In this document: positions 1-64,000 of the stretch, piece by piece
How positions within the stretch are numbered: the stretch's first letter is position 1
Layout of the letters: every line of letters starts with the position of its first letter
Source: Polaribacter sp. NJDZ03
GTDB taxonomy: Bacteria > Bacteroidota > Bacteroidia > Flavobacteriales > Flavobacteriaceae
Reading direction: 5' to 3'
Assembly: GCF_019263805.1 (NCBI RefSeq)
Contig: NZ_CP079195.1
Span: forward strand, 2,207,501 to 2,271,500
Length of the DNA stretch: 64,000 nucleotides
Made by a program: the position numbers and the translations under genes
Notes under the pieces: model-generated
What the model saw: the letters and a program-made list of their open reading frames with translations, nothing else
Told to the model about the DNA's origin: nothing
The model's database searches: none

Positions 1-2168
1 GCATCATATTCATAACCTCCACTTACAACATACAAATCATTATCTCCATCTGCATCTGCATCAAAAACGAGAGCCCCTAAGTCTTCGCTTAAAAGATCTT
101 CTTGTAAGAAACTTGTGTTCTGTGCTTCAAACCCTGTTTTAGTTTGATAAAACATTGCTCCTAATTTTCCTTTTGCTCCTCCAATAAAATAGTCTTCTAA
201 ACCATCATTATTTAAATCTCCTATTGCTAAAGCGGGTCCTAAAGAAGATAATTTATGAGGCAATAATACCTGAGTTTCAAAATCGTCATGTACGTTTTCT
301 TCATGTTTGTACTTTGGAAACAGGTTCTTTTCTGCTACAAATAAATTCTCTTTTTCTTCTTTATTATTGATAACAGCCGTTGTAGCATCATCATAATTAA
401 AAACTAGATTTTTATTTACAGAAACATTATTTAAAATTTGAGTTTTACCATTTTGCCAGACAACCTTTACTTCTTCAACTTTAGAAGTTGTACCCAAACC
501 AAAATGCAATTCTGGCGCTACGGAAGACTGAAAACCTCTGGTTAGTGTTAACTCTTGCATTTGAGTTTTATCGGCAGTTTTTACATAAACTCTATTTCCT
601 AATCCGAATTTATTATTTAAACCTCCTTTAAATCGAACCTTTAAGAAATTGCTATTGTCGGCACTTTTGTTCTCAAAAACAGCAGCATAATCATCTATAT
701 TATTGGTAATAATTTCTAAATCTCCATCATTATCTAAATCAGCATAAACAGCACCATTAGAAAACCCTTTGTATTCAATGCCCCACTTTTTATTTGCTTT
801 TTCAAAATTTAGATTTCCATTATTTTTAAAAATAAAATTATCTATTTTTTCTGATGGAATTTGTAAACTCATTTCTAAAGACTTGCTCACACCTACATTC
901 GCCTCTTCTAATTTTTTAAAATAATCTCTATTATTTACTTCTCTTCGAGTACCATTTGTAATAAAAACATCTTTAAACCCATCATTATCAAAATCTGCCA
1001 TTAAAGGTCCCCAGCTCCAATCTGTAGAAGAAGTACCTGTAATTCTAGAAATATTTGAAAAATATGGAATTCCATCATCAAAAACGCCAGAATTTACTTG
1101 AAAACAGTTTTGCATGTATTGATAATGAAAGCCAGCATCTACAACACTCCAAAACAAATCTGGATTCATACTTGCCATATTTGCCTTCTGTCTACGGTTA
1201 CTTTTAGCATCCATATCTACCTGAAAAATATCTAAATTTCCATCATTATTAAAATCGGCAATATCAACGCCCATTCCATAAAATGCCGTATGTGCAGTTG
1301 CTTTTTTTACAACTTCTTTAAAAGTTCCATCTTTTTGATTGATGTACATTAAATCTGGCGAACTAAAATCACTAGAAACATACAAATCTTGCCAACCATC
1401 ATTATTTAAATCTCCTACGGTAGCACTTAAAGATAAACCAAATGCTTTTAAACCAGCTTCATCGGTAACGTTTGTAAAAGTTCCTCCATCATTTCTATAT
1501 AAATGATCCGACTCGTTTTCTTTTACGTTTTTCATTTCCATTTGATAAACAAATGCTGGGGAACTAAATTTTAAAGGAGGATAATTTGCTACATACACAT
1601 CTAAGTCTCCATCATTATCATAATCAAAAAAAGTAGCATTTACACTATTTCCTTCATCTGCTAAACCATATTTTTCTGCTTGTTCTGTAAAAGTATTGTC
1701 TTTATTGTTGATGAATAACTGATTTTTTAATGTTCCAAATTTCCCTGAAACGGAACAATAGATATCTAAAAAACCATCATTATTTACATCTGCCATTGTA
1801 ACCCCTGTGTGCCACTCTTTATTGCCAGAAACACCAGCTTTTTCTGTAATATCTTCAAATTGTAAGTTCCCTTTATTTAGATATAATTTATTTGAAACTT
1901 GGTTACCTGTAAAATATAAGTCTGGCAATCCATCATTGTTTATATCACCAACAGAAACACCACCACCCATATAAATATAGGAATAAGTGAAATAATTTAT
2001 AGAATCGTTTTCTGTAAGAATGTTTTTAAAATCGATATTTGTATCCGTATTTTTTAACTGACTAAAAATTTGTGTAGACGCTATCTTAATTTCTTTCTTA
2101 GCCGATGTACAATTACAAAGAGTAGTTATTGTAAGCAATAATAAAATGTGTTTAAAATAAGATTTCAT
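1..2168 (-). CDS. VCBS/FG-GAP repeat lipoprotein with ASPIC/UnbV domain (3' end missing)
   Basis: The frame is open from an ATG at 2168 to the window edge, so about 722 residues are visible and the C-terminus is cut off. The N-terminus MKSYFKHILLLLTIT is a signal peptide, with a Cys-rich lipobox around Cys18/Cys20. At least seven calcium-loop type repeats follow, for example GDINNDGLPDLYFTGN, ADVNNDGFLDIY and DYDNDGDLDVYVANY. An ASPIC/UnbV-like segment near residues 500-570 contains RGFQSSVAPELHFGLG, and further VCBS repeats come after it. The family is common in Bacteroidota polysaccharide utilisation loci, often next to SusCD. Its role is not firmly known; surface carbohydrate binding is the usual inference. 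It lies downstream of susD on the same strand but is separated by about 590 bp and a terminator, so it is probably its own transcript. Confidence 0.85.
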   Translation of the reverse strand, partial: MKSYFKHILLLLTITTLCNCTSAKKEIKIASTQIFSQLKNTDTNIDFKNILTENDSINYFTYSYIYMGGGVSVGDINNDGLPDLYFTGNQVSNKLYLNKGNLQFEDITEKAGVSGNKEWHTGVTMADVNNDGFLDIYCSVSGKFGTLKNQLFINNKDNTFTEQAEKYGLADEGNSVNATFFDYDNDGDLDVYVANYPPLKFSSPAFVYQMEMKNVKENESDHLYRNDGGTFTNVTDEAGLKAFGLSLSATVGDLNNDGWQDLYVSSDFSSPDLMYINQKDGTFKEVVKKATAHTAFYGMGVDIADFNNDGNLDIFQVDMDAKSNRRQKANMASMNPDLFWSVVDAGFHYQYMQNCFQVNSGVFDDGIPYFSNISRITGTSSTDWSWGPLMADFDNDGFKDVFITNGTRREVNNRDYFKKLEEANVGVSKSLEMSLQIPSEKIDNFIFKNNGNLNFEKANKKWGIEYKGFSNGAVYADLDNDGDLEIITNNIDDYAAVFENKSADNSNFLKVRFKGGLNNKFGLGNRVYVKTADKTQMQELTLTRGFQSSVAPELHFGLGTTSKVEEVKVVWQNGKTQILNNVSVNKNLVFNYDDATTAVINNKEEKENLFVAEKNLFPKYKHEENVHDDFETQVLLPHKLSSLGPALAIGDLNNDGLEDYFIGGAKGKLGAMFYQTKTGFEAQNTSFLQEDLLSEDLGALVFDADADGDNDLYVVSGGYEYD

Positions 2169-2692
2169 TTTTATATATTTTTTTTTTAAAAATAAAGATA
2201 ATCCATTGTTAATATTTACACGTTTTAAACATGATGTATTGGCTATTTTTTAGTTGCTAAAAATTTATTTCATCATAATTATTTAATGATTTAGATAAAT
2301 AAATATTTTGCCTCACCTTTATTAACAATCAATAACATAAATTTCTATGTTTTCTACTTTTCTTGACAGCATCATATCATCAAAATAAAACCAATTTTAT
2401 TTTAAACTAATTTACTAAATTTTTAAAGAATTGTCAAGTAAATATCTACTAAACCATTCATATTAAAATTATCGGTAGCTACTCTAGCTTTAGCTAATGT
2501 GTCTATATAATTTAAGCAATTTAAATCATTGGTTTGCTTATCAAAATTTTAAAAATTTATATTCAATTTTCTCCCAGAAACAAGTATAAATTTCTCTTTT
2601 GATATGTATTATTTTATTGCTAGAAAAATACCCAAGAATAGTACGTTGTAAAAAAATATTTAGTTGAATATTGCTTATTTTTTAAAATAAAA
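2169..2692. other. AT-rich intergenic region with a possible regulatory word
   Basis: No gene is supported here. The sequence is very AT-rich. At 2230-2240 it contains CATGATGTATT, 11 bases identical to the core of the motif upstream of xylB (24728-24738), about 60 bp ahead of the VCBS lipoprotein start. This could be a weak copy of the locus operator, but the surrounding bases do not match well. Confidence 0.4.
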
Positions 2693-2724
2693 AAAACGGC
2701 GCTTCGTTAGAATACGCCGTTTTA
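2693..2724 (-). terminator. Rho-independent terminator after susD
   Basis: AAAACGGCG (2693-2701) pairs with CGCCGTTTT (2715-2723). Read on the minus strand the hairpin is followed by a T-rich run. It sits 36 bp past the susD-like stop and so closes the GH3-susC-susD operon. Confidence 0.8.
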
Positions 2725-2759
2725 ATCAATCAACTCAAATTTTTTATCTTTAATAGGTA

Positions 2760-4250
2760 TTAATACCCAGGGTTTTGGTCAGCACTTGTAACGTTAGGGT
2801 TAGAAGAAATTTCCTTATCTGGTATTGGCCATAATTCATTTTTACCTGTCTGGAAACCTGTACCAGCTAAAAAGGTTGCAGCTCTGTCCCAACGAATAAG
2901 ATCATCAAAACGAACTTGTTCACCTGCTAATTCTACTTTTCTTTCATGTACAATAGCTTCAAAAACTTCTGCTTTTGAAAGTGTCGTTGGTAATAAAGGA
3001 AATACTCCTCCTGCTGTTGCACCTGCTCTAGCTCTTACTCTATTTATATAACCAACTGCAATAGATTGTGATCCACCAGGTTTTAGACTTTCACATTCTG
3101 CCATCATTAACAACACATCTGAATAACGGATTACTTTCGCATTAATTCCAGATTCTTGTACTTCACTAGGTTGCTTATAATAATTTTGATATTTTCTCCA
3201 ACCTCTCCCTACAGCAAAGTCAGTTGCTTTAAAGGTTTTAGTATTGTTATCATAAGAATCTCCTGCAAAATAAAATGTTGCATTTAATCTCTTATCACCA
3301 GCTTCAAAAGAATTAACTAAATCGTCTGAAGGCGCAGATCCAAACCAATCTAAGGCTCCATAATCTTGTCCTCTAAAAGTAGCATGGTTTTTACCGGTAC
3401 CATCGCTACCCCATTTATTGTTAGTTCCTAAACTTAAATCATATTGCACTTCCCAAACTGATTCTATACCATGTTCTGTTTCTTCTAAAAAGTTATCTAA
3501 GAAATTAGGCTCTAAATCGTAACCAGACATTTTGTTAAATGAAGCTAACGCATCTACATATCTCTTTTGATACAATAATACTTTTCCTAAGAAAGCTTGT
3601 GCAGCACCTTTAGTAGCTCTACCGTTTTCTTCTGACTCTTTAGGCAATAAATGAATTGAAGCATCTTCTAAATCTTCAATTATTAATGCAATTATATCTG
3701 CTTTTGGGCTAATTTCCTTCCCTAAGCTTTCTGTAAAGTCTCCGTTTCTTAATAATGGAATGTCTCCAAACTTATTAACTAACAACCAATAGTATTGTGC
3801 TCTTAAAAATTTAGCTTCTGCATAGAATTTTAATCTCTTTGCATTACTTAATTCTCCTTCTGGAATTCCATCAATAATTGCCGCATTACCAATTACAAAA
3901 TTTGCTTTATTGATACCTCTATAACAAGCATCCCAATAGTCTTTAATAAAAACATTTGTAGAGTTAAAGCTAAAGTCTAAAAACACTTCTTTATTTGGCT
4001 CCATACCACCACCATTAACAGCTTCTTGAGACATATTGTCATTCATAAACCACATTAACCTACCATATAAGGCACCAGGTTGTAAGTTAGCGTATGAGGC
4101 ATTAACAGCAGACTGAACTTGCGTTTCGTTTGCAAAAAAAGTTTCTGGCATTACCTGGTTTGGATCTGCTAACTCTAGATCATTTGTACTACAAGAATTT
4201 ATAGCAAAAACACCTGTAAGAAACAGAAATAAAATTTTATATTTTTTCAT
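2760..4250 (-). CDS. SusD/RagB-family outer-membrane glycan-binding lipoprotein
   Basis: This 496-residue lipoprotein has the signal MKKYKILFLFLTGVFAINSC with the lipid-bearing Cys at residue 20. It shows the family's helical TPR-like body and typical elements: NKANFVIGNA, AEAKFLRAQYYWLLVNKFGDIPL, VIRYSDVLLMMAE, VHERKVELAGEQVRFDDLIRW and a C-terminal LWPIPDKEI. SusD proteins sit on the cell surface as a lid over the SusC channel and bind the oligosaccharide to be imported. The gene starts 12 bp after the susC-like stop, so the two form a pair in one operon with the upstream GH3 gene. The xylan or xylo-oligosaccharide ligand is inferred only from the neighbouring xylose genes. Confidence 0.95.
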   Translation of the reverse strand: MKKYKILFLFLTGVFAINSCSTNDLELADPNQVMPETFFANETQVQSAVNASYANLQPGALYGRLMWFMNDNMSQEAVNGGGMEPNKEVFLDFSFNSTNVFIKDYWDACYRGINKANFVIGNAAIIDGIPEGELSNAKRLKFYAEAKFLRAQYYWLLVNKFGDIPLLRNGDFTESLGKEISPKADIIALIIEDLEDASIHLLPKESEENGRATKGAAQAFLGKVLLYQKRYVDALASFNKMSGYDLEPNFLDNFLEETEHGIESVWEVQYDLSLGTNNKWGSDGTGKNHATFRGQDYGALDWFGSAPSDDLVNSFEAGDKRLNATFYFAGDSYDNNTKTFKATDFAVGRGWRKYQNYYKQPSEVQESGINAKVIRYSDVLLMMAECESLKPGGSQSIAVGYINRVRARAGATAGGVFPLLPTTLSKAEVFEAIVHERKVELAGEQVRFDDLIRWDRAATFLAGTGFQTGKNELWPIPDKEISSNPNVTSADQNPGY

Positions 4251-4262
4251 GATTATTATTTT

Positions 4263-7238
4263 TTAAAATGAAACTTGAACTCCGAATAAGAATGATTTTG
4301 GTTGTGGATATCTTCCATAATCTACACCTGATGTTAATTCTGGATCTAATCCACTATAATCTGTTATAGTAATTAAGTTTTGCCCACTTACATACAACCT
4401 AAGTTTAGAAAGGTAACCTTTTAACAACTCGCTAGGAACTGTATAACCCAAATTAATGTTTTTTAACCTGGTGTAAGAACCATCCTCAATAAATCTATCT
4501 GATACTGCAAAGTTTTCTGTAGATCCACCAAATCTTGGTGTTGTAGTTGTTAAATTACCAGGAGTCCAACTATCTAACAAAACAGGGCTTCCATTAAATA
4601 CTCTACGAGCACCACCTTCTAAATCATATCTAATGGTATTATAAACATCAACTCCTTGTACACCAGTAATAAATAAACTAGCATCAAAGTTTTTATAATT
4701 AGCACTTAAATTTAAACCATAAGTAAAATCTGCAAGTCCATTTCCTAACACAGTTCTATCATCAGCATTAATCTGTCCATCACCATTTATATCTTTATAT
4801 CTTATATCTCCTGGTTTAATATCTGTTTGACCCGTATTTGCAGAAAAAACAGCATCTACTTCTCCTTGGTTTTGATAAATACCATCACTAATATAACCAT
4901 AAAAATGGTCTATCGCTTCTCCCTGTTGAATGTTTGTAACGTTAACTGCAGCATCTTGCAGAAAATTTCTAGGAATTTCATTTACCCCTAAAATTAACAC
5001 TTTATTAGTACTAGAACCAATATTAAAATTAGCAGACCAAGTCAAATCACCTTCATTATCATTATATCCTAAAATTGCTTCAAAACCTTTAGTTTCTACA
5101 GAACCAATATTTGATGTAATGTTACCAGCATGAGAACCAGAAGATAATGGCGTTGGTAAACTCACTAATAAATCATCACTTCTGTTGTTAAAATATTCTA
5201 AACTTGCTGTAAATTTATTATTAAGTATACCTACATCAAGACCTATATTTAAATTCGTTTTTTCCTCCCATTTTAAATCTGGGTTAGAACCACCATCTTG
5301 GGTAAAACCTGGTGCAAAAGAATCTCCTACAGGATATTCAAAACCACCAACAAGTGTAGCAGAGTATTGGTAATCTCCAATAGCATCGTTACCACTAATA
5401 CCGTAACTAGATCTTAATTTTAAATTATTAATATTACTATCATCTCCAAAAAATTCTTCTTCAGAAATTACCCACCCTAAAGATACTGCTGGAAAAGTAC
5501 CCCAACGATTGTTTTCTCCAAATCTAGAAGAAGCATCTCTTCTTACAGAAGCAGAGAAAATATATTTAGTATCATAATTATAGTTTAATCGTGCTAAATA
5601 ACCTAACCTAGTTGTTTTGTTATTATTACTTCCAATAGTTTGAGAATCTGGTCCAAACTGCTGTACCTCATCAGTAACAAGGTTTCTTGCACTACCACCA
5701 AAACCTAAATAAGTGTTTTCTGTTTTTTCTACTAAAGCTAAAAACTCAACATTGTGCTTTTCTGCAAATGTTTTTTCGTAGTTTAAACTGTTTGTAAAAA
5801 CCAATCCTTGACCGTAAGCTACACCTGCATTAAAAGAAGCAAAGTCTTGTGCATGCGTATTACTAGCATCATCAGAATAAATAGGTACAAAAGTACTATT
5901 TCTACTATTAAAATAATCTAAACCTATTTGAGTTCTAAATTTAAGACCTTCTAAAATGTCATATTCACCATACAAACTACCAATAACTCCTATATTATGG
6001 GTACTAAATGTTGGAAGTGTTTGAATTCTAATAGGATTCTCTGCATTTTGGCTATCACCAACATTATCTGGTCCTTGAAAACCACCTTTATTATCAGGAT
6101 TATATACCGGTAAAAATGGAACTGAATTTACAGCATGTGTTATTAACGTTCTACCACCCCCCATTTGTTCTCCTTTAGACTTACTTAATGATATAGACAT
6201 TGTTTGTCCAAACTTTAACTTTCCTAAAGTATAAGAACTGTTTGCTCTAAAAGAATAACGATCGAAACCTGTATTAACAATTGTACCTTCTTGTTTTAAA
6301 TATTCTGCTGAAAAATATTGTGTACTATTTTCTGTTCCTTTAGAATAATCTAATTTATAATCTTGTATTAAACCAACTTGAAATAGTGCATCTTGCCAAT
6401 CTGTATCGTTTTCAAATATTGCTGCAGGTCTGTCTGGAAAAACATTGTTATTAGCAGCAAATTTTAAATACTGAGCAGTATTCATAAGATTATACCTGTT
6501 AGTAACTGTCTGAGCACCTGTATATGAAGAGAAATTTAAGGTTCCTCTACCTTTTTTTCCACTTTTTGTAGTTACTAAAACTACACCATTAGAACCTCTT
6601 GCTCCATATAATGCAGTAGTAGAAGCGTCTTTTAATATAGACACGTTTTCTATATCTGAAGGGCTAATTCCAGAAAGATCTCCTACAATTACACCATCAA
6701 TAACAAATAAAGGACTATTGTTACCAAAAGTACCTAAACCTCTAATTAAAACTTGAGGACTAGATCCTGGTGCTCCTGAATTAACAATAGTTACACCTGC
6801 AGCTCTACCTTGTAAAGCTTGTTCTGCATTTGCTACTGGTAATGAGGCCATTTCTGCCGCATCTACTGTTGCAATGGCACCTGTAACTGTTTTTCTACTT
6901 TGTTTACCATAAGCTACTACAACTATTTCATCAAGACTTTCTAAAGATGCTATTAAAACAACATCAATATTTGTTTTATCTCCAACTAAAATAGTTTGAC
7001 CAGTCATACCAATGTATGCAAAGACTAACTCATCTGTAGGCGAAATATTGTCAATCTTAAAAAGACCATCAAAGTCTGTTTGTACTCCTTTTTGTGTTCC
7101 ATTTACTACTACACTAACACCAGGTAATAATTCTCCCATGGCATCTTTTACTGTTCCGCTAACAGTCTTAGATTGTGAAAACAGACTCTGAGTACATATC
7201 ATAACTAATGCTATGATAGCGATTTTCATTTTTATCAT
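4263..7238 (-). CDS. SusC/RagA-family TonB-dependent outer-membrane transporter
   Basis: This 991-residue protein has a signal peptide (MKIAIIALVMICTQSLFSQS), a carboxypeptidase-regulatory-like domain at about 25-95 (VSGTVKDAMGELLPGVSVVV, FDGLFKID), and a plug with ALQGRAAGVTIV and LIRGLGTFGNNSPLFVIDG. The SusC signature VSILKDASTTALYGARGSNG follows, then a long 22-strand barrel ending in a terminal Phe (GVQVSF). It would import oligosaccharides in partnership with the SusD-like protein, powered by TonB/ExbBD. Two starts three codons apart are possible (MIKMKI); the second looks like the natural signal peptide start. It follows the GH3 gene by 16 bp. Substrate specificity is inferred from context. 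Confidence 0.95.
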   Translation of the reverse strand: MIKMKIAIIALVMICTQSLFSQSKTVSGTVKDAMGELLPGVSVVVNGTQKGVQTDFDGLFKIDNISPTDELVFAYIGMTGQTILVGDKTNIDVVLIASLESLDEIVVVAYGKQSRKTVTGAIATVDAAEMASLPVANAEQALQGRAAGVTIVNSGAPGSSPQVLIRGLGTFGNNSPLFVIDGVIVGDLSGISPSDIENVSILKDASTTALYGARGSNGVVLVTTKSGKKGRGTLNFSSYTGAQTVTNRYNLMNTAQYLKFAANNNVFPDRPAAIFENDTDWQDALFQVGLIQDYKLDYSKGTENSTQYFSAEYLKQEGTIVNTGFDRYSFRANSSYTLGKLKFGQTMSISLSKSKGEQMGGGRTLITHAVNSVPFLPVYNPDNKGGFQGPDNVGDSQNAENPIRIQTLPTFSTHNIGVIGSLYGEYDILEGLKFRTQIGLDYFNSRNSTFVPIYSDDASNTHAQDFASFNAGVAYGQGLVFTNSLNYEKTFAEKHNVEFLALVEKTENTYLGFGGSARNLVTDEVQQFGPDSQTIGSNNNKTTRLGYLARLNYNYDTKYIFSASVRRDASSRFGENNRWGTFPAVSLGWVISEEEFFGDDSNINNLKLRSSYGISGNDAIGDYQYSATLVGGFEYPVGDSFAPGFTQDGGSNPDLKWEEKTNLNIGLDVGILNNKFTASLEYFNNRSDDLLVSLPTPLSSGSHAGNITSNIGSVETKGFEAILGYNDNEGDLTWSANFNIGSSTNKVLILGVNEIPRNFLQDAAVNVTNIQQGEAIDHFYGYISDGIYQNQGEVDAVFSANTGQTDIKPGDIRYKDINGDGQINADDRTVLGNGLADFTYGLNLSANYKNFDASLFITGVQGVDVYNTIRYDLEGGARRVFNGSPVLLDSWTPGNLTTTTPRFGGSTENFAVSDRFIEDGSYTRLKNINLGYTVPSELLKGYLSKLRLYVSGQNLITITDYSGLDPELTSGVDYGRYPQPKSFLFGVQVSF

Positions 7239-7254
7239 TTTGAATAATTTAAAT

Positions 7255-9912
7255 TTATTGAACTTGAACTTTAGTGATTAACACATTCTTTTCTGATGAC
7301 AACTTTACATCTGGTTGTTTGCCACCAATACTAATATTCATCATTCCAGATTCTATTACTTTTTTTCCTTCTTCAGATATTCTTGCATATTTTGTAGCAG
7401 GAATTTTAAATGTTATTGTTTTAGTTTCATTCGCTTTTATAAGCACTTTCTTAAAGTCTACCAAACTTCTTATTGGATTGTTTTTAATTGTATCGTTCTC
7501 ATGTGTAACATAACATTGTACAACTTCTTCTCCAGAATATTTACTGTTATTTTTCACATCAACCGAAATAATAAAATCCTCATTTTTAGCAATCTTCTCT
7601 GATATTTCTAAATTTGAATACTCAAAATTAGCATAACTTAAACCATGGCCAAAAGAAAATAAAGGCTCTCCTTTAAAGTATCTATACGTTCTGTTTTCCA
7701 TGTTGTAATTTTTAAAATCTGGTAAATCTTTTACAGATTTATAAAAAGTTACTGGTAGTTTCCCAGATGGGTTATAATCTCCAAAAAGAATATCTGCAAT
7801 TGCTCTACCACCAAATTCACCAGGATACCATGATTCTAAAATAGCAGGAACATTTTCTGCAGTCCAATTAATAGCCAAAGCACTTCCATTCATTAAAACA
7901 ACAATTGTTGGCTTGCCTAATTTCTGAATGCTTTTAACTAATTCTAACTGTGTTTTTGGTAGTGTAATTTTAGATCTATCTCCTTTATCAAAACCTTCTA
8001 TAACAACAGACATTTCTTCGCCCTCTATTTCTGGTGTTAATCCTAAACAAAGAATTACTACTTCAGATTTTTTTGCAGCTTCTAATGCTGGCGATAATAA
8101 GTCTTCATTTAATTTTGCCCAAACTAAATGTGCTTGAGGGTCTGATAGTGTATTATTATATTCTATTCTTATTTTATAAGCTTCTTTTGCTTTTAATTTT
8201 GCATCAAAATATTCTAATTTTGGCTCATATTCTGCACTGTATTCAAACTTTAAAGAATCATTGATATACAGCTTTGCATAGCTACTTGCTTTTAAACCAA
8301 TTCTATAATCTCCAGATTCTTCTGGCACAATTTCTCCTGACCATCTTACTGAAAAATCATCCGATTTTAAATCTTTAATAGGTCTAATAGGCGTCCAAAT
8401 AAAGTCTACAGTAGCATCGTTTCTAACCAATACCGGCTCTCCTTCTAAATTACTATTGCTGTAATACTCTGCTTTAAGACCTAAACCATTTTCATTTTTT
8501 AAAACCTCATTAGGTATTGCTTTTAAGCTTGGCCATTCTTTTGCAATGTAAGAACCTAAGGCATAATTAATAGTTGTGTTTGGTAATTTCTCTTGTAATC
8601 CTTTTAACGGTGTAATAAAGTTCTTTGGCGTTCCGTGATAATTACCTAACAATGCTTGTTTAGAGTCTGCATTTGGACCAATTACTGCAATCGATTTTAT
8701 ACTTTTACTTAAAGGCAATATATTATTGTCATTTTTTAACAACACCATAGATTCTTTGGCTATTTGTTCTGACAATTTATAATGCTTATCACTTGCAACA
8801 ACACTGTATGGTATTTTAGACCATTTAACATTGTTTTGGTCATCAAACATTCCTAATTTAAAACGAGCAGAAAATAATCTTATCAAAGCAATATCTAATT
8901 CTTCTTCGTTTATTAACTGCTTTAAAACTGCTTCATTTAAGTTAGGGTCATATGCACTACCACAATTTAAATCGGTACCACTTGTTACTGCCATTGCAGC
9001 TGCTTCTTCTGGTGTTTTTACAACAGCATGTTTGTCTTCTTCCCAAAAATCATTTATTGCCCAACAGTCTGAAACTACATATCCACTAAACCCCCAATCT
9101 TCTCTTAATATTTTTTGAAGTAATAAATCACTACCACAACAAGGTTTATCATTATACCTATTATAAGCACACATTACAGAATGTACTTTTGCTTCTTTTA
9201 CAGCAGCTTCAAAAGCTGGTAAATAGGTTTCGTACAAATCTTTTTTAGTAGTTACATAATTATCTTGATGTCTCGATTTTTCTGGTCCACTATGAACTGC
9301 AAAATGTTTTGCTGTTGCAACCACTTTTAAATGCTTTTCATCATCACCTTGTAAACCTTTTATATAGTTTACTCCTATTCTACTTGTTAAAAAAGGATCT
9401 TCTCCATAAGTTTCTTGTCCTCTTCCCCAACGTGGATCTCTAAAAATATTAATGTTCGGAGTCCAGAAAGTAAGACCTTGTCCCATTCTTCTTTTTCCTT
9501 CACTAATAAATTTATGATGTTTTGCTCTTGCTTCATCAGAAACAACAGTTCCCATATTAAAAATTAAATCTGGGTTCCAGGTTGCTCCCATACCTATTGC
9601 TTGCGGAAAAACAGTTGCTTCACCAGCTCTACCAACTCCATGTAAACATTCGTTCCACCAATTATATTCTGGCACCCCTAATCTTTCTATTGCGGGTGCA
9701 TCATATCTCATTTGAGATATTTTTTCAGTCAATGTCATTAGACTAATTAAATCTGTTGCTCTTTCTTCTGTTGATAGAGATTCATTTTGAAATTTAAATC
9801 CTGTCTTTTCTTTACTACATGAAAAAACAAGAAATAATGAAAGGAAGCAGATCTTAAAAGCGCTTCTAGATTTTAATTTATTGGTATTCATTTTACTTTT
9901 ATTCAATATCAT
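7255..9912 (-). CDS. Glycoside hydrolase family 3 lipoprotein with PA14 insert (probable beta-xylosidase or beta-glucosidase)
   Basis: This 885-residue exported enzyme has a lipobox LVFSC with the Cys near residue 32, so it is probably a lipoprotein. A second in-frame ATG (MNTNKLKS, residue 8) is an equally likely start. The N-terminal GH3 barrel carries the family landmarks NEGLHG-like NECLHGVGRAG, FRDPRWGRGQETYGEDP, the KHF motif near 202-204 and the nucleophile Asp282 in YVVSDCWAI. A PA14 domain is inserted at about 475-610 (LKAEYYSNSNLEG, ESGDYRIGL), as in many Bacteroidota GH3 exo-enzymes. The second GH3 domain (GEEMSVVIEGFDKGDR) and a C-terminal fibronectin III-like domain follow. It would release terminal sugars from imported or surface oligosaccharides. 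Beta-xylosidase activity is the best guess because xylA and xylB are nearby. Confidence 0.92.
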   Translation of the reverse strand: MILNKSKMNTNKLKSRSAFKICFLSLFLVFSCSKEKTGFKFQNESLSTEERATDLISLMTLTEKISQMRYDAPAIERLGVPEYNWWNECLHGVGRAGEATVFPQAIGMGATWNPDLIFNMGTVVSDEARAKHHKFISEGKRRMGQGLTFWTPNINIFRDPRWGRGQETYGEDPFLTSRIGVNYIKGLQGDDEKHLKVVATAKHFAVHSGPEKSRHQDNYVTTKKDLYETYLPAFEAAVKEAKVHSVMCAYNRYNDKPCCGSDLLLQKILREDWGFSGYVVSDCWAINDFWEEDKHAVVKTPEEAAAMAVTSGTDLNCGSAYDPNLNEAVLKQLINEEELDIALIRLFSARFKLGMFDDQNNVKWSKIPYSVVASDKHYKLSEQIAKESMVLLKNDNNILPLSKSIKSIAVIGPNADSKQALLGNYHGTPKNFITPLKGLQEKLPNTTINYALGSYIAKEWPSLKAIPNEVLKNENGLGLKAEYYSNSNLEGEPVLVRNDATVDFIWTPIRPIKDLKSDDFSVRWSGEIVPEESGDYRIGLKASSYAKLYINDSLKFEYSAEYEPKLEYFDAKLKAKEAYKIRIEYNNTLSDPQAHLVWAKLNEDLLSPALEAAKKSEVVILCLGLTPEIEGEEMSVVIEGFDKGDRSKITLPKTQLELVKSIQKLGKPTIVVLMNGSALAINWTAENVPAILESWYPGEFGGRAIADILFGDYNPSGKLPVTFYKSVKDLPDFKNYNMENRTYRYFKGEPLFSFGHGLSYANFEYSNLEISEKIAKNEDFIISVDVKNNSKYSGEEVVQCYVTHENDTIKNNPIRSLVDFKKVLIKANETKTITFKIPATKYARISEEGKKVIESGMMNISIGGKQPDVKLSSEKNVLITKVQVQ

Positions 9913-10165
9913 TAATTAAAGGTTAAGATTAGTAACAGTATTAAAATACCCATAATAAATATTTCTAAAATAATATTTCTTATAGGATATTTTTCTGCAC
10001 AACGAACTCATACAACTATTCAAATATAGAAAGTTGATGTATTTTTGAATAAAAAAAAGAATGCATACGATGTTAATTTTGGCTCTTTATAGGGTAAAAT
10101 AGCACAAACACTGTATCCATTAGCTTTTGGTAGCTAATTTTACATTCAAGAAAAAAAGGAAAGAG

Positions 10166-13100
10166 TTATTCTTTTTCTTTGATAACAACCTCGGTTGGAA
10201 GCTTTCCAAAATGTGCTTTGAAACATTTTGTAAAATAAGATGCAGAAGAAAAACCAACTTTAAAACCTACCTCGCTTACAAATGCAGAACCTGTTTCTAA
10301 TATTTGATATGCTCTTTCTAATCTAATTCTTCTTAACAGTTCATTTGGAGTTTGACCTGTTAGAGATTTTATTTTTCTGTATGATTGACTTTTACTTAAG
10401 TTTAATTCATTAGCTAATTCTTCTACACTTAAACTAGAGTTACTAATATTTTCACCGATGTAAGCCAAAACTTTATTAATAAATTTTTTATCTATAGAAG
10501 TAGCATTCGTGTTCTCTTTGGCGCCACTAACTTCACTAAAGTATTTATCAAAAATTAATTTTCTACTAGTAATTAACTGAGATAGTCTTAAAGTAAGCAA
10601 ACGCATATCAAATGGCTTGGTCATATAAGCATCAGAGCCATGTTCTATTCCTTCAATACGATCATCAATTCTTGCTTTTGCAGTAAGCATTAATAAAGGA
10701 ATATGACTTGTTTTAACATCTGTTTTAATACGTCTACAAAACTCAAAACCATCCATTTCTGGCATAATAACATCTGTTAAAATAACATCTGGAAAAGATA
10801 CTTCTGCAATTTTTAATCCCTCTAAACCATTATTTGCAACTAAAACTTTATAGGTTTTACTTAATTCTGTTTTTAAGTAGTTTCTTAATTCTGTATTATC
10901 TTCTACAACAAGAATCGTATACTTTTTAGAGGTTGTTTTTTCAGCTTCTTCTTCCTCTTCTGTCTCAGAAATTTTATTTTCTGGAATAAAGTTTAGTTCT
11001 TTTTTAGGAAGATCTATTTCTGCTTTAAAACTCTTAATTTCATCTTTAGAAAAATGCTCTTTTCCTTTTGGTAAAATTATTCTAAAGGTAGTACCTTCAT
11101 CTATTTTACTAGTTACCTCTATTTTACCTTTATGTAAATTAACAAAACTACTAACTACTTCTAATCCTATACCTGTACCGCCATAGTATGTTTTATTAAG
11201 ACTTTCTACTTGATAAAATCTTTCAAATATTTTATCAACCTGATCTTCTTCTAACCCTTTTCCTGTATCAGATATTACAATTTCTACTACTTTTACAGCT
11301 TTGGTAGATGAAATAAGTGGTAAAATATAATCTTCATCATTGTCTATTAAATTTACATTGATTACCCCATTATCTGGAGTCACTTTCATTGCATTGGACA
11401 AAATATTGAAAATAATTTTCTCAAGCATGTTCTGATCTGCCCATGTTTTTATTAATGATACCTCTGTATCTAAAGTCAAAAATATATTTCTAGTTAAAGC
11501 TTCTTCTTTAAAGAAAAGCACAATATTCTTGGTAAAATCTACCAAATTTAATTCTGATGCTCTTACTCTTACTTTATCAAATTCTAACTTTCTTAAATCC
11601 ATTAGCTCATTTATAAGCCTAAACAATCTATCAGAATTTCTATAAATAGTATTGTGTTTAGATTTAACTATTTCTGGTAAATTTAAAGTCTTATCCATCA
11701 TCATATCCTTTAAAGGATTTAATATCAAGGTTAAGGGAGTTCTAAATTCGTGAGAAATATTTGTAAAAAATTGTAATTTATTTTTATTTAAAATCTCTTG
11801 ATGAATTCTTTGAGTTCTCTCATTTTTAATGAGTTCTTTTTCTTTTAATCTATTTTTTGTTATTTTATTTAAAAGTAGAACTCCTAACCCAAAAAGTAAT
11901 ACATAAAATACGGAAGCCAACTTAGATTTCCACCAAGGTGGTAATATTGTAATTTTTAATTCTAATGGTTTTTCGTTCCAAAGGCCATCGTTATTTGCCG
12001 CTTTTAACTTAAAAACATAATCTCCGTAATCTAAATTGGTATAAGTAGCACTTCTTTGATTGCCTACATAATTCCAAGATTTTTCTAACCCTTCTAAATA
12101 ATAAGCATATTGGTTTTTCTCTGGTCTTGTGTAGTTAATACCTGTATATTGTATGGTAAATACAGACTGCTCATGATTAAACTCTATACTTGATGTTTCT
12201 GTAATAATTTTTGTAAGTGGTGAGTTTTTTTCATTAGGATGTACGTCTTCATTAAATATCTTTAAACCCGTTAAATAAAGAGAAGGTACGCTAGAATTTG
12301 TACTTAAGTCTTTTGGGTTAAAATAATCTACTCCTTTATAATTTCCAAAATAAAGTTTTCCTTCTTTATCTCTATATACTGCATTAAAATTAAAATCATC
12401 AGATAATAAACCATCATTCATGGTATAATTAACAACTTCATTTGTTTTTAAATCTAATTTTGTAATTCCTGTATTGCCACTTAACCAAATATCCCCTTTT
12501 CTATCTTCAATAATACTTGCAATATTTTCTTCCTTTAGTCCAGAAAACGTATTAAACCATTTAAATTCGTCTGTTTTTTTATCATACCTACACAATCCAG
12601 CTCCTCTTGTACCAATCCAAAGATAATTATCTGTACTTTCATATAAGGATAATATGTGGGTAGAACTTCTTTGGTTATTGTTAGAGTTAGCCATTGGCTT
12701 CACAAAAGACTTTACACTTAATATGCCTTGGTTATTTTGTATCTTAAAAAGGCCAATAGTTGTTCCTAACCAAATAGAACCATCACTATCTACCAATATT
12801 TTTCTAACATCACTTGTATTTATACCATGCTTTGCAAATTCTGGTAAATTATAGTGTGTTAAAACCTGTGTTTTAGGGTTAAAACTATAAACACCTGTAT
12901 AAAAAGTACCGATCCAAATAATACCATTTTTATCTTCAGTAATACTTAAAATGGCATTAGACAATAATTTTCCGTTAGAATTTTGGATGTTAATATTAGT
13001 AAAGTTTTTAGACCCATCTTTTAAGATGTAAATTCCATTATCCCAACTTCCTGCCCAAATATTCTTTTTACTATCAATAAAAATAGTTTGAATGTGATTA

Positions 13101-14323
13101 CTTGTAAGCCCTTTATATGTTTTATTATTACCTTTATTAATATGGTCTACTTTAGATGTATTGATATCAAAAACATCAATACCTCCACCATCCATAGTAA
13201 TCCATAATTTATCATTGGTATCTTTTACAATACCAGTAACGGATCCTATCTGTAAAGAATTTGGATTATTTTCTAAACTTTCTATGTTATCGAATTTATC
13301 AAATAAATGATCGCTTACCACAACACCATTATTGTAATATCCCATCCAAATTCTCTGATTATTATCAACAAATAATGACCAAATTGAATTTGAACGAATA
13401 CTATTTTTGTCTTTTTTATTGTAGAAGTAATTTTTTATTAAAACTCCATTAGAATCTATGTGAAAAAGGCCATCATTTTCTGAACCAAATAAAATGGTTT
13501 TATCGGCTAATTGCACTAAAGATAATATGCGCTTTTCAGTTATAGAAAATTGTGAGGAACCAATAATATTATTTTCTTTAAGTTGATATTTAAAAATCCC
13601 TTTAGTATAGCTTCCTGCCCATAAATTATTTTTATCATCTACCAACAAAGTTTCAATAGGTACATCAAAATTTAAAATAGTAGTATCCTCTGCTTTTTTG
13701 GGCTTTGAAATTACAGCGTTTAGCGTATCTAATTTTCTTAAGCCTAAACTTGTACCAAGAAATATAGCACCATTTTTATTTTTTTCTATACTATTTATAG
13801 CAGGTATACTAGCATCTTTACTAGCTATTCTTTGTATTTTATTTGTTTTTAGATTCAGCTGAAATAAACCATTAAATCGTGTACCAATGTATAGATTATC
13901 CTTATGTTCTAGAATACTTAAAACAGAGATATTAGCAGTATCTAAAAGACCAACAGATATTTTTTTAAATTGGTCTAAATCTCTATCATAAAGATTTAAA
14001 CCATCTTCTGTACCAATCCAAAGATTATTGTTTTTATCTAAGTAAGAAGAAAACACCAAATTACTACTAATTGATGTTGCATCTTCTTGCTTAAACTTAT
14101 AGGAAGTATAATCAAGACCATCAAATTTATACAAACCAGATCCATTAGTTCCTATCCAAATAAAACCGTAATTATCTTGACTAATTGTATAAATACCTAC
14201 TTTAGAGATCCCTTCTTTTATCGTTTCAAAATTAAAAATTTGCGTTTTATTTTGTGCTTCAATAGGGGCACAAAAAAATGTGCATAGAGATAAAATAAAA
14301 GTAACACACCACTTAAGTTGCAT
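10166..14323 (-). CDS. Hybrid two-component system sensor/regulator (HTCS)
   Basis: This 1385-residue single-chain regulator has a signal peptide, then a periplasmic double propeller of Reg_prop repeats (WIGTNGSGLYKFDG, LWIGTEDGLNLYDR, IWAGSWDNGIYI and others). A Y_Y_Y domain ends near 790, followed by a membrane helix near 798-820. The cytoplasmic part holds a HisKA domain (FTNISHEFRTPLTLIL, His near 857), HATPase (ILSNAMKVTPDNG, GTGIGLEV), a receiver domain beginning near 1134 with Asp near 1183 in ILTDVIMPEMDG, and an AraC-type HTH from about 1290 to 1380 (SYFTKCFKAHFGKLP). HTCS proteins bind an oligosaccharide in the periplasm and switch on their own utilisation locus. The gene follows the DUF5060 gene by 11 bp and lies directly upstream of the GH3-susCD operon. 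Confidence 0.95.
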   Translation of the reverse strand: MQLKWCVTFILSLCTFFCAPIEAQNKTQIFNFETIKEGISKVGIYTISQDNYGFIWIGTNGSGLYKFDGLDYTSYKFKQEDATSISSNLVFSSYLDKNNNLWIGTEDGLNLYDRDLDQFKKISVGLLDTANISVLSILEHKDNLYIGTRFNGLFQLNLKTNKIQRIASKDASIPAINSIEKNKNGAIFLGTSLGLRKLDTLNAVISKPKKAEDTTILNFDVPIETLLVDDKNNLWAGSYTKGIFKYQLKENNIIGSSQFSITEKRILSLVQLADKTILFGSENDGLFHIDSNGVLIKNYFYNKKDKNSIRSNSIWSLFVDNNQRIWMGYYNNGVVVSDHLFDKFDNIESLENNPNSLQIGSVTGIVKDTNDKLWITMDGGGIDVFDINTSKVDHINKGNNKTYKGLTSNHIQTIFIDSKKNIWAGSWDNGIYILKDGSKNFTNINIQNSNGKLLSNAILSITEDKNGIIWIGTFYTGVYSFNPKTQVLTHYNLPEFAKHGINTSDVRKILVDSDGSIWLGTTIGLFKIQNNQGILSVKSFVKPMANSNNNQRSSTHILSLYESTDNYLWIGTRGAGLCRYDKKTDEFKWFNTFSGLKEENIASIIEDRKGDIWLSGNTGITKLDLKTNEVVNYTMNDGLLSDDFNFNAVYRDKEGKLYFGNYKGVDYFNPKDLSTNSSVPSLYLTGLKIFNEDVHPNEKNSPLTKIITETSSIEFNHEQSVFTIQYTGINYTRPEKNQYAYYLEGLEKSWNYVGNQRSATYTNLDYGDYVFKLKAANNDGLWNEKPLELKITILPPWWKSKLASVFYVLLFGLGVLLLNKITKNRLKEKELIKNERTQRIHQEILNKNKLQFFTNISHEFRTPLTLILNPLKDMMMDKTLNLPEIVKSKHNTIYRNSDRLFRLINELMDLRKLEFDKVRVRASELNLVDFTKNIVLFFKEEALTRNIFLTLDTEVSLIKTWADQNMLEKIIFNILSNAMKVTPDNGVINVNLIDNDEDYILPLISSTKAVKVVEIVISDTGKGLEEDQVDKIFERFYQVESLNKTYYGGTGIGLEVVSSFVNLHKGKIEVTSKIDEGTTFRIILPKGKEHFSKDEIKSFKAEIDLPKKELNFIPENKISETEEEEEAEKTTSKKYTILVVEDNTELRNYLKTELSKTYKVLVANNGLEGLKIAEVSFPDVILTDVIMPEMDGFEFCRRIKTDVKTSHIPLLMLTAKARIDDRIEGIEHGSDAYMTKPFDMRLLTLRLSQLITSRKLIFDKYFSEVSGAKENTNATSIDKKFINKVLAYIGENISNSSLSVEELANELNLSKSQSYRKIKSLTGQTPNELLRRIRLERAYQILETGSAFVSEVGFKVGFSSASYFTKCFKAHFGKLPTEVVIKEKE

Positions 14324-14334
14324 AATTGCGATTT

Positions 14335-17181
14335 TTAATTTGGTCTAAAGTTACTATTTTTTGAAAGAATAAAACGGTCCATTTTAAAACCATCTTCTCT
14401 CATCGAAAAAGACAGTACATATTCACCTGATTTCTCGAAGTTTAAATAAATTGTTTTTTCTGTACCACAATGATTATCGGGCATTCTTTGAGCAGAAGAC
14501 CAAGTCCACTCATTTTTACCATCGCACCATTGTATTCTAGCTCCACTTTCTTGCCAATTTTCATTAAAACCAACATGTACTCCATTATCTTCTGTCCCTG
14601 TAGAGAGTGCATTGACCCAAATATAATATTTTCCTGGATTATTTATTTTTATTTTATAAGAAATAACACCTCCTGTACCAGAAACAGGAAAGAAGTTTTC
14701 ACCTAAAATAAGAGTATCATCATGTGTAACCCTTGTATCTGGTAATGCTTGAATATAACTATTTTTATTAGCAGATTTACTATAGTTTGCAACACTTATT
14801 TTATCATCTAAAGATCTTACAACCCAATTTCTCTTGGTGCTATTATTATTTTTATAGTGATAATTTTCTGCTTCAATTTCTAACATTCCATCTTTTTCTT
14901 CAAAAGGTTTAGTATCTGCTAATATTTTTAGTAACGAATAATCTTTAGGAGTAAAAGTAATAGAATTCCATCTTCCTCTAGACCAAGCTGTTTCATTTCC
15001 TTCTGGAATTAAACCATTGGTAACCGCTTTAGAGGTTATTTCAATAATATCATTTACATGTAAATAAACAGCATCAACTTGGTGTCTAATGCTTTTAAAA
15101 GACTCAGAAACTCTAGGGTTTTTAATAGTATCTAAAGCTGTACCATTAATTTTAATTACATATTCAGATTCTCCATCATTTTCTGCAGTAGTTACAAAAG
15201 TAAAATTATAAACACCAGTAACTCCTTTAAATTTAGCAATTGCTGTTGCAAATTTGTTTCTATTATTTACTTCGGATGCTTCAATAGCCAATACGTTGTT
15301 TGGAAAATCCTTGTAATACCCAAAACCATCCTTTTCTAATAAATTGAAATCTTGAATAGCATTTAAGCTGATTATTTTTTGCTCAATTTCTTGAGAACCT
15401 TCTTCTTCCTTCTTGGTAGATTTAATAAGTGCAACCCAATCTTTATCTTTATTTGGTGGTAAACCTATTGATTTTTCTCCTCCACCTGTAATTCTTTTAA
15501 TAGAACCATTTACCAATTCTCCTCCAGTTCTTGGGTTGTACCATTTTACAACGTATTTTTTTGTTGAACCAAATAAATTAATTTTTGTTTCTTTTACCTC
15601 TGGTAAATAAATAGCATACGTTTTATCATTTTCTACAAAAACATAATCGTCTGGGTTATCTGTTAAGCCATCTGCAGCATGCATTTTATTAAAAGGTAAA
15701 TACGTATTAAAAAAGTCTAATGCGTGTTTTGTTTGGTTCCAAACAAATTCTCTAGATCGCCAATCTTCACAATTTAAATCATTGTGCGCAAATTTATAAC
15801 CAAAATACCATTCTACTCCTGCTCCTCCAGCCATTAAATTTCCCCATAAAACTTTATGTCTTATATTATTATGGTTTGGGTCATCTGCATCTGGTTTTGC
15901 CCCTGTATCTGCAGGTCCTATTTCATCTTGAGAAACAATCCATTTTTTTCCGGTTAATTGAGATTCATTAATCCATTTTTTAGTGATATTATGAATTGAG
16001 TCTGGGTCATTTGTTTGCATAGAAGGTCCATCTAAAAACTCATATCCCAATAAAGGTTCTAAAAACAAATCTTGTTCTTTTGCAATAGAATGTGTATGCA
16101 AAGCCACAAAATTCTGATAAGGATCATGTGTTTTAACATAGGTAGCCATCGCTTTTCTATCTGCATCATTTTGTCCTTTTGGAGACCAATGAACAGGTCC
16201 ATTTTCTTCTCCTAAATTCCACGTAAGTGCTAAGTGATGAGCAAATCTTGCAATTAATTCTCTGTAATATAATTTACGTTGCGTTTTTAACTCGCCAATA
16301 TCTAATAGTAATTCGTTTTCTGTTTCTTGCGTAACAATATGTAACATTAAACCTAAATTATCCATATGATCAAAGACAATTTCCCATTGATCTAGTTTAC
16401 TTGTATCAAAACGAGTTCGGTCATTTTTAGTAGCCCAAGGCCAAACATCATCTCCATCTCCTTGTACATTCATTGTTAAAAAAAAGACAGAATTCATTCC
16501 TTTAGATGCCAAATAATTTAGTCCTCCAATAATATTTTTCCCTTTTCCGTTTTGCCAAGTTGGATCTCCTTTTTTCCAATCCTTAAAATGTGGTTCATAT
16601 TTATGAGATGCTGGTGTTTCATCAAACTCATAATATGCCAAGAAGTTTTCTGGACTATTTGCACCACCTTTTAAAAAGGGTTTGTTAGACTCAGAATAAT
16701 ACAGGTAACGTTCGTCTTTATTAATTAATCTACCATCGGTTCTGTTTTTACTGTTTTTTATTATAAAACTTCCTGTTTCATTATCAAAACCAATAGATTC
16801 TCCAACTTTTTCATCATCATTTATGGCTATTTCATTTCCTTTTTTAAAAGAAGCTTTGTACGTCCATTCTCCAATTTTATTAGGCATAAAACGCACCTGC
16901 CAAACAGCACCTTTTTCAGCACTTGTTTCTGCAGCATTTCCATCTGCAGCAAAAAAACCAGGAACTGTTATTTCTTCATCTCCATTTTTAAAAGTTACAT
17001 TTAATCTATAATTTAAGAAGGGATTATCTTTATCATTTTCACTAAATTCTTTATAATTAAAGTGAATGGTTACTTTATTCCATTTTTCTAATTTTCCCTC
17101 AACTTTTCCTTGAGAAAATAAAGTAAAATTAAAAACGAGTAGTAAAAAATAGAGACTAAAACTTCTTTTGGTTATTGACAT
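14335..17181 (-). CDS. Putative secreted glycoside hydrolase with DUF5060 domain and C-terminal carbohydrate-binding-like region
   Basis: This 948-residue exported protein has a signal peptide ending near FTLFSQG. Residues 27-115 resemble DUF5060, a beta-sandwich that precedes TIM-barrel hydrolases (VTIHFNYKEF, FMPNKIGEWTYKASF). The central region (about 150-560) looks like a GH-A type barrel, with candidate acid/base Glu in LTWNLGEENGPVHW and candidate nucleophile Glu in WIVSQDEIGP. The C-terminal third has IEAENYHYKNNN and a sandwich domain resembling those bound to sugar-active enzymes. The exact GH family cannot be named from sequence reading alone. Its position just before the HTCS and next to xylose genes suggests a hemicellulose-degrading role. 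Confidence 0.75.
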   Translation of the reverse strand: MSITKRSFSLYFLLLVFNFTLFSQGKVEGKLEKWNKVTIHFNYKEFSENDKDNPFLNYRLNVTFKNGDEEITVPGFFAADGNAAETSAEKGAVWQVRFMPNKIGEWTYKASFKKGNEIAINDDEKVGESIGFDNETGSFIIKNSKNRTDGRLINKDERYLYYSESNKPFLKGGANSPENFLAYYEFDETPASHKYEPHFKDWKKGDPTWQNGKGKNIIGGLNYLASKGMNSVFFLTMNVQGDGDDVWPWATKNDRTRFDTSKLDQWEIVFDHMDNLGLMLHIVTQETENELLLDIGELKTQRKLYYRELIARFAHHLALTWNLGEENGPVHWSPKGQNDADRKAMATYVKTHDPYQNFVALHTHSIAKEQDLFLEPLLGYEFLDGPSMQTNDPDSIHNITKKWINESQLTGKKWIVSQDEIGPADTGAKPDADDPNHNNIRHKVLWGNLMAGGAGVEWYFGYKFAHNDLNCEDWRSREFVWNQTKHALDFFNTYLPFNKMHAADGLTDNPDDYVFVENDKTYAIYLPEVKETKINLFGSTKKYVVKWYNPRTGGELVNGSIKRITGGGEKSIGLPPNKDKDWVALIKSTKKEEEGSQEIEQKIISLNAIQDFNLLEKDGFGYYKDFPNNVLAIEASEVNNRNKFATAIAKFKGVTGVYNFTFVTTAENDGESEYVIKINGTALDTIKNPRVSESFKSIRHQVDAVYLHVNDIIEITSKAVTNGLIPEGNETAWSRGRWNSITFTPKDYSLLKILADTKPFEEKDGMLEIEAENYHYKNNNSTKRNWVVRSLDDKISVANYSKSANKNSYIQALPDTRVTHDDTLILGENFFPVSGTGGVISYKIKINNPGKYYIWVNALSTGTEDNGVHVGFNENWQESGARIQWCDGKNEWTWSSAQRMPDNHCGTEKTIYLNFEKSGEYVLSFSMREDGFKMDRFILSKNSNFRPN

Positions 17182-17247
17182 AAAATTAAATTTTGAGTTA
17201 ATATAACTTATTAAAAAAATAAATTTACATTTAAACTAAATTTATAG

Positions 17248-17290
17248 ATAACAAAAAAAGTGCATGAAGTGTTATAGATTGTGCAAAATG
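17248..17290. promoter_or_regulatory. Conserved upstream motif, candidate operator of the xylan/xylose regulon (copy 1)
   Basis: This 43-bp stretch aligns with 24712-24754 at 37 of 43 positions by my count, with a core GTGCATGAAGTGTTATAG followed by TGTGCAAAATG. It lies 67-109 bp upstream of the DUF5060 gene, and its twin lies at a similar distance upstream of xylB, in the same orientation. A shared regulator, possibly the HTCS or a sugar-responsive repressor, is an inference. Confidence 0.6.
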
Positions 17291-17341
17291 TACAATTATC
17301 TTATAATTCATGAGATTAATTCTATAATTATTATTGCAAAA

Positions 17342-17375
17342 AAAAAGGTAAATTCTAAATAGAATTTACCTTTTT
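17342..17375 (-). terminator. Hairpin terminator after the transaldolase gene
   Basis: AAAAAGGTAAATTCTA (17342-17357) and TAGAATTTACCTTTTT (17360-17375) form a perfect 16-bp stem with an AA loop. The end of the minus-strand xylose operon is 28 bp upstream. The structure is symmetric and could act in both directions. Confidence 0.8.
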
Positions 17376-17402
17376 ATCTTCTTCATAACAATAACCTCAA
17401 TA

Positions 17403-18056
17403 CTAATTCCCCTTCTTATAATCTTCTAAAAATTGTGCCAATCCACTATCTGTTAAAGGATGTTTTAACAATCCTGTAATAGAAGATAAAGGTCCAGTCA
17501 TTACATCAGAACCTAATTTTGCACAATTAATAACATGCATTGTATTACGTACAGATGCTGCTAAAATTTGAGATTTAAATCCGTAGTTATCATAAATTAA
17601 TCTCATTTCTGAAATTAAATTTAATCCATCTGTAGAAATATCATCTAATCTTCCTAAAAACGGAGAAACATAAGTAGCTCCTGCTTTAGCAGCTAATAAT
17701 GCTTGTCCTGCAGAAAAAATAAGCGTCATATTTGTTTTAATTCCTTTATCAGAAAAATATTTACACGCTTTTACACCATCTGCAATCATTGGTAATTTTA
17801 CAACAATTTGAGAGTGCAACGCTGCCAACTCTTCTCCTTGTTCAATCATTCCATCATAATCTGTAGCAATTACTTCTGCAGAAACATCTCCTTCTACAAT
17901 GTCACAGATTTTTTTATAATGGTTTAAAATATTTGCTGCTCCTGTAATTCCTTCTTTTGCCATTAAAGATGGGTTAGTAGTTACACCATCTAAAACTCCT
18001 AAAGCTTCTGCTTCTGCAATATCATTAAGATTTGCTGTGTCAATAAAAAATTTCAT
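17403..18056 (-). CDS. tal: Small transaldolase (TalC/FSA-type)
   Basis: This 217-residue protein has the length of the single-domain TalC/fructose-6-phosphate aldolase group rather than the 320-residue TalB group. It shows MKFFIDTANL at the start, VTTNPSLMAKEG, the Schiff-base lysine Lys87 in IVVKLPM, and YVSPFLGRLDD. It transfers a dihydroxyacetone unit between sugar phosphates in the cytosolic pentose phosphate pathway. The gene lies 10 bp after transketolase, its pathway partner, as the last gene of the xylose operon. Aldolase versus transaldolase activity cannot be separated with certainty, though the neighbour favours transaldolase. Confidence 0.93.
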   Translation of the reverse strand: MKFFIDTANLNDIAEAEALGVLDGVTTNPSLMAKEGITGAANILNHYKKICDIVEGDVSAEVIATDYDGMIEQGEELAALHSQIVVKLPMIADGVKACKYFSDKGIKTNMTLIFSAGQALLAAKAGATYVSPFLGRLDDISTDGLNLISEMRLIYDNYGFKSQILAASVRNTMHVINCAKLGSDVMTGPLSSITGLLKHPLTDSGLAQFLEDYKKGN

Positions 18057-18066
18057 ACGTTTATTT

Positions 18067-20106
18067 TTATACTGTTTTTAAATATTCTAATACTTGTTGA
18101 CTTACTTTTTCTCCTGTAAATCCAAATTTATCATCTAAGATGTTTGCCGGTGCTGAATACCCAAAATGATCTAACCCGAACACTTTACCTGCATCTCCAA
18201 CCAAACCTTCTAAGTTTACTGGTAAACCTGCTGTTAAACCAAATAATGGTTTGTTTTTAGGTATTACACTTTGTTGATATTCTTTAGATTGTAATCTAAA
18301 AACTCCTTCAGAAATTACCGAAGCAATATTTACTTTCAATCCGTTTTTAGCTTCTAAAATTTCTGCTGCTGCTACTAAGGTTGCAACTTCAGAACCATTT
18401 GCAACTAATACTACATCAGGATTTTCTACTTCTTTTACCAAGTAACCACCTTTTTCAGCAGCTAATGCTTCTTGATATCTTGATGATGCTCCTTTGGTTG
18501 GTAAATCTTTAATTCCTTGTCTAGATAAAATTAAACCTGTTGGTGTGTTTTTATTTTCTAAAGCCATTTTCCATGCAACGCTTGTTTCTGCAGAATCTGC
18601 AGGACGTAAAGCCATGAAACTTGGGTTTCCACTATGGTTTTTTAATTTTTCTAACAATCTAATTTGTGCTTCTTGCTCTACTGGTTGATGCGTTGGTCCA
18701 TCTTCTCCAACTCTAAAAGCATCATGCGTCCACACATATTTTACACCTAATTCTTGAATACCACTTAAACGAATCGCTGGTTTCATATAATCTGAAAACA
18801 CAAAGAAAGTTGCTACTACAGGAATAATCCCTCCGTGTAATGCAATTCCGTTTGCAATACAAGACATCGTTAACTCTGCAACTCCTGCTTGTAAAAATGA
18901 TCCAGAAAAATCACCTTTTTTAAGTGCGTGTGTTTTCTTTAAGAATCCGTCTGTTTTATCTGAATTCGATAAATCTGCAGAAGAAACAATCATGTTTTCT
19001 ACCTTTTCTGCTAAATATCCTAATACTCCAGAAGAGGCTGCTCTTGATGCTAAACCTGCTTTATGCTCAATTCCTTCAAAGTCTAATTCTGGTAACTCTC
19101 CTGATAAAAAGAAATCTAATTTATCTGAAAGTTCTTTATTAGCATTTTTCCATGCAGAAATTTCTGTTTTCTTTTCAGCTGCTTTTGCTGTTTTTTCTTT
19201 TAATAAATTCTGATAAAATGCGCTAACATCTTCATAAATATCAAAAGGGCTTTCTGGGTTTGCATTTAAGTTTAATAGGGTTTTTGTGTAATCTGCACCA
19301 GAAGCTCCAATAGGCTGTCCATGTAATTCACATTCGCCTTCAAAAGTTTTATCATCTGCAGTAACACAACCTTTACCCATTATTGTTTTTCCAATAATAA
19401 GTGTTGGTTTTTCTGTTTCAGCATTTGCATCTTTTAATGCTTTTCTTATTTCATCATGGTTATGACCATCAATAGTTACCACATTCCAACCCCAAGCTTT
19501 GTACTTCATTTCTGTATCTTCAGAAGTAACTTCGTCTGTTGGTGTAGATAATTGAATATCATTAGAATCGTAGAACATAATAAAATTACTTAAGCCTAAA
19601 TGACCTGCAATTCTACCTGCTCCTTGAGATATTTCTTCTTGCACGCCTCCATCAGAAATAAAACCATAAATTTTATGATCCATCCAATTTCCAAAACGAG
19701 CTTTTAAAAAGTTTGCTGCAATTGCTGCACCCACTCCCATAGTATGTCCCTGACCTAAAGGTCCTGATGTATTTTCGATTCCTCTTGCAACATCTACTTC
19801 TGGGTGACCTGGTGTAATTGAACCCCATTGTCTAAAGTTAGCAACATCATCTTTCTCATAGTTTCCTAAAAGATAATATTGTGCATACATTAAGGTTGAT
19901 AAATGCCCCGCATCCATAAAGAAACGGTCTCTAAATGCCCAAGTCATATCTGAAGGATCAAAATTAAAGAATTCTGAATATAAGATGTGCATAAAATCTG
20001 CACCTCCCATAGGACCTCCTGGATGTCCTGAATTTGCTTTTTCTACCATGGCAACACATAATGCTCTAATATTATCTGCTGATTGTTGGTCTATTTTTTT
20101 GTTCAT
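18067..20106 (-). CDS. tkt: Transketolase
   Basis: A full-length transketolase of 679 residues is read from the ATG at 20106 (MNKKIDQQSADNIRAL). A longer frame from 20151 adds 15 residues unlike the family and is not preferred. Landmarks are ANSGHPGGPMGGADFMH, the thiamine diphosphate fold GHTMGVGAAIAANFL with ISDGGVQEE, and the pyrimidine-domain THDAFRVGEDGPTHQPVEQ. It moves two-carbon units between xylulose-5-phosphate and aldoses in the pentose phosphate pathway. With transaldolase it carries the product of XylB into glycolysis. The sugar transporter gene ends 86 bp upstream. Confidence 0.95.
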   Translation of the reverse strand: MNKKIDQQSADNIRALCVAMVEKANSGHPGGPMGGADFMHILYSEFFNFDPSDMTWAFRDRFFMDAGHLSTLMYAQYYLLGNYEKDDVANFRQWGSITPGHPEVDVARGIENTSGPLGQGHTMGVGAAIAANFLKARFGNWMDHKIYGFISDGGVQEEISQGAGRIAGHLGLSNFIMFYDSNDIQLSTPTDEVTSEDTEMKYKAWGWNVVTIDGHNHDEIRKALKDANAETEKPTLIIGKTIMGKGCVTADDKTFEGECELHGQPIGASGADYTKTLLNLNANPESPFDIYEDVSAFYQNLLKEKTAKAAEKKTEISAWKNANKELSDKLDFFLSGELPELDFEGIEHKAGLASRAASSGVLGYLAEKVENMIVSSADLSNSDKTDGFLKKTHALKKGDFSGSFLQAGVAELTMSCIANGIALHGGIIPVVATFFVFSDYMKPAIRLSGIQELGVKYVWTHDAFRVGEDGPTHQPVEQEAQIRLLEKLKNHSGNPSFMALRPADSAETSVAWKMALENKNTPTGLILSRQGIKDLPTKGASSRYQEALAAEKGGYLVKEVENPDVVLVANGSEVATLVAAAEILEAKNGLKVNIASVISEGVFRLQSKEYQQSVIPKNKPLFGLTAGLPVNLEGLVGDAGKVFGLDHFGYSAPANILDDKFGFTGEKVSQQVLEYLKTV

Positions 20107-20192
20107 ATTTACTATTTTTATAACACACCTCACAGAGAAACTGCTCCTCAACGAGATTCATTATTATTTTTTTTAATTTGATTTTTTTAAGA

Positions 20193-21614
20193 TTACTTTT
20201 TCCAAAGTTTTTCCATCTCTTCTAAGGTTTTCCCTTTTGTTTCTGGAATGTATTTCATAATAAATAACATGGCTAAAACACTCATAATACCATATACCCA
20301 ATAAGCGAAACCATGATTAAACAATCCTGTTAAATAAGAATTATCATTCATCATAGGGAATGTTAAAGACACTAAATAGTTAGAAATCCATTGTGCTCCA
20401 ACTGCAATAGCTAAAGCTTTTCCTCTAATTTTATTTGGAAAAATCTCTGCTAATAAAACCCAAGTTACCGGTCCCCAACTCATTGCAAAACTTGCAACAT
20501 ATAACATCATACAAAACAATGCAAAATAGCCTGTTGCACCTAAATAAAATACAAAACCTAAACTTACCATAGCTACTGCCATACCTGCAGCTCCAATAAT
20601 CATTAATGGTTTTCTACCGTATTTGTCTACTGTTTTTACTGCAACAATAGTAAATAAAAAGTTTACAACACCTACAATAATAGTCATTAACAAGGCACTA
20701 TCTGTACCAGATGAAATAGTTTTAAAAATTTCTGGAGCGTAATACAATACTACGTTTATACCCACAAATTGTTGAAAAATAGAAAGTAAAACTCCAATGA
20801 TAATTACTAGCCAACCAAAAGATAAAAGGTTTCCTGATGTTTTTTCATTCATAGAATCTTGTATTTCTGCAAAAACTCTATTACCTTCTTCTTTACCATT
20901 TACTTTAATTAAAACATCTAAAGCTTCTGTTGGTTTGTTTCGTAATACTAAAGATCTTGGTGTGTCTGGAACAAAAAATAAAAGTCCTAAAAATAAGCCC
21001 GCAGGTATTACTTCTGAAGCAAACATCCATCTCCAACCAACTTCATTTAACCAAGCATCAGAACCACCACCTCTAGAAATAAAATAGTTCACAAAATAAA
21101 CTACCATAAAACCTCCAACAATTGCTAATTGATTAAAAGAAACCAATTTACCTCTACTTTTTGCAGGAGCAATTTCTGCGATGTATAACGGAGACAACAT
21201 AGATGCTAAACCTACTCCAATACCTCCAATAATTCTATACACAATAAAAATTGTAGAATATGTATGATCTAATTCTCCTAAAGTTCCAATAAACATTTCT
21301 GGCATTGCAGAACCTAAAGCTGAAATTAAAAATAAAATAGCGGCTAAGATTAACCCTTTTTTTCTTCCTAGTTTTTTACTAACTAACCCTCCAAAGATTC
21401 CACCAATAATGCAACCAATTAATGCACTTGATACTAAAAATCCTTTAAAAGCACTTGCTGCTGTTTCTGATAATCCTTTTGGAATTACAAAAAAACTATC
21501 TAGAGATCCTACAGTTCCTGAAATTACACCGGTATCATAACCAAATAGTAAACCGCCTAAAGTGGCCACTAATGTTAATTTAATAAGATATCCTGAATTA
21601 GTTGATTTCACCAT
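20193..21614 (-). CDS. MFS sugar/H+ symporter, sugar porter family (probable xylose transporter)
   Basis: This 473-residue protein has 12 predicted membrane segments and all sugar porter signatures: LLFGYDTGVISGT in helix 1, GRKKG between helices 2 and 3, IIGGIGVGLASMLSPLYIAE, the VPDTPR loop, QQFVGINVVLYYAPEIF in helix 7, and PETKGKTLEEME at the C-terminus. It resembles XylE and would bring xylose across the inner membrane with a proton. It lies between xylA and tkt in one direction. A terminator-like hairpin between xylA and this gene suggests that it may be partly uncoupled from xylA. Confidence 0.9.
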   Translation of the reverse strand: MVKSTNSGYLIKLTLVATLGGLLFGYDTGVISGTVGSLDSFFVIPKGLSETAASAFKGFLVSSALIGCIIGGIFGGLVSKKLGRKKGLILAAILFLISALGSAMPEMFIGTLGELDHTYSTIFIVYRIIGGIGVGLASMLSPLYIAEIAPAKSRGKLVSFNQLAIVGGFMVVYFVNYFISRGGGSDAWLNEVGWRWMFASEVIPAGLFLGLLFFVPDTPRSLVLRNKPTEALDVLIKVNGKEEGNRVFAEIQDSMNEKTSGNLLSFGWLVIIIGVLLSIFQQFVGINVVLYYAPEIFKTISSGTDSALLMTIIVGVVNFLFTIVAVKTVDKYGRKPLMIIGAAGMAVAMVSLGFVFYLGATGYFALFCMMLYVASFAMSWGPVTWVLLAEIFPNKIRGKALAIAVGAQWISNYLVSLTFPMMNDNSYLTGLFNHGFAYWVYGIMSVLAMLFIMKYIPETKGKTLEEMEKLWKK

Positions 21615-21674
21615 AGTTTTCTAGAAGTTAGTTTTTTTAAAGTCTTTTTTTTTAAAACTGAGTTTTAGTAAAAA

Positions 21675-21702
21675 ACCTTTCATATTGTTAAATATGAAAG
21701 GT
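21675..21702 (-). terminator. Hairpin terminator after xylA
   Basis: ACCTTTCATAT (21675-21685) pairs with ATATGAAAGGT (21692-21702). On the minus strand it is followed by a T run. It lies just past the xylA stop, so xylBA and the transporter-tkt-tal genes may be separately controlled or joined by read-through. Confidence 0.7.
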
Positions 21703-21712
21703 CTCTTTATTC

Positions 21713-23029
21713 TTATATATATTGATTGATAATATTCTCAAACAATTCTTGCTTACCACTTTGTAATGTTAATTCCCCATTTTCATGAGCAATGTTGTAT
21801 AAATCTTTAAGATCTAATTTACCAGCTTCAAAGTCTTTTCCTTTTCCTGCATCAAAAGAATTATATCTTTTTTCTCTTAAAGAGTTGTAAGCAGAAGAAG
21901 TTAAAATTTTGTCTGCAGTTAACAATGCTCTAGCAAATGTATCTGCTCCACCAATATGTGCATGAAAAACATCATCCATATCTGTAGAGTTTCTTCTAAT
22001 TTTTGCATCAAAATTAACTCCACCACCTTGTAAGCCTCCAGCTTCAATTAACACTAACATTGCTTCTGTAGCTTCTTGAATGTTGTTTGGAAATTGATCT
22101 GTATCCCAACCGTTTTGGTAATCTCCTCTGTTTGCATCAATACTTCCTAACATTCCTGCTTTAGCAGCAACTGCCATTTCGTGTTGCATTGTGTGTTGTG
22201 CTAACGTTGCATGGTTTACCTCAATATTCAATTTAAAATCTTGGTCTAAACCATACTCTTTTAAGAATCCAATTGCTGTTGCAGAATCAAAATCATATTG
22301 ATGTTTTGTTGGCTCCATTGGTTTTGGCTCAATAAAGAAAGTTCCTTTAAAACCTTGTGCTCTTGCATAATCTCTTGCTACGGTTAAGAATTGTCCCATG
22401 TGGTCAATTTCACGTCCCATATCTGTGTTTAATAAAGACATGTAACCTTCTCTTCCTCCCCAAAAAACGTAATTTTCTCCGCCTAATTTAATAGTTGCAT
22501 CTAAAGCTAATTTTACTTGCCCACCTGCTCTTGCAAGTACGTTAAAATCTGGATTTGTAGCAGCACCATTCATATAACGTGGATTAGAAAAACAGTTTGC
22601 TGTTCCCCATAATAATTTTACGCCACTTTCTGCTTGCTTACCTTTAATGTAATCTGTAATAGTATCTAATCTTTTTTCTGATTCTGCAAAAGTTCCTGCT
22701 TCTTGCACTAAATCGTAATCATGAAAACAGAAATAATCGAAACCTATTTTATTGATAAATTCAAAAGCAGCATCTGCTTTGTCTTTTGCAGCTTGAATAG
22801 GGTCTGTAGATTGATCCCAAGGAAAGTTTTGTGTTCCTGGTCCAAAAGGGTCTCCTCCTTGCCCACAGAATGTATGCCAATATGCTATTGAAAACTTAAA
22901 CCATTCACTCATTGTTTTTCCTGCAACCATTTGGTTTGGGTTGTAGTATTTAAATGCTAATGGATTGTCTGACTCTTTACCTTCGAATTGAATTTTGTTA
23001 ATTCCTTTAAAATATTCCTTATTCGCCAT
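21713..23029 (-). CDS. xylA: Xylose isomerase
   Basis: A 438-residue class II xylose isomerase that converts D-xylose to D-xylulose in the cytosol. Visible signatures include FCFHDYDLV with the catalytic His, WGGREGY, the metal-binding [15 protein letters not shown] segment, [10 protein letters not shown], and [17 protein letters not shown]. Length and start ([10 protein letters not shown]) match the family. It follows xylB by 97 bp in the same direction, and the substrate-supplying transporter lies downstream. Together with XylB it defines the locus as a xylose pathway. Confidence 0.98.
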
Positions 23030-23126
23030 CTTTAAATGTTATTTAATTGTTTATTCGTGTTATTATGTTATTCGGTTATGTTTGGTAAGCACTACCTTTT
23101 TAGGTAACGCCCAAAATTATATTTTT

Positions 23127-24614
23127 TTATTGATTTTTCAAAACGAGTTCTAATTCTTTTTTCCAATTTTTATAAGCCTCTAAATAAGGCTCTTTATCTT
23201 TAAAAGGCATAAAGGTCATTACATGATCATTGTCCATAATTATTTTTCCAAAAGACTCAAAATCACCTTTGTGTAAATTTGCAGCTCTTGCCGCTCCAAT
23301 AGCTCCGGTTGTATTAAATATTTCTATTTCTTGCTCTATTAAAGTTGCTACCGTATTTGCAAATATATCTGAACGGAATAAATTATCATTTCCTGCTCTA
23401 ATTACGCTTGGCTTAATTCCGTCTGACTTTAAAATCTCCATACCGTACACAAAAGAGAACGCAATACCCTCTAAAGCAGCTCTACACATGTGCCCTTTAT
23501 GATGGTTATTTAAATTCATGTTTACAATACGAGTACCAATTTCTGTGTTATTTAGCATACGCTCTGCTCCATTACCAAAAGGAATTAAACAAACACCATC
23601 TGAACCTACAGGAATTTCTGAGGCCAAATTATTCATCTCTTCGTAAGAATCTACGGCTAAATTATTTAACAACCAACGGTACTGAATTCCTGCACCATTT
23701 ATACACAACAATTTACCAATTCTTGCTGCTGCTCCTTTTTGATAATTTACGTGTGCAAAATTGTTTACTCTAGAGCTTTCTTTTGCAGATAAACTATCGG
23801 TAATAGCATATACCACTCCAGATGTTCCTCCTGTTGCACCAACTTCTCCTGGGTTAAATACATTTAAAGATAGCGCGTTGTTTGGTTGATCTCCTGCTCT
23901 ATAATAAATTGGAGTTCCTGCTGCAAGACCACTTTCTAGTTCTCCTTTTTCATCTACTAAAGACTGAACACCAAATGTATCTACAATATCTGGTACTAAA
24001 GACTTGTCAATTCCATAATGCTCTAAAAGAAAATCTGCAATAGTATCATTCTTAAAGTCCCAAAAAATCCCTTCTGACAACCCTGAAATAGTGGTATTTA
24101 TTTTGTTTGAAAATTTATAAGCAATATAATCTCCTGGCAACATAAATTTATGAACCTGATTATAAATATCTGGCTCATTATCTTTAACCCATTTTAATTT
24201 TGAAGCTGTAAAATTTGCTGGTGAATTTAATAAATGAGAAGCACATTTTTCTTCTCCAATTTCAGAAAAAGCGGTATTACCTGTTTCAACAGCTCTACTA
24301 TCACACCAAATAATACTTTTACGAAGTGGATTTCCTTTTTTATCTACTAAAACCAAACCGTGCATTTGATAAGAAATACCAATACCTTTAATTTGGGTTC
24401 TACTTATATTATATTCTTTTTTTAGCTTGGTAATTGCGTTGCAAATGTGCAGCCACCAATCATTTGGTTTTTGCTCTGCCCAACCATTTTTTTGAGCAAA
24501 CATGCCCATCTCTTCTTTAGGCTCTTGCACAACTCCTAAACTTTTTCCCGTTTCTACTTCTACCAAAGCCGCTTTTATAGAAGAACTCCCAATGTCTAAT
24601 CCTAAATAATACAA
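23127..24614 (-). CDS. xylB: Xylulokinase (FGGY family)
   Basis: A 495-residue FGGY carbohydrate kinase that phosphorylates D-xylulose with ATP. The N-terminal phosphate-1 motif is YYLGLDIGSSSIKAALVEV. The sugar site contains GISYQMHGLVLVDK and IIWCDSRAVE, and the second actin-like domain contains GATGGTSGVVYA and RAALEGIAFSFVYG. It is the first gene of the minus-strand xylose operon, and the motif at 24712-24754 lies about 100 bp ahead of its start. Confidence 0.96.
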   Translation of the reverse strand: MYYLGLDIGSSSIKAALVEVETGKSLGVVQEPKEEMGMFAQKNGWAEQKPNDWWLHICNAITKLKKEYNISRTQIKGIGISYQMHGLVLVDKKGNPLRKSIIWCDSRAVETGNTAFSEIGEEKCASHLLNSPANFTASKLKWVKDNEPDIYNQVHKFMLPGDYIAYKFSNKINTTISGLSEGIFWDFKNDTIADFLLEHYGIDKSLVPDIVDTFGVQSLVDEKGELESGLAAGTPIYYRAGDQPNNALSLNVFNPGEVGATGGTSGVVYAITDSLSAKESSRVNNFAHVNYQKGAAARIGKLLCINGAGIQYRWLLNNLAVDSYEEMNNLASEIPVGSDGVCLIPFGNGAERMLNNTEIGTRIVNMNLNNHHKGHMCRAALEGIAFSFVYGMEILKSDGIKPSVIRAGNDNLFRSDIFANTVATLIEQEIEIFNTTGAIGAARAANLHKGDFESFGKIIMDNDHVMTFMPFKDKEPYLEAYKNWKKELELVLKNQ

Positions 24615-25202
24615 ACCTTCTTGTTTTAAGTTAAAAAAAATGGCCTAACACAGTGTATAAATCCTAAGCCTTTTATCAAGTAATAAAAATACTTTTAAAC
24701 CCCATAAGTAAATAACAAAAAACGTGCATGATGTATTATAGAATATGCAAATTGCCCTATTAATAAAAAGAAAGCTTAGATTACCTCTTACAATAGATAG
24801 GAATTAGTTTAAAAACCCAAAAATACTAAACCAAATATTTACGCAAACTTTAAAACCATAATATTTCAATTTTATATTAATTTTATTTGCAATACGCTCT
24901 TATTTTAATCCTTCCAGTAAAATATTTTTAACTTTTCTGAGAAGGTGGTTTTGAACATGCAGATATGTTACAGAAACTAATTACTTGCTAAAATAAAAAA
25001 AAGATATTTAGAATTCTTCAAATACAAATTCTAAGCGATATCTAAATACTAAAAAATTATGCCTAGACCTAATTTTGGTAATACACAAACTTAAAATTCA
25101 ATAGCAAATCACACTGCTAAAATTTTTGCAGCACTCAATAAAAATAAAAAACTTTTTTTACTGATTTAAAAACCTAAACCATGTACTTTTTTAGCTTATT
25201 AC
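24615..25202. other. Intergenic region upstream of xylB
   Basis: No gene is supported. It holds the candidate operator at 24712-24754 and an imperfect stem at 25002-25043 (AGATATTTAGAATT against AATTCTAAGCGATATCT). It is bounded on the right by the target duplication of the insertion sequence. Otherwise it is AT-rich without visible structure. Confidence 0.5.
24712..24754. promoter_or_regulatory. Conserved upstream motif, candidate operator of the xylan/xylose regulon (copy 2)
   Basis: This is the partner of the motif at 17248-17290, with core GTGCATGATGTATTATAG then TATGCAAATTG. The half-words TGCAT and ATGCA form an inverted pair, as expected for a dimeric regulator. It is placed upstream of xylB. 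Confidence 0.6.
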
Positions 25203-25269
25203 GGATCAACACAAAAAGTTGTGGAGTAAAATAAAAAGGAAGAACTTTGACTTTTAAATTACTTCTATT

Positions 25270-25620
25270 TTGGATACTTCAATTGAGCTTATTAAATTAT
25301 TACTACCAGAAATACTTGTTAACTATTTTAAACTTACCAAACACGAAGTTAAAAATGAAGAACTCCATTTCTATTTCACTGAGTTAAACACAATTCCTGA
25401 AGAATTTAAAACACTTAAATTAAGCTCTAAAGGATTTTTTCCAGAAGCCACTATTCAAGATTTTCCTATTCGAGGTAAAAACGTTTTTCTACATGTTATT
25501 AGAAGGCGTTGGATTGATGATAATTCTAAAAAATTAGTGATAAGAGATTGGCAGTTAGTAGCAAAAGGCACTAGAATTACTAGTGAATTTGCTGCTTTTT
25601 TAAAACAAATCAGTCTGTAA
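25270..25620 (+). CDS. ISL3-family transposase, N-terminal part (ISAon1-type first frame)
   Basis: This 116-residue reading frame from a TTG (MDTSIELIKLLLPEIL) matches the small first ORF of ISAon1-like elements. It contains a KGFFPEATIQDFPIRGKNVF segment and ends in LKQISL. The DNA-binding part of the transposase would lie here. The catalytic part continues in the next frame, overlapping at 25604-25620, so a full transposase needs a +1 shift. I cannot tell from one copy whether that shift is programmed or a mutation. Confidence 0.8.
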   Translation: MDTSIELIKLLLPEILVNYFKLTKHEVKNEELHFYFTELNTIPEEFKTLKLSSKGFFPEATIQDFPIRGKNVFLHVIRRRWIDDNSKKLVIRDWQLVAKGTRITSEFAAFLKQISL

Positions 25621-26596
25621 TAATGCTACAAGTACATCTGTTGTAGCAACCTTTTACGGAGTAAGCCCTAGAAACTTACAGAGACAATACAAAGATTATT
25701 TAAGTGATTTTAAGCAATGGAACCAAAAACCACATGCTGAACAATGGTTGCTTTTTCCTGAAAATACTGGAAGCTATCTTTCCATAGATGAAACAGCATT
25801 TTCTAATGGAGATTTATATACTATCGTGACTAATAAAAATGCGAATGGAAAAAAAGGTGCTTTACTGGCCATGATTAAAGGCACTAAAGCAGAAGATGTT
25901 ATTAGAATCCTTAATAAAATCTCTTTAAAACAACGAAAAAAAGTAAAAGAAGTAACCTTAGACATGGCAGCAAACATGGGGTTAATCGTTAAAAAATCAT
26001 TTCCAAAAGCAGTACTAGTTATAGATCGATTTCATGTGCAAAAATTAGCTTTAGATGCTTTGCAAGAAATTAGAATTAAACATCGTTGGGAAGCAATAGA
26101 TAAAGATAACGACGCCATAGAAAATGCTAGAAACAACTCCTTAAAATATGTTCCTAAACTACTACCAAATGGAGATACTCTAAAACAATTATTAGCTAGA
26201 AGTAGATACCTATTGTATAAATCTAGTAACAAATGGACTAACTCCCAACAAGAAAGAGCTGAAATACTTTTTAAAACTTATCCAGATATAGAAAAGGCAT
26301 ACAATTTATGTCAAAACTTATCCTGGATTTACAATCAAACAAAAGATAAAACCGTTGCCTTAACTAGACTTGCTAAATGGGATGAAAATGTAAGACAAGC
26401 GAAGTTTAAAAGCTTTAATACCATTGCTAGAACAATGTCTATACATTATCAGAATATACTCAACTATTTTGACAATAGAAGTACAAATGCTTCTGCAGAA
26501 TCGTTTAATGCTAAAATAAAAGCATTTAGAGCACAATTTAGAGGTGTTAGAAACATCAAATTTTTCCTTTTTAGACTCTCAAATATTTATGCCTAA
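25604..26596 (+). CDS. ISL3-family transposase, catalytic part (second frame)
   Basis: The frame is open from 25604, reading VATFYGVSPRNLQRQYKDYL, then LSIDETAFSNGDLYTIVTN with the first catalytic Asp. Next come DMAANMG and VIDRFHVQKLALDALQEIR with the second Asp, and near the end STNASAESFNAKIKAFRAQF with the Glu. A separate start at the TTG at 25748 would give only 282 residues and lose the conserved beginning. Expression by frameshift from the first frame is therefore more likely. DDE transposase acting on the ends described for the element. Confidence 0.85.
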   Translation, partial: NKSVCNNATSTSVVATFYGVSPRNLQRQYKDYLSDFKQWNQKPHAEQWLLFPENTGSYLSIDETAFSNGDLYTIVTNKNANGKKGALLAMIKGTKAEDVIRILNKISLKQRKKVKEVTLDMAANMGLIVKKSFPKAVLVIDRFHVQKLALDALQEIRIKHRWEAIDKDNDAIENARNNSLKYVPKLLPNGDTLKQLLARSRYLLYKSSNKWTNSQQERAEILFKTYPDIEKAYNLCQNLSWIYNQTKDKTVALTRLAKWDENVRQAKFKSFNTIARTMSIHYQNILNYFDNRSTNASAESFNAKIKAFRAQFRGVRNIKFFLFRLSNIYA

Positions 26597-26753
26597 TTTC
26601 TAAATCCCACAACTTTTGGACTTGATCCCTTATTACGCTTTTAAAAATAAGAATTTAAACTAAAAAATGAAATTACCCAGGTTAGAGTTGAAAATAAAGA
26701 AACGTACAAACCCAACAACAATGAATCAATACAAAAAACGTGTAAAAAAAGAA

Positions 26754-26783
26754 AACCCTTTTAATCAAATGATTAAAAGGGTT
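26754..26783 (-). terminator. Rho-independent terminator of the tRNA-Gln gene
   Basis: AACCCTTTTAATCA and TGATTAAAAGGGTT form a perfect 14-bp stem with an AA loop. On the minus strand it is followed by TTTTCTTTTTTT. It lies 7 bp past the tRNA 3' end. Confidence 0.88.
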
Positions 26784-26789
26784 TGCAGT

Positions 26790-26860
26790 TGGCCTACAAG
26801 GACTCGAACCTTGAATGTCGGTACCAAAAACCGGTGTGTTACCAATTACACCATAGGCCA
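26790..26860 (-). tRNA. tRNA-Gln (anticodon TTG)
   Basis: The minus strand reads TGGCCTATGG at the 5' end and closes with TAGGCCA, giving a 7-bp acceptor stem. The D arm contains GTGTAATTGGTAACAC, the anticodon loop is TTTTGGT with anticodon TTG, and the T arm is AAGGTTCGAGTCCTTG. No CCA is encoded beyond the discriminator. A terminator follows directly. Confidence 0.97.
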
Positions 26861-27029
26861 ATACTCTAATGCGGGTGCAAATTTAAACCTTTATTTAGAA
26901 CCTGCAAACATTTTTTAATTTTTTTTACATTTAACAAACATTTATGATGAAATTTCTCCTTTTAAAAGTGAGACTCAACTAATTTAATTCATATTTATTA
27001 GTAAATTCGCCACACATTATTAAACAACT

Positions 27030-30000
27030 ATGACATCAGCAAAATTTAAAAAATGGAACATCATCTTAGGATGGGCTACATTTGTAATTGCTTTAATTAC
27101 TTACTACCTTACACTAGAACCAACAGTAAGCGCTTGGGATTGTGGAGAATACATTTCTACATCCGTTAAATTAGAAGTTGGTCATCCGCCAGGAGCACCT
27201 TTATTTCAAATGTTAGGGGCATTTTTTGCCATGTTTACTTCAGATGTTACTCATATTGCTAAAATGGTAAACTTTATGTCTGCACTGGCAAGTGCGTTCA
27301 CTATTTTATTTATGTTTTGGACAATTTCTAATTTAGCACTAAAACTTGCTTTAAAAACAAGTGAAGCTTCCGAAGGAAAATACATTGCAATTTTAGGAAG
27401 TTCAATAGTAGGTGCTTTAGCCTATAATTTTTCAGATAGTTTTTGGTTTAGTGCCGTAGAAGGAGAAGTATACGCAATGTCATCTTTTTTAATGGCTTTA
27501 TTATTCTGGTTAGGTTTAAAGTGGGAAAGCGAACTACACACAGCTAGAGGAAACAAATGGTTAATTCTTATCAGTTTTGTGGTAGGGTTATCTTTTGGGG
27601 TACATATTCTTTCTTTATTAGTTATTCCTGCAATTGTAATGCTGTATTTCTTTAAGACGTATAAAAACATCAACATAAAAACAACTGCAATTGCAACCGT
27701 AATTTCTGTACTTGCTTTAATGTTTGTTTTTAAATTCTTATTTCCGTTTACATTAAAATTCTTTAGTGCTTCTGAGTTATTTTTTATAAATACCATAGGA
27801 ATGCCTTATAACTCTGGAAGTATTATTGCAGCGATTATTTTAGTTGTTTTATTTTACCTAGGGTTAAAATATACTCGTAAGAAAAATAAAATTCATGCAA
27901 ATACACTAGTTCTTTCTGTAATGTTTATTATGATAGGTTTTTCTTCTTGGATGATGTTACCAATTAGAGCAAACGCCAACACTACTATTAACGAGAACAA
28001 CCCTTCTAGTGCACGTGAATTATTAGCATATTACGATCGTGAACAATATGGTGATGCAAATGTTTTTTACGACACTTATTACTCAAACTCTTACGACAGA
28101 GAACAAGATGCTAAGAACCCTTACAAGGATGATAAGCCAAAATATGAGAAATTAAATGGAAAATACGAGATTGTAAATAACTACGAAGGAGTTGTACCAA
28201 ACTGGTCTGACAAACACAAAGGTTTTATACCAAGAATGGTAAACCCTGCTTCAGAAAAAATGTATAAATCTATTGCAGGTATTCCACAAAACAGTAAACG
28301 TAAACCTACATTTGCAGAGAATATGAAGTTTATGATGAGCTATCAGTTTGGCTATATGTACGGACGATATTTTATGTGGAATTTTGTTGGTAGACAAAAC
28401 GATATTCAAGGAAACTTAGATGTTTTTAACGGAAACTGGATTAGCGGAATTAATACAATAGATGAAATGAGATTAGGTTCTCAAAAGAACTTACCTTCTC
28501 AGGTTTTAGAAAATAAAGGAAGAAATAAATACTACTTTTTACCGTTAATCTTAGGTATTATTGGTTTATTATATCAAATTAAATGGGATAAAGAAAATTT
28601 CTTTACACTCCTTTTATTCTTTGCCTTTACAGGGTTTGCTATAATTTTTTACACAAATCCAAAACCTTTTGAACCCAGAGAAAGAGATTATGCGGTTGTA
28701 GGTAGTTTTTACATTTTTGCTATCTGGATTGGCTTTGGTGTACTTGCACTATATGAATATCTAAAGAATTTTGGAAATAAAAAAACAATTGCAATTGCAG
28801 TTTCTTTAGTTTCTCTTTTAGCAGTACCAACTTTAATGGCTTCTCAAAACTGGGATGATCATGATCGTTCTAACAGATATACAACGCACTTAAATGCACA
28901 AGCATATTTAGAAAGTTGTGATGAGAACGCAATTATGTTTACCATTGGAGATAATGATACCTTCCCGCTTTGGTATATGCAAGAAGTAGAAGGCATTAGA
29001 ACAGATGTAAAATTAGTAAACACTTCTTTATTTGCGACTGCTTGGTATATAGACCAAATGAAACGAGCTACTTATAAAGCAGCTCCTATTCCGTCTCAAT
29101 TAGAACATGATCAGTATAAATACGGAACTTTAGATGTTGCCTATTCTATGGATCATCCGCGTTTTAAAGATTCTATTATGACTATTAAAAACTTTATGCG
29201 TTGGATTGCTTCAGATAGTGATGCAACTTATGTAGAAACAGAAAATGGTCAGAAAGAAAAGTATTATCCTACTAATAAAATTAGAATTCCTGTTAACAAA
29301 CAAAAAGTATTAGAAAACGGAATTGTAGCCCAAAAAGATGCTGATAAGATTCTGCCTTACATAGACATAACTATTGATGATAGAGCTTTATTTAAGAATA
29401 GAATTTTAATGTTAGATATTCTTGCCAATAACAATTGGGAAAGACCAATTTACTTTACAGGTGGCGCAAATGCCGCAGAAGAATACCTTTGGTTAAAAGA
29501 TTATTTACAATTAGATGGTTTGGCCTATAAATTAGTACCTATTAAAACTCCGATGGCTAAAAAGAGCCCACTTGATATGGGTAGAATTGACACCGAAAAG
29601 ATGTACACCAATATTCAGAAATGGGATTGGAGAAACATTAACGACGGAAAAATTTATTTAGACGAACAAACCAAAAGAAATTCAATTTCTATGCGTAATA
29701 GCTTATTGCGTTTATCTGAAGCTTTTGAAAAAGAAGGAGATACCGCAAAAGCATTAGAACTCTTAGACTTGTCATTAGATAAAATGCCAATTGAAGACTT
29801 TGATCATTATAGCCTATCTATGGGGTACCCAGAGTCTTATTATAGATTAAGAGACACTAAAAAGGCAAGAGAAACAGCTAGAACATTGATAGACTTATTT
29901 AAAGAAAAATTAATTTGGTTAAGCACATTTTCTACAGAAGATACTCAATTAATTTTTGATGACATAGATACTACGCTTTACATGTACAGAAACATTATTA

Positions 30001-30107
30001 CACAAACAGAAGAAGGCGAAGTTGATAAAGAATATTTAGAGGCATTACAAAATGAATTTATAAATATTGTAAAACTATTTGATCATCTAATTCCGGATGA
30101 AGAATAA
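27030..30107 (+). CDS. DUF2723 multi-spanning membrane protein (glycosyltransferase-like)
   Basis: This 1025-residue protein has an N-terminal block of many membrane helices, then a second membrane block near 515-610 and a large soluble C-terminal part with TPR-like helices. The DUF2723 hallmark near the N-terminus is visible: TLEPTVSAWDCGEYISTSVKLEVGHPPGAPLFQ, read here in pieces as SAWDCGEYI, KLEVGHPPGAP. A later segment, ARERDYAV-like EPRERDYAVVGSF, and IGDNDTFPLWYMQ are also typical. The family is widespread in Bacteroidota and is related to GT-C protein O-mannosyltransferases. Its exact substrate is not settled. It forms an apparent operon with the deacetylase 10 bp downstream. Confidence 0.9.
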   Translation: MTSAKFKKWNIILGWATFVIALITYYLTLEPTVSAWDCGEYISTSVKLEVGHPPGAPLFQMLGAFFAMFTSDVTHIAKMVNFMSALASAFTILFMFWTISNLALKLALKTSEASEGKYIAILGSSIVGALAYNFSDSFWFSAVEGEVYAMSSFLMALLFWLGLKWESELHTARGNKWLILISFVVGLSFGVHILSLLVIPAIVMLYFFKTYKNINIKTTAIATVISVLALMFVFKFLFPFTLKFFSASELFFINTIGMPYNSGSIIAAIILVVLFYLGLKYTRKKNKIHANTLVLSVMFIMIGFSSWMMLPIRANANTTINENNPSSARELLAYYDREQYGDANVFYDTYYSNSYDREQDAKNPYKDDKPKYEKLNGKYEIVNNYEGVVPNWSDKHKGFIPRMVNPASEKMYKSIAGIPQNSKRKPTFAENMKFMMSYQFGYMYGRYFMWNFVGRQNDIQGNLDVFNGNWISGINTIDEMRLGSQKNLPSQVLENKGRNKYYFLPLILGIIGLLYQIKWDKENFFTLLLFFAFTGFAIIFYTNPKPFEPRERDYAVVGSFYIFAIWIGFGVLALYEYLKNFGNKKTIAIAVSLVSLLAVPTLMASQNWDDHDRSNRYTTHLNAQAYLESCDENAIMFTIGDNDTFPLWYMQEVEGIRTDVKLVNTSLFATAWYIDQMKRATYKAAPIPSQLEHDQYKYGTLDVAYSMDHPRFKDSIMTIKNFMRWIASDSDATYVETENGQKEKYYPTNKIRIPVNKQKVLENGIVAQKDADKILPYIDITIDDRALFKNRILMLDILANNNWERPIYFTGGANAAEEYLWLKDYLQLDGLAYKLVPIKTPMAKKSPLDMGRIDTEKMYTNIQKWDWRNINDGKIYLDEQTKRNSISMRNSLLRLSEAFEKEGDTAKALELLDLSLDKMPIEDFDHYSLSMGYPESYYRLRDTKKARETARTLIDLFKEKLIWLSTFSTEDTQLIFDDIDTTLYMYRNIITQTEEGEVDKEYLEALQNEFINIVKLFDHLIPDEE

Positions 30108-30117
30108 CACCTTTTAA

Positions 30118-30816
30118 ATGAAAAGTTATTTCCCCAGAACGCCACGTTTTATTATGAGATTTTTCTCTAAATATACGTGGCGTTTTCTTTCTGATAAAAA
30201 AGAAATTTTTCTCACTTTTGATGACGGACCTACGCATGAAATTACCCAATTTGTTTTAGCCGAATTAAAAAAACACCAAGCAAAAGCAACTTTTTTTTGT
30301 ATTGGAAAAAACATACAAAATCACCCAGAAATTTTTAGTAAAATTATTACTGATGGACATAGCATTGGTAACCATACCCAAAACCATTTAAATGGTTGGA
30401 AAACTGGTAATACAACTTATATTGATAATGTTTTAGAATGCGAAAACAACCTGCAAGTTTTTAAGAACCATGTACATTTAAATACCGCAGAAACATCTAA
30501 AGACACCTACAAGGTTATAGAAACCTTGCAGGATAAAGCAAAACTATTTAGACCCCCATACGGTAAGGTTAAAAAATTACAAGCACAAGAATTGATTAAA
30601 AAAGGCTACCAAATTATTATGTGGAGTGTTTTATCTGCAGATTTTGATACCTCTATTTCTAATGAAAAGTGTTTAGAGAATGTTTTAAAAAACACGGGAT
30701 CAGGAAGTATTATTGTTTTTCATGATAGCGTAAAAGCAGCTAAAAGAATGAAATATGCCTTACCAAAAGTGTTGCAGCATTTTTCTGATAAAGGGTTTGT
30801 TTTTAAAGCAATATAA
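30118..30816 (+). CDS. Polysaccharide deacetylase family (NodB homology) protein
   Basis: A 232-residue single-domain enzyme with the NodB motifs in order: FLTFDDGPTHE with the catalytic and metal Asp residues, SIGNHTQNH supplying the two metal His, RPPYGK, IIMWSVLSADFD, and GSIIVFHDS. It would remove acetyl groups from an amino sugar polymer, possibly peptidoglycan or an exopolysaccharide. No signal peptide is evident, although the N-terminus is basic and hydrophobic. It lies 10 bp after the DUF2723 gene. Confidence 0.92.
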   Translation: MKSYFPRTPRFIMRFFSKYTWRFLSDKKEIFLTFDDGPTHEITQFVLAELKKHQAKATFFCIGKNIQNHPEIFSKIITDGHSIGNHTQNHLNGWKTGNTTYIDNVLECENNLQVFKNHVHLNTAETSKDTYKVIETLQDKAKLFRPPYGKVKKLQAQELIKKGYQIIMWSVLSADFDTSISNEKCLENVLKNTGSGSIIVFHDSVKAAKRMKYALPKVLQHFSDKGFVFKAI

Positions 30817-30824
30817 AAACGACC

Positions 30825-31179
30825 AAATGTCATTTCGAAATGGGCTTTTTAGCGATTGAGAAATCTAAGAGTCTATTTTATTAACCGTACAACACCTCTC
30901 TAAAAATTTTATGAAAAATAAAATTCACTTGACATGACATTTCGTAAAATTGTATACTTAACTCTTTATTTAAACTACATAGAAAACAAAGTATATTTGG
31001 CTTTAAAAGAAGTACGTAAAACTACCAATGTCATTTCTAAATGAGCTTTTTAGCGGTTAAGAAATCTTATAACAGTAAGAATAGCAAAACTGAATGTAAT
31101 CAATTTTGTTTGTAATTTTATGAAGAAATAATGCCTTGCTCTTCATAAATTAGAGATTGCTTCGTACCTCGCAATGACA
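30825..31179. repeat. Dispersed intergenic repeat cluster (REP/MITE-like)
   Basis: Two copies of a 42-bp element are present: 30825-30866 (ATGTCATTTCGAAATGGGCT then TTTTAGCGATTGAGAAATCT) and 31026-31067 with a few changes. A third fragment at 31153-31179 reads GAGATTGCTTCGTACCTCGC followed by AATGACA. The TGTCATT and AATGACA ends are inverted with respect to each other. Similar short palindromic elements are scattered between genes in many flavobacterial genomes. The rest of the 30817-31305 gap holds no gene. Confidence 0.65.
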
Positions 31180-31223
31180 AAAAGTTAACAAACAAATTCT
31201 AACCCTCATAGAACCTTTCTACA

Positions 31224-31258
31224 AGCTCAAGACAGTCTCATTGTTTGAGCTCTTTTTT
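31224..31258 (+). terminator. Hairpin with T run
   Basis: AGCTCAA (31224-31230) pairs with TTGAGCT (31245-31251), followed by CTTTTTT. It is a plausible terminator for transcripts coming from the deacetylase side. Confidence 0.5.
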
Positions 31259-31305
31259 AGAATAAAAAAGCGAGAAGTGGAAACAGGAAATAGCTTCTAA
31301 AAAAA

Positions 31306-31635
31306 TTAAAGATATTTTAGTACTAAACCTACTAAAGTTTTTGAGTCTTGTAAACCTGCTTGACGCCATTTCATTTCGCCATTTTTATAAATCATAAAAG
31401 TTGAGCCTCCTTTAATGAGTAAAGCATCTGCAAGATTTTCGTTATTAGCAACATCTATCTTAATTACCTTTGCCTTGCTTCCTATAGCTGCAACAACATA
31501 CCTTAAGGTACTTACTGCAGTGTCAGAATCATTTCTGTCTGTATAAAAGTTAATTAAAACAGGTTTTTCAGTATTTATTAACTCCCCAAATCTAGTCATA
31601 GTATAAGTTTTAAATGAGGGATAATCTGCAAACAA
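31306..31635 (-). CDS. Thioredoxin-fold protein without the CXXC redox pair
   Basis: A protein of up to 109 residues. An internal ATG (MTRFGELI, residue 13, position 31599) gives a more family-like 97-residue start. The thioredoxin strand pattern is present (KPVLINFYTDRNDS, KAKVIKIDVANNENLADALL, GGSTFMIYKNGEMKWRQAG). The active-site CXXC is replaced by a Cys-free TDRNDSDT segment and the cis-Pro is not obvious. It is therefore unlikely to be a disulfide exchanger; related proteins are annotated only as thioredoxin family. It is separated by 51 bp from the phosphoesterase gene upstream on the same strand. Confidence 0.75.
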   Translation of the reverse strand: MFADYPSFKTYTMTRFGELINTEKPVLINFYTDRNDSDTAVSTLRYVVAAIGSKAKVIKIDVANNENLADALLIKGGSTFMIYKNGEMKWRQAGLQDSKTLVGLVLKYL

Positions 31636-31686
31636 TTTTTGTTACAAAGTGCAAAGATATAAAAAAGTTTTTAAACTAACTGATTA

Positions 31687-32910
31687 TCAGGCTTTCTTCA
31701 ATTCTATCACCGTAATTTCTGGCCAAATACCAACTCTACCCGGAAATGCATGGTATCCAAAACCTCTGTTTACATTAATAAATCTACCTGCTTCTTCATA
31801 CAAACCTGCCCATTGTTTATAGACAAACTGAGAAGGACTCCATTTTAACCAACCCGGAATTTCTATACCCACCTGCAAGCCATGTGTATGCCCACTTAAG
31901 GTAAGTTGATAATTAAAAGGGTCTTCTTTTACTTTATGTTCCCAATGACTTGGATCGTGACTCATTAATATTTTAAAATCTTCTTTTTTAATGTTTACCG
32001 ATGCTTTTTGTAAATCTCCCTTTTTCTGAAAACCACCTTTCCCCCAGTTTTCTACACCAACTAATGCAATTTTTTGCCCGTCTTTTTCTAAATATCTATT
32101 TTCATTACACAACAAATCGAATCCAATTTTTTTATGAATGTCTTTTACTTTTTGAAAGTTATCTATTTTGTCTTGTGGCTTATCCCAATCTATATAATCT
32201 CCATAATCGTGATTACCAAGAATAGAATACTTACCGTCTTTTGCTTCTAATTTATCAAAAACATCCATCCAATTATCCATTTCGTCCGATTTATTATTCA
32301 CAATATCACCCGTAAACAACATTACATCCGATTTTTGTTGATTTATTAAATCTACACCATATTGTATTTTTTCTCTGTTTGTAAAACTCCCAGAATGAAT
32401 ATCTGAAATTTGAGTAATGGTATATCCATCGAAAGTATCTGGTAGATCTTTAAAACTTAATTGGTATTTTAAAACTTTGTAATTGTATTTCCCTTGAATA
32501 ATTCCGTAGATAAATGCTGCAAATGGAATTGCTGCCAAACCTAAAGCAATTTGAGAAATAAACTTTCTTCTACCTGCAAGTTCATTTGTTTCTCCGTTTG
32601 AAACGGCAGAAAACAATTTTAAAACCCAGCGATATGCATCTTCACCAAACATTATTATTAAGATGACTAATTTTGGTATTAAGACCGTTAACATTATACC
32701 CATTGCCATTTGAAACTGTGGAGTTTGACCTTCAGTTCTATCGTAGGTAATTGATACATAAAAGAAATTTATATATGCTATTACACTTATTAAAACCCAA
32801 GAGTAACGAAAAATTTTATTTTTAGTAATTGTTTTTATTGCCTGAAAAGCATACACCTCTAACAACATAATAATGGCAAACAAAATAATTAGTCTAATTG
32901 CTATTTTCAT
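31687..32910 (-). CDS. Membrane-anchored metallophosphoesterase
   Basis: This 407-residue protein has about four N-terminal membrane helices (residues 1-150), then a calcineurin-like phosphoesterase domain. The metal-binding motifs are in order: QISDIHSG, FTGDIVNN, LGNHDYGDY, SHDPSHW and LSGHTHGLQ. This matches the YkuE/YaeI-like group that may cleave phosphodiesters or lipid-linked pyrophosphates. The substrate cannot be deduced. It is divergent from polA, 164 bp away from the chosen polA start. Confidence 0.92.
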   Translation of the reverse strand: MKIAIRLIILFAIIMLLEVYAFQAIKTITKNKIFRYSWVLISVIAYINFFYVSITYDRTEGQTPQFQMAMGIMLTVLIPKLVILIIMFGEDAYRWVLKLFSAVSNGETNELAGRRKFISQIALGLAAIPFAAFIYGIIQGKYNYKVLKYQLSFKDLPDTFDGYTITQISDIHSGSFTNREKIQYGVDLINQQKSDVMLFTGDIVNNKSDEMDNWMDVFDKLEAKDGKYSILGNHDYGDYIDWDKPQDKIDNFQKVKDIHKKIGFDLLCNENRYLEKDGQKIALVGVENWGKGGFQKKGDLQKASVNIKKEDFKILMSHDPSHWEHKVKEDPFNYQLTLSGHTHGLQVGIEIPGWLKWSPSQFVYKQWAGLYEEAGRFINVNRGFGYHAFPGRVGIWPEITVIELKKA

Positions 32911-33074
32911 AAAAGAAATTTTATTTTAAAAAATTTCGTCAAAGATAACAGTTATATTGTCGGTGGAATTTTAATAGGATGTTAAAGTTTTGTAGCTTTA
33001 CTGCTGCTTATATAACCCCTTATTTTTCAGTTATTGTTATAAGAACTATTATTAAAATAGATTACAAAATAGAT

Positions 33075-35930
33075 ATGTCAGATCAAAAAAGAGTTTTTTT
33101 AGTGGATGCTTTTGCATTAATTTTTAGAGGATATTATGCTTTTATAAAAAACCCAAGAATTAATAGTAAAGGTTTAGATACCTCTGCTATTATGGGTTTT
33201 ATGAATTCTCTTTTAGATGTTATAAAACGTGAAAGACCAGATCATTTAGCGGTTTGTTTTGACAAAGGCGGAAGTGTAGACAGGGTAGAAATGTTTGAAG
33301 CTTACAAAGCAAATAGAGATGAAACTCCGGAAGCTATTAAGTTAGCGGTTCCATATATTCAAGAAATTTTAAAAGCCATGCACATACCAATAATGGTAAA
33401 AGCTGGTTTTGAGGCAGATGATGTTATTGGAACTTTAGCTAAACAAGCAGAAAAAGAAGGTTACAAAACATATATGGTAACGCCAGATAAAGATTTTGCA
33501 CAACTAGTTTCTGAAAATATTTTTATGTACAAACCTCGTTTTGGTGGTGGTTACGATATTTGGGGAGTTGATGAAGTAAAAGAAAAATTTGGTGTAGAAA
33601 ACCCAGAGCAAGTCATTGATTTTTTAGGAATGATGGGAGATTCTGCAGATAATATTCCAGGGTTACCTGGTGTTGGAGAAAAAACTGCCAAAAAGTTTTT
33701 AGCAACTTATGGTTCTATGGAAAATCTTTTAGCCAATACACATGAGCTAAAAGGAAAAATGAAAGAGAAAATTGAAGCTAACGGAGAATTAGGTATACTT
33801 TCTAAACAATTGGCAACAATTATGTTAGATGTTCCTGTAACTTTTAATGCAAAAGATTTTGAATTAGATCAGCCAGATAAAGACAAGGTAACGGAACTTT
33901 TTAACGAATTAGAGTTTAGAAATTTATTAACTAATTTCTTACGAACTTTTGCCGTTGAAAATGCAGAAAAAGCAAATTCTGTAGAAGATAATAAAAACAC
34001 AACGGACTCAAGTCCGTTGCAAAGCAAAAAAGCAGCTCCACTTCCTGAAGGTCAGTTTGATTTATTTGCGGCTCCAGGAACTGGATCTGTTTCTGAAGAA
34101 GCAATTGCATCTGGTTTTAAAACAATTAAGGATACGAGTCATTTTTATCAACATATAGATTCTCCTTTTTCTAGAAAATTATTATTAAAAAAATTAATGG
34201 AGCAAACTTCTGTTTGTTTTGATACTGAAACCACTGGCTTAAAAGCCTTAGAAGTGGAGTTAATAGGTATTGCTTTTTCTTACGAAGTTGGTAAAGGATA
34301 TTATGTTTCTTTTCCGGAAGATCAAGAGGAAACCAAAGCTATTTTAGAAGAGTTTCGTCCATTTTTCACATCCGATGCAATCGAAAAAATTGGGCATAAT
34401 TTAAAGTATGATATTAAGGTGTTGTCTAATTATGAAATGCCTGTAAAAGGGAAATTATTCGATACCATGATTGCGCATTATTTGATTAACCCAGATATGC
34501 GTCATAATATGGATATGTTGGCAGAAACGTATTTAAATTACCAACCAGTTTCTATTGTAGATTTAATTGGTAAAAAAGGAAAAAATCAACTTTCTATGCG
34601 TGTTGTTCCTATTGCAGATCAAACAGAATATGCAGTTGAAGATGCAGATATTACATTTCAATTAAAACAACTTTTTACAAGCGAATTAGAAAGCGGAAAT
34701 GTTTCTAGTCTTTTTAATGATATAGAATTGCCGTTGGTTTCTGTTTTAACTGCCATGGAAATTGAGGGAATTAACATCAATATCGATTTCTTAAAAGAAT
34801 TATCTGTCGCCTTAACAGATGACATCAATAGACTTGAAAAAAATATTTATGAGCAAGCAGGCGAAGAATTTAATATTGCATCGCCAAAACAATTAGGTAT
34901 TGTATTGTTTGAAAACATGAAGTTGGTAGATAAACCTAAAAAGACAAAAACGGGTCAGTATAAAACAGGTGAAGATATTTTATCCTTTTTAGCAAAAGAC
35001 CATAAAATTATTAGAGATATTCAAGAATATCGTCAGTATAAAAAATTACAAAGTACGTATGTAGATGCGTTGCCAAATGAAGTGAATCCTAAAACAGGAA
35101 GAATTCATACGGAATACATGCAAGCAGTTGCTGCTACGGGAAGATTGAGTTCTAACAACCCGAATTTACAAAATATCCCTATTAGAACAGAACGTGGTAA
35201 AGAAGTTAGAAAATCTTTTATACCAAGAGATGAAAATTACGTTTTATTAGCTGCAGATTATTCTCAAATAGAATTAAGAATTATTGCTGCTTTAAGTGAA
35301 GAAGAAAACATGATGGAAGCTTTTAAAAACGGTGAAGATATTCATGCTTCTACCGCTGCAAAAGTTTTTAATGTTCCTTTAGATGAAGTTACGCGTGAAC
35401 AACGTAGTAATGCAAAAACAGTTAATTTTGGAATTGTATATGGTGTTTCTGCCTTCGGATTAAGTAACCAAACAGATTTGTCTAGAAGTGATGCAAAAGA
35501 GCTAATTGATACGTATTACGAAACGTATCCGAAGTTAAAAGCATATATGTCTGCACAGGTAGATTTTGCTAGAGAACATGGTTATGTAGAAACGGTTTTA
35601 AACAGACGTAGGTATTTAAAAGACATCAATTCTAGAAATGCTATGGTTAGAAGTGGCGCAGAAAGAAATGCTGTAAATGCTCCTATTCAAGGTTCTGCTG
35701 CAGATATTATAAAATTAGCGATGATTAACATTCATAACCGTTTTGAGAAGGAAGGTTTTAAATCTAAAATGTTATTGCAAGTACATGATGAATTGGTTTT
35801 TGACGCGCATAAAGACGAGTTAGAAATTATTAGACCTATTATAAAATACGAAATGGAAAATGCTTTTAAAATGAGCGTTCCTTTAGATGTTGAAGTTGGA
35901 ATTGGAGAAAACTGGTTACAAGCGCATTAG
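33075..35930 (+). CDS. polA: DNA polymerase I
   Basis: This protein is 951 residues from the ATG at 33075 (MSDQKRVFLVDAFALIFRG). A longer frame from 32979 adds 32 residues unlike the family and is rejected. The N-terminal 5'-3' exonuclease domain shows DRVEMFEAYKANR and LPGVGEKTAKK. The 3'-5' exonuclease is intact, with CFDTETTGL, GHNLKYDIKVL and the YAVEDADIT motif. The polymerase has DYSQIELRIIAALS, TVNFGIVYGVSAFGL and LQVHDELVF. The enzyme fills gaps and removes primers. It is a single-copy housekeeping gene, so the following array sits on the chromosome. Confidence 0.97.
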   Translation: MSDQKRVFLVDAFALIFRGYYAFIKNPRINSKGLDTSAIMGFMNSLLDVIKRERPDHLAVCFDKGGSVDRVEMFEAYKANRDETPEAIKLAVPYIQEILKAMHIPIMVKAGFEADDVIGTLAKQAEKEGYKTYMVTPDKDFAQLVSENIFMYKPRFGGGYDIWGVDEVKEKFGVENPEQVIDFLGMMGDSADNIPGLPGVGEKTAKKFLATYGSMENLLANTHELKGKMKEKIEANGELGILSKQLATIMLDVPVTFNAKDFELDQPDKDKVTELFNELEFRNLLTNFLRTFAVENAEKANSVEDNKNTTDSSPLQSKKAAPLPEGQFDLFAAPGTGSVSEEAIASGFKTIKDTSHFYQHIDSPFSRKLLLKKLMEQTSVCFDTETTGLKALEVELIGIAFSYEVGKGYYVSFPEDQEETKAILEEFRPFFTSDAIEKIGHNLKYDIKVLSNYEMPVKGKLFDTMIAHYLINPDMRHNMDMLAETYLNYQPVSIVDLIGKKGKNQLSMRVVPIADQTEYAVEDADITFQLKQLFTSELESGNVSSLFNDIELPLVSVLTAMEIEGININIDFLKELSVALTDDINRLEKNIYEQAGEEFNIASPKQLGIVLFENMKLVDKPKKTKTGQYKTGEDILSFLAKDHKIIRDIQEYRQYKKLQSTYVDALPNEVNPKTGRIHTEYMQAVAATGRLSSNNPNLQNIPIRTERGKEVRKSFIPRDENYVLLAADYSQIELRIIAALSEEENMMEAFKNGEDIHASTAAKVFNVPLDEVTREQRSNAKTVNFGIVYGVSAFGLSNQTDLSRSDAKELIDTYYETYPKLKAYMSAQVDFAREHGYVETVLNRRRYLKDINSRNAMVRSGAERNAVNAPIQGSAADIIKLAMINIHNRFEKEGFKSKMLLQVHDELVFDAHKDELEIIRPIIKYEMENAFKMSVPLDVEVGIGENWLQAH

Positions 35931-35986
35931 ATTTTAAAAATTATAGACACCAAGTATTAAAGCTAAAAACAAGTTTACCACAAGAA

Positions 35987-36376
35987 ATGGAATTAGATTA
36001 TATTGAAAACATAGATGGTCACGATCAGAATATTGTCCGTTTATACAATTTTGACAAAGCAGAAGCAATCCTTTTTAGAGAACTAATTGTAGATACAGTT
36101 ATCAATAAAAAGCAAAAATTAAATCTGGCAGCTGTAGATTTTATAACACCACGTAATTGTAATTTAATTTTTGGATTATTTAAAACTGATGAAGGAATAT
36201 TGACAGAAGATAATGAGACTTTTTTCTGTATTTTAACTTTAGAAGGGTTTACAAATATAGCAAGACTTTTAGAGCCTTTTTGTAGAAAAGAATCTAAAGG
36301 ATATGAGTATTTATATGAAATTGACAACCCTACAGATTTATTATTTTGCCCAACTGCTACTTTTGATGAGGAATAA
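35987..36376 (+). CDS. Conserved-looking hypothetical protein
   Basis: This 129-residue acidic soluble protein (MELDYIENIDGHDQNIVRLY) has no signal or membrane segment. It has a compact alternating pattern of strands and helices (DKAEAILFRELIVDTV, NCNLIFGLFKTDEGI, FFCILTLEGFTNIARLLEPF). I do not recognise the family. It lies 56 bp after polA on the same strand and before the recombinase. Confidence 0.65.
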   Translation: MELDYIENIDGHDQNIVRLYNFDKAEAILFRELIVDTVINKKQKLNLAAVDFITPRNCNLIFGLFKTDEGILTEDNETFFCILTLEGFTNIARLLEPFCRKESKGYEYLYEIDNPTDLLFCPTATFDEE

Positions 36377-36461
36377 ATAATTTATAAATTTCTAACACTT
36401 TTAAATGGTTCTTTTGCTTCCTAAAATTCAGTTTCACTATAATTGATTGAAAATAAACAAG

Positions 36462-36489
36462 TTGATACTGTTTTTTTTCATTATATTTA
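36462..36489 (+). promoter_or_regulatory. Candidate Bacteroidota-type promoter of the recombinase gene
   Basis: TTG at 36462-36464 and TATATTTA at 36482-36489 (consensus TAnnTTTG) are 17 bp apart. They lie 26 bp ahead of the recombinase TTG start. The match is partial, so this is only a candidate. Confidence 0.35.
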
Positions 36490-36514
36490 GAGTGCTATAA
36501 ACTGAAAAAGAATT

Positions 36515-37672
36515 TTGGAAAAACTACCAACTATTTATCTGGAACAAAAGAATCATAGAAAGGAAGATCATCTTTTGGTTAGATTTACCTATGATAAAAA
36601 GTTAGTTACTCTTGTTAAGTCTATTAAAGATACTTATTGGAGTCAAAATTTAACCGCTTGGTATTTAAAAAACACACCAGAAAATTTAAAGAAAATCACC
36701 ACTCTTTTTAAAGGTATTACTGAAGTTGATACTTCTAAAATAAATAAAAAAATCCTTTTTAAAAGAGACTTAACTGAAAGTGAGAAAAAACTATTAAACA
36801 CCTTTTATCTTTTTTTAAAAGGGAAAAGGTATAGTAAAAGCACCATACAGACTTATACTTTTTTTATTGCTGATTTTGTAAATTTCCACACAAAAATTCC
36901 TTTAGATGAACTTACCAATAGAAGTGTTGAACTTTTTATTGAAAAAGTTTTTATAGAACGAGATTATTCAATTAGCTCTCAAAGACAGTTTATAAGTGCC
37001 TTAAAGATTTTTATTATTTTTTGTCCACAAACCAAAATTAATGATCTTGTATTAGAAAGACCTAAGAAATCTAGAAAGTTACCTAGTGTTTTATCACAAG
37101 AGGAAGTTTTAGAGATAATAAGGTGTACACAAAACTTAAAACACCGAGCAATTTTAGCATTGATTTATTCTTGCGGATTACGAATTAGTGAACTTACAAA
37201 TTTAGAATTGGTAGATTTTCATATTGAAAGAAAACAACTGATAGTAAAAAATGGAAAAGGCAGAAAAGACAGATACGTTAGTTTAGCAGATAGTTTTTTA
37301 CCTCTTTTATCTAATTATTACTATTCTTACAAACCAAAGATTTATTTTGTAGAAGGACAAAACGGAGGAAAATATAGCACAGAAAGTGTGCGACAATTTT
37401 TAAGAAAAAGTTGTGCGAGAGCTAGAATCAAAAAGACAGTAACTCCTCATACTTTAAGACATAGTTATGCAACTCATTTATTAGAAAATGGTGTTGACAT
37501 TAGATATATTCAATCTTTGTTGGGACATGCAAAACCAGAAACTACGATGATCTATACACATGTAAGAAGAAAGGATTTAATGGAAATTCAGAACCCTCTG
37601 GACATTGCTTTACAGAAATTAAATAAGTCCGATAAAGACAAGGGAAATGTTTTATTATCCCGGGATATTTAA
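36515..37672 (+). CDS. Tyrosine recombinase at the head of the cassette array (candidate cassette integrase, not IntI-type)
   Basis: This 385-residue protein starts at a TTG. Residues 1-80 form an extra N-terminal domain (YWSQNLTAWYLKNTPENLKK). A SAM-like core-binding domain spans about 88-180 and the catalytic domain about 190-365. All catalytic residues are visible: Arg223 (CGLRISEL), Lys248 (NGKGRKDR), His312 and Arg315 (PHTLRHSYAT), His338 (LLGHAK) and Tyr347 (MIYTHV). The Lys-to-His gap is 64 residues, XerC/D-like, whereas IntI1 has about 106 because of its extra domain. So the IntI hallmark is missing. The EGQNGGKYS segment and NPLD tail are typical of a recombinase family widespread in Bacteroidota. 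It points towards the array, whose first cassette border lies 34 bp past its stop. Catalysis of cassette insertion is inferred from position. Confidence 0.9.
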   Translation: MEKLPTIYLEQKNHRKEDHLLVRFTYDKKLVTLVKSIKDTYWSQNLTAWYLKNTPENLKKITTLFKGITEVDTSKINKKILFKRDLTESEKKLLNTFYLFLKGKRYSKSTIQTYTFFIADFVNFHTKIPLDELTNRSVELFIEKVFIERDYSISSQRQFISALKIFIIFCPQTKINDLVLERPKKSRKLPSVLSQEEVLEIIRCTQNLKHRAILALIYSCGLRISELTNLELVDFHIERKQLIVKNGKGRKDRYVSLADSFLPLLSNYYYSYKPKIYFVEGQNGGKYSTESVRQFLRKSCARARIKKTVTPHTLRHSYATHLLENGVDIRYIQSLLGHAKPETTMIYTHVRRKDLMEIQNPLDIALQKLNKSDKDKGNVLLSRDI

Positions 37673-37711
37673 GTAAAAATCAATACATTTGATTTAATAT
37701 AAGCCGTTGCC
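37673..37711 (+). other. attI-like site: recombinase-proximal border of the cassette array
   Basis: The spacer between the recombinase stop and the first cassette ends in AAGCC followed by the core GTTGCC at 37706-37711. By analogy with integrons the exchange point is after the G, at 37706. Unlike the borders inside the array it is not preceded by the attC arms (no GCAAC...ACAACAACG), so it is the unique primary site. The role is inferred. Confidence 0.7.
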
Positions 37712-38323
37712 AAAAACTGGTGAATCGAGCCGAATACAAGTCATTTATTTAAATATAATTTTGGCTTTTTTTTAGTTTGTAAATCGGAATTCTGAAAAAA
37801 GCGGAACACTCTCTCGCTAATCAAAATTTTGAAAAGTTGGAGAAGTTTTCAAAATTTTACAAAAAAGGAATTTACTCAAAAGCTGAAATCAAGATTGCGG
37901 AGAAATTACTCAAATATGAATTTCCATACTTTGCGGAATTGAGCAAAATACAGAACAAAAATTGTGTGGAATTTTCTCTAAAATATAATTTAGAAAGGCT
38001 GAGAATTTTCTGAAAATTAAATAAAGTGAAAATTATTGTCGGAATTAAGCACGTGAGAAAACAATCAGACGCTGAAAAACCAAAATTGCGGAATTGGAAA
38101 TGTCTGAAAAATGGAAATTACTGAAATGCGTTGTTGTAAATTAAAAATAATCTGAAAAATGAACGAAATATGGAAATGGAAATAAAATAACGCATTTGGC
38201 AACACCTTGTATAAAAAATTGCTAAATTTGGCTTAATCAAAGGTTGTTGCATTTTAATAAACTCTATTTTTCCTGCGGAAAAATGCCGTTCATTTAAAAC
38301 GCAACTTTCCATACAAAACAACG
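37707..38323 (+). other. Cassette 1: ORF-poor cassette, family I (copy 1 of 4)
   Basis: It starts TTGCCAAAAACTGGTGAATC and ends in attC1. No long gene is present. The same body recurs at 48045, 52341 and 54569. This copy lacks 37 bp between two GCGGAATT-like words near 38090 that the other three keep, consistent with a slip deletion. A short frame, TTG at 37837 to stop at 38013 (58 codons, MEKFSKFYKK...), is open in all four copies. It is AT-rich and may be chance. Confidence 0.85.
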
Positions 38324-38329
38324 TTAGCT
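38197..38329 (+). repeat. attC1
   Basis: Cassette recombination site. R'' TGGCAAC is complementary to this cassette's own left border GTTGCCA. Arms TTGTATAAAAAATTGC and GCAACTTTCCATACAA pair. The central hairpin is TTTTTCCTGCGGAAAAA. It ends at GTTAGCT, the border of cassette 2. Identical to attC10 and attC18. Confidence 0.92.
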
Positions 38330-38424
38330 TTAATTGACGAGCAACTTTTGAAACATCAAAAAACATTGAGGTCTTTTTTATACAATCAAAACCTTAAGAC
38401 AATAATAATTAATAAAAGTAAAAT

Positions 38425-39531
38425 ATGGAAATAGACAAATTAGACCTGAATGAGGTTTTAAAAAAATTTAAAAAAGATTTGGAAAGTTACAAAAACGCAA
38501 AAATCAAATGTGGAATTATTGGTAGAAGCGGAACTGGAAAATCATCTTTAATTAATGCTATTGCAGGAGAAGAAGTTGCCGAGGTTGGAGAAATCGAAAC
38601 TACAATGAATGTTAACGAACCAATTGAACACGGAGGTTTACTATTTTATGACTTACCCGGTTGTTCAACTTCTAATTTTCCGAAAGAAAATTATATTAAC
38701 GAATTTAATATTGAAGAATTTGATTGTGTTATTCTAGTTACAGCGGATAGATTTTATGATGATGACTTATTTTTAATGCAAGAATTAATCCGAATTAAAA
38801 AACCTGTATACGCCGTAAGAACTAAAATGGATTTTGCTGTAGATAGAGGTTTAAAAAGAGGAATTAATGAAAAAGAAACATATGGAAAGATTTATAACAA
38901 TCTTTCTGAAAATCTAAAAGGATTCAGAATCAAAGGAATCTATTTAACATCATCTGACTATCCAAATGAGTATGATTTAAGTAAATTATTAGAAGATATT
39001 TATTCCAGTTTAAGTAATTTCAAAAAAGAAAGATTTATTGCCGACATAAATATCACTAGTGAAAATATACTTTTAGAAAAAAGAAAAATAGCAGATAAAA
39101 TAGTTTCACGTTATTCTGCATTAGCCGCTGCTAATGGTCTAAACCCAATACCTGGACTTGACATCGGTGTTGACATAACATTAATGGTTAAATTGTCAAA
39201 AGAAGTTCAGAACATTTACGGACTGAATGAAGAACAACAAGAATACAACAAACAACTTTTAGATCAAAAAAGTATAAAATTGATTGCAAGTAAAGTTCTT
39301 CAGTACACTGCGAGATATGGTGGAAAAGAAGCAATTATGATTCTTTTGAAAAAAGCAAGCACAACATTAATTGCGAAAACAGCTTCAAAATGGATTCCTT
39401 TAGTGGGTTCAATAATTGCAGCTGGAATAGGATTTAAAATGACATCTTGGATTGGAAATGATATGATTGTAGATGCAGAAGAAATAGCACAAGAAACATT
39501 TAATTCATTTAAGAAAACGGAAAACAACTAA
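38425..39531 (+). CDS. Cassette 2: IRG-like GTPase
   Basis: This 368-residue protein has a G domain whose P-loop is GRSGTGKSS (33-41). Switch and G3 motifs are GEIETTMNV and FYDLPGCST, and G4 is VRTKMD. This layout, with a long C-terminal helical region containing hydrophobic stretches (NPIPGLDIGVDITLMV, WIPLVGSIIAAGIGF), resembles the interferon-inducible (IRG) GTPase group, which acts at membranes. Bacterial members are of unknown function; some dynamin or IRG-like GTPases are suspected in phage defence. It fills its cassette (38324-39657) alone, and its stop touches attC2. Confidence 0.8.
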   Translation: MEIDKLDLNEVLKKFKKDLESYKNAKIKCGIIGRSGTGKSSLINAIAGEEVAEVGEIETTMNVNEPIEHGGLLFYDLPGCSTSNFPKENYINEFNIEEFDCVILVTADRFYDDDLFLMQELIRIKKPVYAVRTKMDFAVDRGLKRGINEKETYGKIYNNLSENLKGFRIKGIYLTSSDYPNEYDLSKLLEDIYSSLSNFKKERFIADINITSENILLEKRKIADKIVSRYSALAAANGLNPIPGLDIGVDITLMVKLSKEVQNIYGLNEEQQEYNKQLLDQKSIKLIASKVLQYTARYGGKEAIMILLKKASTTLIAKTASKWIPLVGSIIAAGIGFKMTSWIGNDMIVDAEEIAQETFNSFKKTENN

Positions 39532-39663
39532 AGCTAACACCGTATAAAAAAAATTGCTAATAAAAGCCTACTTACGAAAGTTCTCGCGAACTTTCTTTGT
39601 AGGTTATTATTTGCTAACTTTACTACTAAACCACGCAACTTTTCTTATACAACAACGTTGTAA
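39532..39663 (+). repeat. attC2 (arm type C)
   Basis: R'' AGCTAAC is complementary to the left border GTTAGCT of cassette 2; the match extends to 10 bases (TAAAGCTAAC). The central hairpin GAAAGTTCTCGCGAACTTTC is GC-clamped. It ends at GTTGTAA, the start of cassette 3. Confidence 0.92.
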
Positions 39664-39686
39664 GTAATTTACCAGAACAATAGAAA

Positions 39687-40682
39687 ATGAAGAAAATATT
39701 GACAAACGTTATTTTAATTTTTATAACATTAGCAAGTCAAGCACAGGTTAAAAAGATTGAATTAGAAAATCGTAATGGTAAATATTATGAAATAGGAAAA
39801 GAGATTCCTTTTACTGGAGAATCTTATACCTTCTATTCTGAAAACAAAAAAGAAACATTTACAGAATTCACTGATGGAGAATTGAACGGTGAAATGAAAA
39901 AATGGTTTCCTAACGGAAAAATTGAAGTTTCCGGAAAAATGGTTAAAGGAAAAAAAAATGGTAATTGGATAGCTTGGTTTTCTAATGGTAATAAACTGAG
40001 AGAAGGAATATACAAAGACAATAAAGAAGAAGGAAAATTTACTTGGTGGTATGAAAACGGAAAATTAAAAAAGAGAGGTTTTTATAAAAATGGAACTTCT
40101 AATGGGAAATGGACTTGGTACTTTAATAACGGACAAAAAGAGTCTGAAGGAAAATTATTAAGCGAAACTAATATTGGAAAATGGTTTTGGTGGAATGAAA
40201 AAGGAGAATTAATTCACGAAAAGGATTTTTCTGAAAAATTAGAAAATAAAGCCTTTAATAAATTAATAATTGGGAAATGGAATTATATAAAATCTACTGA
40301 CAAAGAAAATAAATCTATTAAACACGTTATTCGTAAATACCCAAATGGGAAAGAAATGAAAATTGTTGCAAGTGGGCCAAATATTATTATTAAAAATGAT
40401 GGTACTTACGAGAAAAAATTCACGAAAGAAAATACAGATTACGGGAATTGGGAAATGCTAAAAAAAGATGAAATTAAATTTGAAATGGTTATTCCTAAAA
40501 ATTCTGAACAAGCAAAATTTATTGCTATAGCTCAAAAAGCTATGGGTAAAAAATGGAAAGAAGATGAAAAAGGAAATTATCTTGATTCTTCTACAAGTAA
40601 AATAATTTCATTAACAGATACAATAATGAAAATCGAATATGAAAAAAATTACGTTTTGATTTATAAAAAAGAATCCGAATAA
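39687..40682 (+). CDS. Cassette 3: secreted MORN-repeat (YwqK-like) protein with lipocalin-like C-terminus
   Basis: This 331-residue protein has a signal peptide ending at LASQAQ. Residues 55-175 are MORN-type repeats (GEMKKWFPNGKIEVSGKM, GNWIAWFSNGNKLREG, GKFTWWYENGKLKKRG, GKWTWYFNNGQKESEG), as in proteins annotated YwqK-family antitoxin. The C-terminal part (IIGKWNYIKSTDKEN ... NDGTYEKKF) resembles a lipocalin-like sandwich. The protein is probably periplasmic or surface exposed, and its function is not known. It is the only gene in cassette 39658-40817. Confidence 0.8.
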   Translation: MKKILTNVILIFITLASQAQVKKIELENRNGKYYEIGKEIPFTGESYTFYSENKKETFTEFTDGELNGEMKKWFPNGKIEVSGKMVKGKKNGNWIAWFSNGNKLREGIYKDNKEEGKFTWWYENGKLKKRGFYKNGTSNGKWTWYFNNGQKESEGKLLSETNIGKWFWWNEKGELIHEKDFSEKLENKAFNKLIIGKWNYIKSTDKENKSIKHVIRKYPNGKEMKIVASGPNIIIKNDGTYEKKFTKENTDYGNWEMLKKDEIKFEMVIPKNSEQAKFIAIAQKAMGKKWKEDEKGNYLDSSTSKIISLTDTIMKIEYEKNYVLIYKKESE

Positions 40683-40689
40683 AAACTAC

Positions 40690-40823
40690 TTACAACACCG
40701 TATATAATTTATTGCTGGCTTCTCGCCTACTTACGAAAGTCCTCGCGGACTTTCTTGGTCGGTAATTATTTACTAAATTAGGTGCTTGAAACACGCAACA
40801 AACCATATACAACAACGTTGTAA
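40690..40823 (+). repeat. attC3 (arm type C)
   Basis: R'' TTACAAC is complementary to the border GTTGTAA of cassette 3, extending to TACTTACAAC against GTTGTAAGTA. Arms GTATATAATTTATTGC and GCAACAAACCATATAC. The hairpin is GAAAGTCCTCGCGGACTTTC. Confidence 0.92.
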
Positions 40824-41537
40824 AAAACTGGTTGATTTCATAATTAAAAAGCAACAGTTCTTTTAAAACAGCATTTTACTTTTAAATGAAAAACTAAAAA
40901 TACATAGAAAATTATTTGAATAATTCTAATTTCTAATAAAGCAAAACTGAATTAAAATCTTTGTGGAAATTCTAATAAAATGAAAATTACAAAAAGCTGA
41001 GAAACTTCAAGTTTTCAAATAATAAAATTCTAAAACTCAAAATGAAGATTTAAAATCCTTGTGAAATTTTACAATAAAATGAAAATTATAGAAAGCTGAA
41101 AAATTTCGAATTTATTATATAATCAAATATTAAAACCCAAAATGAAGATTTAAAATCGTTGCGGAATTTCTAGTAAAATGAAAATTACAATAAGCTGAAA
41201 AACTTAGAGTTTTAAAAAAATGAAATGGAAATTTAAATCTTTGTGGAGTATTAAATAAATGAAAAACCTGAATCAATAATTTAAGATTAGAAAATTCTAT
41301 AAAACTCATTTTTTACGATTTGAATTTTTATCGAAACTTTAAAAAAAATATTGTAAATTTCATCAAAATATAGAACTAGTAATTAAGATACAGAATTAAA
41401 TACGCATTTTACAACACCGTGTATAAAAAATTGCTAGTTTTAGCTTTAGTAAAGGTTATTGCTTTTTTTGCTCACTCCTATTTTCCTTCGGAAAATAGCC
41501 GCTCACTTAAAACGCAACTTTCCATAACACAACAACG
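40818..41537 (+). other. Cassette 4: ORF-less cassette, family II
   Basis: No supportable gene. The body is made of about four degenerate units of roughly 125 bp containing the words TTTGTGGAAATTCTAATAAAA, ATGAAAATTA and AGCTGAAAAATTT. The start TTGTAAAAAACTGGTTGATT and the end are shared with cassette 7, which has one unit fewer. Confidence 0.85.
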
Positions 41538-41543
41538 TTGGGC
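41409..41543 (+). repeat. attC4 (arm type A)
   Basis: R'' TTACAAC matches the border GTTGTAA of cassette 4, with nine bases complementary. Arms GTGTATAAAAAATTGC and GCAACTTTCCATAACAC have one unpaired extra base. The hairpin is ATTTTCCTTCGGAAAAT. It ends at GTTGGGC. Confidence 0.92.
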
Positions 41544-42247
41544 GTAAGTTAAAAGTAAACTCAGATAAGCTATAAAAATTCGTTATTTTAAAGATAAATT
41601 AACCATAAAAAAAGTGAAATATTGAATTTTAATACAATTTAGAAAAACTGAAAAATTTAGAGTTTCAAGAAAATGAAAAATTGAACGCAGCCAAACTTTA
41701 TGAGAACTAAAATTTCAAGATTTAAGAAAATTTAGAAAAAGCTGAAAAATTTAGAGTTTTAAGAAAACGAAAAATTGAACGCAGCCAAACTTTGAGAGAA
41801 CAAAAATTTCAAGGTTTAAGATAATTTAGAAAAAGCTGAAAAATTTAGAGTTTTAAGAAAACGAAAAATTGAACGCAGCCAAACTTTGTGAGAACTAAAA
41901 TTTCAAGATTTAAGACAATTTAGAAAAAGCTGAAAAATTTAGAGTTTTAAGAAAACGAAAAATTGAACGCAGCCAAACTTTGTGAGAACTAAAATTTCAA
42001 GATTTAAGACAATTTAGAAAAAGTTGAAAAATTTAGAGTTTTAAGAAAACGAAAAATGTTCTGAATGTAAAATAATTAGGAATTTAATTTAGAAAAATCG
42101 ATAAATAAAATAACCTACGCCCAACACCGTGTATAAAAAATTGCTTATTTTTATCCTAACCAAAAGTAGTTGCTTTTTTGTGAACATCAATTTTCCTGCG
42201 GAAAATAGCCGTTCACTTTAAACGCAACTTTCCATAACACAACAACG
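41538..42247 (+). other. Cassette 5: ORF-less cassette of 94-bp tandem repeats, family III (copy 1)
   Basis: The word GAACGCAGCCAAACTTT recurs at 41683, 41777, 41871 and 41965, exactly 94 bp apart. Each unit also holds GCTGAAAAATTTAGAGTTTT. No coding frame is supported. Cassette 20 is the same cassette with five occurrences of this word and an identical attC. Confidence 0.9.
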
Positions 42248-42253
42248 TTAGCA
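42119..42253 (+). repeat. attC5 (arm type A)
   Basis: R'' GCCCAAC matches the border GTTGGGC, extending to TACGCCCAAC against GTTGGGCGTA. The hairpin is ATTTTCCTGCGGAAAAT. The sequence looks identical to attC20. Confidence 0.92.
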
Positions 42254-42816
42254 AAAACTGTTGAAAGTATAATTTAAGATCAAAAGTTATATAAATAAAC
42301 ATTCTACTTTTAAAGCTTGAAAAAAATAAAATTCGGAGAAAATTGTAGGAAAAATAAAATTATGGAACACTCTCTCGCTAATCAAAATTCTGAAAGGATT
42401 TTGTTGGTTTTTAAGATTTTAAAGTTCCGAAATTTAATCAAATCCATATTCTAGTTCAGAATTTAGAAGCTCTTAAAAAAGGAAAAAAACTTTGCGGAAT
42501 TTAGCCTGTTTGAAAAATTATCTAAATGTGAATTTACTCAAACGCTGAAAAAACAAAATTTTGGAATTGAGCAAAATACAGAATGAAAAAGCTTTGCGGA
42601 ATACTTAATCAAAAGCTGAATTTTGCAAAACGTGAAAAAGAAAAAAAATAGAAATGAAGGAAAAATTAGCTAAAAATAAAAACACGCATTTGCTAACACC
42701 GTGCATAATTTATTGCTTGCGTAGTTTTTCCGTTGGAAAAACCTCGCACACATAAAAGTCTGGTATTTTAATTATTTTTTCGCTAAATTTACGCAACAAA
42801 CCATAGCACAACAACG
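42248..42816 (+). other. Cassette 6: ORF-less cassette related to family I
   Basis: No gene is supported. It shares the words GGAACACTCTCTCGCTAATC, TTTGCGGAATT and ACTCAAACGCTGAAAAA with the family I cassettes, but in a rearranged, more degenerate order. Confidence 0.8.
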
Positions 42817-42822
42817 TTGTAA
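42691..42822 (+). repeat. attC6 (arm type D)
   Basis: R'' TGCTAAC matches GTTAGCA of cassette 6. The arms are GTGCATAATTTATTGC and GCAACAAACCATAGCAC. The GTGC/GCAC change, against GTGT/ACAC elsewhere, preserves pairing. The hairpin is TTTTTCCGTTGGAAAAA. Confidence 0.9.
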
Positions 42823-43495
42823 AAAACTGGTTGATTTCATAATTAAAAAGCAACAGTTCTTTTAAAACAGCATTTTACTTTTAAATGAAAAACTAAAAAT
42901 ACCTAGAAAATTATTTGAATAATTCTAATTTCTAATAAAGCAAAACTGAATTAAAATCTTTGTGGAAATTCTAATAAAATGAAAATTATAGAAAGCTGAA
43001 AAATTTCGATTTTATTATATAATCAAAAACTTAAAATGAATATTTAAAATCTTTGCGGAATTTCTAGTAAAATGAAAATTACAATAAGCTGAAAAACTTA
43101 GAGTTTTAAAAAACTAAAATGAAAATTTAAATCTTTGTGGAGTATCAAATAAATGAAAGATTTTAGAAAGCTGAAAAATTGAACTTTAAAAATTAATTAA
43201 ACGTTGAAAAAAGAGAAATGAAAAACCTGAATCAATAATTTAAAATTAGAAAATTCTATAAAACTCATTTTTTACGATTTGAATTTTTATCGAAACTTTA
43301 AAAAAATTATTGTAAATTTCATCAAAATATAGAACTAGTAATTAAGAGGCAGAATTTAATACGCATTTTACAACACCGTGTATAAAAAATTGCTAGTTTT
43401 AGCTTTATTAAAAGAAGTTGCTTTTTTGCTCACTCCTATTTTCCTACGGAAAATAGCCGTGCTTTTAAAACGCAACTTTCCATAACACAACAACG
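42817..43495 (+). other. Cassette 7: ORF-less cassette, family II (shorter copy)
   Basis: It is near-identical to cassette 4 at both ends, but one internal repeat unit is missing: the junction at ATAAAATGAAAATTATAGAA fuses two of cassette 4's units. About 40 bp near 43150-43220 are present here and absent in cassette 4. Confidence 0.85.
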
Positions 43496-43501
43496 TTAGG
43501 C
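43368..43501 (+). repeat. attC7 (arm type A)
   Basis: R'' TTACAAC matches GTTGTAA. It is close to attC4 with scattered changes in the variable region. The hairpin is ATTTTCCTACGGAAAAT. It ends at GTTAGGC. Confidence 0.92.
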
Positions 43502-43519
43502 AAAATTGAATACAAATTC

Positions 43520-44947
43520 ATGACATTAAAGGAAATTGGAAATATAATTGATTTATCAAAATCTCTTGAATTACTTGATGAAATACGAAATATAGAACAT
43601 GGTTTTCTATCTTCAACAGAATTTTCTTCTATTTATAAAATTCAACTAAAACCTAATGATAAAGGAATAAAATTTACACTTTTTCCAGATCCCTTAAACT
43701 TTAAACTTGACAAATGGGAATTTAAAGATTTAGAAATAAATCAAAATGAATTAAGATTAAAAGTACCTTATTTATATTTAACGAATAAAAGCAGAAATCA
43801 AGTAAATGGAAAAATTTCGGAATTTGAATATGGTTCTTTCAGTAAACTAGAATTAAGAAGCCATAGATTAGTTTTACCTTTAAAAAATACAATTGACTTC
43901 TCCTTTTCACTAGAAAACATAATAATTGATTATAAATATAAATCAGTAATTCACACAAGAGAAGCAACTGAAATTATAATTAATAAAAATATATTTCTTC
44001 TTTTTAAAGCAAAGAAAAAAATTACAGAATTTTCAGATCGGGATTATTTAGTTCTAGAATGTAAAACTAAAATGTCTTATTCTGAATTTTCAGAATATTG
44101 TTTTTCAATACTAATTTCATTTGGTTTTATTACTGGTAACTTCATAAATAATGATGGTTATTTTTTACAGTATGAAAATAACGAAATGAAAGACGTTGTT
44201 GGTGTTGCATATAGGCAAATGAGAGGTTCAATAAAATGTCATTTTTCACCAATTTATTCAAATCCATTTGGATATATTCATGAAAAAGAGAAAGCAAGTT
44301 TATATCAAAATAAAGTTAGAACATTGAATTTAAAAGAGTTCTCAAACTTGTGTCAATATTGCCACCTAAATAATGATATAAAATCAGTTTTACTACTATT
44401 AATCGAGGTACATACTCAAACACTTGTATCAGGACCGGGAATATTATCAATTGCACTTGAAACATTATCTAAAGTATTATATGAGGAAAACAAATCTACA
44501 TTAGCACCAATAAAAAACAAAAGTATTTCAAAGAAATTAAGAAAGGAACTCTTAAAGACTCTCGAGAACTTTAAAGATGAAATTGATTTAGAAGGTAAAG
44601 AAATAATTAAGTCAAGGATTGACCAAATAAATCAAAGAACAAACCGAGACAAGTTATTAATTCCATTTAAGATTTTGGATATTCCAATTTATTTATCTGA
44701 TATTGAAGCTATAGAACAAAGGAATGCCTTCTTACATGGGAAAACTCCAATGATTCGAGAAATAACAACAAAATCCATTAACGAAGAGGATAAACTAATA
44801 TATTATCTTTATCTAAAACTATATGTTCTAGTTTCATCTATTCTTTTAAAATATATTGGATTTGATAATTTAGTTGTCAATTATCCGAAAATTCACGAAA
44901 AAAATACAGGAATTGAATTAGATGAAGAATATTATAGACAAATATAA
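43520..44947 (+). CDS. Cassette 8: ApeA-like protein with C-terminal HEPN domain
   Basis: This 475-residue soluble protein starts at ATG (MTLKEIGNIIDLSKSLELLD). The N-terminal two thirds are beta-rich and unrecognised. The C-terminal region ends in an all-helical segment with EQRNAFLHGK, the R-X4-H motif of HEPN ribonucleases (Arg401, His406), preceded by the YLSDIEAI helix. The layout of a beta-rich N-terminal half plus an RNxxxHG HEPN end is like ApeA-type anti-phage proteins. HEPN domains often cut tRNA or mRNA when a toxin is unleashed. RNase activity and defence are inferences. Confidence 0.72.
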   Translation: MTLKEIGNIIDLSKSLELLDEIRNIEHGFLSSTEFSSIYKIQLKPNDKGIKFTLFPDPLNFKLDKWEFKDLEINQNELRLKVPYLYLTNKSRNQVNGKISEFEYGSFSKLELRSHRLVLPLKNTIDFSFSLENIIIDYKYKSVIHTREATEIIINKNIFLLFKAKKKITEFSDRDYLVLECKTKMSYSEFSEYCFSILISFGFITGNFINNDGYFLQYENNEMKDVVGVAYRQMRGSIKCHFSPIYSNPFGYIHEKEKASLYQNKVRTLNLKEFSNLCQYCHLNNDIKSVLLLLIEVHTQTLVSGPGILSIALETLSKVLYEENKSTLAPIKNKSISKKLRKELLKTLENFKDEIDLEGKEIIKSRIDQINQRTNRDKLLIPFKILDIPIYLSDIEAIEQRNAFLHGKTPMIREITTKSINEEDKLIYYLYLKLYVLVSSILLKYIGFDNLVVNYPKIHEKNTGIELDEEYYRQI

Positions 44948-44957
44948 AAACAACTTT

Positions 44958-45091
44958 GCCTAACACCGTGTATTAAAAATTGCTAAATTAGTACTTAATT
45001 AAAAGCAGTTGCATTTTTGTGAACTACAATTTTCCTTCGGAAAATAGCCGTTCACTTAAAACGCAACTTTCAATACACAACAACGTTGGCA
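44958..45091 (+). repeat. attC8 (arm type A)
   Basis: R'' GCCTAAC matches GTTAGGC, extending to TTTGCCTAAC against GTTAGGCAAA. Arms GTGTATTAAAAATTGC and GCAACTTTCAATACAC pair over all 16 positions if minus-strand G-T wobbles are allowed. It ends at GTTGGCA. Confidence 0.93.
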
Positions 45092-45112
45092 ACAATATGA
45101 AACCGAACTAAT

Positions 45113-46165
45113 TTGACAAATACAGAACTAATAAATGACATTGGAAAAATCATTGTTTTTCTAATGATATTGTTATCAATATTCTTGATTACTGTAAAAT
45201 CTACTAAAAAAGTATCAAACTATTTATTTGCAGTATTTCTTTTAGTTACCGCCTTTGATTTTATTAGTATGTTTTTAGATATTTCCAATAACACCCTAAA
45301 TAGCTTAAAAATAGCATCCGTATTACTTCAAATGCCTTTATACTACTTGTATGTACAATCAGTTTGTTATTTTAATTTTAAACTAGAAAGAAAACATTTT
45401 TTACATGCCATTTTATTTTTAGTTGTATTTATACTTTTATTTAGCACGAATATTTCTGATGGGAGCTATAATATTTTTCAAACACTATCTAAAGTCCAAT
45501 ACTATTGTTATATAATCGCTGTATTTTTCACACTGATTCAATTTAAAAAATTGTATCAAGAAAATTACGCAGCCAACCATAAAAACACATACAAATGGCT
45601 GTTGCAAATTACCATTCTATTTCTAATTGGCAATTGTTTTGTATTGTTCAGGTCTTTTATTACGTCTGAAAACAATAGTAATCTACTTGCCTACATAAAC
45701 TTGCTCATAAGTGTTTTTGCCTTATTTGTTATTTGTTGGTTTGTTTTAAAAGCATTGTATCAACCAAAATTATTTTTAGGAGTTGATAAAAATTTAACTA
45801 CGCTTAAAGCGATTCAAAAACCGACTACAGAAACGGAACAAGCCTTACAACTACTTTCCGAATATATGAATACTGAAAAGCCTTATTTGGATCCCGAACT
45901 TAATTTACAAAAGTTAGCAATTAGTTTAAATCTTCCTGAAAAACAACTTTCACAACTAATCAATAAGCATATTGGAAAACATTTTTTTGATTATGTTAAT
46001 GAGTATAGAATCAATGATGCTAAAACGTTATTAAAAGAACAAACCGACTTAACAGTTTTAGAAATACTTTACCAAATAGGTTTTAATTCAAAATCATCCT
46101 TTTATACGGCTTTTAAAAAAGAAACTCTTCAAACACCATTAGCTTACAGAAAATCAACAACATAG
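45113..46165 (+). CDS. Cassette 9, first gene: membrane-bound AraC-family regulator
   Basis: This 350-residue protein starts at TTG. The N-terminal 220 residues hold about seven hydrophobic helices (IVFLMILLSIFLITV, FLHAILFLVVFILLF). A C-terminal AraC HTH spans about 250-348 (LNLPEKQLSQLINKHIGKHF, LEILYQIGFNSKSSFYTAFK). This 7TM plus AraC layout is common in Bacteroidota. It probably senses a signal in the membrane and controls the serine hydrolase gene next to it. A hairpin terminator follows. Confidence 0.88.
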   Translation: MTNTELINDIGKIIVFLMILLSIFLITVKSTKKVSNYLFAVFLLVTAFDFISMFLDISNNTLNSLKIASVLLQMPLYYLYVQSVCYFNFKLERKHFLHAILFLVVFILLFSTNISDGSYNIFQTLSKVQYYCYIIAVFFTLIQFKKLYQENYAANHKNTYKWLLQITILFLIGNCFVLFRSFITSENNSNLLAYINLLISVFALFVICWFVLKALYQPKLFLGVDKNLTTLKAIQKPTTETEQALQLLSEYMNTEKPYLDPELNLQKLAISLNLPEKQLSQLINKHIGKHFFDYVNEYRINDAKTLLKEQTDLTVLEILYQIGFNSKSSFYTAFKKETLQTPLAYRKSTT

Positions 46166-46169
46166 GATA

Positions 46170-46197
46170 GTCCGATTTAAAGTCGGACACATTTTTT
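46170..46197 (+). terminator. Terminator inside cassette 9
   Basis: GTCCGA (46170-46175) and TCGGAC (46183-46188) form a stem followed by TTTTTT. It separates the AraC gene from the serine hydrolase gene, so the latter should have its own promoter. Confidence 0.65.
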
Positions 46198-46283
46198 GCT
46201 ATAAAATCAGTTCGATTTCCGATAGTCAAACTCTTTATTTGACTTTATGTTTCACTTTTGTCCCGAACAAAAAAATAATTAAA

Positions 46284-47912
46284 ATGAAACATCAAATCTC
46301 TATTATCTTATTTCTATTTTTTCAAACATTATTTGTTTCAGGGCAAACAAATATAAGAACACAGCATTCTTATTATAAAATAGATTCGCTATTCAATGCT
46401 CATTACAAATCCAATACAACAGGTGCTGTATTTGCCATCATTAAAAATGGCAGAACCACCTATAAAAAAGCCATAGGATTAGCCAATGTTGAGTATGACA
46501 TTCCTATAACAGATGCCTCAGTATTTAATATCGCTTCAATATCTAAACAATTTACAACCTACCTAGCTCTACTTCTAGAACAAGAAGGCAAACTCTCATT
46601 TAATGATGATATCCGAACATATTTACCAGAACTAAAACACTTACCAAATAAAATAACGGTTAAACAACTTGCAAATCACACACACGGACTATCGAACCCA
46701 GATGAATTAGCTCAACTAAAAGGTCTTAAAACAATGAGTCACCAAGAAGTTGTAAAAATGTTATTAAACATAAAACATGTAAACTTTAATGCAGGAGAAA
46801 AATACGAATACAACAATACTGGATACATATTACTTTCAGAAATTATTGAACGAGTTGGACAAAAACCATTTAAGGAACAACTACAAGAAAAAATATTCAT
46901 TCCATTGGGTATGAAAGACACGAAAGTAGTTGATAATAATAATTTGGTTGTTAAAAATAAAGCATATTCGTACAATTTAGATAATGATATTTATGAAATC
47001 AATCCTGTAAAACTTTCAACTATAGGTTCTTCTGGAATTTATACTACAATAAATGATTTAGCTTTATGGGCAAAAAATTACCAAAACCCAGTTATTGGTA
47101 ATAGCAGTTTTTATAAAAAAATGCAAACTGCGACCATTCTTAATTCTAAAAAAGAAATCAAATATGGATTAGGTTTACAGTTTGATAATTACAAAGGGAT
47201 TGATGTTATATTTCATGGTGGAGGAACAGCAGGTTACCGTTCTTACATTTTGCATGTACCCAAGCACAAGTTGTCTCTCATTTTCTTATCTAATGCCAAT
47301 GACTTTTCTGGTCTTGACGTTGTTTATAAATCAATCGAATTACTTTTAAAAGAAGATATAAAAGCTAAAACGCCAGCAAAAATCGCTATCAGCAATGAAC
47401 AGTTAAAAAAATACACAGGAACATACGAGTTTCAACCAGGTGTTTACTATAATATTATAGCAAAGAAAGATACTTTATATTTTCAATCTTTTGGAACAAA
47501 GGATTTACATCCATTACCCCATTTGTTCGGAAACACTTTTGATTTCCCGTATATCCCGCACACTAAATTCATCTTTTATGATGATAAGTTTGATTTCCGA
47601 ATCGCAGATTTCACCTATGAGTGCTTTAAAAGTATTATAGAACAACCTAATTCAAAAGAAATAGATTTGACTGATTTTACAGGAACATACAGAAACAAAG
47701 AACATAATATGGTTTATGACTTAAGTATAATAGATGATGAACTTACACTTACCCGAACTTTTGGTAATCCGATAGTTCTAAATTCTCTTACTTTAGAAAG
47801 CTTTTATTCGCCAGAATTAGGGAATTTAGATTTTACTTATGCCCCAAATAGATTGATAAAAGGATTTAAATTGTCAGGGCAAAATTTTAAAAATATAGTA
47901 TTCGAAAAATAA
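46284..47912 (+). CDS. Cassette 9, second gene: secreted serine hydrolase of the beta-lactamase (class C/esterase) superfamily
   Basis: A 542-residue protein from the ATG at 46284 (MKHQISIILFLFFQTLFVSG, a signal peptide). An earlier in-frame start at 46239 is less likely. The catalytic SXXK is in NIASISKQFT (Ser85, Lys88 from this start), the Tyr motif is in YEYNNTGY, and HGGGTAGYRS stands for the third motif. The last 160 residues form a lipocalin-like tail often attached to such enzymes. The substrate could be a peptide, an ester or a beta-lactam; nothing in the sequence decides. It shares a cassette with the AraC gene. Confidence 0.88.
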   Translation: MKHQISIILFLFFQTLFVSGQTNIRTQHSYYKIDSLFNAHYKSNTTGAVFAIIKNGRTTYKKAIGLANVEYDIPITDASVFNIASISKQFTTYLALLLEQEGKLSFNDDIRTYLPELKHLPNKITVKQLANHTHGLSNPDELAQLKGLKTMSHQEVVKMLLNIKHVNFNAGEKYEYNNTGYILLSEIIERVGQKPFKEQLQEKIFIPLGMKDTKVVDNNNLVVKNKAYSYNLDNDIYEINPVKLSTIGSSGIYTTINDLALWAKNYQNPVIGNSSFYKKMQTATILNSKKEIKYGLGLQFDNYKGIDVIFHGGGTAGYRSYILHVPKHKLSLIFLSNANDFSGLDVVYKSIELLLKEDIKAKTPAKIAISNEQLKKYTGTYEFQPGVYYNIIAKKDTLYFQSFGTKDLHPLPHLFGNTFDFPYIPHTKFIFYDDKFDFRIADFTYECFKSIIEQPNSKEIDLTDFTGTYRNKEHNMVYDLSIIDDELTLTRTFGNPIVLNSLTLESFYSPELGNLDFTYAPNRLIKGFKLSGQNFKNIVFEK

Positions 47913-47918
47913 TACTGT

Positions 47919-48050
47919 TGCCAACACCGTATATAAAAAATAGCAGTTAAGAGTAAAACTTAAAGTTTAGTTCATTTCTGCTATCTTTGTTTTTAAACTG
48001 AAAATTGGCACATATAAACCTGCTACTTTTCATATACAAACACGTTGCCA
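47919..48050 (+). repeat. attC9 (divergent arm type)
   Basis: R'' TGCCAAC matches GTTGGCA, with TGTTGCCAAC complementary to GTTGGCAACA. Arms GTATATAAAAAATAGCAG and CTGCTACTTTTCATATAC pair over 18 positions with two minus-strand wobbles. The central region lacks the usual GC hairpin and is unlike all other copies. Confidence 0.88.
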
Positions 48051-48696
48051 AAAACTGGTGAATCGAGCCGAATACAAGTCATTTATTTAAATATAATTTT
48101 GGCTTTTTTTTAGTTTGTAAATCGGAATTCTGAAAAAAGCGGAACACTCTCTCGCGAATCAAAATTTTGAAAAGTTGGAGAAGTTTTCAAAATTTCACAA
48201 AAAAGGAATTTACTCAAACGCTGAAATCAAGATTGCGGAGAAATTACTCAAATATGAATTTCCATACTTTGCGGAATTGAGCAAAATGCAGAACAAAAAT
48301 TGTGTGGAATTTTCTCTAAAATATAATTTAGAAAGGCTGAGAATTTTCTGAAAATTAAATAAAGTGAAAATTATTGTCGGAATTAAGCACGTGAGAAAAC
48401 AATCAGACGCTGAAAAACCAAAATTGCGGAATTTTTACTCAGAATTTAATTTATCAAGTTTACGGAATTGGAAATGTCTAAAAAATGGAAATTACTGAAA
48501 TGTGTTGTTGTAAATTAAAATAATCTGAAAAATGAACGAAATATGGAAATGGAAATAAAATAACGCATTTGGCAACACCTTGTATAAAAAATTGCTAAAT
48601 TTGGCTTAATCAAAGGTTGTTGCATTTTAATAAACTCTATTTTTCCTGCGGAAAAATGCCGTTCATTTAAAACGCAACTTTCCATACAAAACAACG
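48045..48696 (+). other. Cassette 10: ORF-poor cassette, family I (copy 2)
   Basis: Apparently the same sequence as cassette 18, including its attC, pointing to a recent copy. It keeps the 37 bp missing from cassette 1. The short 58-codon frame is open here too. Confidence 0.87.
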
Positions 48697-48702
48697 TTGC
48701 CC
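48570..48702 (+). repeat. attC10
   Basis: R'' TGGCAAC pairs with this cassette's border GTTGCCA. The sequence matches attC1 and attC18. It ends at GTTGCCC, the start of cassette 11. Confidence 0.92.
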
Positions 48703-48721
48703 AACATAAAGAAACGAACTC

Positions 48722-49300
48722 TTGAAAAAATTAGGAGAATACATAAAAGATAACAAATTAAAGGAATTAAATACGCTAATCAATAAGCGAATATGGTTAA
48801 TTAAATGTTTAAATCTTGGAGCAAATCTGAAAGAAAATATTTATACAGCAAACTTATTTGAAATACCTTTCTTCTGGAAAAATGAACTTGGAATTGAAGA
48901 GTCTAAAAAATTGGAATTCAAATATGAATGGAATGAAGAAGAAGAAACTCTTTTAGATTACTATAATTTGAAAATTAAAGTTCTTAAAAGAGAAGAATTT
49001 GTAGGAACTTTTGAAAATATATTGGAACAAACCTCAAAAAATGGAATTAACTCTAACATTACGTTTCCTGAATTTATAATTTCAAAAATCTTGATACTTT
49101 CAAGAGAGCAAATTATAGACGAACAGTTTGAAATAAACCACGATGAAGGAATATTACTTATTGACAAAGAAGGTAATAAAATACTTTTATCGGCTGAAAT
49201 AAAATGTACTGGACAAGTTGAATTTATAAATAACCTATCAGTAATTGAAAATAGAATAAAAGAACTGAAAATAAGAAAAACGTTGGGCAACACCGTGTAA
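48722..49300 (+). CDS. Cassette 11: hypothetical protein ending inside attC
   Basis: This 192-residue protein starts at TTG (MKKLGEYIKDNKLKELNTLI). It is soluble and charged, with helices in the first half and strands near the end (GILLIDKEGNKILLSAEI). The family is not recognised. The reading frame runs through the R'' core and stops at the TAA within CCGTGTAA of attC11, so the last residues (LGNTV) are encoded by the recombination site. Confidence 0.65.
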   Translation: MKKLGEYIKDNKLKELNTLINKRIWLIKCLNLGANLKENIYTANLFEIPFFWKNELGIEESKKLEFKYEWNEEEETLLDYYNLKIKVLKREEFVGTFENILEQTSKNGINSNITFPEFIISKILILSREQIIDEQFEINHDEGILLIDKEGNKILLSAEIKCTGQVEFINNLSVIENRIKELKIRKTLGNTV

Positions 49301-49418
49301 AAAAAATTGCTAAATTAGTCCTTAACTAAAAGCAGTTGCATTTTTGCAAACAACAATTTTCCTACGGAAAATAGCCGTTCACAAAAATCGCAACTTTCAT
49401 TACACAAACACGTTGTGT
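49285..49418 (+). repeat. attC11 (arm type A)
   Basis: R'' GGGCAAC is complementary to the left border GTTGCCC of cassette 11, extending to GTTGGGCAAC against GTTGCCCAAC. It supplies the stop codon of the cassette gene. Hairpin ATTTTCCTACGGAAAAT. It is closest to attC17. Confidence 0.9.
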
Positions 49419-49453
49419 ACAATTAAAAACCAAGGAAAAATGAATGAAAATTA

Positions 49454-50305
49454 ATGGATGGATATTTATACTTTGTAATAACTTTAATATTAATTTTAGT
49501 TTTTACGTCAATTAAGGCAACTCGAAACTTTTTAACACAATATTTATCTGAATTTTTAACAGCAATTGGAGCAATAGGTCTAACCGTAGTTGACATACAA
49601 TCAGGTAGTGATAATATTTTTATCGGAACAAGTTCATGGAAAGATGTTTGGGTAGTATTATTAATCATATTTTCATTAATAGTATTATCTGCAATAATTG
49701 TAGGAGCTAAAAGAAACTTACATAATCGTACTGTTCAAGAAGAAATCAATAAAAATTTACTACTCAAAAAATCAATAAAGACTTATCAAGAAGAATATTA
49801 TAAATTATGTAGTAATAATATTCTTCATTTATTTGAATCCTTTTACACTACGGGTGGAGAACGAATAAGTATTTATAAACATCAAGGTGATCATTTCACC
49901 TTATTAGGAAGATGTTCAAAGAATTTCGCTTATAATAAAAATACAGATTACAAGTATCGTGACAATGAAGGATTAATTGGCAAAGGTTGGGATGAAAATG
50001 AAGTTATTGTAAATGGTTCCCCTAAGTGGACTGGAAAAGGTACTGACTACAAAAATTTCATGAAAACAAAATGTAATATTACGGATAAAAGGTTGAATAA
50101 AATTGGAATGAAAAGTCGCTCTTTATTCGTCAAAACAATAAATGACAATAATACCGCATCAAATCCTGATGGAATAATTGTATTTGAATCAATAAATCCA
50201 ACAAAAATAACAAGTAATGAATGTAATCAATTAATTAGCGATAATGAAAAAGCGCTCTTAACTTTATTAAAAAATATGAAAAATTTAACCAAAAAAACAC
50301 AATAA
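49454..50305 (+). CDS. Cassette 12: two-helix membrane protein with a cytosolic GAF-like domain
   Basis: This 283-residue protein has two membrane segments (YFVITLILILVFTSI and VWVVLLIIFSLIVLSAIIVG) with a short loop between. A soluble domain from about 110 to 280 (ERISIYKHQGDHFTLLGRCS, LIGKGWDENEVIVNG) has the look of a GAF-type sensor fold. A role as a membrane sensor or effector is possible. I cannot name a family with certainty. It is alone in cassette 49413-50436. Confidence 0.65.
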   Translation: MDGYLYFVITLILILVFTSIKATRNFLTQYLSEFLTAIGAIGLTVVDIQSGSDNIFIGTSSWKDVWVVLLIIFSLIVLSAIIVGAKRNLHNRTVQEEINKNLLLKKSIKTYQEEYYKLCSNNILHLFESFYTTGGERISIYKHQGDHFTLLGRCSKNFAYNKNTDYKYRDNEGLIGKGWDENEVIVNGSPKWTGKGTDYKNFMKTKCNITDKRLNKIGMKSRSLFVKTINDNNTASNPDGIIVFESINPTKITSNECNQLISDNEKALLTLLKNMKNLTKKTQ

Positions 50306-50309
50306 CTGT

Positions 50310-50442
50310 ACACAACACCGTATAAACTTTATTGCTGGTTTTAGCTCACTTGGGAAATTCCTCCGGAATTTCGCCGTTCGTGTTTTATTTACTAAATTCA
50401 CTGCTTAAACAACGCAACAAAGCTTATACATCAACGTTACCA
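50310..50442 (+). repeat. attC12 (arm type B)
   Basis: R'' ACACAAC matches GTTGTGT, extending to TGTACACAAC against GTTGTGTACA. Arms GTATAAACTTTATTGC and GCAACAAAGCTTATAC. The hairpin is GAAATTCCTCCGGAATTTC. The type B sites 12, 16, 23, 24 and 26 are almost identical to each other. Confidence 0.93.
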
Positions 50443-51052
50443 AAAATAGCCCAATCACTCAAATGCTGAATTGAAAATAGCGTTTAAAATCCAAAAAAAG
50501 GAATATAAAATTGCGAAACACTCTCTGAAGATTGGAAAATTCTGAAAGAATTTTGTTTGTTTTTTATAGAATTTAGAAAGTTTAAAAAAATAAAAACTGA
50601 GCATTGCGGAATTGAGCAAAATGCGGAATAAAATCTGTGCGAAATTATCTCTAAACCGAAAATTTAGAAAGGCTGAGAATTTATTGAAATAAAATTGTTG
50701 TCGGAATTAAACACGTGGAAAAATACTCAAACGCTGAAAAACCAAAATTGCGGAATTGAATAAAATGTGGAGTAAAACTCTGCGAAAATATCTCAAAATG
50801 AAAAATTAGAAAGGCTGAGAATTTATTGAAAATCAAAAAAAGTATAAATTGTTGGCGGAATTTTCACTCGAACGCTGAATTCAGAAAATAATAAGGAAAA
50901 TTAGAAAAATAAAAAAACTACTTTTGGTAACACCGTGTATAAAAAATTGCTATTTTTAGCTTTAGTAAAAGTAGTTGCTTTTTTGTGAACAACAATTTTC
51001 CTGCGGAAAATAGCCGTTCACTTAAAACGCAACTTTCCATAACACAACAACG
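50437..51052 (+). other. Cassette 13: ORF-less cassette related to family I
   Basis: No gene is supported. Two degenerate units of about 170 bp each contain GCGGAATTGA(G/A)(C/T)AAAATG, AGAAAGGCTGAGAATTTATT and TTGT(T/G)GGCGGAATT-like words, which also occur in cassettes 1, 10, 15 and 18. Confidence 0.82.
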
Positions 51053-51058
51053 TTAGCA
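50925..51058 (+). repeat. attC13 (arm type A)
   Basis: R'' TGGTAAC matches GTTACCA, a core used only once in the window, which shows that the complementarity is specific to each cassette. Hairpin ATTTTCCTGCGGAAAAT. It ends at GTTAGCA. Confidence 0.93.
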
Positions 51059-51075
51059 AACATTAATAAAAAGAA

Positions 51076-52197
51076 ATGATAATGAAAAATAAGATTTTAC
51101 TATATTTATTTATATTTGTTTACCTACCTATCAATAGTCAAGTCACCGACTTTATGTTTCTCACTGGTGAACTTTTAGGAGCAAGGTCGATTTTGGCCAT
51201 TGAAAATTACTTATTTATTGCTAAATATGATAAAATTAGTATAGTAGATTTAACATCTTCTATTCCCTCAATTACAAACGAAATAACTGGGTTTGATCAT
51301 CCTGTCTCTTTAGCTGTGAAAGGTAATTATTTATATTTTGGAGTACTGCTGGAAAACAGAGTTTTAAAGTTTGACTACACACAAACTAATCCTAGTTTAA
51401 TTGAAGTAATAAAAATGGATCATACCCCTAGTTCAATTGCTTTTTCAGGAAATGAACTGTTTATTTATAGCACGGGCAATAATAAATTATATAAAACAGA
51501 TATTACTGATGTAAATTCCAATGTTTCTGAAGTTGATCTCTATTATAAACATCTATTATATGGTGGCGATCAAAACATAGCTATTAATGGGAATTTTCTT
51601 TATTTATCAGCTGACACCAAGTTGTATGTAATTAATTTAACCACACCTACTTTAGAACCATCAATAATTATTCAAAGTAAATACACAACTGATATTGCCT
51701 TTGATGAAAATAACAACCTATTTTCATCTATATATGATTATTCAAAAACTAAAATGAGAGAAAATGTAGATAACATATCAGTACTGAACACAGAAAATTT
51801 AATGACCAATAATTTTCAAGAAGTTATATCAGATGTCTATATTCCTTGGTCAATAACTATATCTAACAACATTATGTATATCGTTCATAGAGAGGAGGAC
51901 TTTAATTCGGGTTTGAGTCAAGGTAAAATTTCTAAAATAGATTTATCTGCAGCCTTAACTATTAATAATTTTGAAGTGTCTGAAAAAATTAATGTATTCC
52001 CAAACCCTTCATCTAATTTTCTTAATATTTCAGGATTAAACAAATCAGAAGATTATATAATTTACGACATAATTGGTAAGAAAATTATTAATGGAACTAT
52101 CGCTCATAATCATAAGATAAACATACTGCATTTGGCAAATGGCTTATACTTTTTAAAGATAAATAATAAGGATATAATTAAATTTATTAAAAAATAA
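51076..52197 (+). CDS. Cassette 14: secreted beta-propeller-like protein with type 9 secretion sorting tail
   Basis: This 373-residue protein has a signal peptide (KILLYLFIFVYLPINSQ); the second ATG at 51082 is an equally good start. Residues 30-290 contain repeated strand patterns (LAVKGNYLYFGVLLENRVLKF, IAINGNFLYLSADTKLYVIN) like a YncE-type propeller. The last 75 residues, beginning NVFPNPSSNFLNISG and ending LANGLYFLKI, are a type A sorting domain used by the Bacteroidota type 9 secretion system. It is thus a secreted or surface protein of unknown ligand. Confidence 0.85.
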   Translation: MIMKNKILLYLFIFVYLPINSQVTDFMFLTGELLGARSILAIENYLFIAKYDKISIVDLTSSIPSITNEITGFDHPVSLAVKGNYLYFGVLLENRVLKFDYTQTNPSLIEVIKMDHTPSSIAFSGNELFIYSTGNNKLYKTDITDVNSNVSEVDLYYKHLLYGGDQNIAINGNFLYLSADTKLYVINLTTPTLEPSIIIQSKYTTDIAFDENNNLFSSIYDYSKTKMRENVDNISVLNTENLMTNNFQEVISDVYIPWSITISNNIMYIVHREEDFNSGLSQGKISKIDLSAALTINNFEVSEKINVFPNPSSNFLNISGLNKSEDYIIYDIIGKKIINGTIAHNHKINILHLANGLYFLKINNKDIIKFIKK

Positions 52198-52212
52198 TAG
52201 ATTAATAACGTT

Positions 52213-52346
52213 TGCTAACACCGTGTATTAAAAATTGCTAAATTAGTGCTTAACCAAAGGCAGTTGCTTTTTTATAAACTTCTATTTTCCTGCGGAAAAT
52301 AGCCGTTCATTTAAAACGCAACTTTCAATACACAACAACGTTGCCA
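52213..52346 (+). repeat. attC14 (arm type A)
   Basis: R'' TGCTAAC matches GTTAGCA, with GTTTGCTAAC complementary to GTTAGCAAAC. Arms GTGTATTAAAAATTGC and GCAACTTTCAATACAC, as in attC8 and attC25. It ends at GTTGCCA. Confidence 0.93.
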
Positions 52347-52994
52347 AAAACTGGTGAATCGAGCCGAATACAAGTCATTTATTTAAATATAATTTTGGCT
52401 TTTTTTTAGTTTGTAAATCGGAATTCTGAAAAAAGCGGAACACTCTCTCGCGAATCAAAATTTTGAAAAGTTGGAGAAGTTTTCAAAATTTTACAAAAAA
52501 GGAATTTACTCAAACGCTGAAATCAAGATTGCGGAGAAATTACTCAAATATGAATTTCCATACTTTGCGGAATTGAGCAAAATGAAGAACAAAAATTGTG
52601 TGGAATTTTCTCTAAAATATAATTTAGAAAGGCTGAGAATTTTCTGAAAATTAAATAAAGTGAAAATTATTGTCGGAATTAAGCACGTGAGAAAACAATC
52701 AGACGCTGAAAAACCAAAATTGCGGAATTTTTACTCAGAATTTAATTTATCAAGTTTGCGGAATTGGAAATGTCTGAAAAATGGAAATTACTGAAATGCG
52801 TTGTTGTAAATTAAAAATAATCTGAAAAATGAACGAAATATGGAAATGGAAATAAAATAACGCATTTGGCAACACCATGTATAAAAAATTACTATTTTTA
52901 TCCTAACCAAAAGTAGTTGCATTTTTGTGAACAACAATTTTCCTACGGAAAATAGCCGTTCACTTAAAACGTAACTTTCCATAACACAACAACG
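52341..52994 (+). other. Cassette 15: ORF-poor cassette, family I (copy 3) with a different attC
   Basis: The body matches cassettes 1, 10 and 18 up to CGCATTTGGCAACACC, but the attC that follows belongs to another arm lineage. The cassette body and most of its attC therefore have separate histories. The 58-codon frame is open, with one Gln-to-Lys type change. Confidence 0.87.
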
Positions 52995-53000
52995 TTAGGG
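52867..53000 (+). repeat. attC15 (arm type A, swapped)
   Basis: R'' TGGCAAC matches GTTGCCA. Arms ATGTATAAAAAATTAC and GTAACTTTCCATAACAC keep pairing: the usual TTGC/GCAA has become TTAC/GTAA on both sides. It differs from the attC of the other three family I cassettes. It ends at GTTAGGG. Confidence 0.91.
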
Positions 53001-53019
53001 CACATAAAAAAACGAATTC

Positions 53020-53703
53020 TTGAAAAGAATAATAACCTTATTAATATTAATAATTTTATCAAGTTGTAAAACACAAAAAAGTGAATTAGAATTTGAGAAG
53101 GAAGTGTTTAATGAAATTTTCACTGAATTGGTAGACTCTACTTTTTATGATTATAGAATACTTCAACCATCACCAAAAATTCCTTCACCTCCAAACGGAA
53201 CTATTATAAGCGATAGTTTGAATAAAGAAAATATAAAAAGGTACCAGAAGTTTTTAGAAAACTTTGAAAAGAGAAAAATCGAAATTGAAAAAGATACAGC
53301 CAGAATTGTAATAGCTATAAATGATACAATTTCTAGACCATTTAGAACAAATTATAAAACATTGAGTAAGTATTTTGAAAACATTGAATTCAAAAAAGAC
53401 ACTTTAGAAAATAAAAAAGAATATAAAATCAATTTATCCGAATTTAAGAAAAATAAAAAATTTGAATTTAAATACTATTCTGAATTCCCAAAAGGTCGAG
53501 AGATTTGGAGAACTGAATACCCATTTTATCTTGGAGCTGTAATGTCATTTTCTAGAATATATTTTGACAGTAATAAAAAATTTGGAGTACTAGAAAGTGG
53601 AACTAATTTTGGAGTATTACACGGAAATGGTTTTAGAATATTCATCAAAAAAATATCTGGAAAATGGAGAATTGAAAAAATTGAAGGAACTATTATATCA
53701 TAA
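53020..53703 (+). CDS. Cassette 16: hypothetical lipoprotein
   Basis: This 227-residue protein starts at TTG with a lipoprotein signal (MKRIITLLILIILSSCKTQ, Cys16). The mature part has charged helices and a C-terminal strand-rich region (YPFYLGAVMSFSRIYFD, FGVLHGNGFRIFIKK). The family is not recognised. It is alone in cassette 52995-53838. Confidence 0.7.
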   Translation: MKRIITLLILIILSSCKTQKSELEFEKEVFNEIFTELVDSTFYDYRILQPSPKIPSPPNGTIISDSLNKENIKRYQKFLENFEKRKIEIEKDTARIVIAINDTISRPFRTNYKTLSKYFENIEFKKDTLENKKEYKINLSEFKKNKKFEFKYYSEFPKGREIWRTEYPFYLGAVMSFSRIYFDSNKKFGVLESGTNFGVLHGNGFRIFIKKISGKWRIEKIEGTIIS

Positions 53704-53711
53704 ATTACGTG

Positions 53712-53844
53712 CCCTAACACCGTATAAACTTTATTGCTGGTTTTAGCTCACTTGGGAAATTCCTACGGAATTTCGCCGTTCGTGTTCTATTTAGTAAATT
53801 TACTGCTTAATCAACGCAACAAAGCTTATACAACAACGTTAGCT
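53712..53844 (+). repeat. attC16 (arm type B)
   Basis: R'' CCCTAAC matches the rare border GTTAGGG, extending to GTGCCCTAAC against GTTAGGGCAC. Hairpin GAAATTCCTACGGAATTTC. It ends at GTTAGCT. Confidence 0.93.
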
Positions 53845-53849
53845 ACAAT

Positions 53850-54446
53850 ATGAAAATGACAAAAATTGACGAAAGAAAGAATATTATAGTTTCTCTAAAA
53901 TCTAGTTTTGGAGAACCAAAAAAGGGAATTGAAAAAAGATTTCAATTTCTAAAAGGAATGACTATTTTAAATTTAACACTTACTATTTTTAGCGCAGGAA
54001 TTTTAGTTTTATCTATTATTTCTAATTTATTTAATTATGAGATTTTTAAATGGGAGAAAACTGGACTTTTAGCTATTTTGAGTTTAAGTTTTGTATTAAA
54101 TCTACCAAATCAATTTTATGAATTAAAATTACTTAATCATTTGAAAAAAATCAATTCAAAATCGGAATTTGAAGGAATTGAAAAACTAAATATAGAATTA
54201 AAAAACATAATTGAAAAACTAAATAATAGATTGAAAAATGGTTGGCTTGAAATAATTTTGGCAATAATAATTATGATAATGGGGATTTGGCAAATGGGGT
54301 TTTCTAATAATAATAATAATAACCCATATTGGAATTATATGAAATTACCGATTTTAGCATTTTACGGAATAATATTATTTCGATTTGTATTTACGAATAG
54401 AAAAATTAATGAAAATATTAATAAAACAGAAAAATACTGTAGCTAA
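53850..54446 (+). CDS. Cassette 17: hypothetical membrane protein with stop codon in attC
   Basis: This 198-residue protein (MKMTKIDERKNIIVSLKSSF) has about four membrane segments in two hairpins (LTLTIFSAGILVLSIISNLF, LEIILAIIIMIMGIWQMGF, LPILAFYGIILFRFVF), separated by a charged helical loop. The family is unknown. The stop codon TAA lies inside the R'' core AGCTAAC of attC17. Confidence 0.68.
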   Translation: MKMTKIDERKNIIVSLKSSFGEPKKGIEKRFQFLKGMTILNLTLTIFSAGILVLSIISNLFNYEIFKWEKTGLLAILSLSFVLNLPNQFYELKLLNHLKKINSKSEFEGIEKLNIELKNIIEKLNNRLKNGWLEIILAIIIMIMGIWQMGFSNNNNNNPYWNYMKLPILAFYGIILFRFVFTNRKINENINKTEKYCS

Positions 54447-54574
54447 CACCGTGTAAAAAAAATTGCTAAATTAGTACTTAACTAAAAGCAGTTGCATTTT
54501 TGCAAACAACAATTTTCCTGCGGAAAATAGCCGTTCACAAAAATCACAACTTTCATTACACAACAACGTTGCCA
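54441..54574 (+). repeat. attC17 (arm type A)
   Basis: R'' AGCTAAC matches GTTAGCT, with TGTAGCTAAC complementary to GTTAGCTACA. It is close to attC11. It ends at GTTGCCA. Confidence 0.92.
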
Positions 54575-55220
54575 AAAACTGGTGAATCGAGCCGAATACA
54601 AGTCATTTATTTAAATATAATTTTGGCTTTTTTTTAGTTTGTAAATCGGAATTCTGAAAAAAGCGGAACACTCTCTCGCGAATCAAAATTTTGAAAAGTT
54701 GGAGAAGTTTTCAAAATTTCACAAAAAAGGAATTTACTCAAACGCTGAAATCAAGATTGCGGAGAAATTACTCAAATATGAATTTCCATACTTTGCGGAA
54801 TTGAGCAAAATGCAGAACAAAAATTGTGTGGAATTTTCTCTAAAATATAATTTAGAAAGGCTGAGAATTTTCTGAAAATTAAATAAAGTGAAAATTATTG
54901 TCGGAATTAAGCACGTGAGAAAACAATCAGACGCTGAAAAACCAAAATTGCGGAATTTTTACTCAGAATTTAATTTATCAAGTTTACGGAATTGGAAATG
55001 TCTAAAAAATGGAAATTACTGAAATGTGTTGTTGTAAATTAAAATAATCTGAAAAATGAACGAAATATGGAAATGGAAATAAAATAACGCATTTGGCAAC
55101 ACCTTGTATAAAAAATTGCTAAATTTGGCTTAATCAAAGGTTGTTGCATTTTAATAAACTCTATTTTTCCTGCGGAAAAATGCCGTTCATTTAAAACGCA
55201 ACTTTCCATACAAAACAACG
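54569..55220 (+). other. Cassette 18: ORF-poor cassette, family I (copy 4)
   Basis: It appears to match cassette 10 through body and attC. The region holds no supportable gene other than the short open frame noted for cassette 1. Confidence 0.87.
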
Positions 55221-55226
55221 TTGTAA
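55094..55226 (+). repeat. attC18
   Basis: R'' TGGCAAC matches GTTGCCA. The sequence matches attC1 and attC10. It ends at GTTGTAA. Confidence 0.92.
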
Positions 55227-55233
55227 ACAAGCT

Positions 55234-56400
55234 ATGAAACCAAGAAATCGTATGAAAATTATTTTAATATTATTATTTATTTCGTTTAATTCCTATTCAC
55301 AAAACACCAAAGGATATTTTGATATTTCAAAGGATGAATTTTATTACGAAAAAATGAGTTCTTGGAAAGAAAAGGTTTATGACGACTACGACTGTGAATT
55401 TAAAACTACTATGGACAATGATAGTATTTTAATATTTAGTGCGAAAAATTTTATTTTTAAAGAAGAATATCAACTAACTTTAAATGAACAAAAAAAGATT
55501 AAAAAGATAGAAGTTTTCTTTACTGTTCATAACGGCAAATTAGAAAATTGGTTTCCTATTAAATATCCAATTAAAATAGGAAACTTTTACAAAAACATTG
55601 GAACACCTTCAATTACAAAAGAAAACGTAAGCTATTCACGTATTTATAATGACAAAAATTCTGAATTTACATTTAAAAAATATTATAAATGGAATAACGC
55701 ATTATATAGAGAAACAAAAATCGAATTAGAAGTTGGACAAGGAATTGCAAAACTTCCAATAAGAAATAAGAGAGGAAAAATCAAAAAACACAGAACTGTT
55801 AATTTTGGTTATTTCGCTCAAACACCAAAAGGAAAGGGTTCAGTTACTGCTGATGATATTAATTTTAATGTCGCATCTAAAGTTTCAGATGGAGTAACTA
55901 AAACGTGGAATAAAAACACTAATGAAATCAAATCTTTATTAGATTCAGAATTTTTTGAGACTTCAAATTCTATTGTTGGAGGAAAACTTTTTCCATATTT
56001 GTTTTTTATTGAAAACACAAATGACCCAAAAGAATATTTTACTAAATTCTTTTTTATTGCAAATTCAATTTATAACATAGAGTTTGGAGATGAAATATTT
56101 GAAAAAAATCAAAAATATACTTACACAACTTTACCAGATGGAATTTTGGCAAAAGCAATCGGTATGGATAAAGATTGTTGCATTGAAATTTTAATTGACC
56201 TTGAAAATTGGAACAAATCGACTTATCTTGATAAGATATTTATAATGTTTCACGAATTTGGACACGATATTTTTGGTTTAGAACATAGCGATGGAATTCG
56301 TTTAATGACAACGAATAAATTAGAACTTGAAAATCCTTCTATTTTTGGAGAAATGTTTCACGAAATGATGTTGGAAATTTTAAAGAAACAACAAAAATAA
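55234..56400 (+). CDS. Cassette 19: secreted zinc metalloprotease-like protein
   Basis: This 388-residue protein has a signal peptide (IILILLFISFNSYSQ); starts at residue 1 or at the ATG six codons later are both possible. The zincin motif FHEFGHDIFGLEH near the C-terminus gives His340, Glu341 and His344, with His351 as a possible third ligand. It is followed by a Met (IRLMTTN) that could be the Met-turn. The spacing is one residue longer than in classical metzincins. The N-terminal 250 residues are unrecognised. Proteolysis is inferred from the motif. Confidence 0.78.
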   Translation: MKPRNRMKIILILLFISFNSYSQNTKGYFDISKDEFYYEKMSSWKEKVYDDYDCEFKTTMDNDSILIFSAKNFIFKEEYQLTLNEQKKIKKIEVFFTVHNGKLENWFPIKYPIKIGNFYKNIGTPSITKENVSYSRIYNDKNSEFTFKKYYKWNNALYRETKIELEVGQGIAKLPIRNKRGKIKKHRTVNFGYFAQTPKGKGSVTADDINFNVASKVSDGVTKTWNKNTNEIKSLLDSEFFETSNSIVGGKLFPYLFFIENTNDPKEYFTKFFFIANSIYNIEFGDEIFEKNQKYTYTTLPDGILAKAIGMDKDCCIEILIDLENWNKSTYLDKIFIMFHEFGHDIFGLEHSDGIRLMTTNKLELENPSIFGEMFHEMMLEILKKQQK

Positions 56401-56423
56401 ATTTGAAACTGATAAAAGCCAGT

Positions 56424-56557
56424 TTACAACACCGTATATAATTTATTGCTGGCTTCTCGCCTACTTACGAAAGTCCTCGCGGACTTTATTGGTCGGTAAT
56501 TATTTACTAAATTAGTTGCTTGAAACACGCAACAAACCATATACAAACACGTTGGGC
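56424..56557 (+). repeat. attC19 (arm type C)
   Basis: R'' TTACAAC matches GTTGTAA. It is close to attC3 and distinct from attC4 and attC7, which use the same core. Hairpin GAAAGTCCTCGCGGACTTT. It ends at GTTGGGC. Confidence 0.92.
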
Positions 56558-57355
56558 GTAAGTTAAAAGTAAACTCAGATAAGCTATAAAAATTCGTTAT
56601 TTTAAAGACAAATTAACCATAAAAAAAGTGAAATATTGAATTTTAAGACAATTTAGAAAAACTGAAAAATTTAGAGTTTCAAGAAAATGAAAAATTGAAC
56701 GCAGCCAAACTTTATGAGAACTAAAATTTCAAGATTTAAGACAATTTAGAAAAAGCTGAAAAATTTAGAGTTTTAAGAAAACGAAAAATTGAACGCAGCC
56801 AAACTTTGTGAGAACTAAAATTTCAAGATTTAAGACAATTTAGAAAAAGTTGAAAAATTTAGAGTTTTAAGAAAACGAAAAATTGAACGCAGCCAAACTT
56901 TGTGAGAACTAAAATTTCAAGATTTAAGACAATTTAGAAAAAGCTGAAAAATTTAGAGTTTTAAAAAAACGAAAAATTGAACGCAGCCAAACTTTGTGAG
57001 AACTAAAATTTCAAGATTTAAGACAATTTAGAAAAAGTTGAAAAATTTAGAGTTTTAAGAAAACGAAAAACTGAACGCAGCCAAACTTTGTGAGAACTAA
57101 AATTTCAAGGTTTAAGACAATTTAGAAAAAGTTGAAAAATTTAGAGTTTTAAGAAAACGAAAAATGTTCTGAATGTAAAATAATTAGGAATTTAATTTAG
57201 AAAAATCGATAAATAAAATAACCTACGCCCAACACCGTGTATAAAAAATTGCTTATTTTTATCCTAACCAAAAGTAGTTGCTTTTTTGTGAACATCAATT
57301 TTCCTGCGGAAAATAGCCGTTCACTTTAAACGCAACTTTCCATAACACAACAACG
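56552..57355 (+). other. Cassette 20: ORF-less cassette of 94-bp tandem repeats, family III (copy 2)
   Basis: The word GAACGCAGCC (once preceded by ACT instead of ATT) occurs at 56697, 56791, 56885, 56979 and 57073, each 94 bp apart, one more than in cassette 5. The flanks and attC match cassette 5. No coding frame. Confidence 0.9.
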
Positions 57356-57361
57356 TTGGCT
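57227..57361 (+). repeat. attC20 (arm type A)
   Basis: R'' GCCCAAC matches GTTGGGC, extending to TACGCCCAAC. It looks identical to attC5. It ends at GTTGGCT. Confidence 0.92.
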
Positions 57362-57399
57362 GTAATGCAAAACCGAAATAAACTGTAAAACAAAAAAGA

Positions 57400-57789
57400 A
57401 TGAGTACAATAGTTTTTAACCGAGAAATAAAGAGACTAATTTCAAACGAAAATCATCCTGTATTGAACTTTATAAAAGATGAATTTAAAAACAGCAATCG
57501 GAATAAAAGTTATTATGGATTTTTTGATAGTTTTTTATTCAATTATGGAGTTTTGACTTTAGGTTACTCACCAATAATAAATGGAAATAAATATGTTCCA
57601 TATGTAAATTGCAGTCGGAATAATATTTTTCGTGAGGAAAAAGGAATTACAGACTTATCACAAAAAGCTGAAAATATGACTGAATGTCAAAAAATAATGG
57701 CTGAATATTTAATTAGTCGTTTGAAATGTTTGAATGTTGAAAACTTTAAATCCTGGAATTCTGAATTGAATTACGAAATTTTAGCCTGA
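57400..57789 (+). CDS. Cassette 21: small hypothetical protein
   Basis: This 129-residue soluble protein starts at ATG (MSTIVFNREIKRLISNENHP). It contains NKSYYGFFDSFLFNYGVLTL and YVPYVNCSRNNIF and ends in a helix. There is no signal peptide and the family is not recognised. A likely real gene because it fills its cassette (57356-57930) in the expected orientation and ends just before attC21. Confidence 0.62.
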   Translation: MSTIVFNREIKRLISNENHPVLNFIKDEFKNSNRNKSYYGFFDSFLFNYGVLTLGYSPIINGNKYVPYVNCSRNNIFREEKGITDLSQKAENMTECQKIMAEYLISRLKCLNVENFKSWNSELNYEILA

Positions 57790-57802
57790 AAGAAAACACT
57801 AC

Positions 57803-57936
57803 AGCCAACACCGTATAAAAAAAATTGCTAAATTAGTGCTTAATTAAAGGCAGTTGCATTTTTATCAACTTCTGAATTTCCTTCGGAAATTCCTCGCTGA
57901 CAAAACCGCAACTTTCCTTATACATCAACGTTAGCA
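57803..57936 (+). repeat. attC21 (arm type A variant)
   Basis: R'' AGCCAAC matches GTTGGCT, extending to TACAGCCAAC against GTTGGCTGTA. The central hairpin is longer, GAATTTCCTTCGGAAATTC. It ends at GTTAGCA. Confidence 0.92.
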
Positions 57937-57960
57937 CACATAAAAAAATCCAAGAGAAAG

Positions 57961-59169
57961 ATGGGAACATTTATTACTTTATTAATTGTTGGAGGAATTA
58001 TTCTTTTGATTGTGAAATCTTCTAAAAAAAGTACACAATCAAAAAATAACACGAAGGAACAAAATCCAATAACTGTTGAAATAAAAACATCTTATAGTTC
58101 AAGTTCAAGTTCATATAAAGCAGAAAAATTCCCGCCAATTCAACAAGATTCTAATGAAGATTGGATTTTAAATCCTAAATCACCATTTAAACTCACACTA
58201 CAAAATGCAGAAAAGCAAATAGCGGAAAAAATAAGAATAATTTTAGATGACGATGAAATTAGAGAATATGAAAAAGAAAAGGAATTAGTTGGACTATTCG
58301 CATTACATAATCTTCGTCTTAAAGAAATAGAATCTTATAAAAATGAATATGGAAAACAATATTTTGAAAAAATTGAAAAACTAAAAAAAGAATCAAAAGA
58401 TTGGGAAATTTCAGGAATTAAAGACAAAGAAGATATTCTTATAGACTTTAGAAAAACAGCAATAAGTGAACTTTACGAAAGAGCTAATTGCAATTTAGAA
58501 ATACTTTTTGAACACGAGCCAAAAGACATAACAATAGACGATGAATTAATAAAGGAATATGGTTTTAAAAATATACAAACATATTTAAGTTACGCAGATA
58601 AATTAGATAAAGTTCGTGTAATGTCAGCAGATTCATATCCTCGACCAATATTTGAAAAACTTTCTGAATTGGGATTATCAAAAAGAGGAAATGAAATACC
58701 GAATGACGAAATATTACTCACTTTAACTCTTAAAGACCTAAATCAAATAGCAGATAATCAGGAAAAGAAATATTACAGAAAAAAACAAGCTGTAGATTTT
58801 ATTTTAGAAAAAAATAATGTAGAAGAGTTAATTGGAAAGAAAATTTCACTGAGAGAACTTTTTAAATTAAATCCATTACCGGAAAAATACAATTCGATTA
58901 ATCTCAATGAACTTTCCAAAACTTGGAAATATCACGAAGAAGAAGTAAAATTACTAACACAAACATTTAGAAATTCATTTTATTCCTGGCAAGAACTAAG
59001 AGGAGATAAAGAATATATTAAAGGATATAAAGTTCAACCATTACATAACGAAAATGCTTGCCCAAAAGCGATAGAATGTTCTAAGAAAAAGTATTCAAAA
59101 AATTCACCACCGAAAGTACCATTTCATATTGGTTGTGATTGTTATTTGAATCAAGAATTGGACTTTTAA
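57961..59169 (+). CDS. Cassette 22: membrane-anchored hypothetical protein with C-terminal Cys cluster
   Basis: This 402-residue protein has one N-terminal membrane helix (FITLLIVGGIILLIV), then a Ser-rich linker (SYSSSSSSYK). A mostly helical, highly charged body follows. The tail has CPKAIECSKKK and HIGCDCYLNQ, four closely placed Cys plus His that could bind zinc. The family is not recognised; similar tails occur in small uncharacterised domains. It is alone in its cassette. Confidence 0.65.
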   Translation: MGTFITLLIVGGIILLIVKSSKKSTQSKNNTKEQNPITVEIKTSYSSSSSSYKAEKFPPIQQDSNEDWILNPKSPFKLTLQNAEKQIAEKIRIILDDDEIREYEKEKELVGLFALHNLRLKEIESYKNEYGKQYFEKIEKLKKESKDWEISGIKDKEDILIDFRKTAISELYERANCNLEILFEHEPKDITIDDELIKEYGFKNIQTYLSYADKLDKVRVMSADSYPRPIFEKLSELGLSKRGNEIPNDEILLTLTLKDLNQIADNQEKKYYRKKQAVDFILEKNNVEELIGKKISLRELFKLNPLPEKYNSINLNELSKTWKYHEEEVKLLTQTFRNSFYSWQELRGDKEYIKGYKVQPLHNENACPKAIECSKKKYSKNSPPKVPFHIGCDCYLNQELDF

Positions 59170-59188
59170 ATTAATCAAAAATTACGTG

Positions 59189-59324
59189 TGCTAACACCGT
59201 GTATAAAAAATTGCTTAATTTAGTACTTAACCAAAGTTAGTTGCATTTTTATAAACTTCTATTTTCCTGCGGAAAATAGCCGTTCATTTAAAACGCAACT
59301 TTCCATAACACAACAACGTTGGCA
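59189..59324 (+). repeat. attC22 (arm type A)
   Basis: R'' TGCTAAC matches GTTAGCA, extending to TGTGCTAAC against GTTAGCACA. Arms GTGTATAAAAAATTGC and GCAACTTTCCATAACAC. At 136 bp it is the longest copy. It ends at GTTGGCA. Confidence 0.92.
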
Positions 59325-59335
59325 ATAATTAAAAA

Positions 59336-60106
59336 ATGGAATTTGAAGAGATAATTTTTGAAGGATTAAGAAACACCTATTTTGAGCATCAGGAATTACA
59401 GTTCTCTTTTTTTGATGAGAATATTTTTAATATTACAGAATATTTAATTACTGTAAACATATGTAAGTCAATACACTTGTGGAATAAGAAAAATAAATAT
59501 CCATATAAAATTGAATTAGAAAAAAAGACATTTGATTTTTTTAGAAACTGTTTCGATAATCATAAACGTGATGGTGAAACTATTTTTTCTCCAACTATAT
59601 TTTCTATTCACGAAAAAGGATTTAAAGAAAATATAGAGAAAATAAGGAAAGGGAGATTAGATATTGCTTTAAGTAAAAACGAAACCAATTACAAGGGAAG
59701 TTCAGAATATATATTTGAAATTAAATCTATTAACCCACAACCGAGTCTATTATTAAAAGATTTTGAAAGAATTAAAAGATTTTTAAATACTGAAATTAAA
59801 GGTTTTAAAAATTATTTTAAAGCAGGTTATTTGATTTTCTTTATACATCATAACAATTTCAAAAAAATAGAAACTAAAAAGGAATTGTCTGATAAAAAAG
59901 AACAAAGGTTAAAACGAATTAAAGATAAATTAGAAGAAATATGTCCAAATAATATTTCATTAAAAATACAAACTGATAACATTGTACATTATGGAGTAGA
60001 ACAACTTAGATTGGAAAATGGTTTTGATTACAATGAAGAATCATATAAAACACTAATATTTTCTTCTGTAATAATAAAAATAGAAACTATTGCCAACACC
60101 GTATAA
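59336..60106 (+). CDS. Cassette 23: nuclease-like protein (possible PD-(D/E)XK fold), stop codon in attC
   Basis: This 256-residue soluble protein (MEFEEIIFEGLRNTYFEHQE) has a central GRLDIALSKNE strand followed by YIFEIKSIN, an Asp and Glu-X-Lys spacing seen in PD-(D/E)XK enzymes. The catalytic reading is by motif only and the family is not named. The frame continues through the R'' core and ends at the TAA in CCGTATAA of attC23, so the last residues (ANTV) come from the site. Confidence 0.65.
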   Translation: MEFEEIIFEGLRNTYFEHQELQFSFFDENIFNITEYLITVNICKSIHLWNKKNKYPYKIELEKKTFDFFRNCFDNHKRDGETIFSPTIFSIHEKGFKENIEKIRKGRLDIALSKNETNYKGSSEYIFEIKSINPQPSLLLKDFERIKRFLNTEIKGFKNYFKAGYLIFFIHHNNFKKIETKKELSDKKEQRLKRIKDKLEEICPNNISLKIQTDNIVHYGVEQLRLENGFDYNEESYKTLIFSSVIIKIETIANTV

Positions 60107-60223
60107 ACTTTATTGCTGGTTTTAGCTCACTTGGGAAATTCCTCCGGAATTTCGCCGTTCGTGTTTTATTTACTAAATTCACTGCTGAAACAACGCAACA
60201 AAGCTTATACAACAACGTTGGCA
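60091..60223 (+). repeat. attC23 (arm type B)
   Basis: R'' TGCCAAC matches GTTGGCA, extending to ATTGCCAAC against GTTGGCAAT. Hairpin GAAATTCCTCCGGAATTTC. It provides the stop codon for the cassette gene. Confidence 0.92.
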
Positions 60224-60307
60224 TTCATTGAGAGCCACTTTATAAAAAAAGTAGATAAGAATAATTTTTTAAGTCGTTATCCTAAGGAATTTAAAAAGCG
60301 AAAAAAC

Positions 60308-60907
60308 ATGAATAATAGTAAAATAGTAATAGTAATTTTGAGTCTTTGTATCTTTTCTTGTAAAAAAGAAAACAAATATGATAATCCCGAAAAATTATGT
60401 CAAATAATTAAAAAAATCCATGATGATGATCAGAAATATAGACAATTAATGATAGATCCATTTTTTGATATATTAGATTCAATTAAAAAGTCTGAAGGTA
60501 TCTCTAAGAAAGAGTATAGCGGTTTTTCAGAAGAGAAGCAGTTGGCTTATGGGAGAATTGCAAGAGCAATTACAAACAAACGAGAATTGAAGTTTACTAA
60601 ACAGCAAGAGGACTCCTTAATGCAATTGCAAATAGTACTTGACAATAAAAATACAGAATTATTAATAGATATTATCAAAAAAAGAGGTTTCCCAAATCTT
60701 CCTGATTGTAAAGAAGAACAATTTCCTGCTATAACTTTAAGGCACTCGCAAAATCAATATTGGGATGAAATAAGAATTTTAATTGAGAAAGAATTTAAAT
60801 TAGGTAACATGAATAAAGGGCAATTTAAAATTATATTAAATCATATAAATGGTCGTGAAGAGTTTAGTATAACAAAAGAGAAATTTAGCAATTTAGAACT
60901 TAAATAA
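60308..60907 (+). CDS. Cassette 24: hypothetical lipoprotein
   Basis: This 199-residue protein starts at the ATG at 60308 (MNNSKIVIVILSLCIFSCKK), a lipoprotein signal with Cys18. A longer open frame reaches back into attC23 but reads through the recombination site and is rejected as the start. The mature protein is helical and charged (KEYSGFSEEKQLAYGRIARA, RGFPNLPDCKEEQFPAITLR). The family is not recognised. About 90 bp between the border and the start could hold a promoter. Confidence 0.7.
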   Translation: MNNSKIVIVILSLCIFSCKKENKYDNPEKLCQIIKKIHDDDQKYRQLMIDPFFDILDSIKKSEGISKKEYSGFSEEKQLAYGRIARAITNKRELKFTKQQEDSLMQLQIVLDNKNTELLIDIIKKRGFPNLPDCKEEQFPAITLRHSQNQYWDEIRILIEKEFKLGNMNKGQFKIILNHINGREEFSITKEKFSNLELK

Positions 60908-61008
60908 TGATGTTTTTTATTATGACCTTATATTAAATTTATTAAACAGAAATTTTAAAATAGAAAGAAAAACATTAGCGAATAAAACTAACCTTAAAAA
61001 CAACGAAA

Positions 61009-61141
61009 TGCCAACACCGTATAAACTTTATTGCTGGTTTTAGCTCACTTGGGAAATTCCTCCGGAATTTCGCCGTTCGTGTTTTATTTACTAAATTCAC
61101 TGCTTAAACAACACAACAAAGCTTATACATCAACGTTGGGC
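61009..61141 (+). repeat. attC24 (arm type B)
   Basis: R'' TGCCAAC matches GTTGGCA, and the extension AATGCCAAC against GTTGGCATT differs from that of cassette 23. One arm reads CACAACAAAGCTTATAC, a change of the usual CGCAAC. It ends at GTTGGGC. Confidence 0.92.
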
Positions 61142-61200
61142 ACAAGCAAAAAAAAGGAAGAAAAACAGTATAATAAAACATAAAATTATACTTTTACAAA

Positions 61201-62223
61201 ATGGAGAAAAAATCTAGTTTAACTAATCATCAAAGTGACTTAATAGAAAGTATTAAATCTATTATTTCAAATTCACGAAAAAAAGTTGCAACTAAGGTAA
61301 ATCATGAATTAATCCTGACTTATTGGAAAATTGGTGAACAAATTCTTTTGAATGAGCAGAAAGAAAGTCTTGATATGAAAACAGCAAATCAAGTAATTCT
61401 AAAACTTTCTAAAGAATTAACAAATGAATTAGGTCGTGGATTTTCTCGTTCTAATTTATTTAATATGAGAAAACTACATCTTGAATATAAAGATATCCAG
61501 ACACTGTCTGGACACTTAAGTTGGTCTCATCTCTGTGAATTATTAATAATAGAAAATTTAGAAAAAAGACAGTTTTATGAAACTGAGACAAAAAATTCTA
61601 AATGGTCAATAAGAGAATTAAAAAGACAAATAGATAGTTCTCTTTTTGAAAGATTATTACTTTCTTCTGGAAAAGCTAATAAAGAAAAAATAATAGAATT
61701 ATCTAAAAAAGGACAAGAAGTAACTAAACCTGAAGATATTGTAAAAAGTCCTTATGTTTTTGAATTTCTGGGAATTCCAGAAAACAAACCAATGCTAGAA
61801 AAAGATTTAGAAGCAAAGTTAATTAGACATATTGAGGATTTCTTATTAGAGTTAGGAAAAGGTTTTATGTTTGTTGGATCTCAACAAAGAGTAACAATTA
61901 ATAATACTCACTATTACGTAGATATGGTTTTTTATAACAAAATATTAAAATCATATATATTAATAGAACTTAAAACTACTAAGCTAAAAATATCAGATGG
62001 AGGACAATTAAACACTTATTTGAATTATTACAAAACTGAAGTTAATGATGATAATGACAATCCTCCTATTGGAATAATTTTATGTACCGAGAAAGATGAA
62101 ATTACAGCTGAATATATTTTAGGCGGATTTGAAAATAATGTATTTGCTTCAAAATACACTTACATATTACCAAACAAGGAAGATTTAATTAAAGAATTAG
62201 AAGAAGTAATTAAAAATGAATAG
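61201..62223 (+). CDS. Cassette 25: DUF1016/YhcG-family PDDEXK nuclease
   Basis: This 340-residue protein has the DUF1016 N-terminal helical domain at about 10-160 (RKKVATKVNHELILTYWKIG, LGRGFSRSNLFNMRKLHLEY, LSWSHLCELL) and the C-terminal PDDEXK nuclease at about 185-335. Catalytic residues are Asp241 (YVDMVFYNK), Glu256 and Lys258 (LIELKTTK). The family is common near restriction and mobile elements, and some members take part in DNA metabolism or defence. Activity is predicted, not shown. It is alone in its cassette with the stop just before attC25. Confidence 0.92.
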   Translation: MEKKSSLTNHQSDLIESIKSIISNSRKKVATKVNHELILTYWKIGEQILLNEQKESLDMKTANQVILKLSKELTNELGRGFSRSNLFNMRKLHLEYKDIQTLSGHLSWSHLCELLIIENLEKRQFYETETKNSKWSIRELKRQIDSSLFERLLLSSGKANKEKIIELSKKGQEVTKPEDIVKSPYVFEFLGIPENKPMLEKDLEAKLIRHIEDFLLELGKGFMFVGSQQRVTINNTHYYVDMVFYNKILKSYILIELKTTKLKISDGGQLNTYLNYYKTEVNDDNDNPPIGIILCTEKDEITAEYILGGFENNVFASKYTYILPNKEDLIKELEEVIKNE

Positions 62224-62228
62224 CCAGT

Positions 62229-62362
62229 GCCCAACACCGTGTATTAAAAATTGCTAAATTAGTGCTTAACCAAAAGTAGTTGCTTTTTTACTCACTTCAA
62301 TTTTCCAGTGGAAAATAGCCGCTAATTAAAAACGCAACTTTCAATACACAACAACGTTGGCA
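62229..62362 (+). repeat. attC25 (arm type A)
   Basis: R'' GCCCAAC matches GTTGGGC, extending to GTGCCCAAC. Arms GTGTATTAAAAATTGC and GCAACTTTCAATACAC. The central hairpin ATTTTCCAGTGGAAAAT is altered on both sides of its loop. It ends at GTTGGCA. Confidence 0.92.
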
Positions 62363-62380
62363 ATAATAAAAAACGAACCT

Positions 62381-63202
62381 ATGAAAAGAACAATTTTATT
62401 AGTAATTTTATTAGTATTTAATTATTCATATTCTCAAAATTTAACGATTTCGGGAATCGTAAAGACGAATAATAATAAAAAGTTAGAATATGTAAATATT
62501 GGAATTAAGAAAAAAAATATCGGGACAATTTCAAATGAAAATGGAAATTTTTCAATAATTTTTGATAAATCATTTATAAAAGATAGTCTTACTTTTTCCT
62601 ATGTAGGTTATAAAAATCTAACAATTAAAATAGAAGATATAAAGTCAAGAAAGTTAAATGAATTTATTTTATTTGAGGAACCAACTGAATTAAAGGAAGT
62701 TGTAATTTCTACAAGAAAAAGAAAAATAAGAAAATTAGGGACAAAATCTTATGTTTCAATGGTTGCTGGTTATCTTTGGAATAGAGAAAACTTTGAAAAC
62801 AGAGACATTATTGAACACGCAAAATATTTGAATATTAAAAAACCATCTAAAATACTAAATTTAAATATGAATTTATTCAATGTGTTTGTAGATTCAATGA
62901 CTTTTAGAATAAATTTTTATACGGTAAAAGATAAATTACCAAACAAAAGAATACATAATATCATTTTAACAAAAAACATAAAAGAAGGATGGAATTTATT
63001 CGATTTAAAGGATTTTGATTTAAAATATGACCAACCTGTTTTTATAACATTTGAATATATCCCAAAGACAAAAACAGATGAAGAACCTTGCAGAATAAGT
63101 GGACAATTTCTTGGAAAGTCTATTAATAGAGTTTCAAGTTTAGGTACTTGGAATATAAATAAAGGAAAATCAATGGCAATGTATGTTGAGATAGAACAAT
63201 AA
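62381..63202 (+). CDS. Cassette 26: secreted protein with carboxypeptidase-regulatory-like domain
   Basis: This 273-residue protein starts at ATG 62381 with a signal peptide (MKRTILLVILLVFNYSYSQ). An upstream in-frame TTG lies in the attC border and is not preferred. Residues 22-100 are a CarboxypepD_reg-like beta-sandwich (ISGIVKTNNNKKLEYVNIGI, NENGNFSIIF, LTFSYVGYKN), the same fold as at the SusC N-terminus, followed by ELKEVVIS. The C-terminal half (WNLFDLKDFDLKY, VFITFEYIPK) is a second sandwich. It is probably cell-envelope associated; its function is unknown. Confidence 0.8.
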   Translation: MKRTILLVILLVFNYSYSQNLTISGIVKTNNNKKLEYVNIGIKKKNIGTISNENGNFSIIFDKSFIKDSLTFSYVGYKNLTIKIEDIKSRKLNEFILFEEPTELKEVVISTRKRKIRKLGTKSYVSMVAGYLWNRENFENRDIIEHAKYLNIKKPSKILNLNMNLFNVFVDSMTFRINFYTVKDKLPNKRIHNIILTKNIKEGWNLFDLKDFDLKYDQPVFITFEYIPKTKTDEEPCRISGQFLGKSINRVSSLGTWNINKGKSMAMYVEIEQ

Positions 63203-63217
63203 ATTGAAAATTACTAT

Positions 63218-63350
63218 TGCCAACACCGTATAAACTTTATTGCTGGTTTTAGCTCACTTGGGAAATTCCTCCGGAATTTCGCCGTTCGTGTTTTATTTAC
63301 TAAATTCACTGCTTAAACAACGCAACAAAGCTTATACAACAACGTTAGCC
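63218..63350 (+). repeat. attC26 (arm type B)
   Basis: R'' TGCCAAC matches GTTGGCA, extending to ATTGCCAAC. Hairpin GAAATTCCTCCGGAATTTC. It ends at GTTAGCC, the border of the last, incomplete cassette. Confidence 0.92.
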
Positions 63351-63367
63351 AAAATTAAAATCCGAAC

Positions 63368-64000
63368 TTGAAACAAAGATTAGTAATAAAAGGAACAATA
63401 TTAACCTACGGAGAAAAATGGGTTGTTGGAAATGAAGATTATTCTTCAATATTGCTTTCTGTAGCTAATAGTTGGAAATCGAATAATTTTTCACCACAAG
63501 ACGAATTAACAGTAAATATTGAATCTTGGAAATCCAGAGAGTTTGGAAAAATAAAATCTTCAATTTATGGATATACTAGTGACTTACACAATCTTTCAAT
63601 TAACTATTGTTTTTTAAAGGAAACTCTTGAAAGTTCAGAAATTAATAAACATAAAGCTAATCTTTATGTTAGCTTACTTCTTGAAAATTATTTTACAAAC
63701 ATTCGTAGTCTTTATGATTTTTTATTTCACATTATAAAAATATGTTTAACAGATAAACAACTAAAAACATATCCTGAAACAGATTCTTTAAATAAACTTA
63801 TTAAGTTTTCAAAAAACAAAAATAATAAGGAAAAACTTCCTGAAAGAATTCAACATTTTCTTTTAGACATTGAACCCTATCTCGATGAAATCAGAACTAT
63901 AAGAGATTTTATTGTTCATAAAGGAAAGGAGATCATTATTACAAAAAAAGATAACCAACTGTTTATAAGAATCCCAAAAACAGGTTTATATAGTAATGAT
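63368..64000 (+). CDS. Cassette 27 (partial): HEPN-domain protein
   Basis: The frame starts at TTG 63368 (MKQRLVIKGTILTYGEKWVV) and is open for 211 codons to the window edge. The first 60 residues look strand-rich. From about 90 on it is helical, with LLENYFTNIRSLYDFLFHII and then RTIRDFIVHKGKE, the R-X4-H signature of HEPN domains (Arg179, His184). This resembles Cthe_2314-like HEPN proteins. RNase activity is possible. The C-terminus and attC lie beyond the window. Confidence 0.68.
   Translation, partial: MKQRLVIKGTILTYGEKWVVGNEDYSSILLSVANSWKSNNFSPQDELTVNIESWKSREFGKIKSSIYGYTSDLHNLSINYCFLKETLESSEINKHKANLYVSLLLENYFTNIRSLYDFLFHIIKICLTDKQLKTYPETDSLNKLIKFSKNKNNKEKLPERIQHFLLDIEPYLDEIRTIRDFIVHKGKEIIITKKDNQLFIRIPKTGLYSND

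What the first reader, a model, noticed from the sequence alone, without database searches (positions are those of the whole stretch)
36515..64000. Large integron-like cassette array in a Bacteroidota chromosome
At least 27 head-to-tail units each carry zero, one or two plus-strand genes and a 132-136 bp site. Each unit begins GTTRNNN and its terminal site begins with the exact reverse complement (GTTGCCA/TGGCAAC, GTTAGCT/AGCTAAC, GTTACCA/TGGTAAC, GTTAGGG/CCCTAAC, and so on). Because the matching is within a unit and not with its neighbour, each unit must once have been a closed circle carrying one complete site. This is the logic of integron cassettes. The complementarity reaches 9-10 bases in most units, longer than the usual 7-base core.
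Basis: partly seen in the sequence, partly recalled or inferred. Interest (0 to 1): 0.95.

Follow-up and report, generated by a model that had tools for sequence, protein, structure and literature searches.

The report
New integron type without IntI integrase
A marine Polaribacter chromosome carries a long array of exchangeable gene cassettes directly behind a recombinase that lacks the protein segment thought essential for integrons, so a known gene-capture machine has likely been built a second time from a different enzyme.

Summary
In detail: 26 complete head-to-tail units (window 37707-63344) plus the start of a 27th. Each unit's first 9-10 bases (GTTR...) are the exact reverse complement of its own terminal site (mean 9.6, against 4.0 for the next unit; 0 of 100,000 permutations reach it). 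The array reaches 35 sites over 36 kb in a 4.08-Mb single-contig genome of the genus Polaribacter. It is an integron-like platform: a recombinase gene (36515-37672), an attI-like site 34 bp after its stop codon, and attC-like sites predicted to form hairpins. In 54 of 60 sister loci sites lie downstream on the recombinase's strand, none in the about 3 kb held upstream. In 8 of 8 close pairs homology stops 2-11 bp past the predicted attI G/TT. Cassettes 80-97% identical sit between different neighbours in other species. The recombinase is not IntI: about 42 residues that IntI has are missing, taken to include the I2 region held essential, and it has an N-terminal domain predicted to resemble HARP/XPB domains. 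The design occurs in other Bacteroidota. Recombination itself is untested.

The parts
36515..37672 (+). Tyrosine recombinase (385 aa, TTG start), predicted integrase of the platform; catalytic residues R223, K248, H312, R315, H338, Y347
   Evidence: PF00589 9e-37; these residues invariant in the 25 rows of alignment A2; best curated model NF040815 XerA-like 213 bits, TIGR02249 IntI 202 bits, both below cut-off
36515..36778 (+). N-terminal domain of about 80-88 residues, predicted fold like HARP / XPB damage-recognition domains
37640..37709 (+). attI-like site; predicted cut between G 37706 and T 37707, 34 bp after the stop codon
   Evidence: TATAA-type motif before GTT within 260 nt of the stop in 54 of 61 loci, against 6.0% of random windows; junction by R'' match in 50 loci, 18 of them at exactly 34 bp
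37684..37691 (+). TAnnTTTG (-7-type promoter element of Bacteroidota, motif recalled), predicted cassette promoter
   Evidence: in 25 of 54 attI-like sites, always 22 nt before the G; 2.3% of random windows
37707..38323 (+). cassette 1, no + ORF; attC 38194-38323
38324..39657 (+). cassette 2, IIGP-type GTPase 38425-39531; attC 39529-39657
39658..40817 (+). cassette 3, MORN-repeat protein 39687-40682; attC 40687-40817
40818..41537 (+). cassette 4, no ORF; attC 41406-41537
41538..42247 (+). cassette 5, no ORF, 94-bp tandem repeat; attC 42116-42247
42248..42816 (+). cassette 6, no ORF; attC 42688-42816
42817..43495 (+). cassette 7, no ORF; attC 43365-43495
43496..45085 (+). cassette 8, ORF 43520-44947 (475 aa, no Pfam or NCBIfam match); attC 44955-45085
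45086..48044 (+). cassette 9, two ORFs: AraC-type regulator 45113-46165 and beta-lactamase-fold serine hydrolase 46239-47912; attC 47916-48044
48045..48696 (+). cassette 10, no ORF; attC 48567-48696
48697..49412 (+). cassette 11, ORF 48722-49300; attC 49282-49412
49413..50436 (+). cassette 12, ORF 49454-50305; attC 50307-50436
50437..51052 (+). cassette 13, no ORF; attC 50922-51052
51053..52340 (+). cassette 14, T9SS-sorted protein 51076-52197; attC 52210-52340
52341..52994 (+). cassette 15, no ORF, body 98.9% identical to cassettes 10 and 18 but a different attC; attC 52864-52994
52995..53838 (+). cassette 16, ORF 53020-53703; attC 53709-53838
53839..54568 (+). cassette 17, ORF 53850-54446; attC 54438-54568
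54569..55220 (+). cassette 18, no ORF; attC 55091-55220
55221..56551 (+). cassette 19, ORF 55234-56400; attC 56421-56551
56552..57355 (+). cassette 20, no ORF, 94-bp tandem repeat as in cassette 5; attC 57224-57355
57356..57930 (+). cassette 21, ORF 57400-57789; attC 57800-57930
57931..59318 (+). cassette 22, ORF 57961-59169; attC 59186-59318; a 99.9% copy (1262 bp) lies further down the array
59319..60217 (+). cassette 23, Tin-like defence protein 59336-60106; attC 60088-60217
60218..61135 (+). cassette 24, ORF ending 60907; attC 61006-61135
61136..62356 (+). cassette 25, YhcG/DUF1016 nuclease 61201-62223 (defence candidate PDC-S02); attC 62226-62356
62357..63344 (+). cassette 26, carboxypeptidase-regulatory-like protein ending 63202; attC 63215-63344
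63345..64000 (+). cassette 27, start only; the array goes on for 9 more sites to genome 2281609

Best explanation
This is a chromosomal integron-like platform in which a tyrosine recombinase without the IntI-specific I2 segment likely captures gene cassettes at a fixed attI-like site 34 bp behind its own stop codon. Shown from sequence: the layout recombinase - attI-like site - cassette array, the closed-circle signature of the cassettes, whole cassettes shared between species, and replacement of array content starting at the predicted attI G/TT. Predicted: each cassette's attC folds as a bottom-strand hairpin in which its own R'' and R' arms pair over 9-10 bp; [quoted passage not shown] Inferred: the N-terminal HARP/XPB-like domain, found in the genus members and nearly all outside loci tested but not in IntI or other Xer-type proteins, takes over the recognition of folded DNA that the I2 helix gives IntI. 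A TAnnTTTG element in attI would drive the first cassettes.
For: Circle signature: 26 of 26 units here; 394 of 502 units in 56 arrays, own included, have 9-10 complementary bases. Association: 54 of 60 sister recombinase loci have sites downstream on the same strand; 0 of 14 loci of other Xer-type recombinases of the genus have a site. Insertion point: attI-like motif in 54 of 61 loci, 6.0% of random windows; homology ends 2-11 bp past its G/TT in 8 of 8 close pairs. Mobility: 32 cassette bodies shared between arrays, 30 aligned from base 1; different neighbours in 23 of 23 evaluable, while the recombinase genes of 12 such array pairs are 66.5-81.5% identical. Folding: circle-form bottom strand more stable than top in 26 of 26 sites (mean -26.2 v -22.1 kcal/mol). 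Not IntI: spacing between the K-box and HxxRH is 58-59 residues in 59 of 59 genus members, 100 in 20 of 20 IntI, 62-66 in 14 other Xer-type; no IntI above cut-off in this genome; IntI rows group apart (SH-aLRT 99). Wider range.
Confidence: 0.8

Rival explanations
1. The array is moved by a canonical IntI acting in trans (elsewhere in the genome or on a plasmid); the neighbouring recombinase is a bystander.
For: A large array without a P0001-like gene exists in G085. Phage P12002L of a Polaribacter host carries attC sites, one of two tested being recombined by IntI1 in E. coli (PMC9892861, section 13 read).
Against: No TIGR02249 match over cut-off in this single-contig genome. The attI-like motif follows the recombinase gene in 54 of 61 loci. 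Of 395 genomes of the phylum 105 have IntI above cut-off, but only one of these is of the window's class or closer (G201).
Confidence: 0.06
2. The recombinase works on double-stranded sites like Xer or XerA; the folded attC is not the substrate.
For: The enzyme is nearest to XerA/Xer and IntI by model score and fold and lacks I2, which is held to confer single-strand recombination (PMC7790495, passages).
Against: Each of many different R' arms is matched by the R'' arm of the same unit over 9-10 bases, which a double-strand site would not need; bottom strand folds better in 26 of 26, if modestly.
Confidence: 0.17
3. A static repeat array grown by ordinary homologous recombination and duplication.
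For: Some cassettes are near-identical duplicates: cassettes 10, 15, 18 and cassette 22 with a later copy.
Against: Complementarity is within units, not between neighbours; breakpoints between close relatives fall at attI; shared cassettes have unrelated neighbours.
Confidence: 0.03

Closest known systems
Integrons with IntI (chromosomal and mobile)
   Same: Recombinase gene, attI, head-to-tail cassettes, attC with R''/R' pairing, G/TT joint; arm complementarity of 9-13 bases in the same-phylum IntI loci printed
   Different: Recombinase lacks the IntI-specific segment (58-59 v 100 residues between motifs), falls outside the IntI group, carries an extra N-terminal domain; the gene points into the array, with attI behind its 3' end
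XerA (archaeal) and XerC/XerD recombinases
   Different: Extra N-terminal domain, cassette arrays and attI beside it; 14 of 14 other Xer-type loci of the genus have no sites
Integron-like subgroup of simple tyrosine recombinases (PMC8138268, passages)
   Different: The passages seen do not describe cassette arrays, attI or attC for them, nor this N-terminal domain
CALIN of Polaribacter phage P12002L (PMC9892861, section 13 and passages)
   Same: Phage of the same genus with attC sites; a hit to the present type lies at 39121-39248 of that phage (E 1e-7)
   Different: No integrase; whether the two sites tested there are of this type could not be established

Membership tests
Integron (by function and layout) | site-specific recombinase gene adjacent to a cassette array | tested here: met
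   54 of 60 sister loci and the window
Integron (by function and layout) | attI insertion site next to the recombinase gene | tested here: met
   by sequence only: motif in 54 of 61 loci v 6.0% of random windows, homology break there in 8 of 8 close pairs
Integron (by function and layout) | cassettes each carrying own attC with complementary R''/R' arms | tested here: met
   26 of 26 here, 394 of 502 in 56 arrays at 9-10 bases
Integron (by function and layout) | attC bottom-strand hairpin | tested here: met
   predicted only: bottom more stable in 26 of 26
Integron (by function and layout) | demonstrated attI x attC recombination | not testable with these tools
   needs an assay
IntI integrase family | TIGR02249 above curated cut-off (265 bits) | tested here: not met
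   202 bits in two stretches, profile 177-240 unmatched
IntI integrase family | additional (I2) region around patch III | tested here: not met
   alignment; spacing 58-59 v 100 residues
XerC / XerD | TIGR02224 / TIGR02225 above cut-off | tested here: not met
   186.3 v 335.15 and 188 v 329.6 bits
XerA (NF040815) | above cut-off 220 bits | tested here: not met
   213.2 bits, just below
HARP domain (N-terminal part) | HARP profile or clear fold match | tested here: inconclusive
CALIN | attC cluster without neighbouring integrase | tested here: not met
   a recombinase with an attI-like site heads the array; that it is the integrase is inferred

The most novel reading that the evidence does not exclude
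Integrons arose twice: in Bacteroidota a Xer/XerA-like recombinase became a cassette integrase without the I2 helix, using an N-terminal HARP/XPB-like junction-recognition domain to grip folded single-stranded attC; this hidden class is widespread in the phylum and has been missed because integron surveys search for the IntI-specific domain.
Probability: 0.5. Interest if true: 0.93.

Novelty: new variant of a known kind. Interest (0 to 1): 0.87.

Why it matters
The I2 helix is described as necessary for capture activity, as conferring single-strand recombination and as found in no other protein (PMC7790495, passages). Integron surveys pick IntI by that additional domain (PMC8352920; PMC2426708) or name it a defining trait (PMC9668308); passages seen. 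A platform with the same cassette logic and no I2 makes that view directly testable and points to a second origin of integrons. It would also give the flavobacteria a large unnoticed gene-exchange system with defence-like cargo; IntegronFinder 2.0 named one complete integron in Bacteroidetes proper (PMC9024848, passage).

Tried and rejected
Chance: permutation and controls reject it. Long cores as a special trait: not supported. Rfam: only one tRNA in the window at gathering thresholds. Plasmid records: no match to the one attC site tried; phages: two records of one phage. Sequence search of the N-terminal domain against solved structures gave nothing credible (best E 0.057). The model-free chain test gives false chains in AT-rich controls (L226 chain 6, L222 chain 3; the L226 links are GTTT-type), so I use it only where the printed units start GTTA/GTTG and the chain is longer than in 10 shuffles. 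L279, L280 and L281 (of 16 testable outside loci) showed no array; L274 was doubtful. Of the 80 named loci, many of them plain Xer relatives, the site profile hit 6 at E 0.01 or better. The protein search scored only 8000 candidates. The junction placement put 10 of 50 loci 497-7364 bp from the stop, likely because the first cassette's attC was missed there.
Full report
What is there. The window is bases 2207501-2271500 of a 4.08-Mb single-contig genome rated 100% complete; named homologs place the genus as Polaribacter. From 37707 to 63344 it holds 26 complete units, each ending in a 132-136 bp site; a 27th begins at 63345. A covariance model of the sites finds 54 copies in the genome: 26 in the window, 9 directly after it up to 2281609, and 19 elsewhere. 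Each unit's start and its own terminal R'' arm are complementary over 9 or 10 bases in 26 of 26 units, while the match to the next unit is 3-7. This is the mark of a segment that was once a circle with one complete site. The circle-form bottom strand is predicted to be more stable than the top strand in 26 of 26 sites.

The same in relatives. The recombinase gene before the array (36515-37672) was sought in 166 genomes of the genus; I fetched 60 of the matching neighbourhoods, chosen by score and room on the contig, from 58 genomes. In 54 of 60, sites lie downstream on the same strand; none lies in the 0.4-3.5 kb held upstream, nor in the 36 kb upstream in the window; four sites in three loci are on the other strand. 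14 neighbourhoods of other Xer-type recombinases from the genus have no site. The site model finds at least one site in 156 of 166 genomes, counting at most 19 per genome. Across 502 units of 56 arrays, 394 show 9-10 complementary bases; the 107 lower ones likely include units with a missed site between. In the 396 units with 9 or more that were well delimited, position +11 is A in 100% and a C lies before the 10-base arm in 85%. The arm length is not a special trait: canonical IntI loci of the phylum can show 9-13.

The insertion site. The joint between leader and first cassette was placed in 50 loci by the R'' match: 18 at exactly 34 bp after the recombinase stop, 40 within 168 bp, and 10 at 497-7364 bp. 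A TATAA-type motif before GTT follows the stop within 260 bp in 54 of 61 loci, against 6.0% of random windows. In 8 of 8 close pairs (recombinase DNA above 88% identical; one pair is two copies in one genome) homology runs through the gene and ends 2-11 bp past that G/TT, after which the cassettes differ. TAnnTTTG lies exactly 22 nt before the G in 25 of 54, against 2.3% of random windows; that this is a promoter is an inference from a recalled consensus.

Exchange. 98 pairs of cassette bodies align over more than 85% of both; 66 lie within one array and 32 join arrays of different species. Of these 32, 30 align from base 1 of both units; of the 30 at 80% identity or more, all 23 with both neighbours known have different neighbours on both sides, the other 7 being not evaluable. 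The pairs are not independent: half belong to one noncoding cassette family (cassettes 10, 15, 18 and relatives) and six to another. Cassette identity reaches 96.7% where the recombinase genes of the same two arrays are 81% identical. In the own array cassettes 10 and 18 have identical bodies and cassette 22 has a 99.9% copy.

Range. Of 80 named loci, many of them plain Xer relatives, six hit the site profile at E 0.01 or better: downstream arrays in Algibacter onchidii, Winogradskyella ursingii, Seonamhaeicola aphaedonensis and Flavobacteriaceae S0862, one site in the Bacteroidetes MAG L148, and two upstream opposite-strand sites in L127. Chains of units also follow the gene in Flavobacterium aciduliphilum (L111) and L148. 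I fetched 20 further loci from other genera, chosen from the matches; 16 had more than 4 kb downstream. Of these 12 show sites or unit chains (8 by profile, 4 by chain alone, two of those only 3 against 2 in shuffles), three show none and one is doubtful. Among 395 genomes of the phylum, 105 have canonical IntI above cut-off, one of them in the window's class or closer.

Literature. Surveys seen here pick IntI by the additional domain and I2 is held to be essential. One survey of recombinases notes that the insertion is not fully conserved in its integron-like subgroup. My searches (open-access PMC only, no preprints) listed no paper that I recognised as describing these arrays; I saw listings and passages, and one section in full, not whole papers.

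Verdict. A real integron-like platform of a new class. The layout, circle signature, attI-like site and cassette sharing are shown from sequence; the recombination chemistry and the role of the N-terminal domain are inferred.

Noticed in passing
window 37707-38323, 40818-43495, 48045-48696, 50437-51052, 52341-52994, 54569-55220, 56552-57355: Ten of 26 cassettes have no + strand ORF of 60 aa or more; several recur (10/15/18 and 4/7; 1 and 5/20 by eye), and cassettes 5 and 20 hold a 94-bp tandem repeat in 4.6 and 5.6 copies. Function unknown.
   Followed up: partly
window 52341-52994: Cassette 15 has the body of cassettes 10 and 18 but a different attC, as if body and site had been recombined.
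   Followed up: no
window 59336-60106 and 61201-62223: Cargo resembles phage-defence proteins: Tin (E 5e-24) and PDC-S02/YhcG (E 1e-125).
   Followed up: no
L198 2997-3131 (Winogradskyella phage Peternella_1) and L199 39121-39248 (Polaribacter phage P12002L): Flavobacterial phages carry sites of this type, possible vehicles for cassettes.
   Followed up: partly
G000:C1 259598-265249 and other places: 19 site-model hits lie outside the main array, including a minus-strand cluster near 260 kb.
   Followed up: no
L234 from 19144, L235 to 2802; L236; L046: G085 has sites spread over about 79 kb without a P0001-like gene in the genome; G007's large array is not beside its P0001 ortholog, whose attI motif is missing.
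   Followed up: partly
L136, L139, L148: Relatives in other Bacteroidota have open frames of about 675-720 aa holding the recombinase and its N-terminal domain, so further fused parts are possible.
   Followed up: no
L075, L080, L092 attI region: Inverted repeats (such as TACGTCG...CGACGTA in L092), seen by eye, span the attI leader between the gene's end and the joint; role unknown.
   Followed up: no
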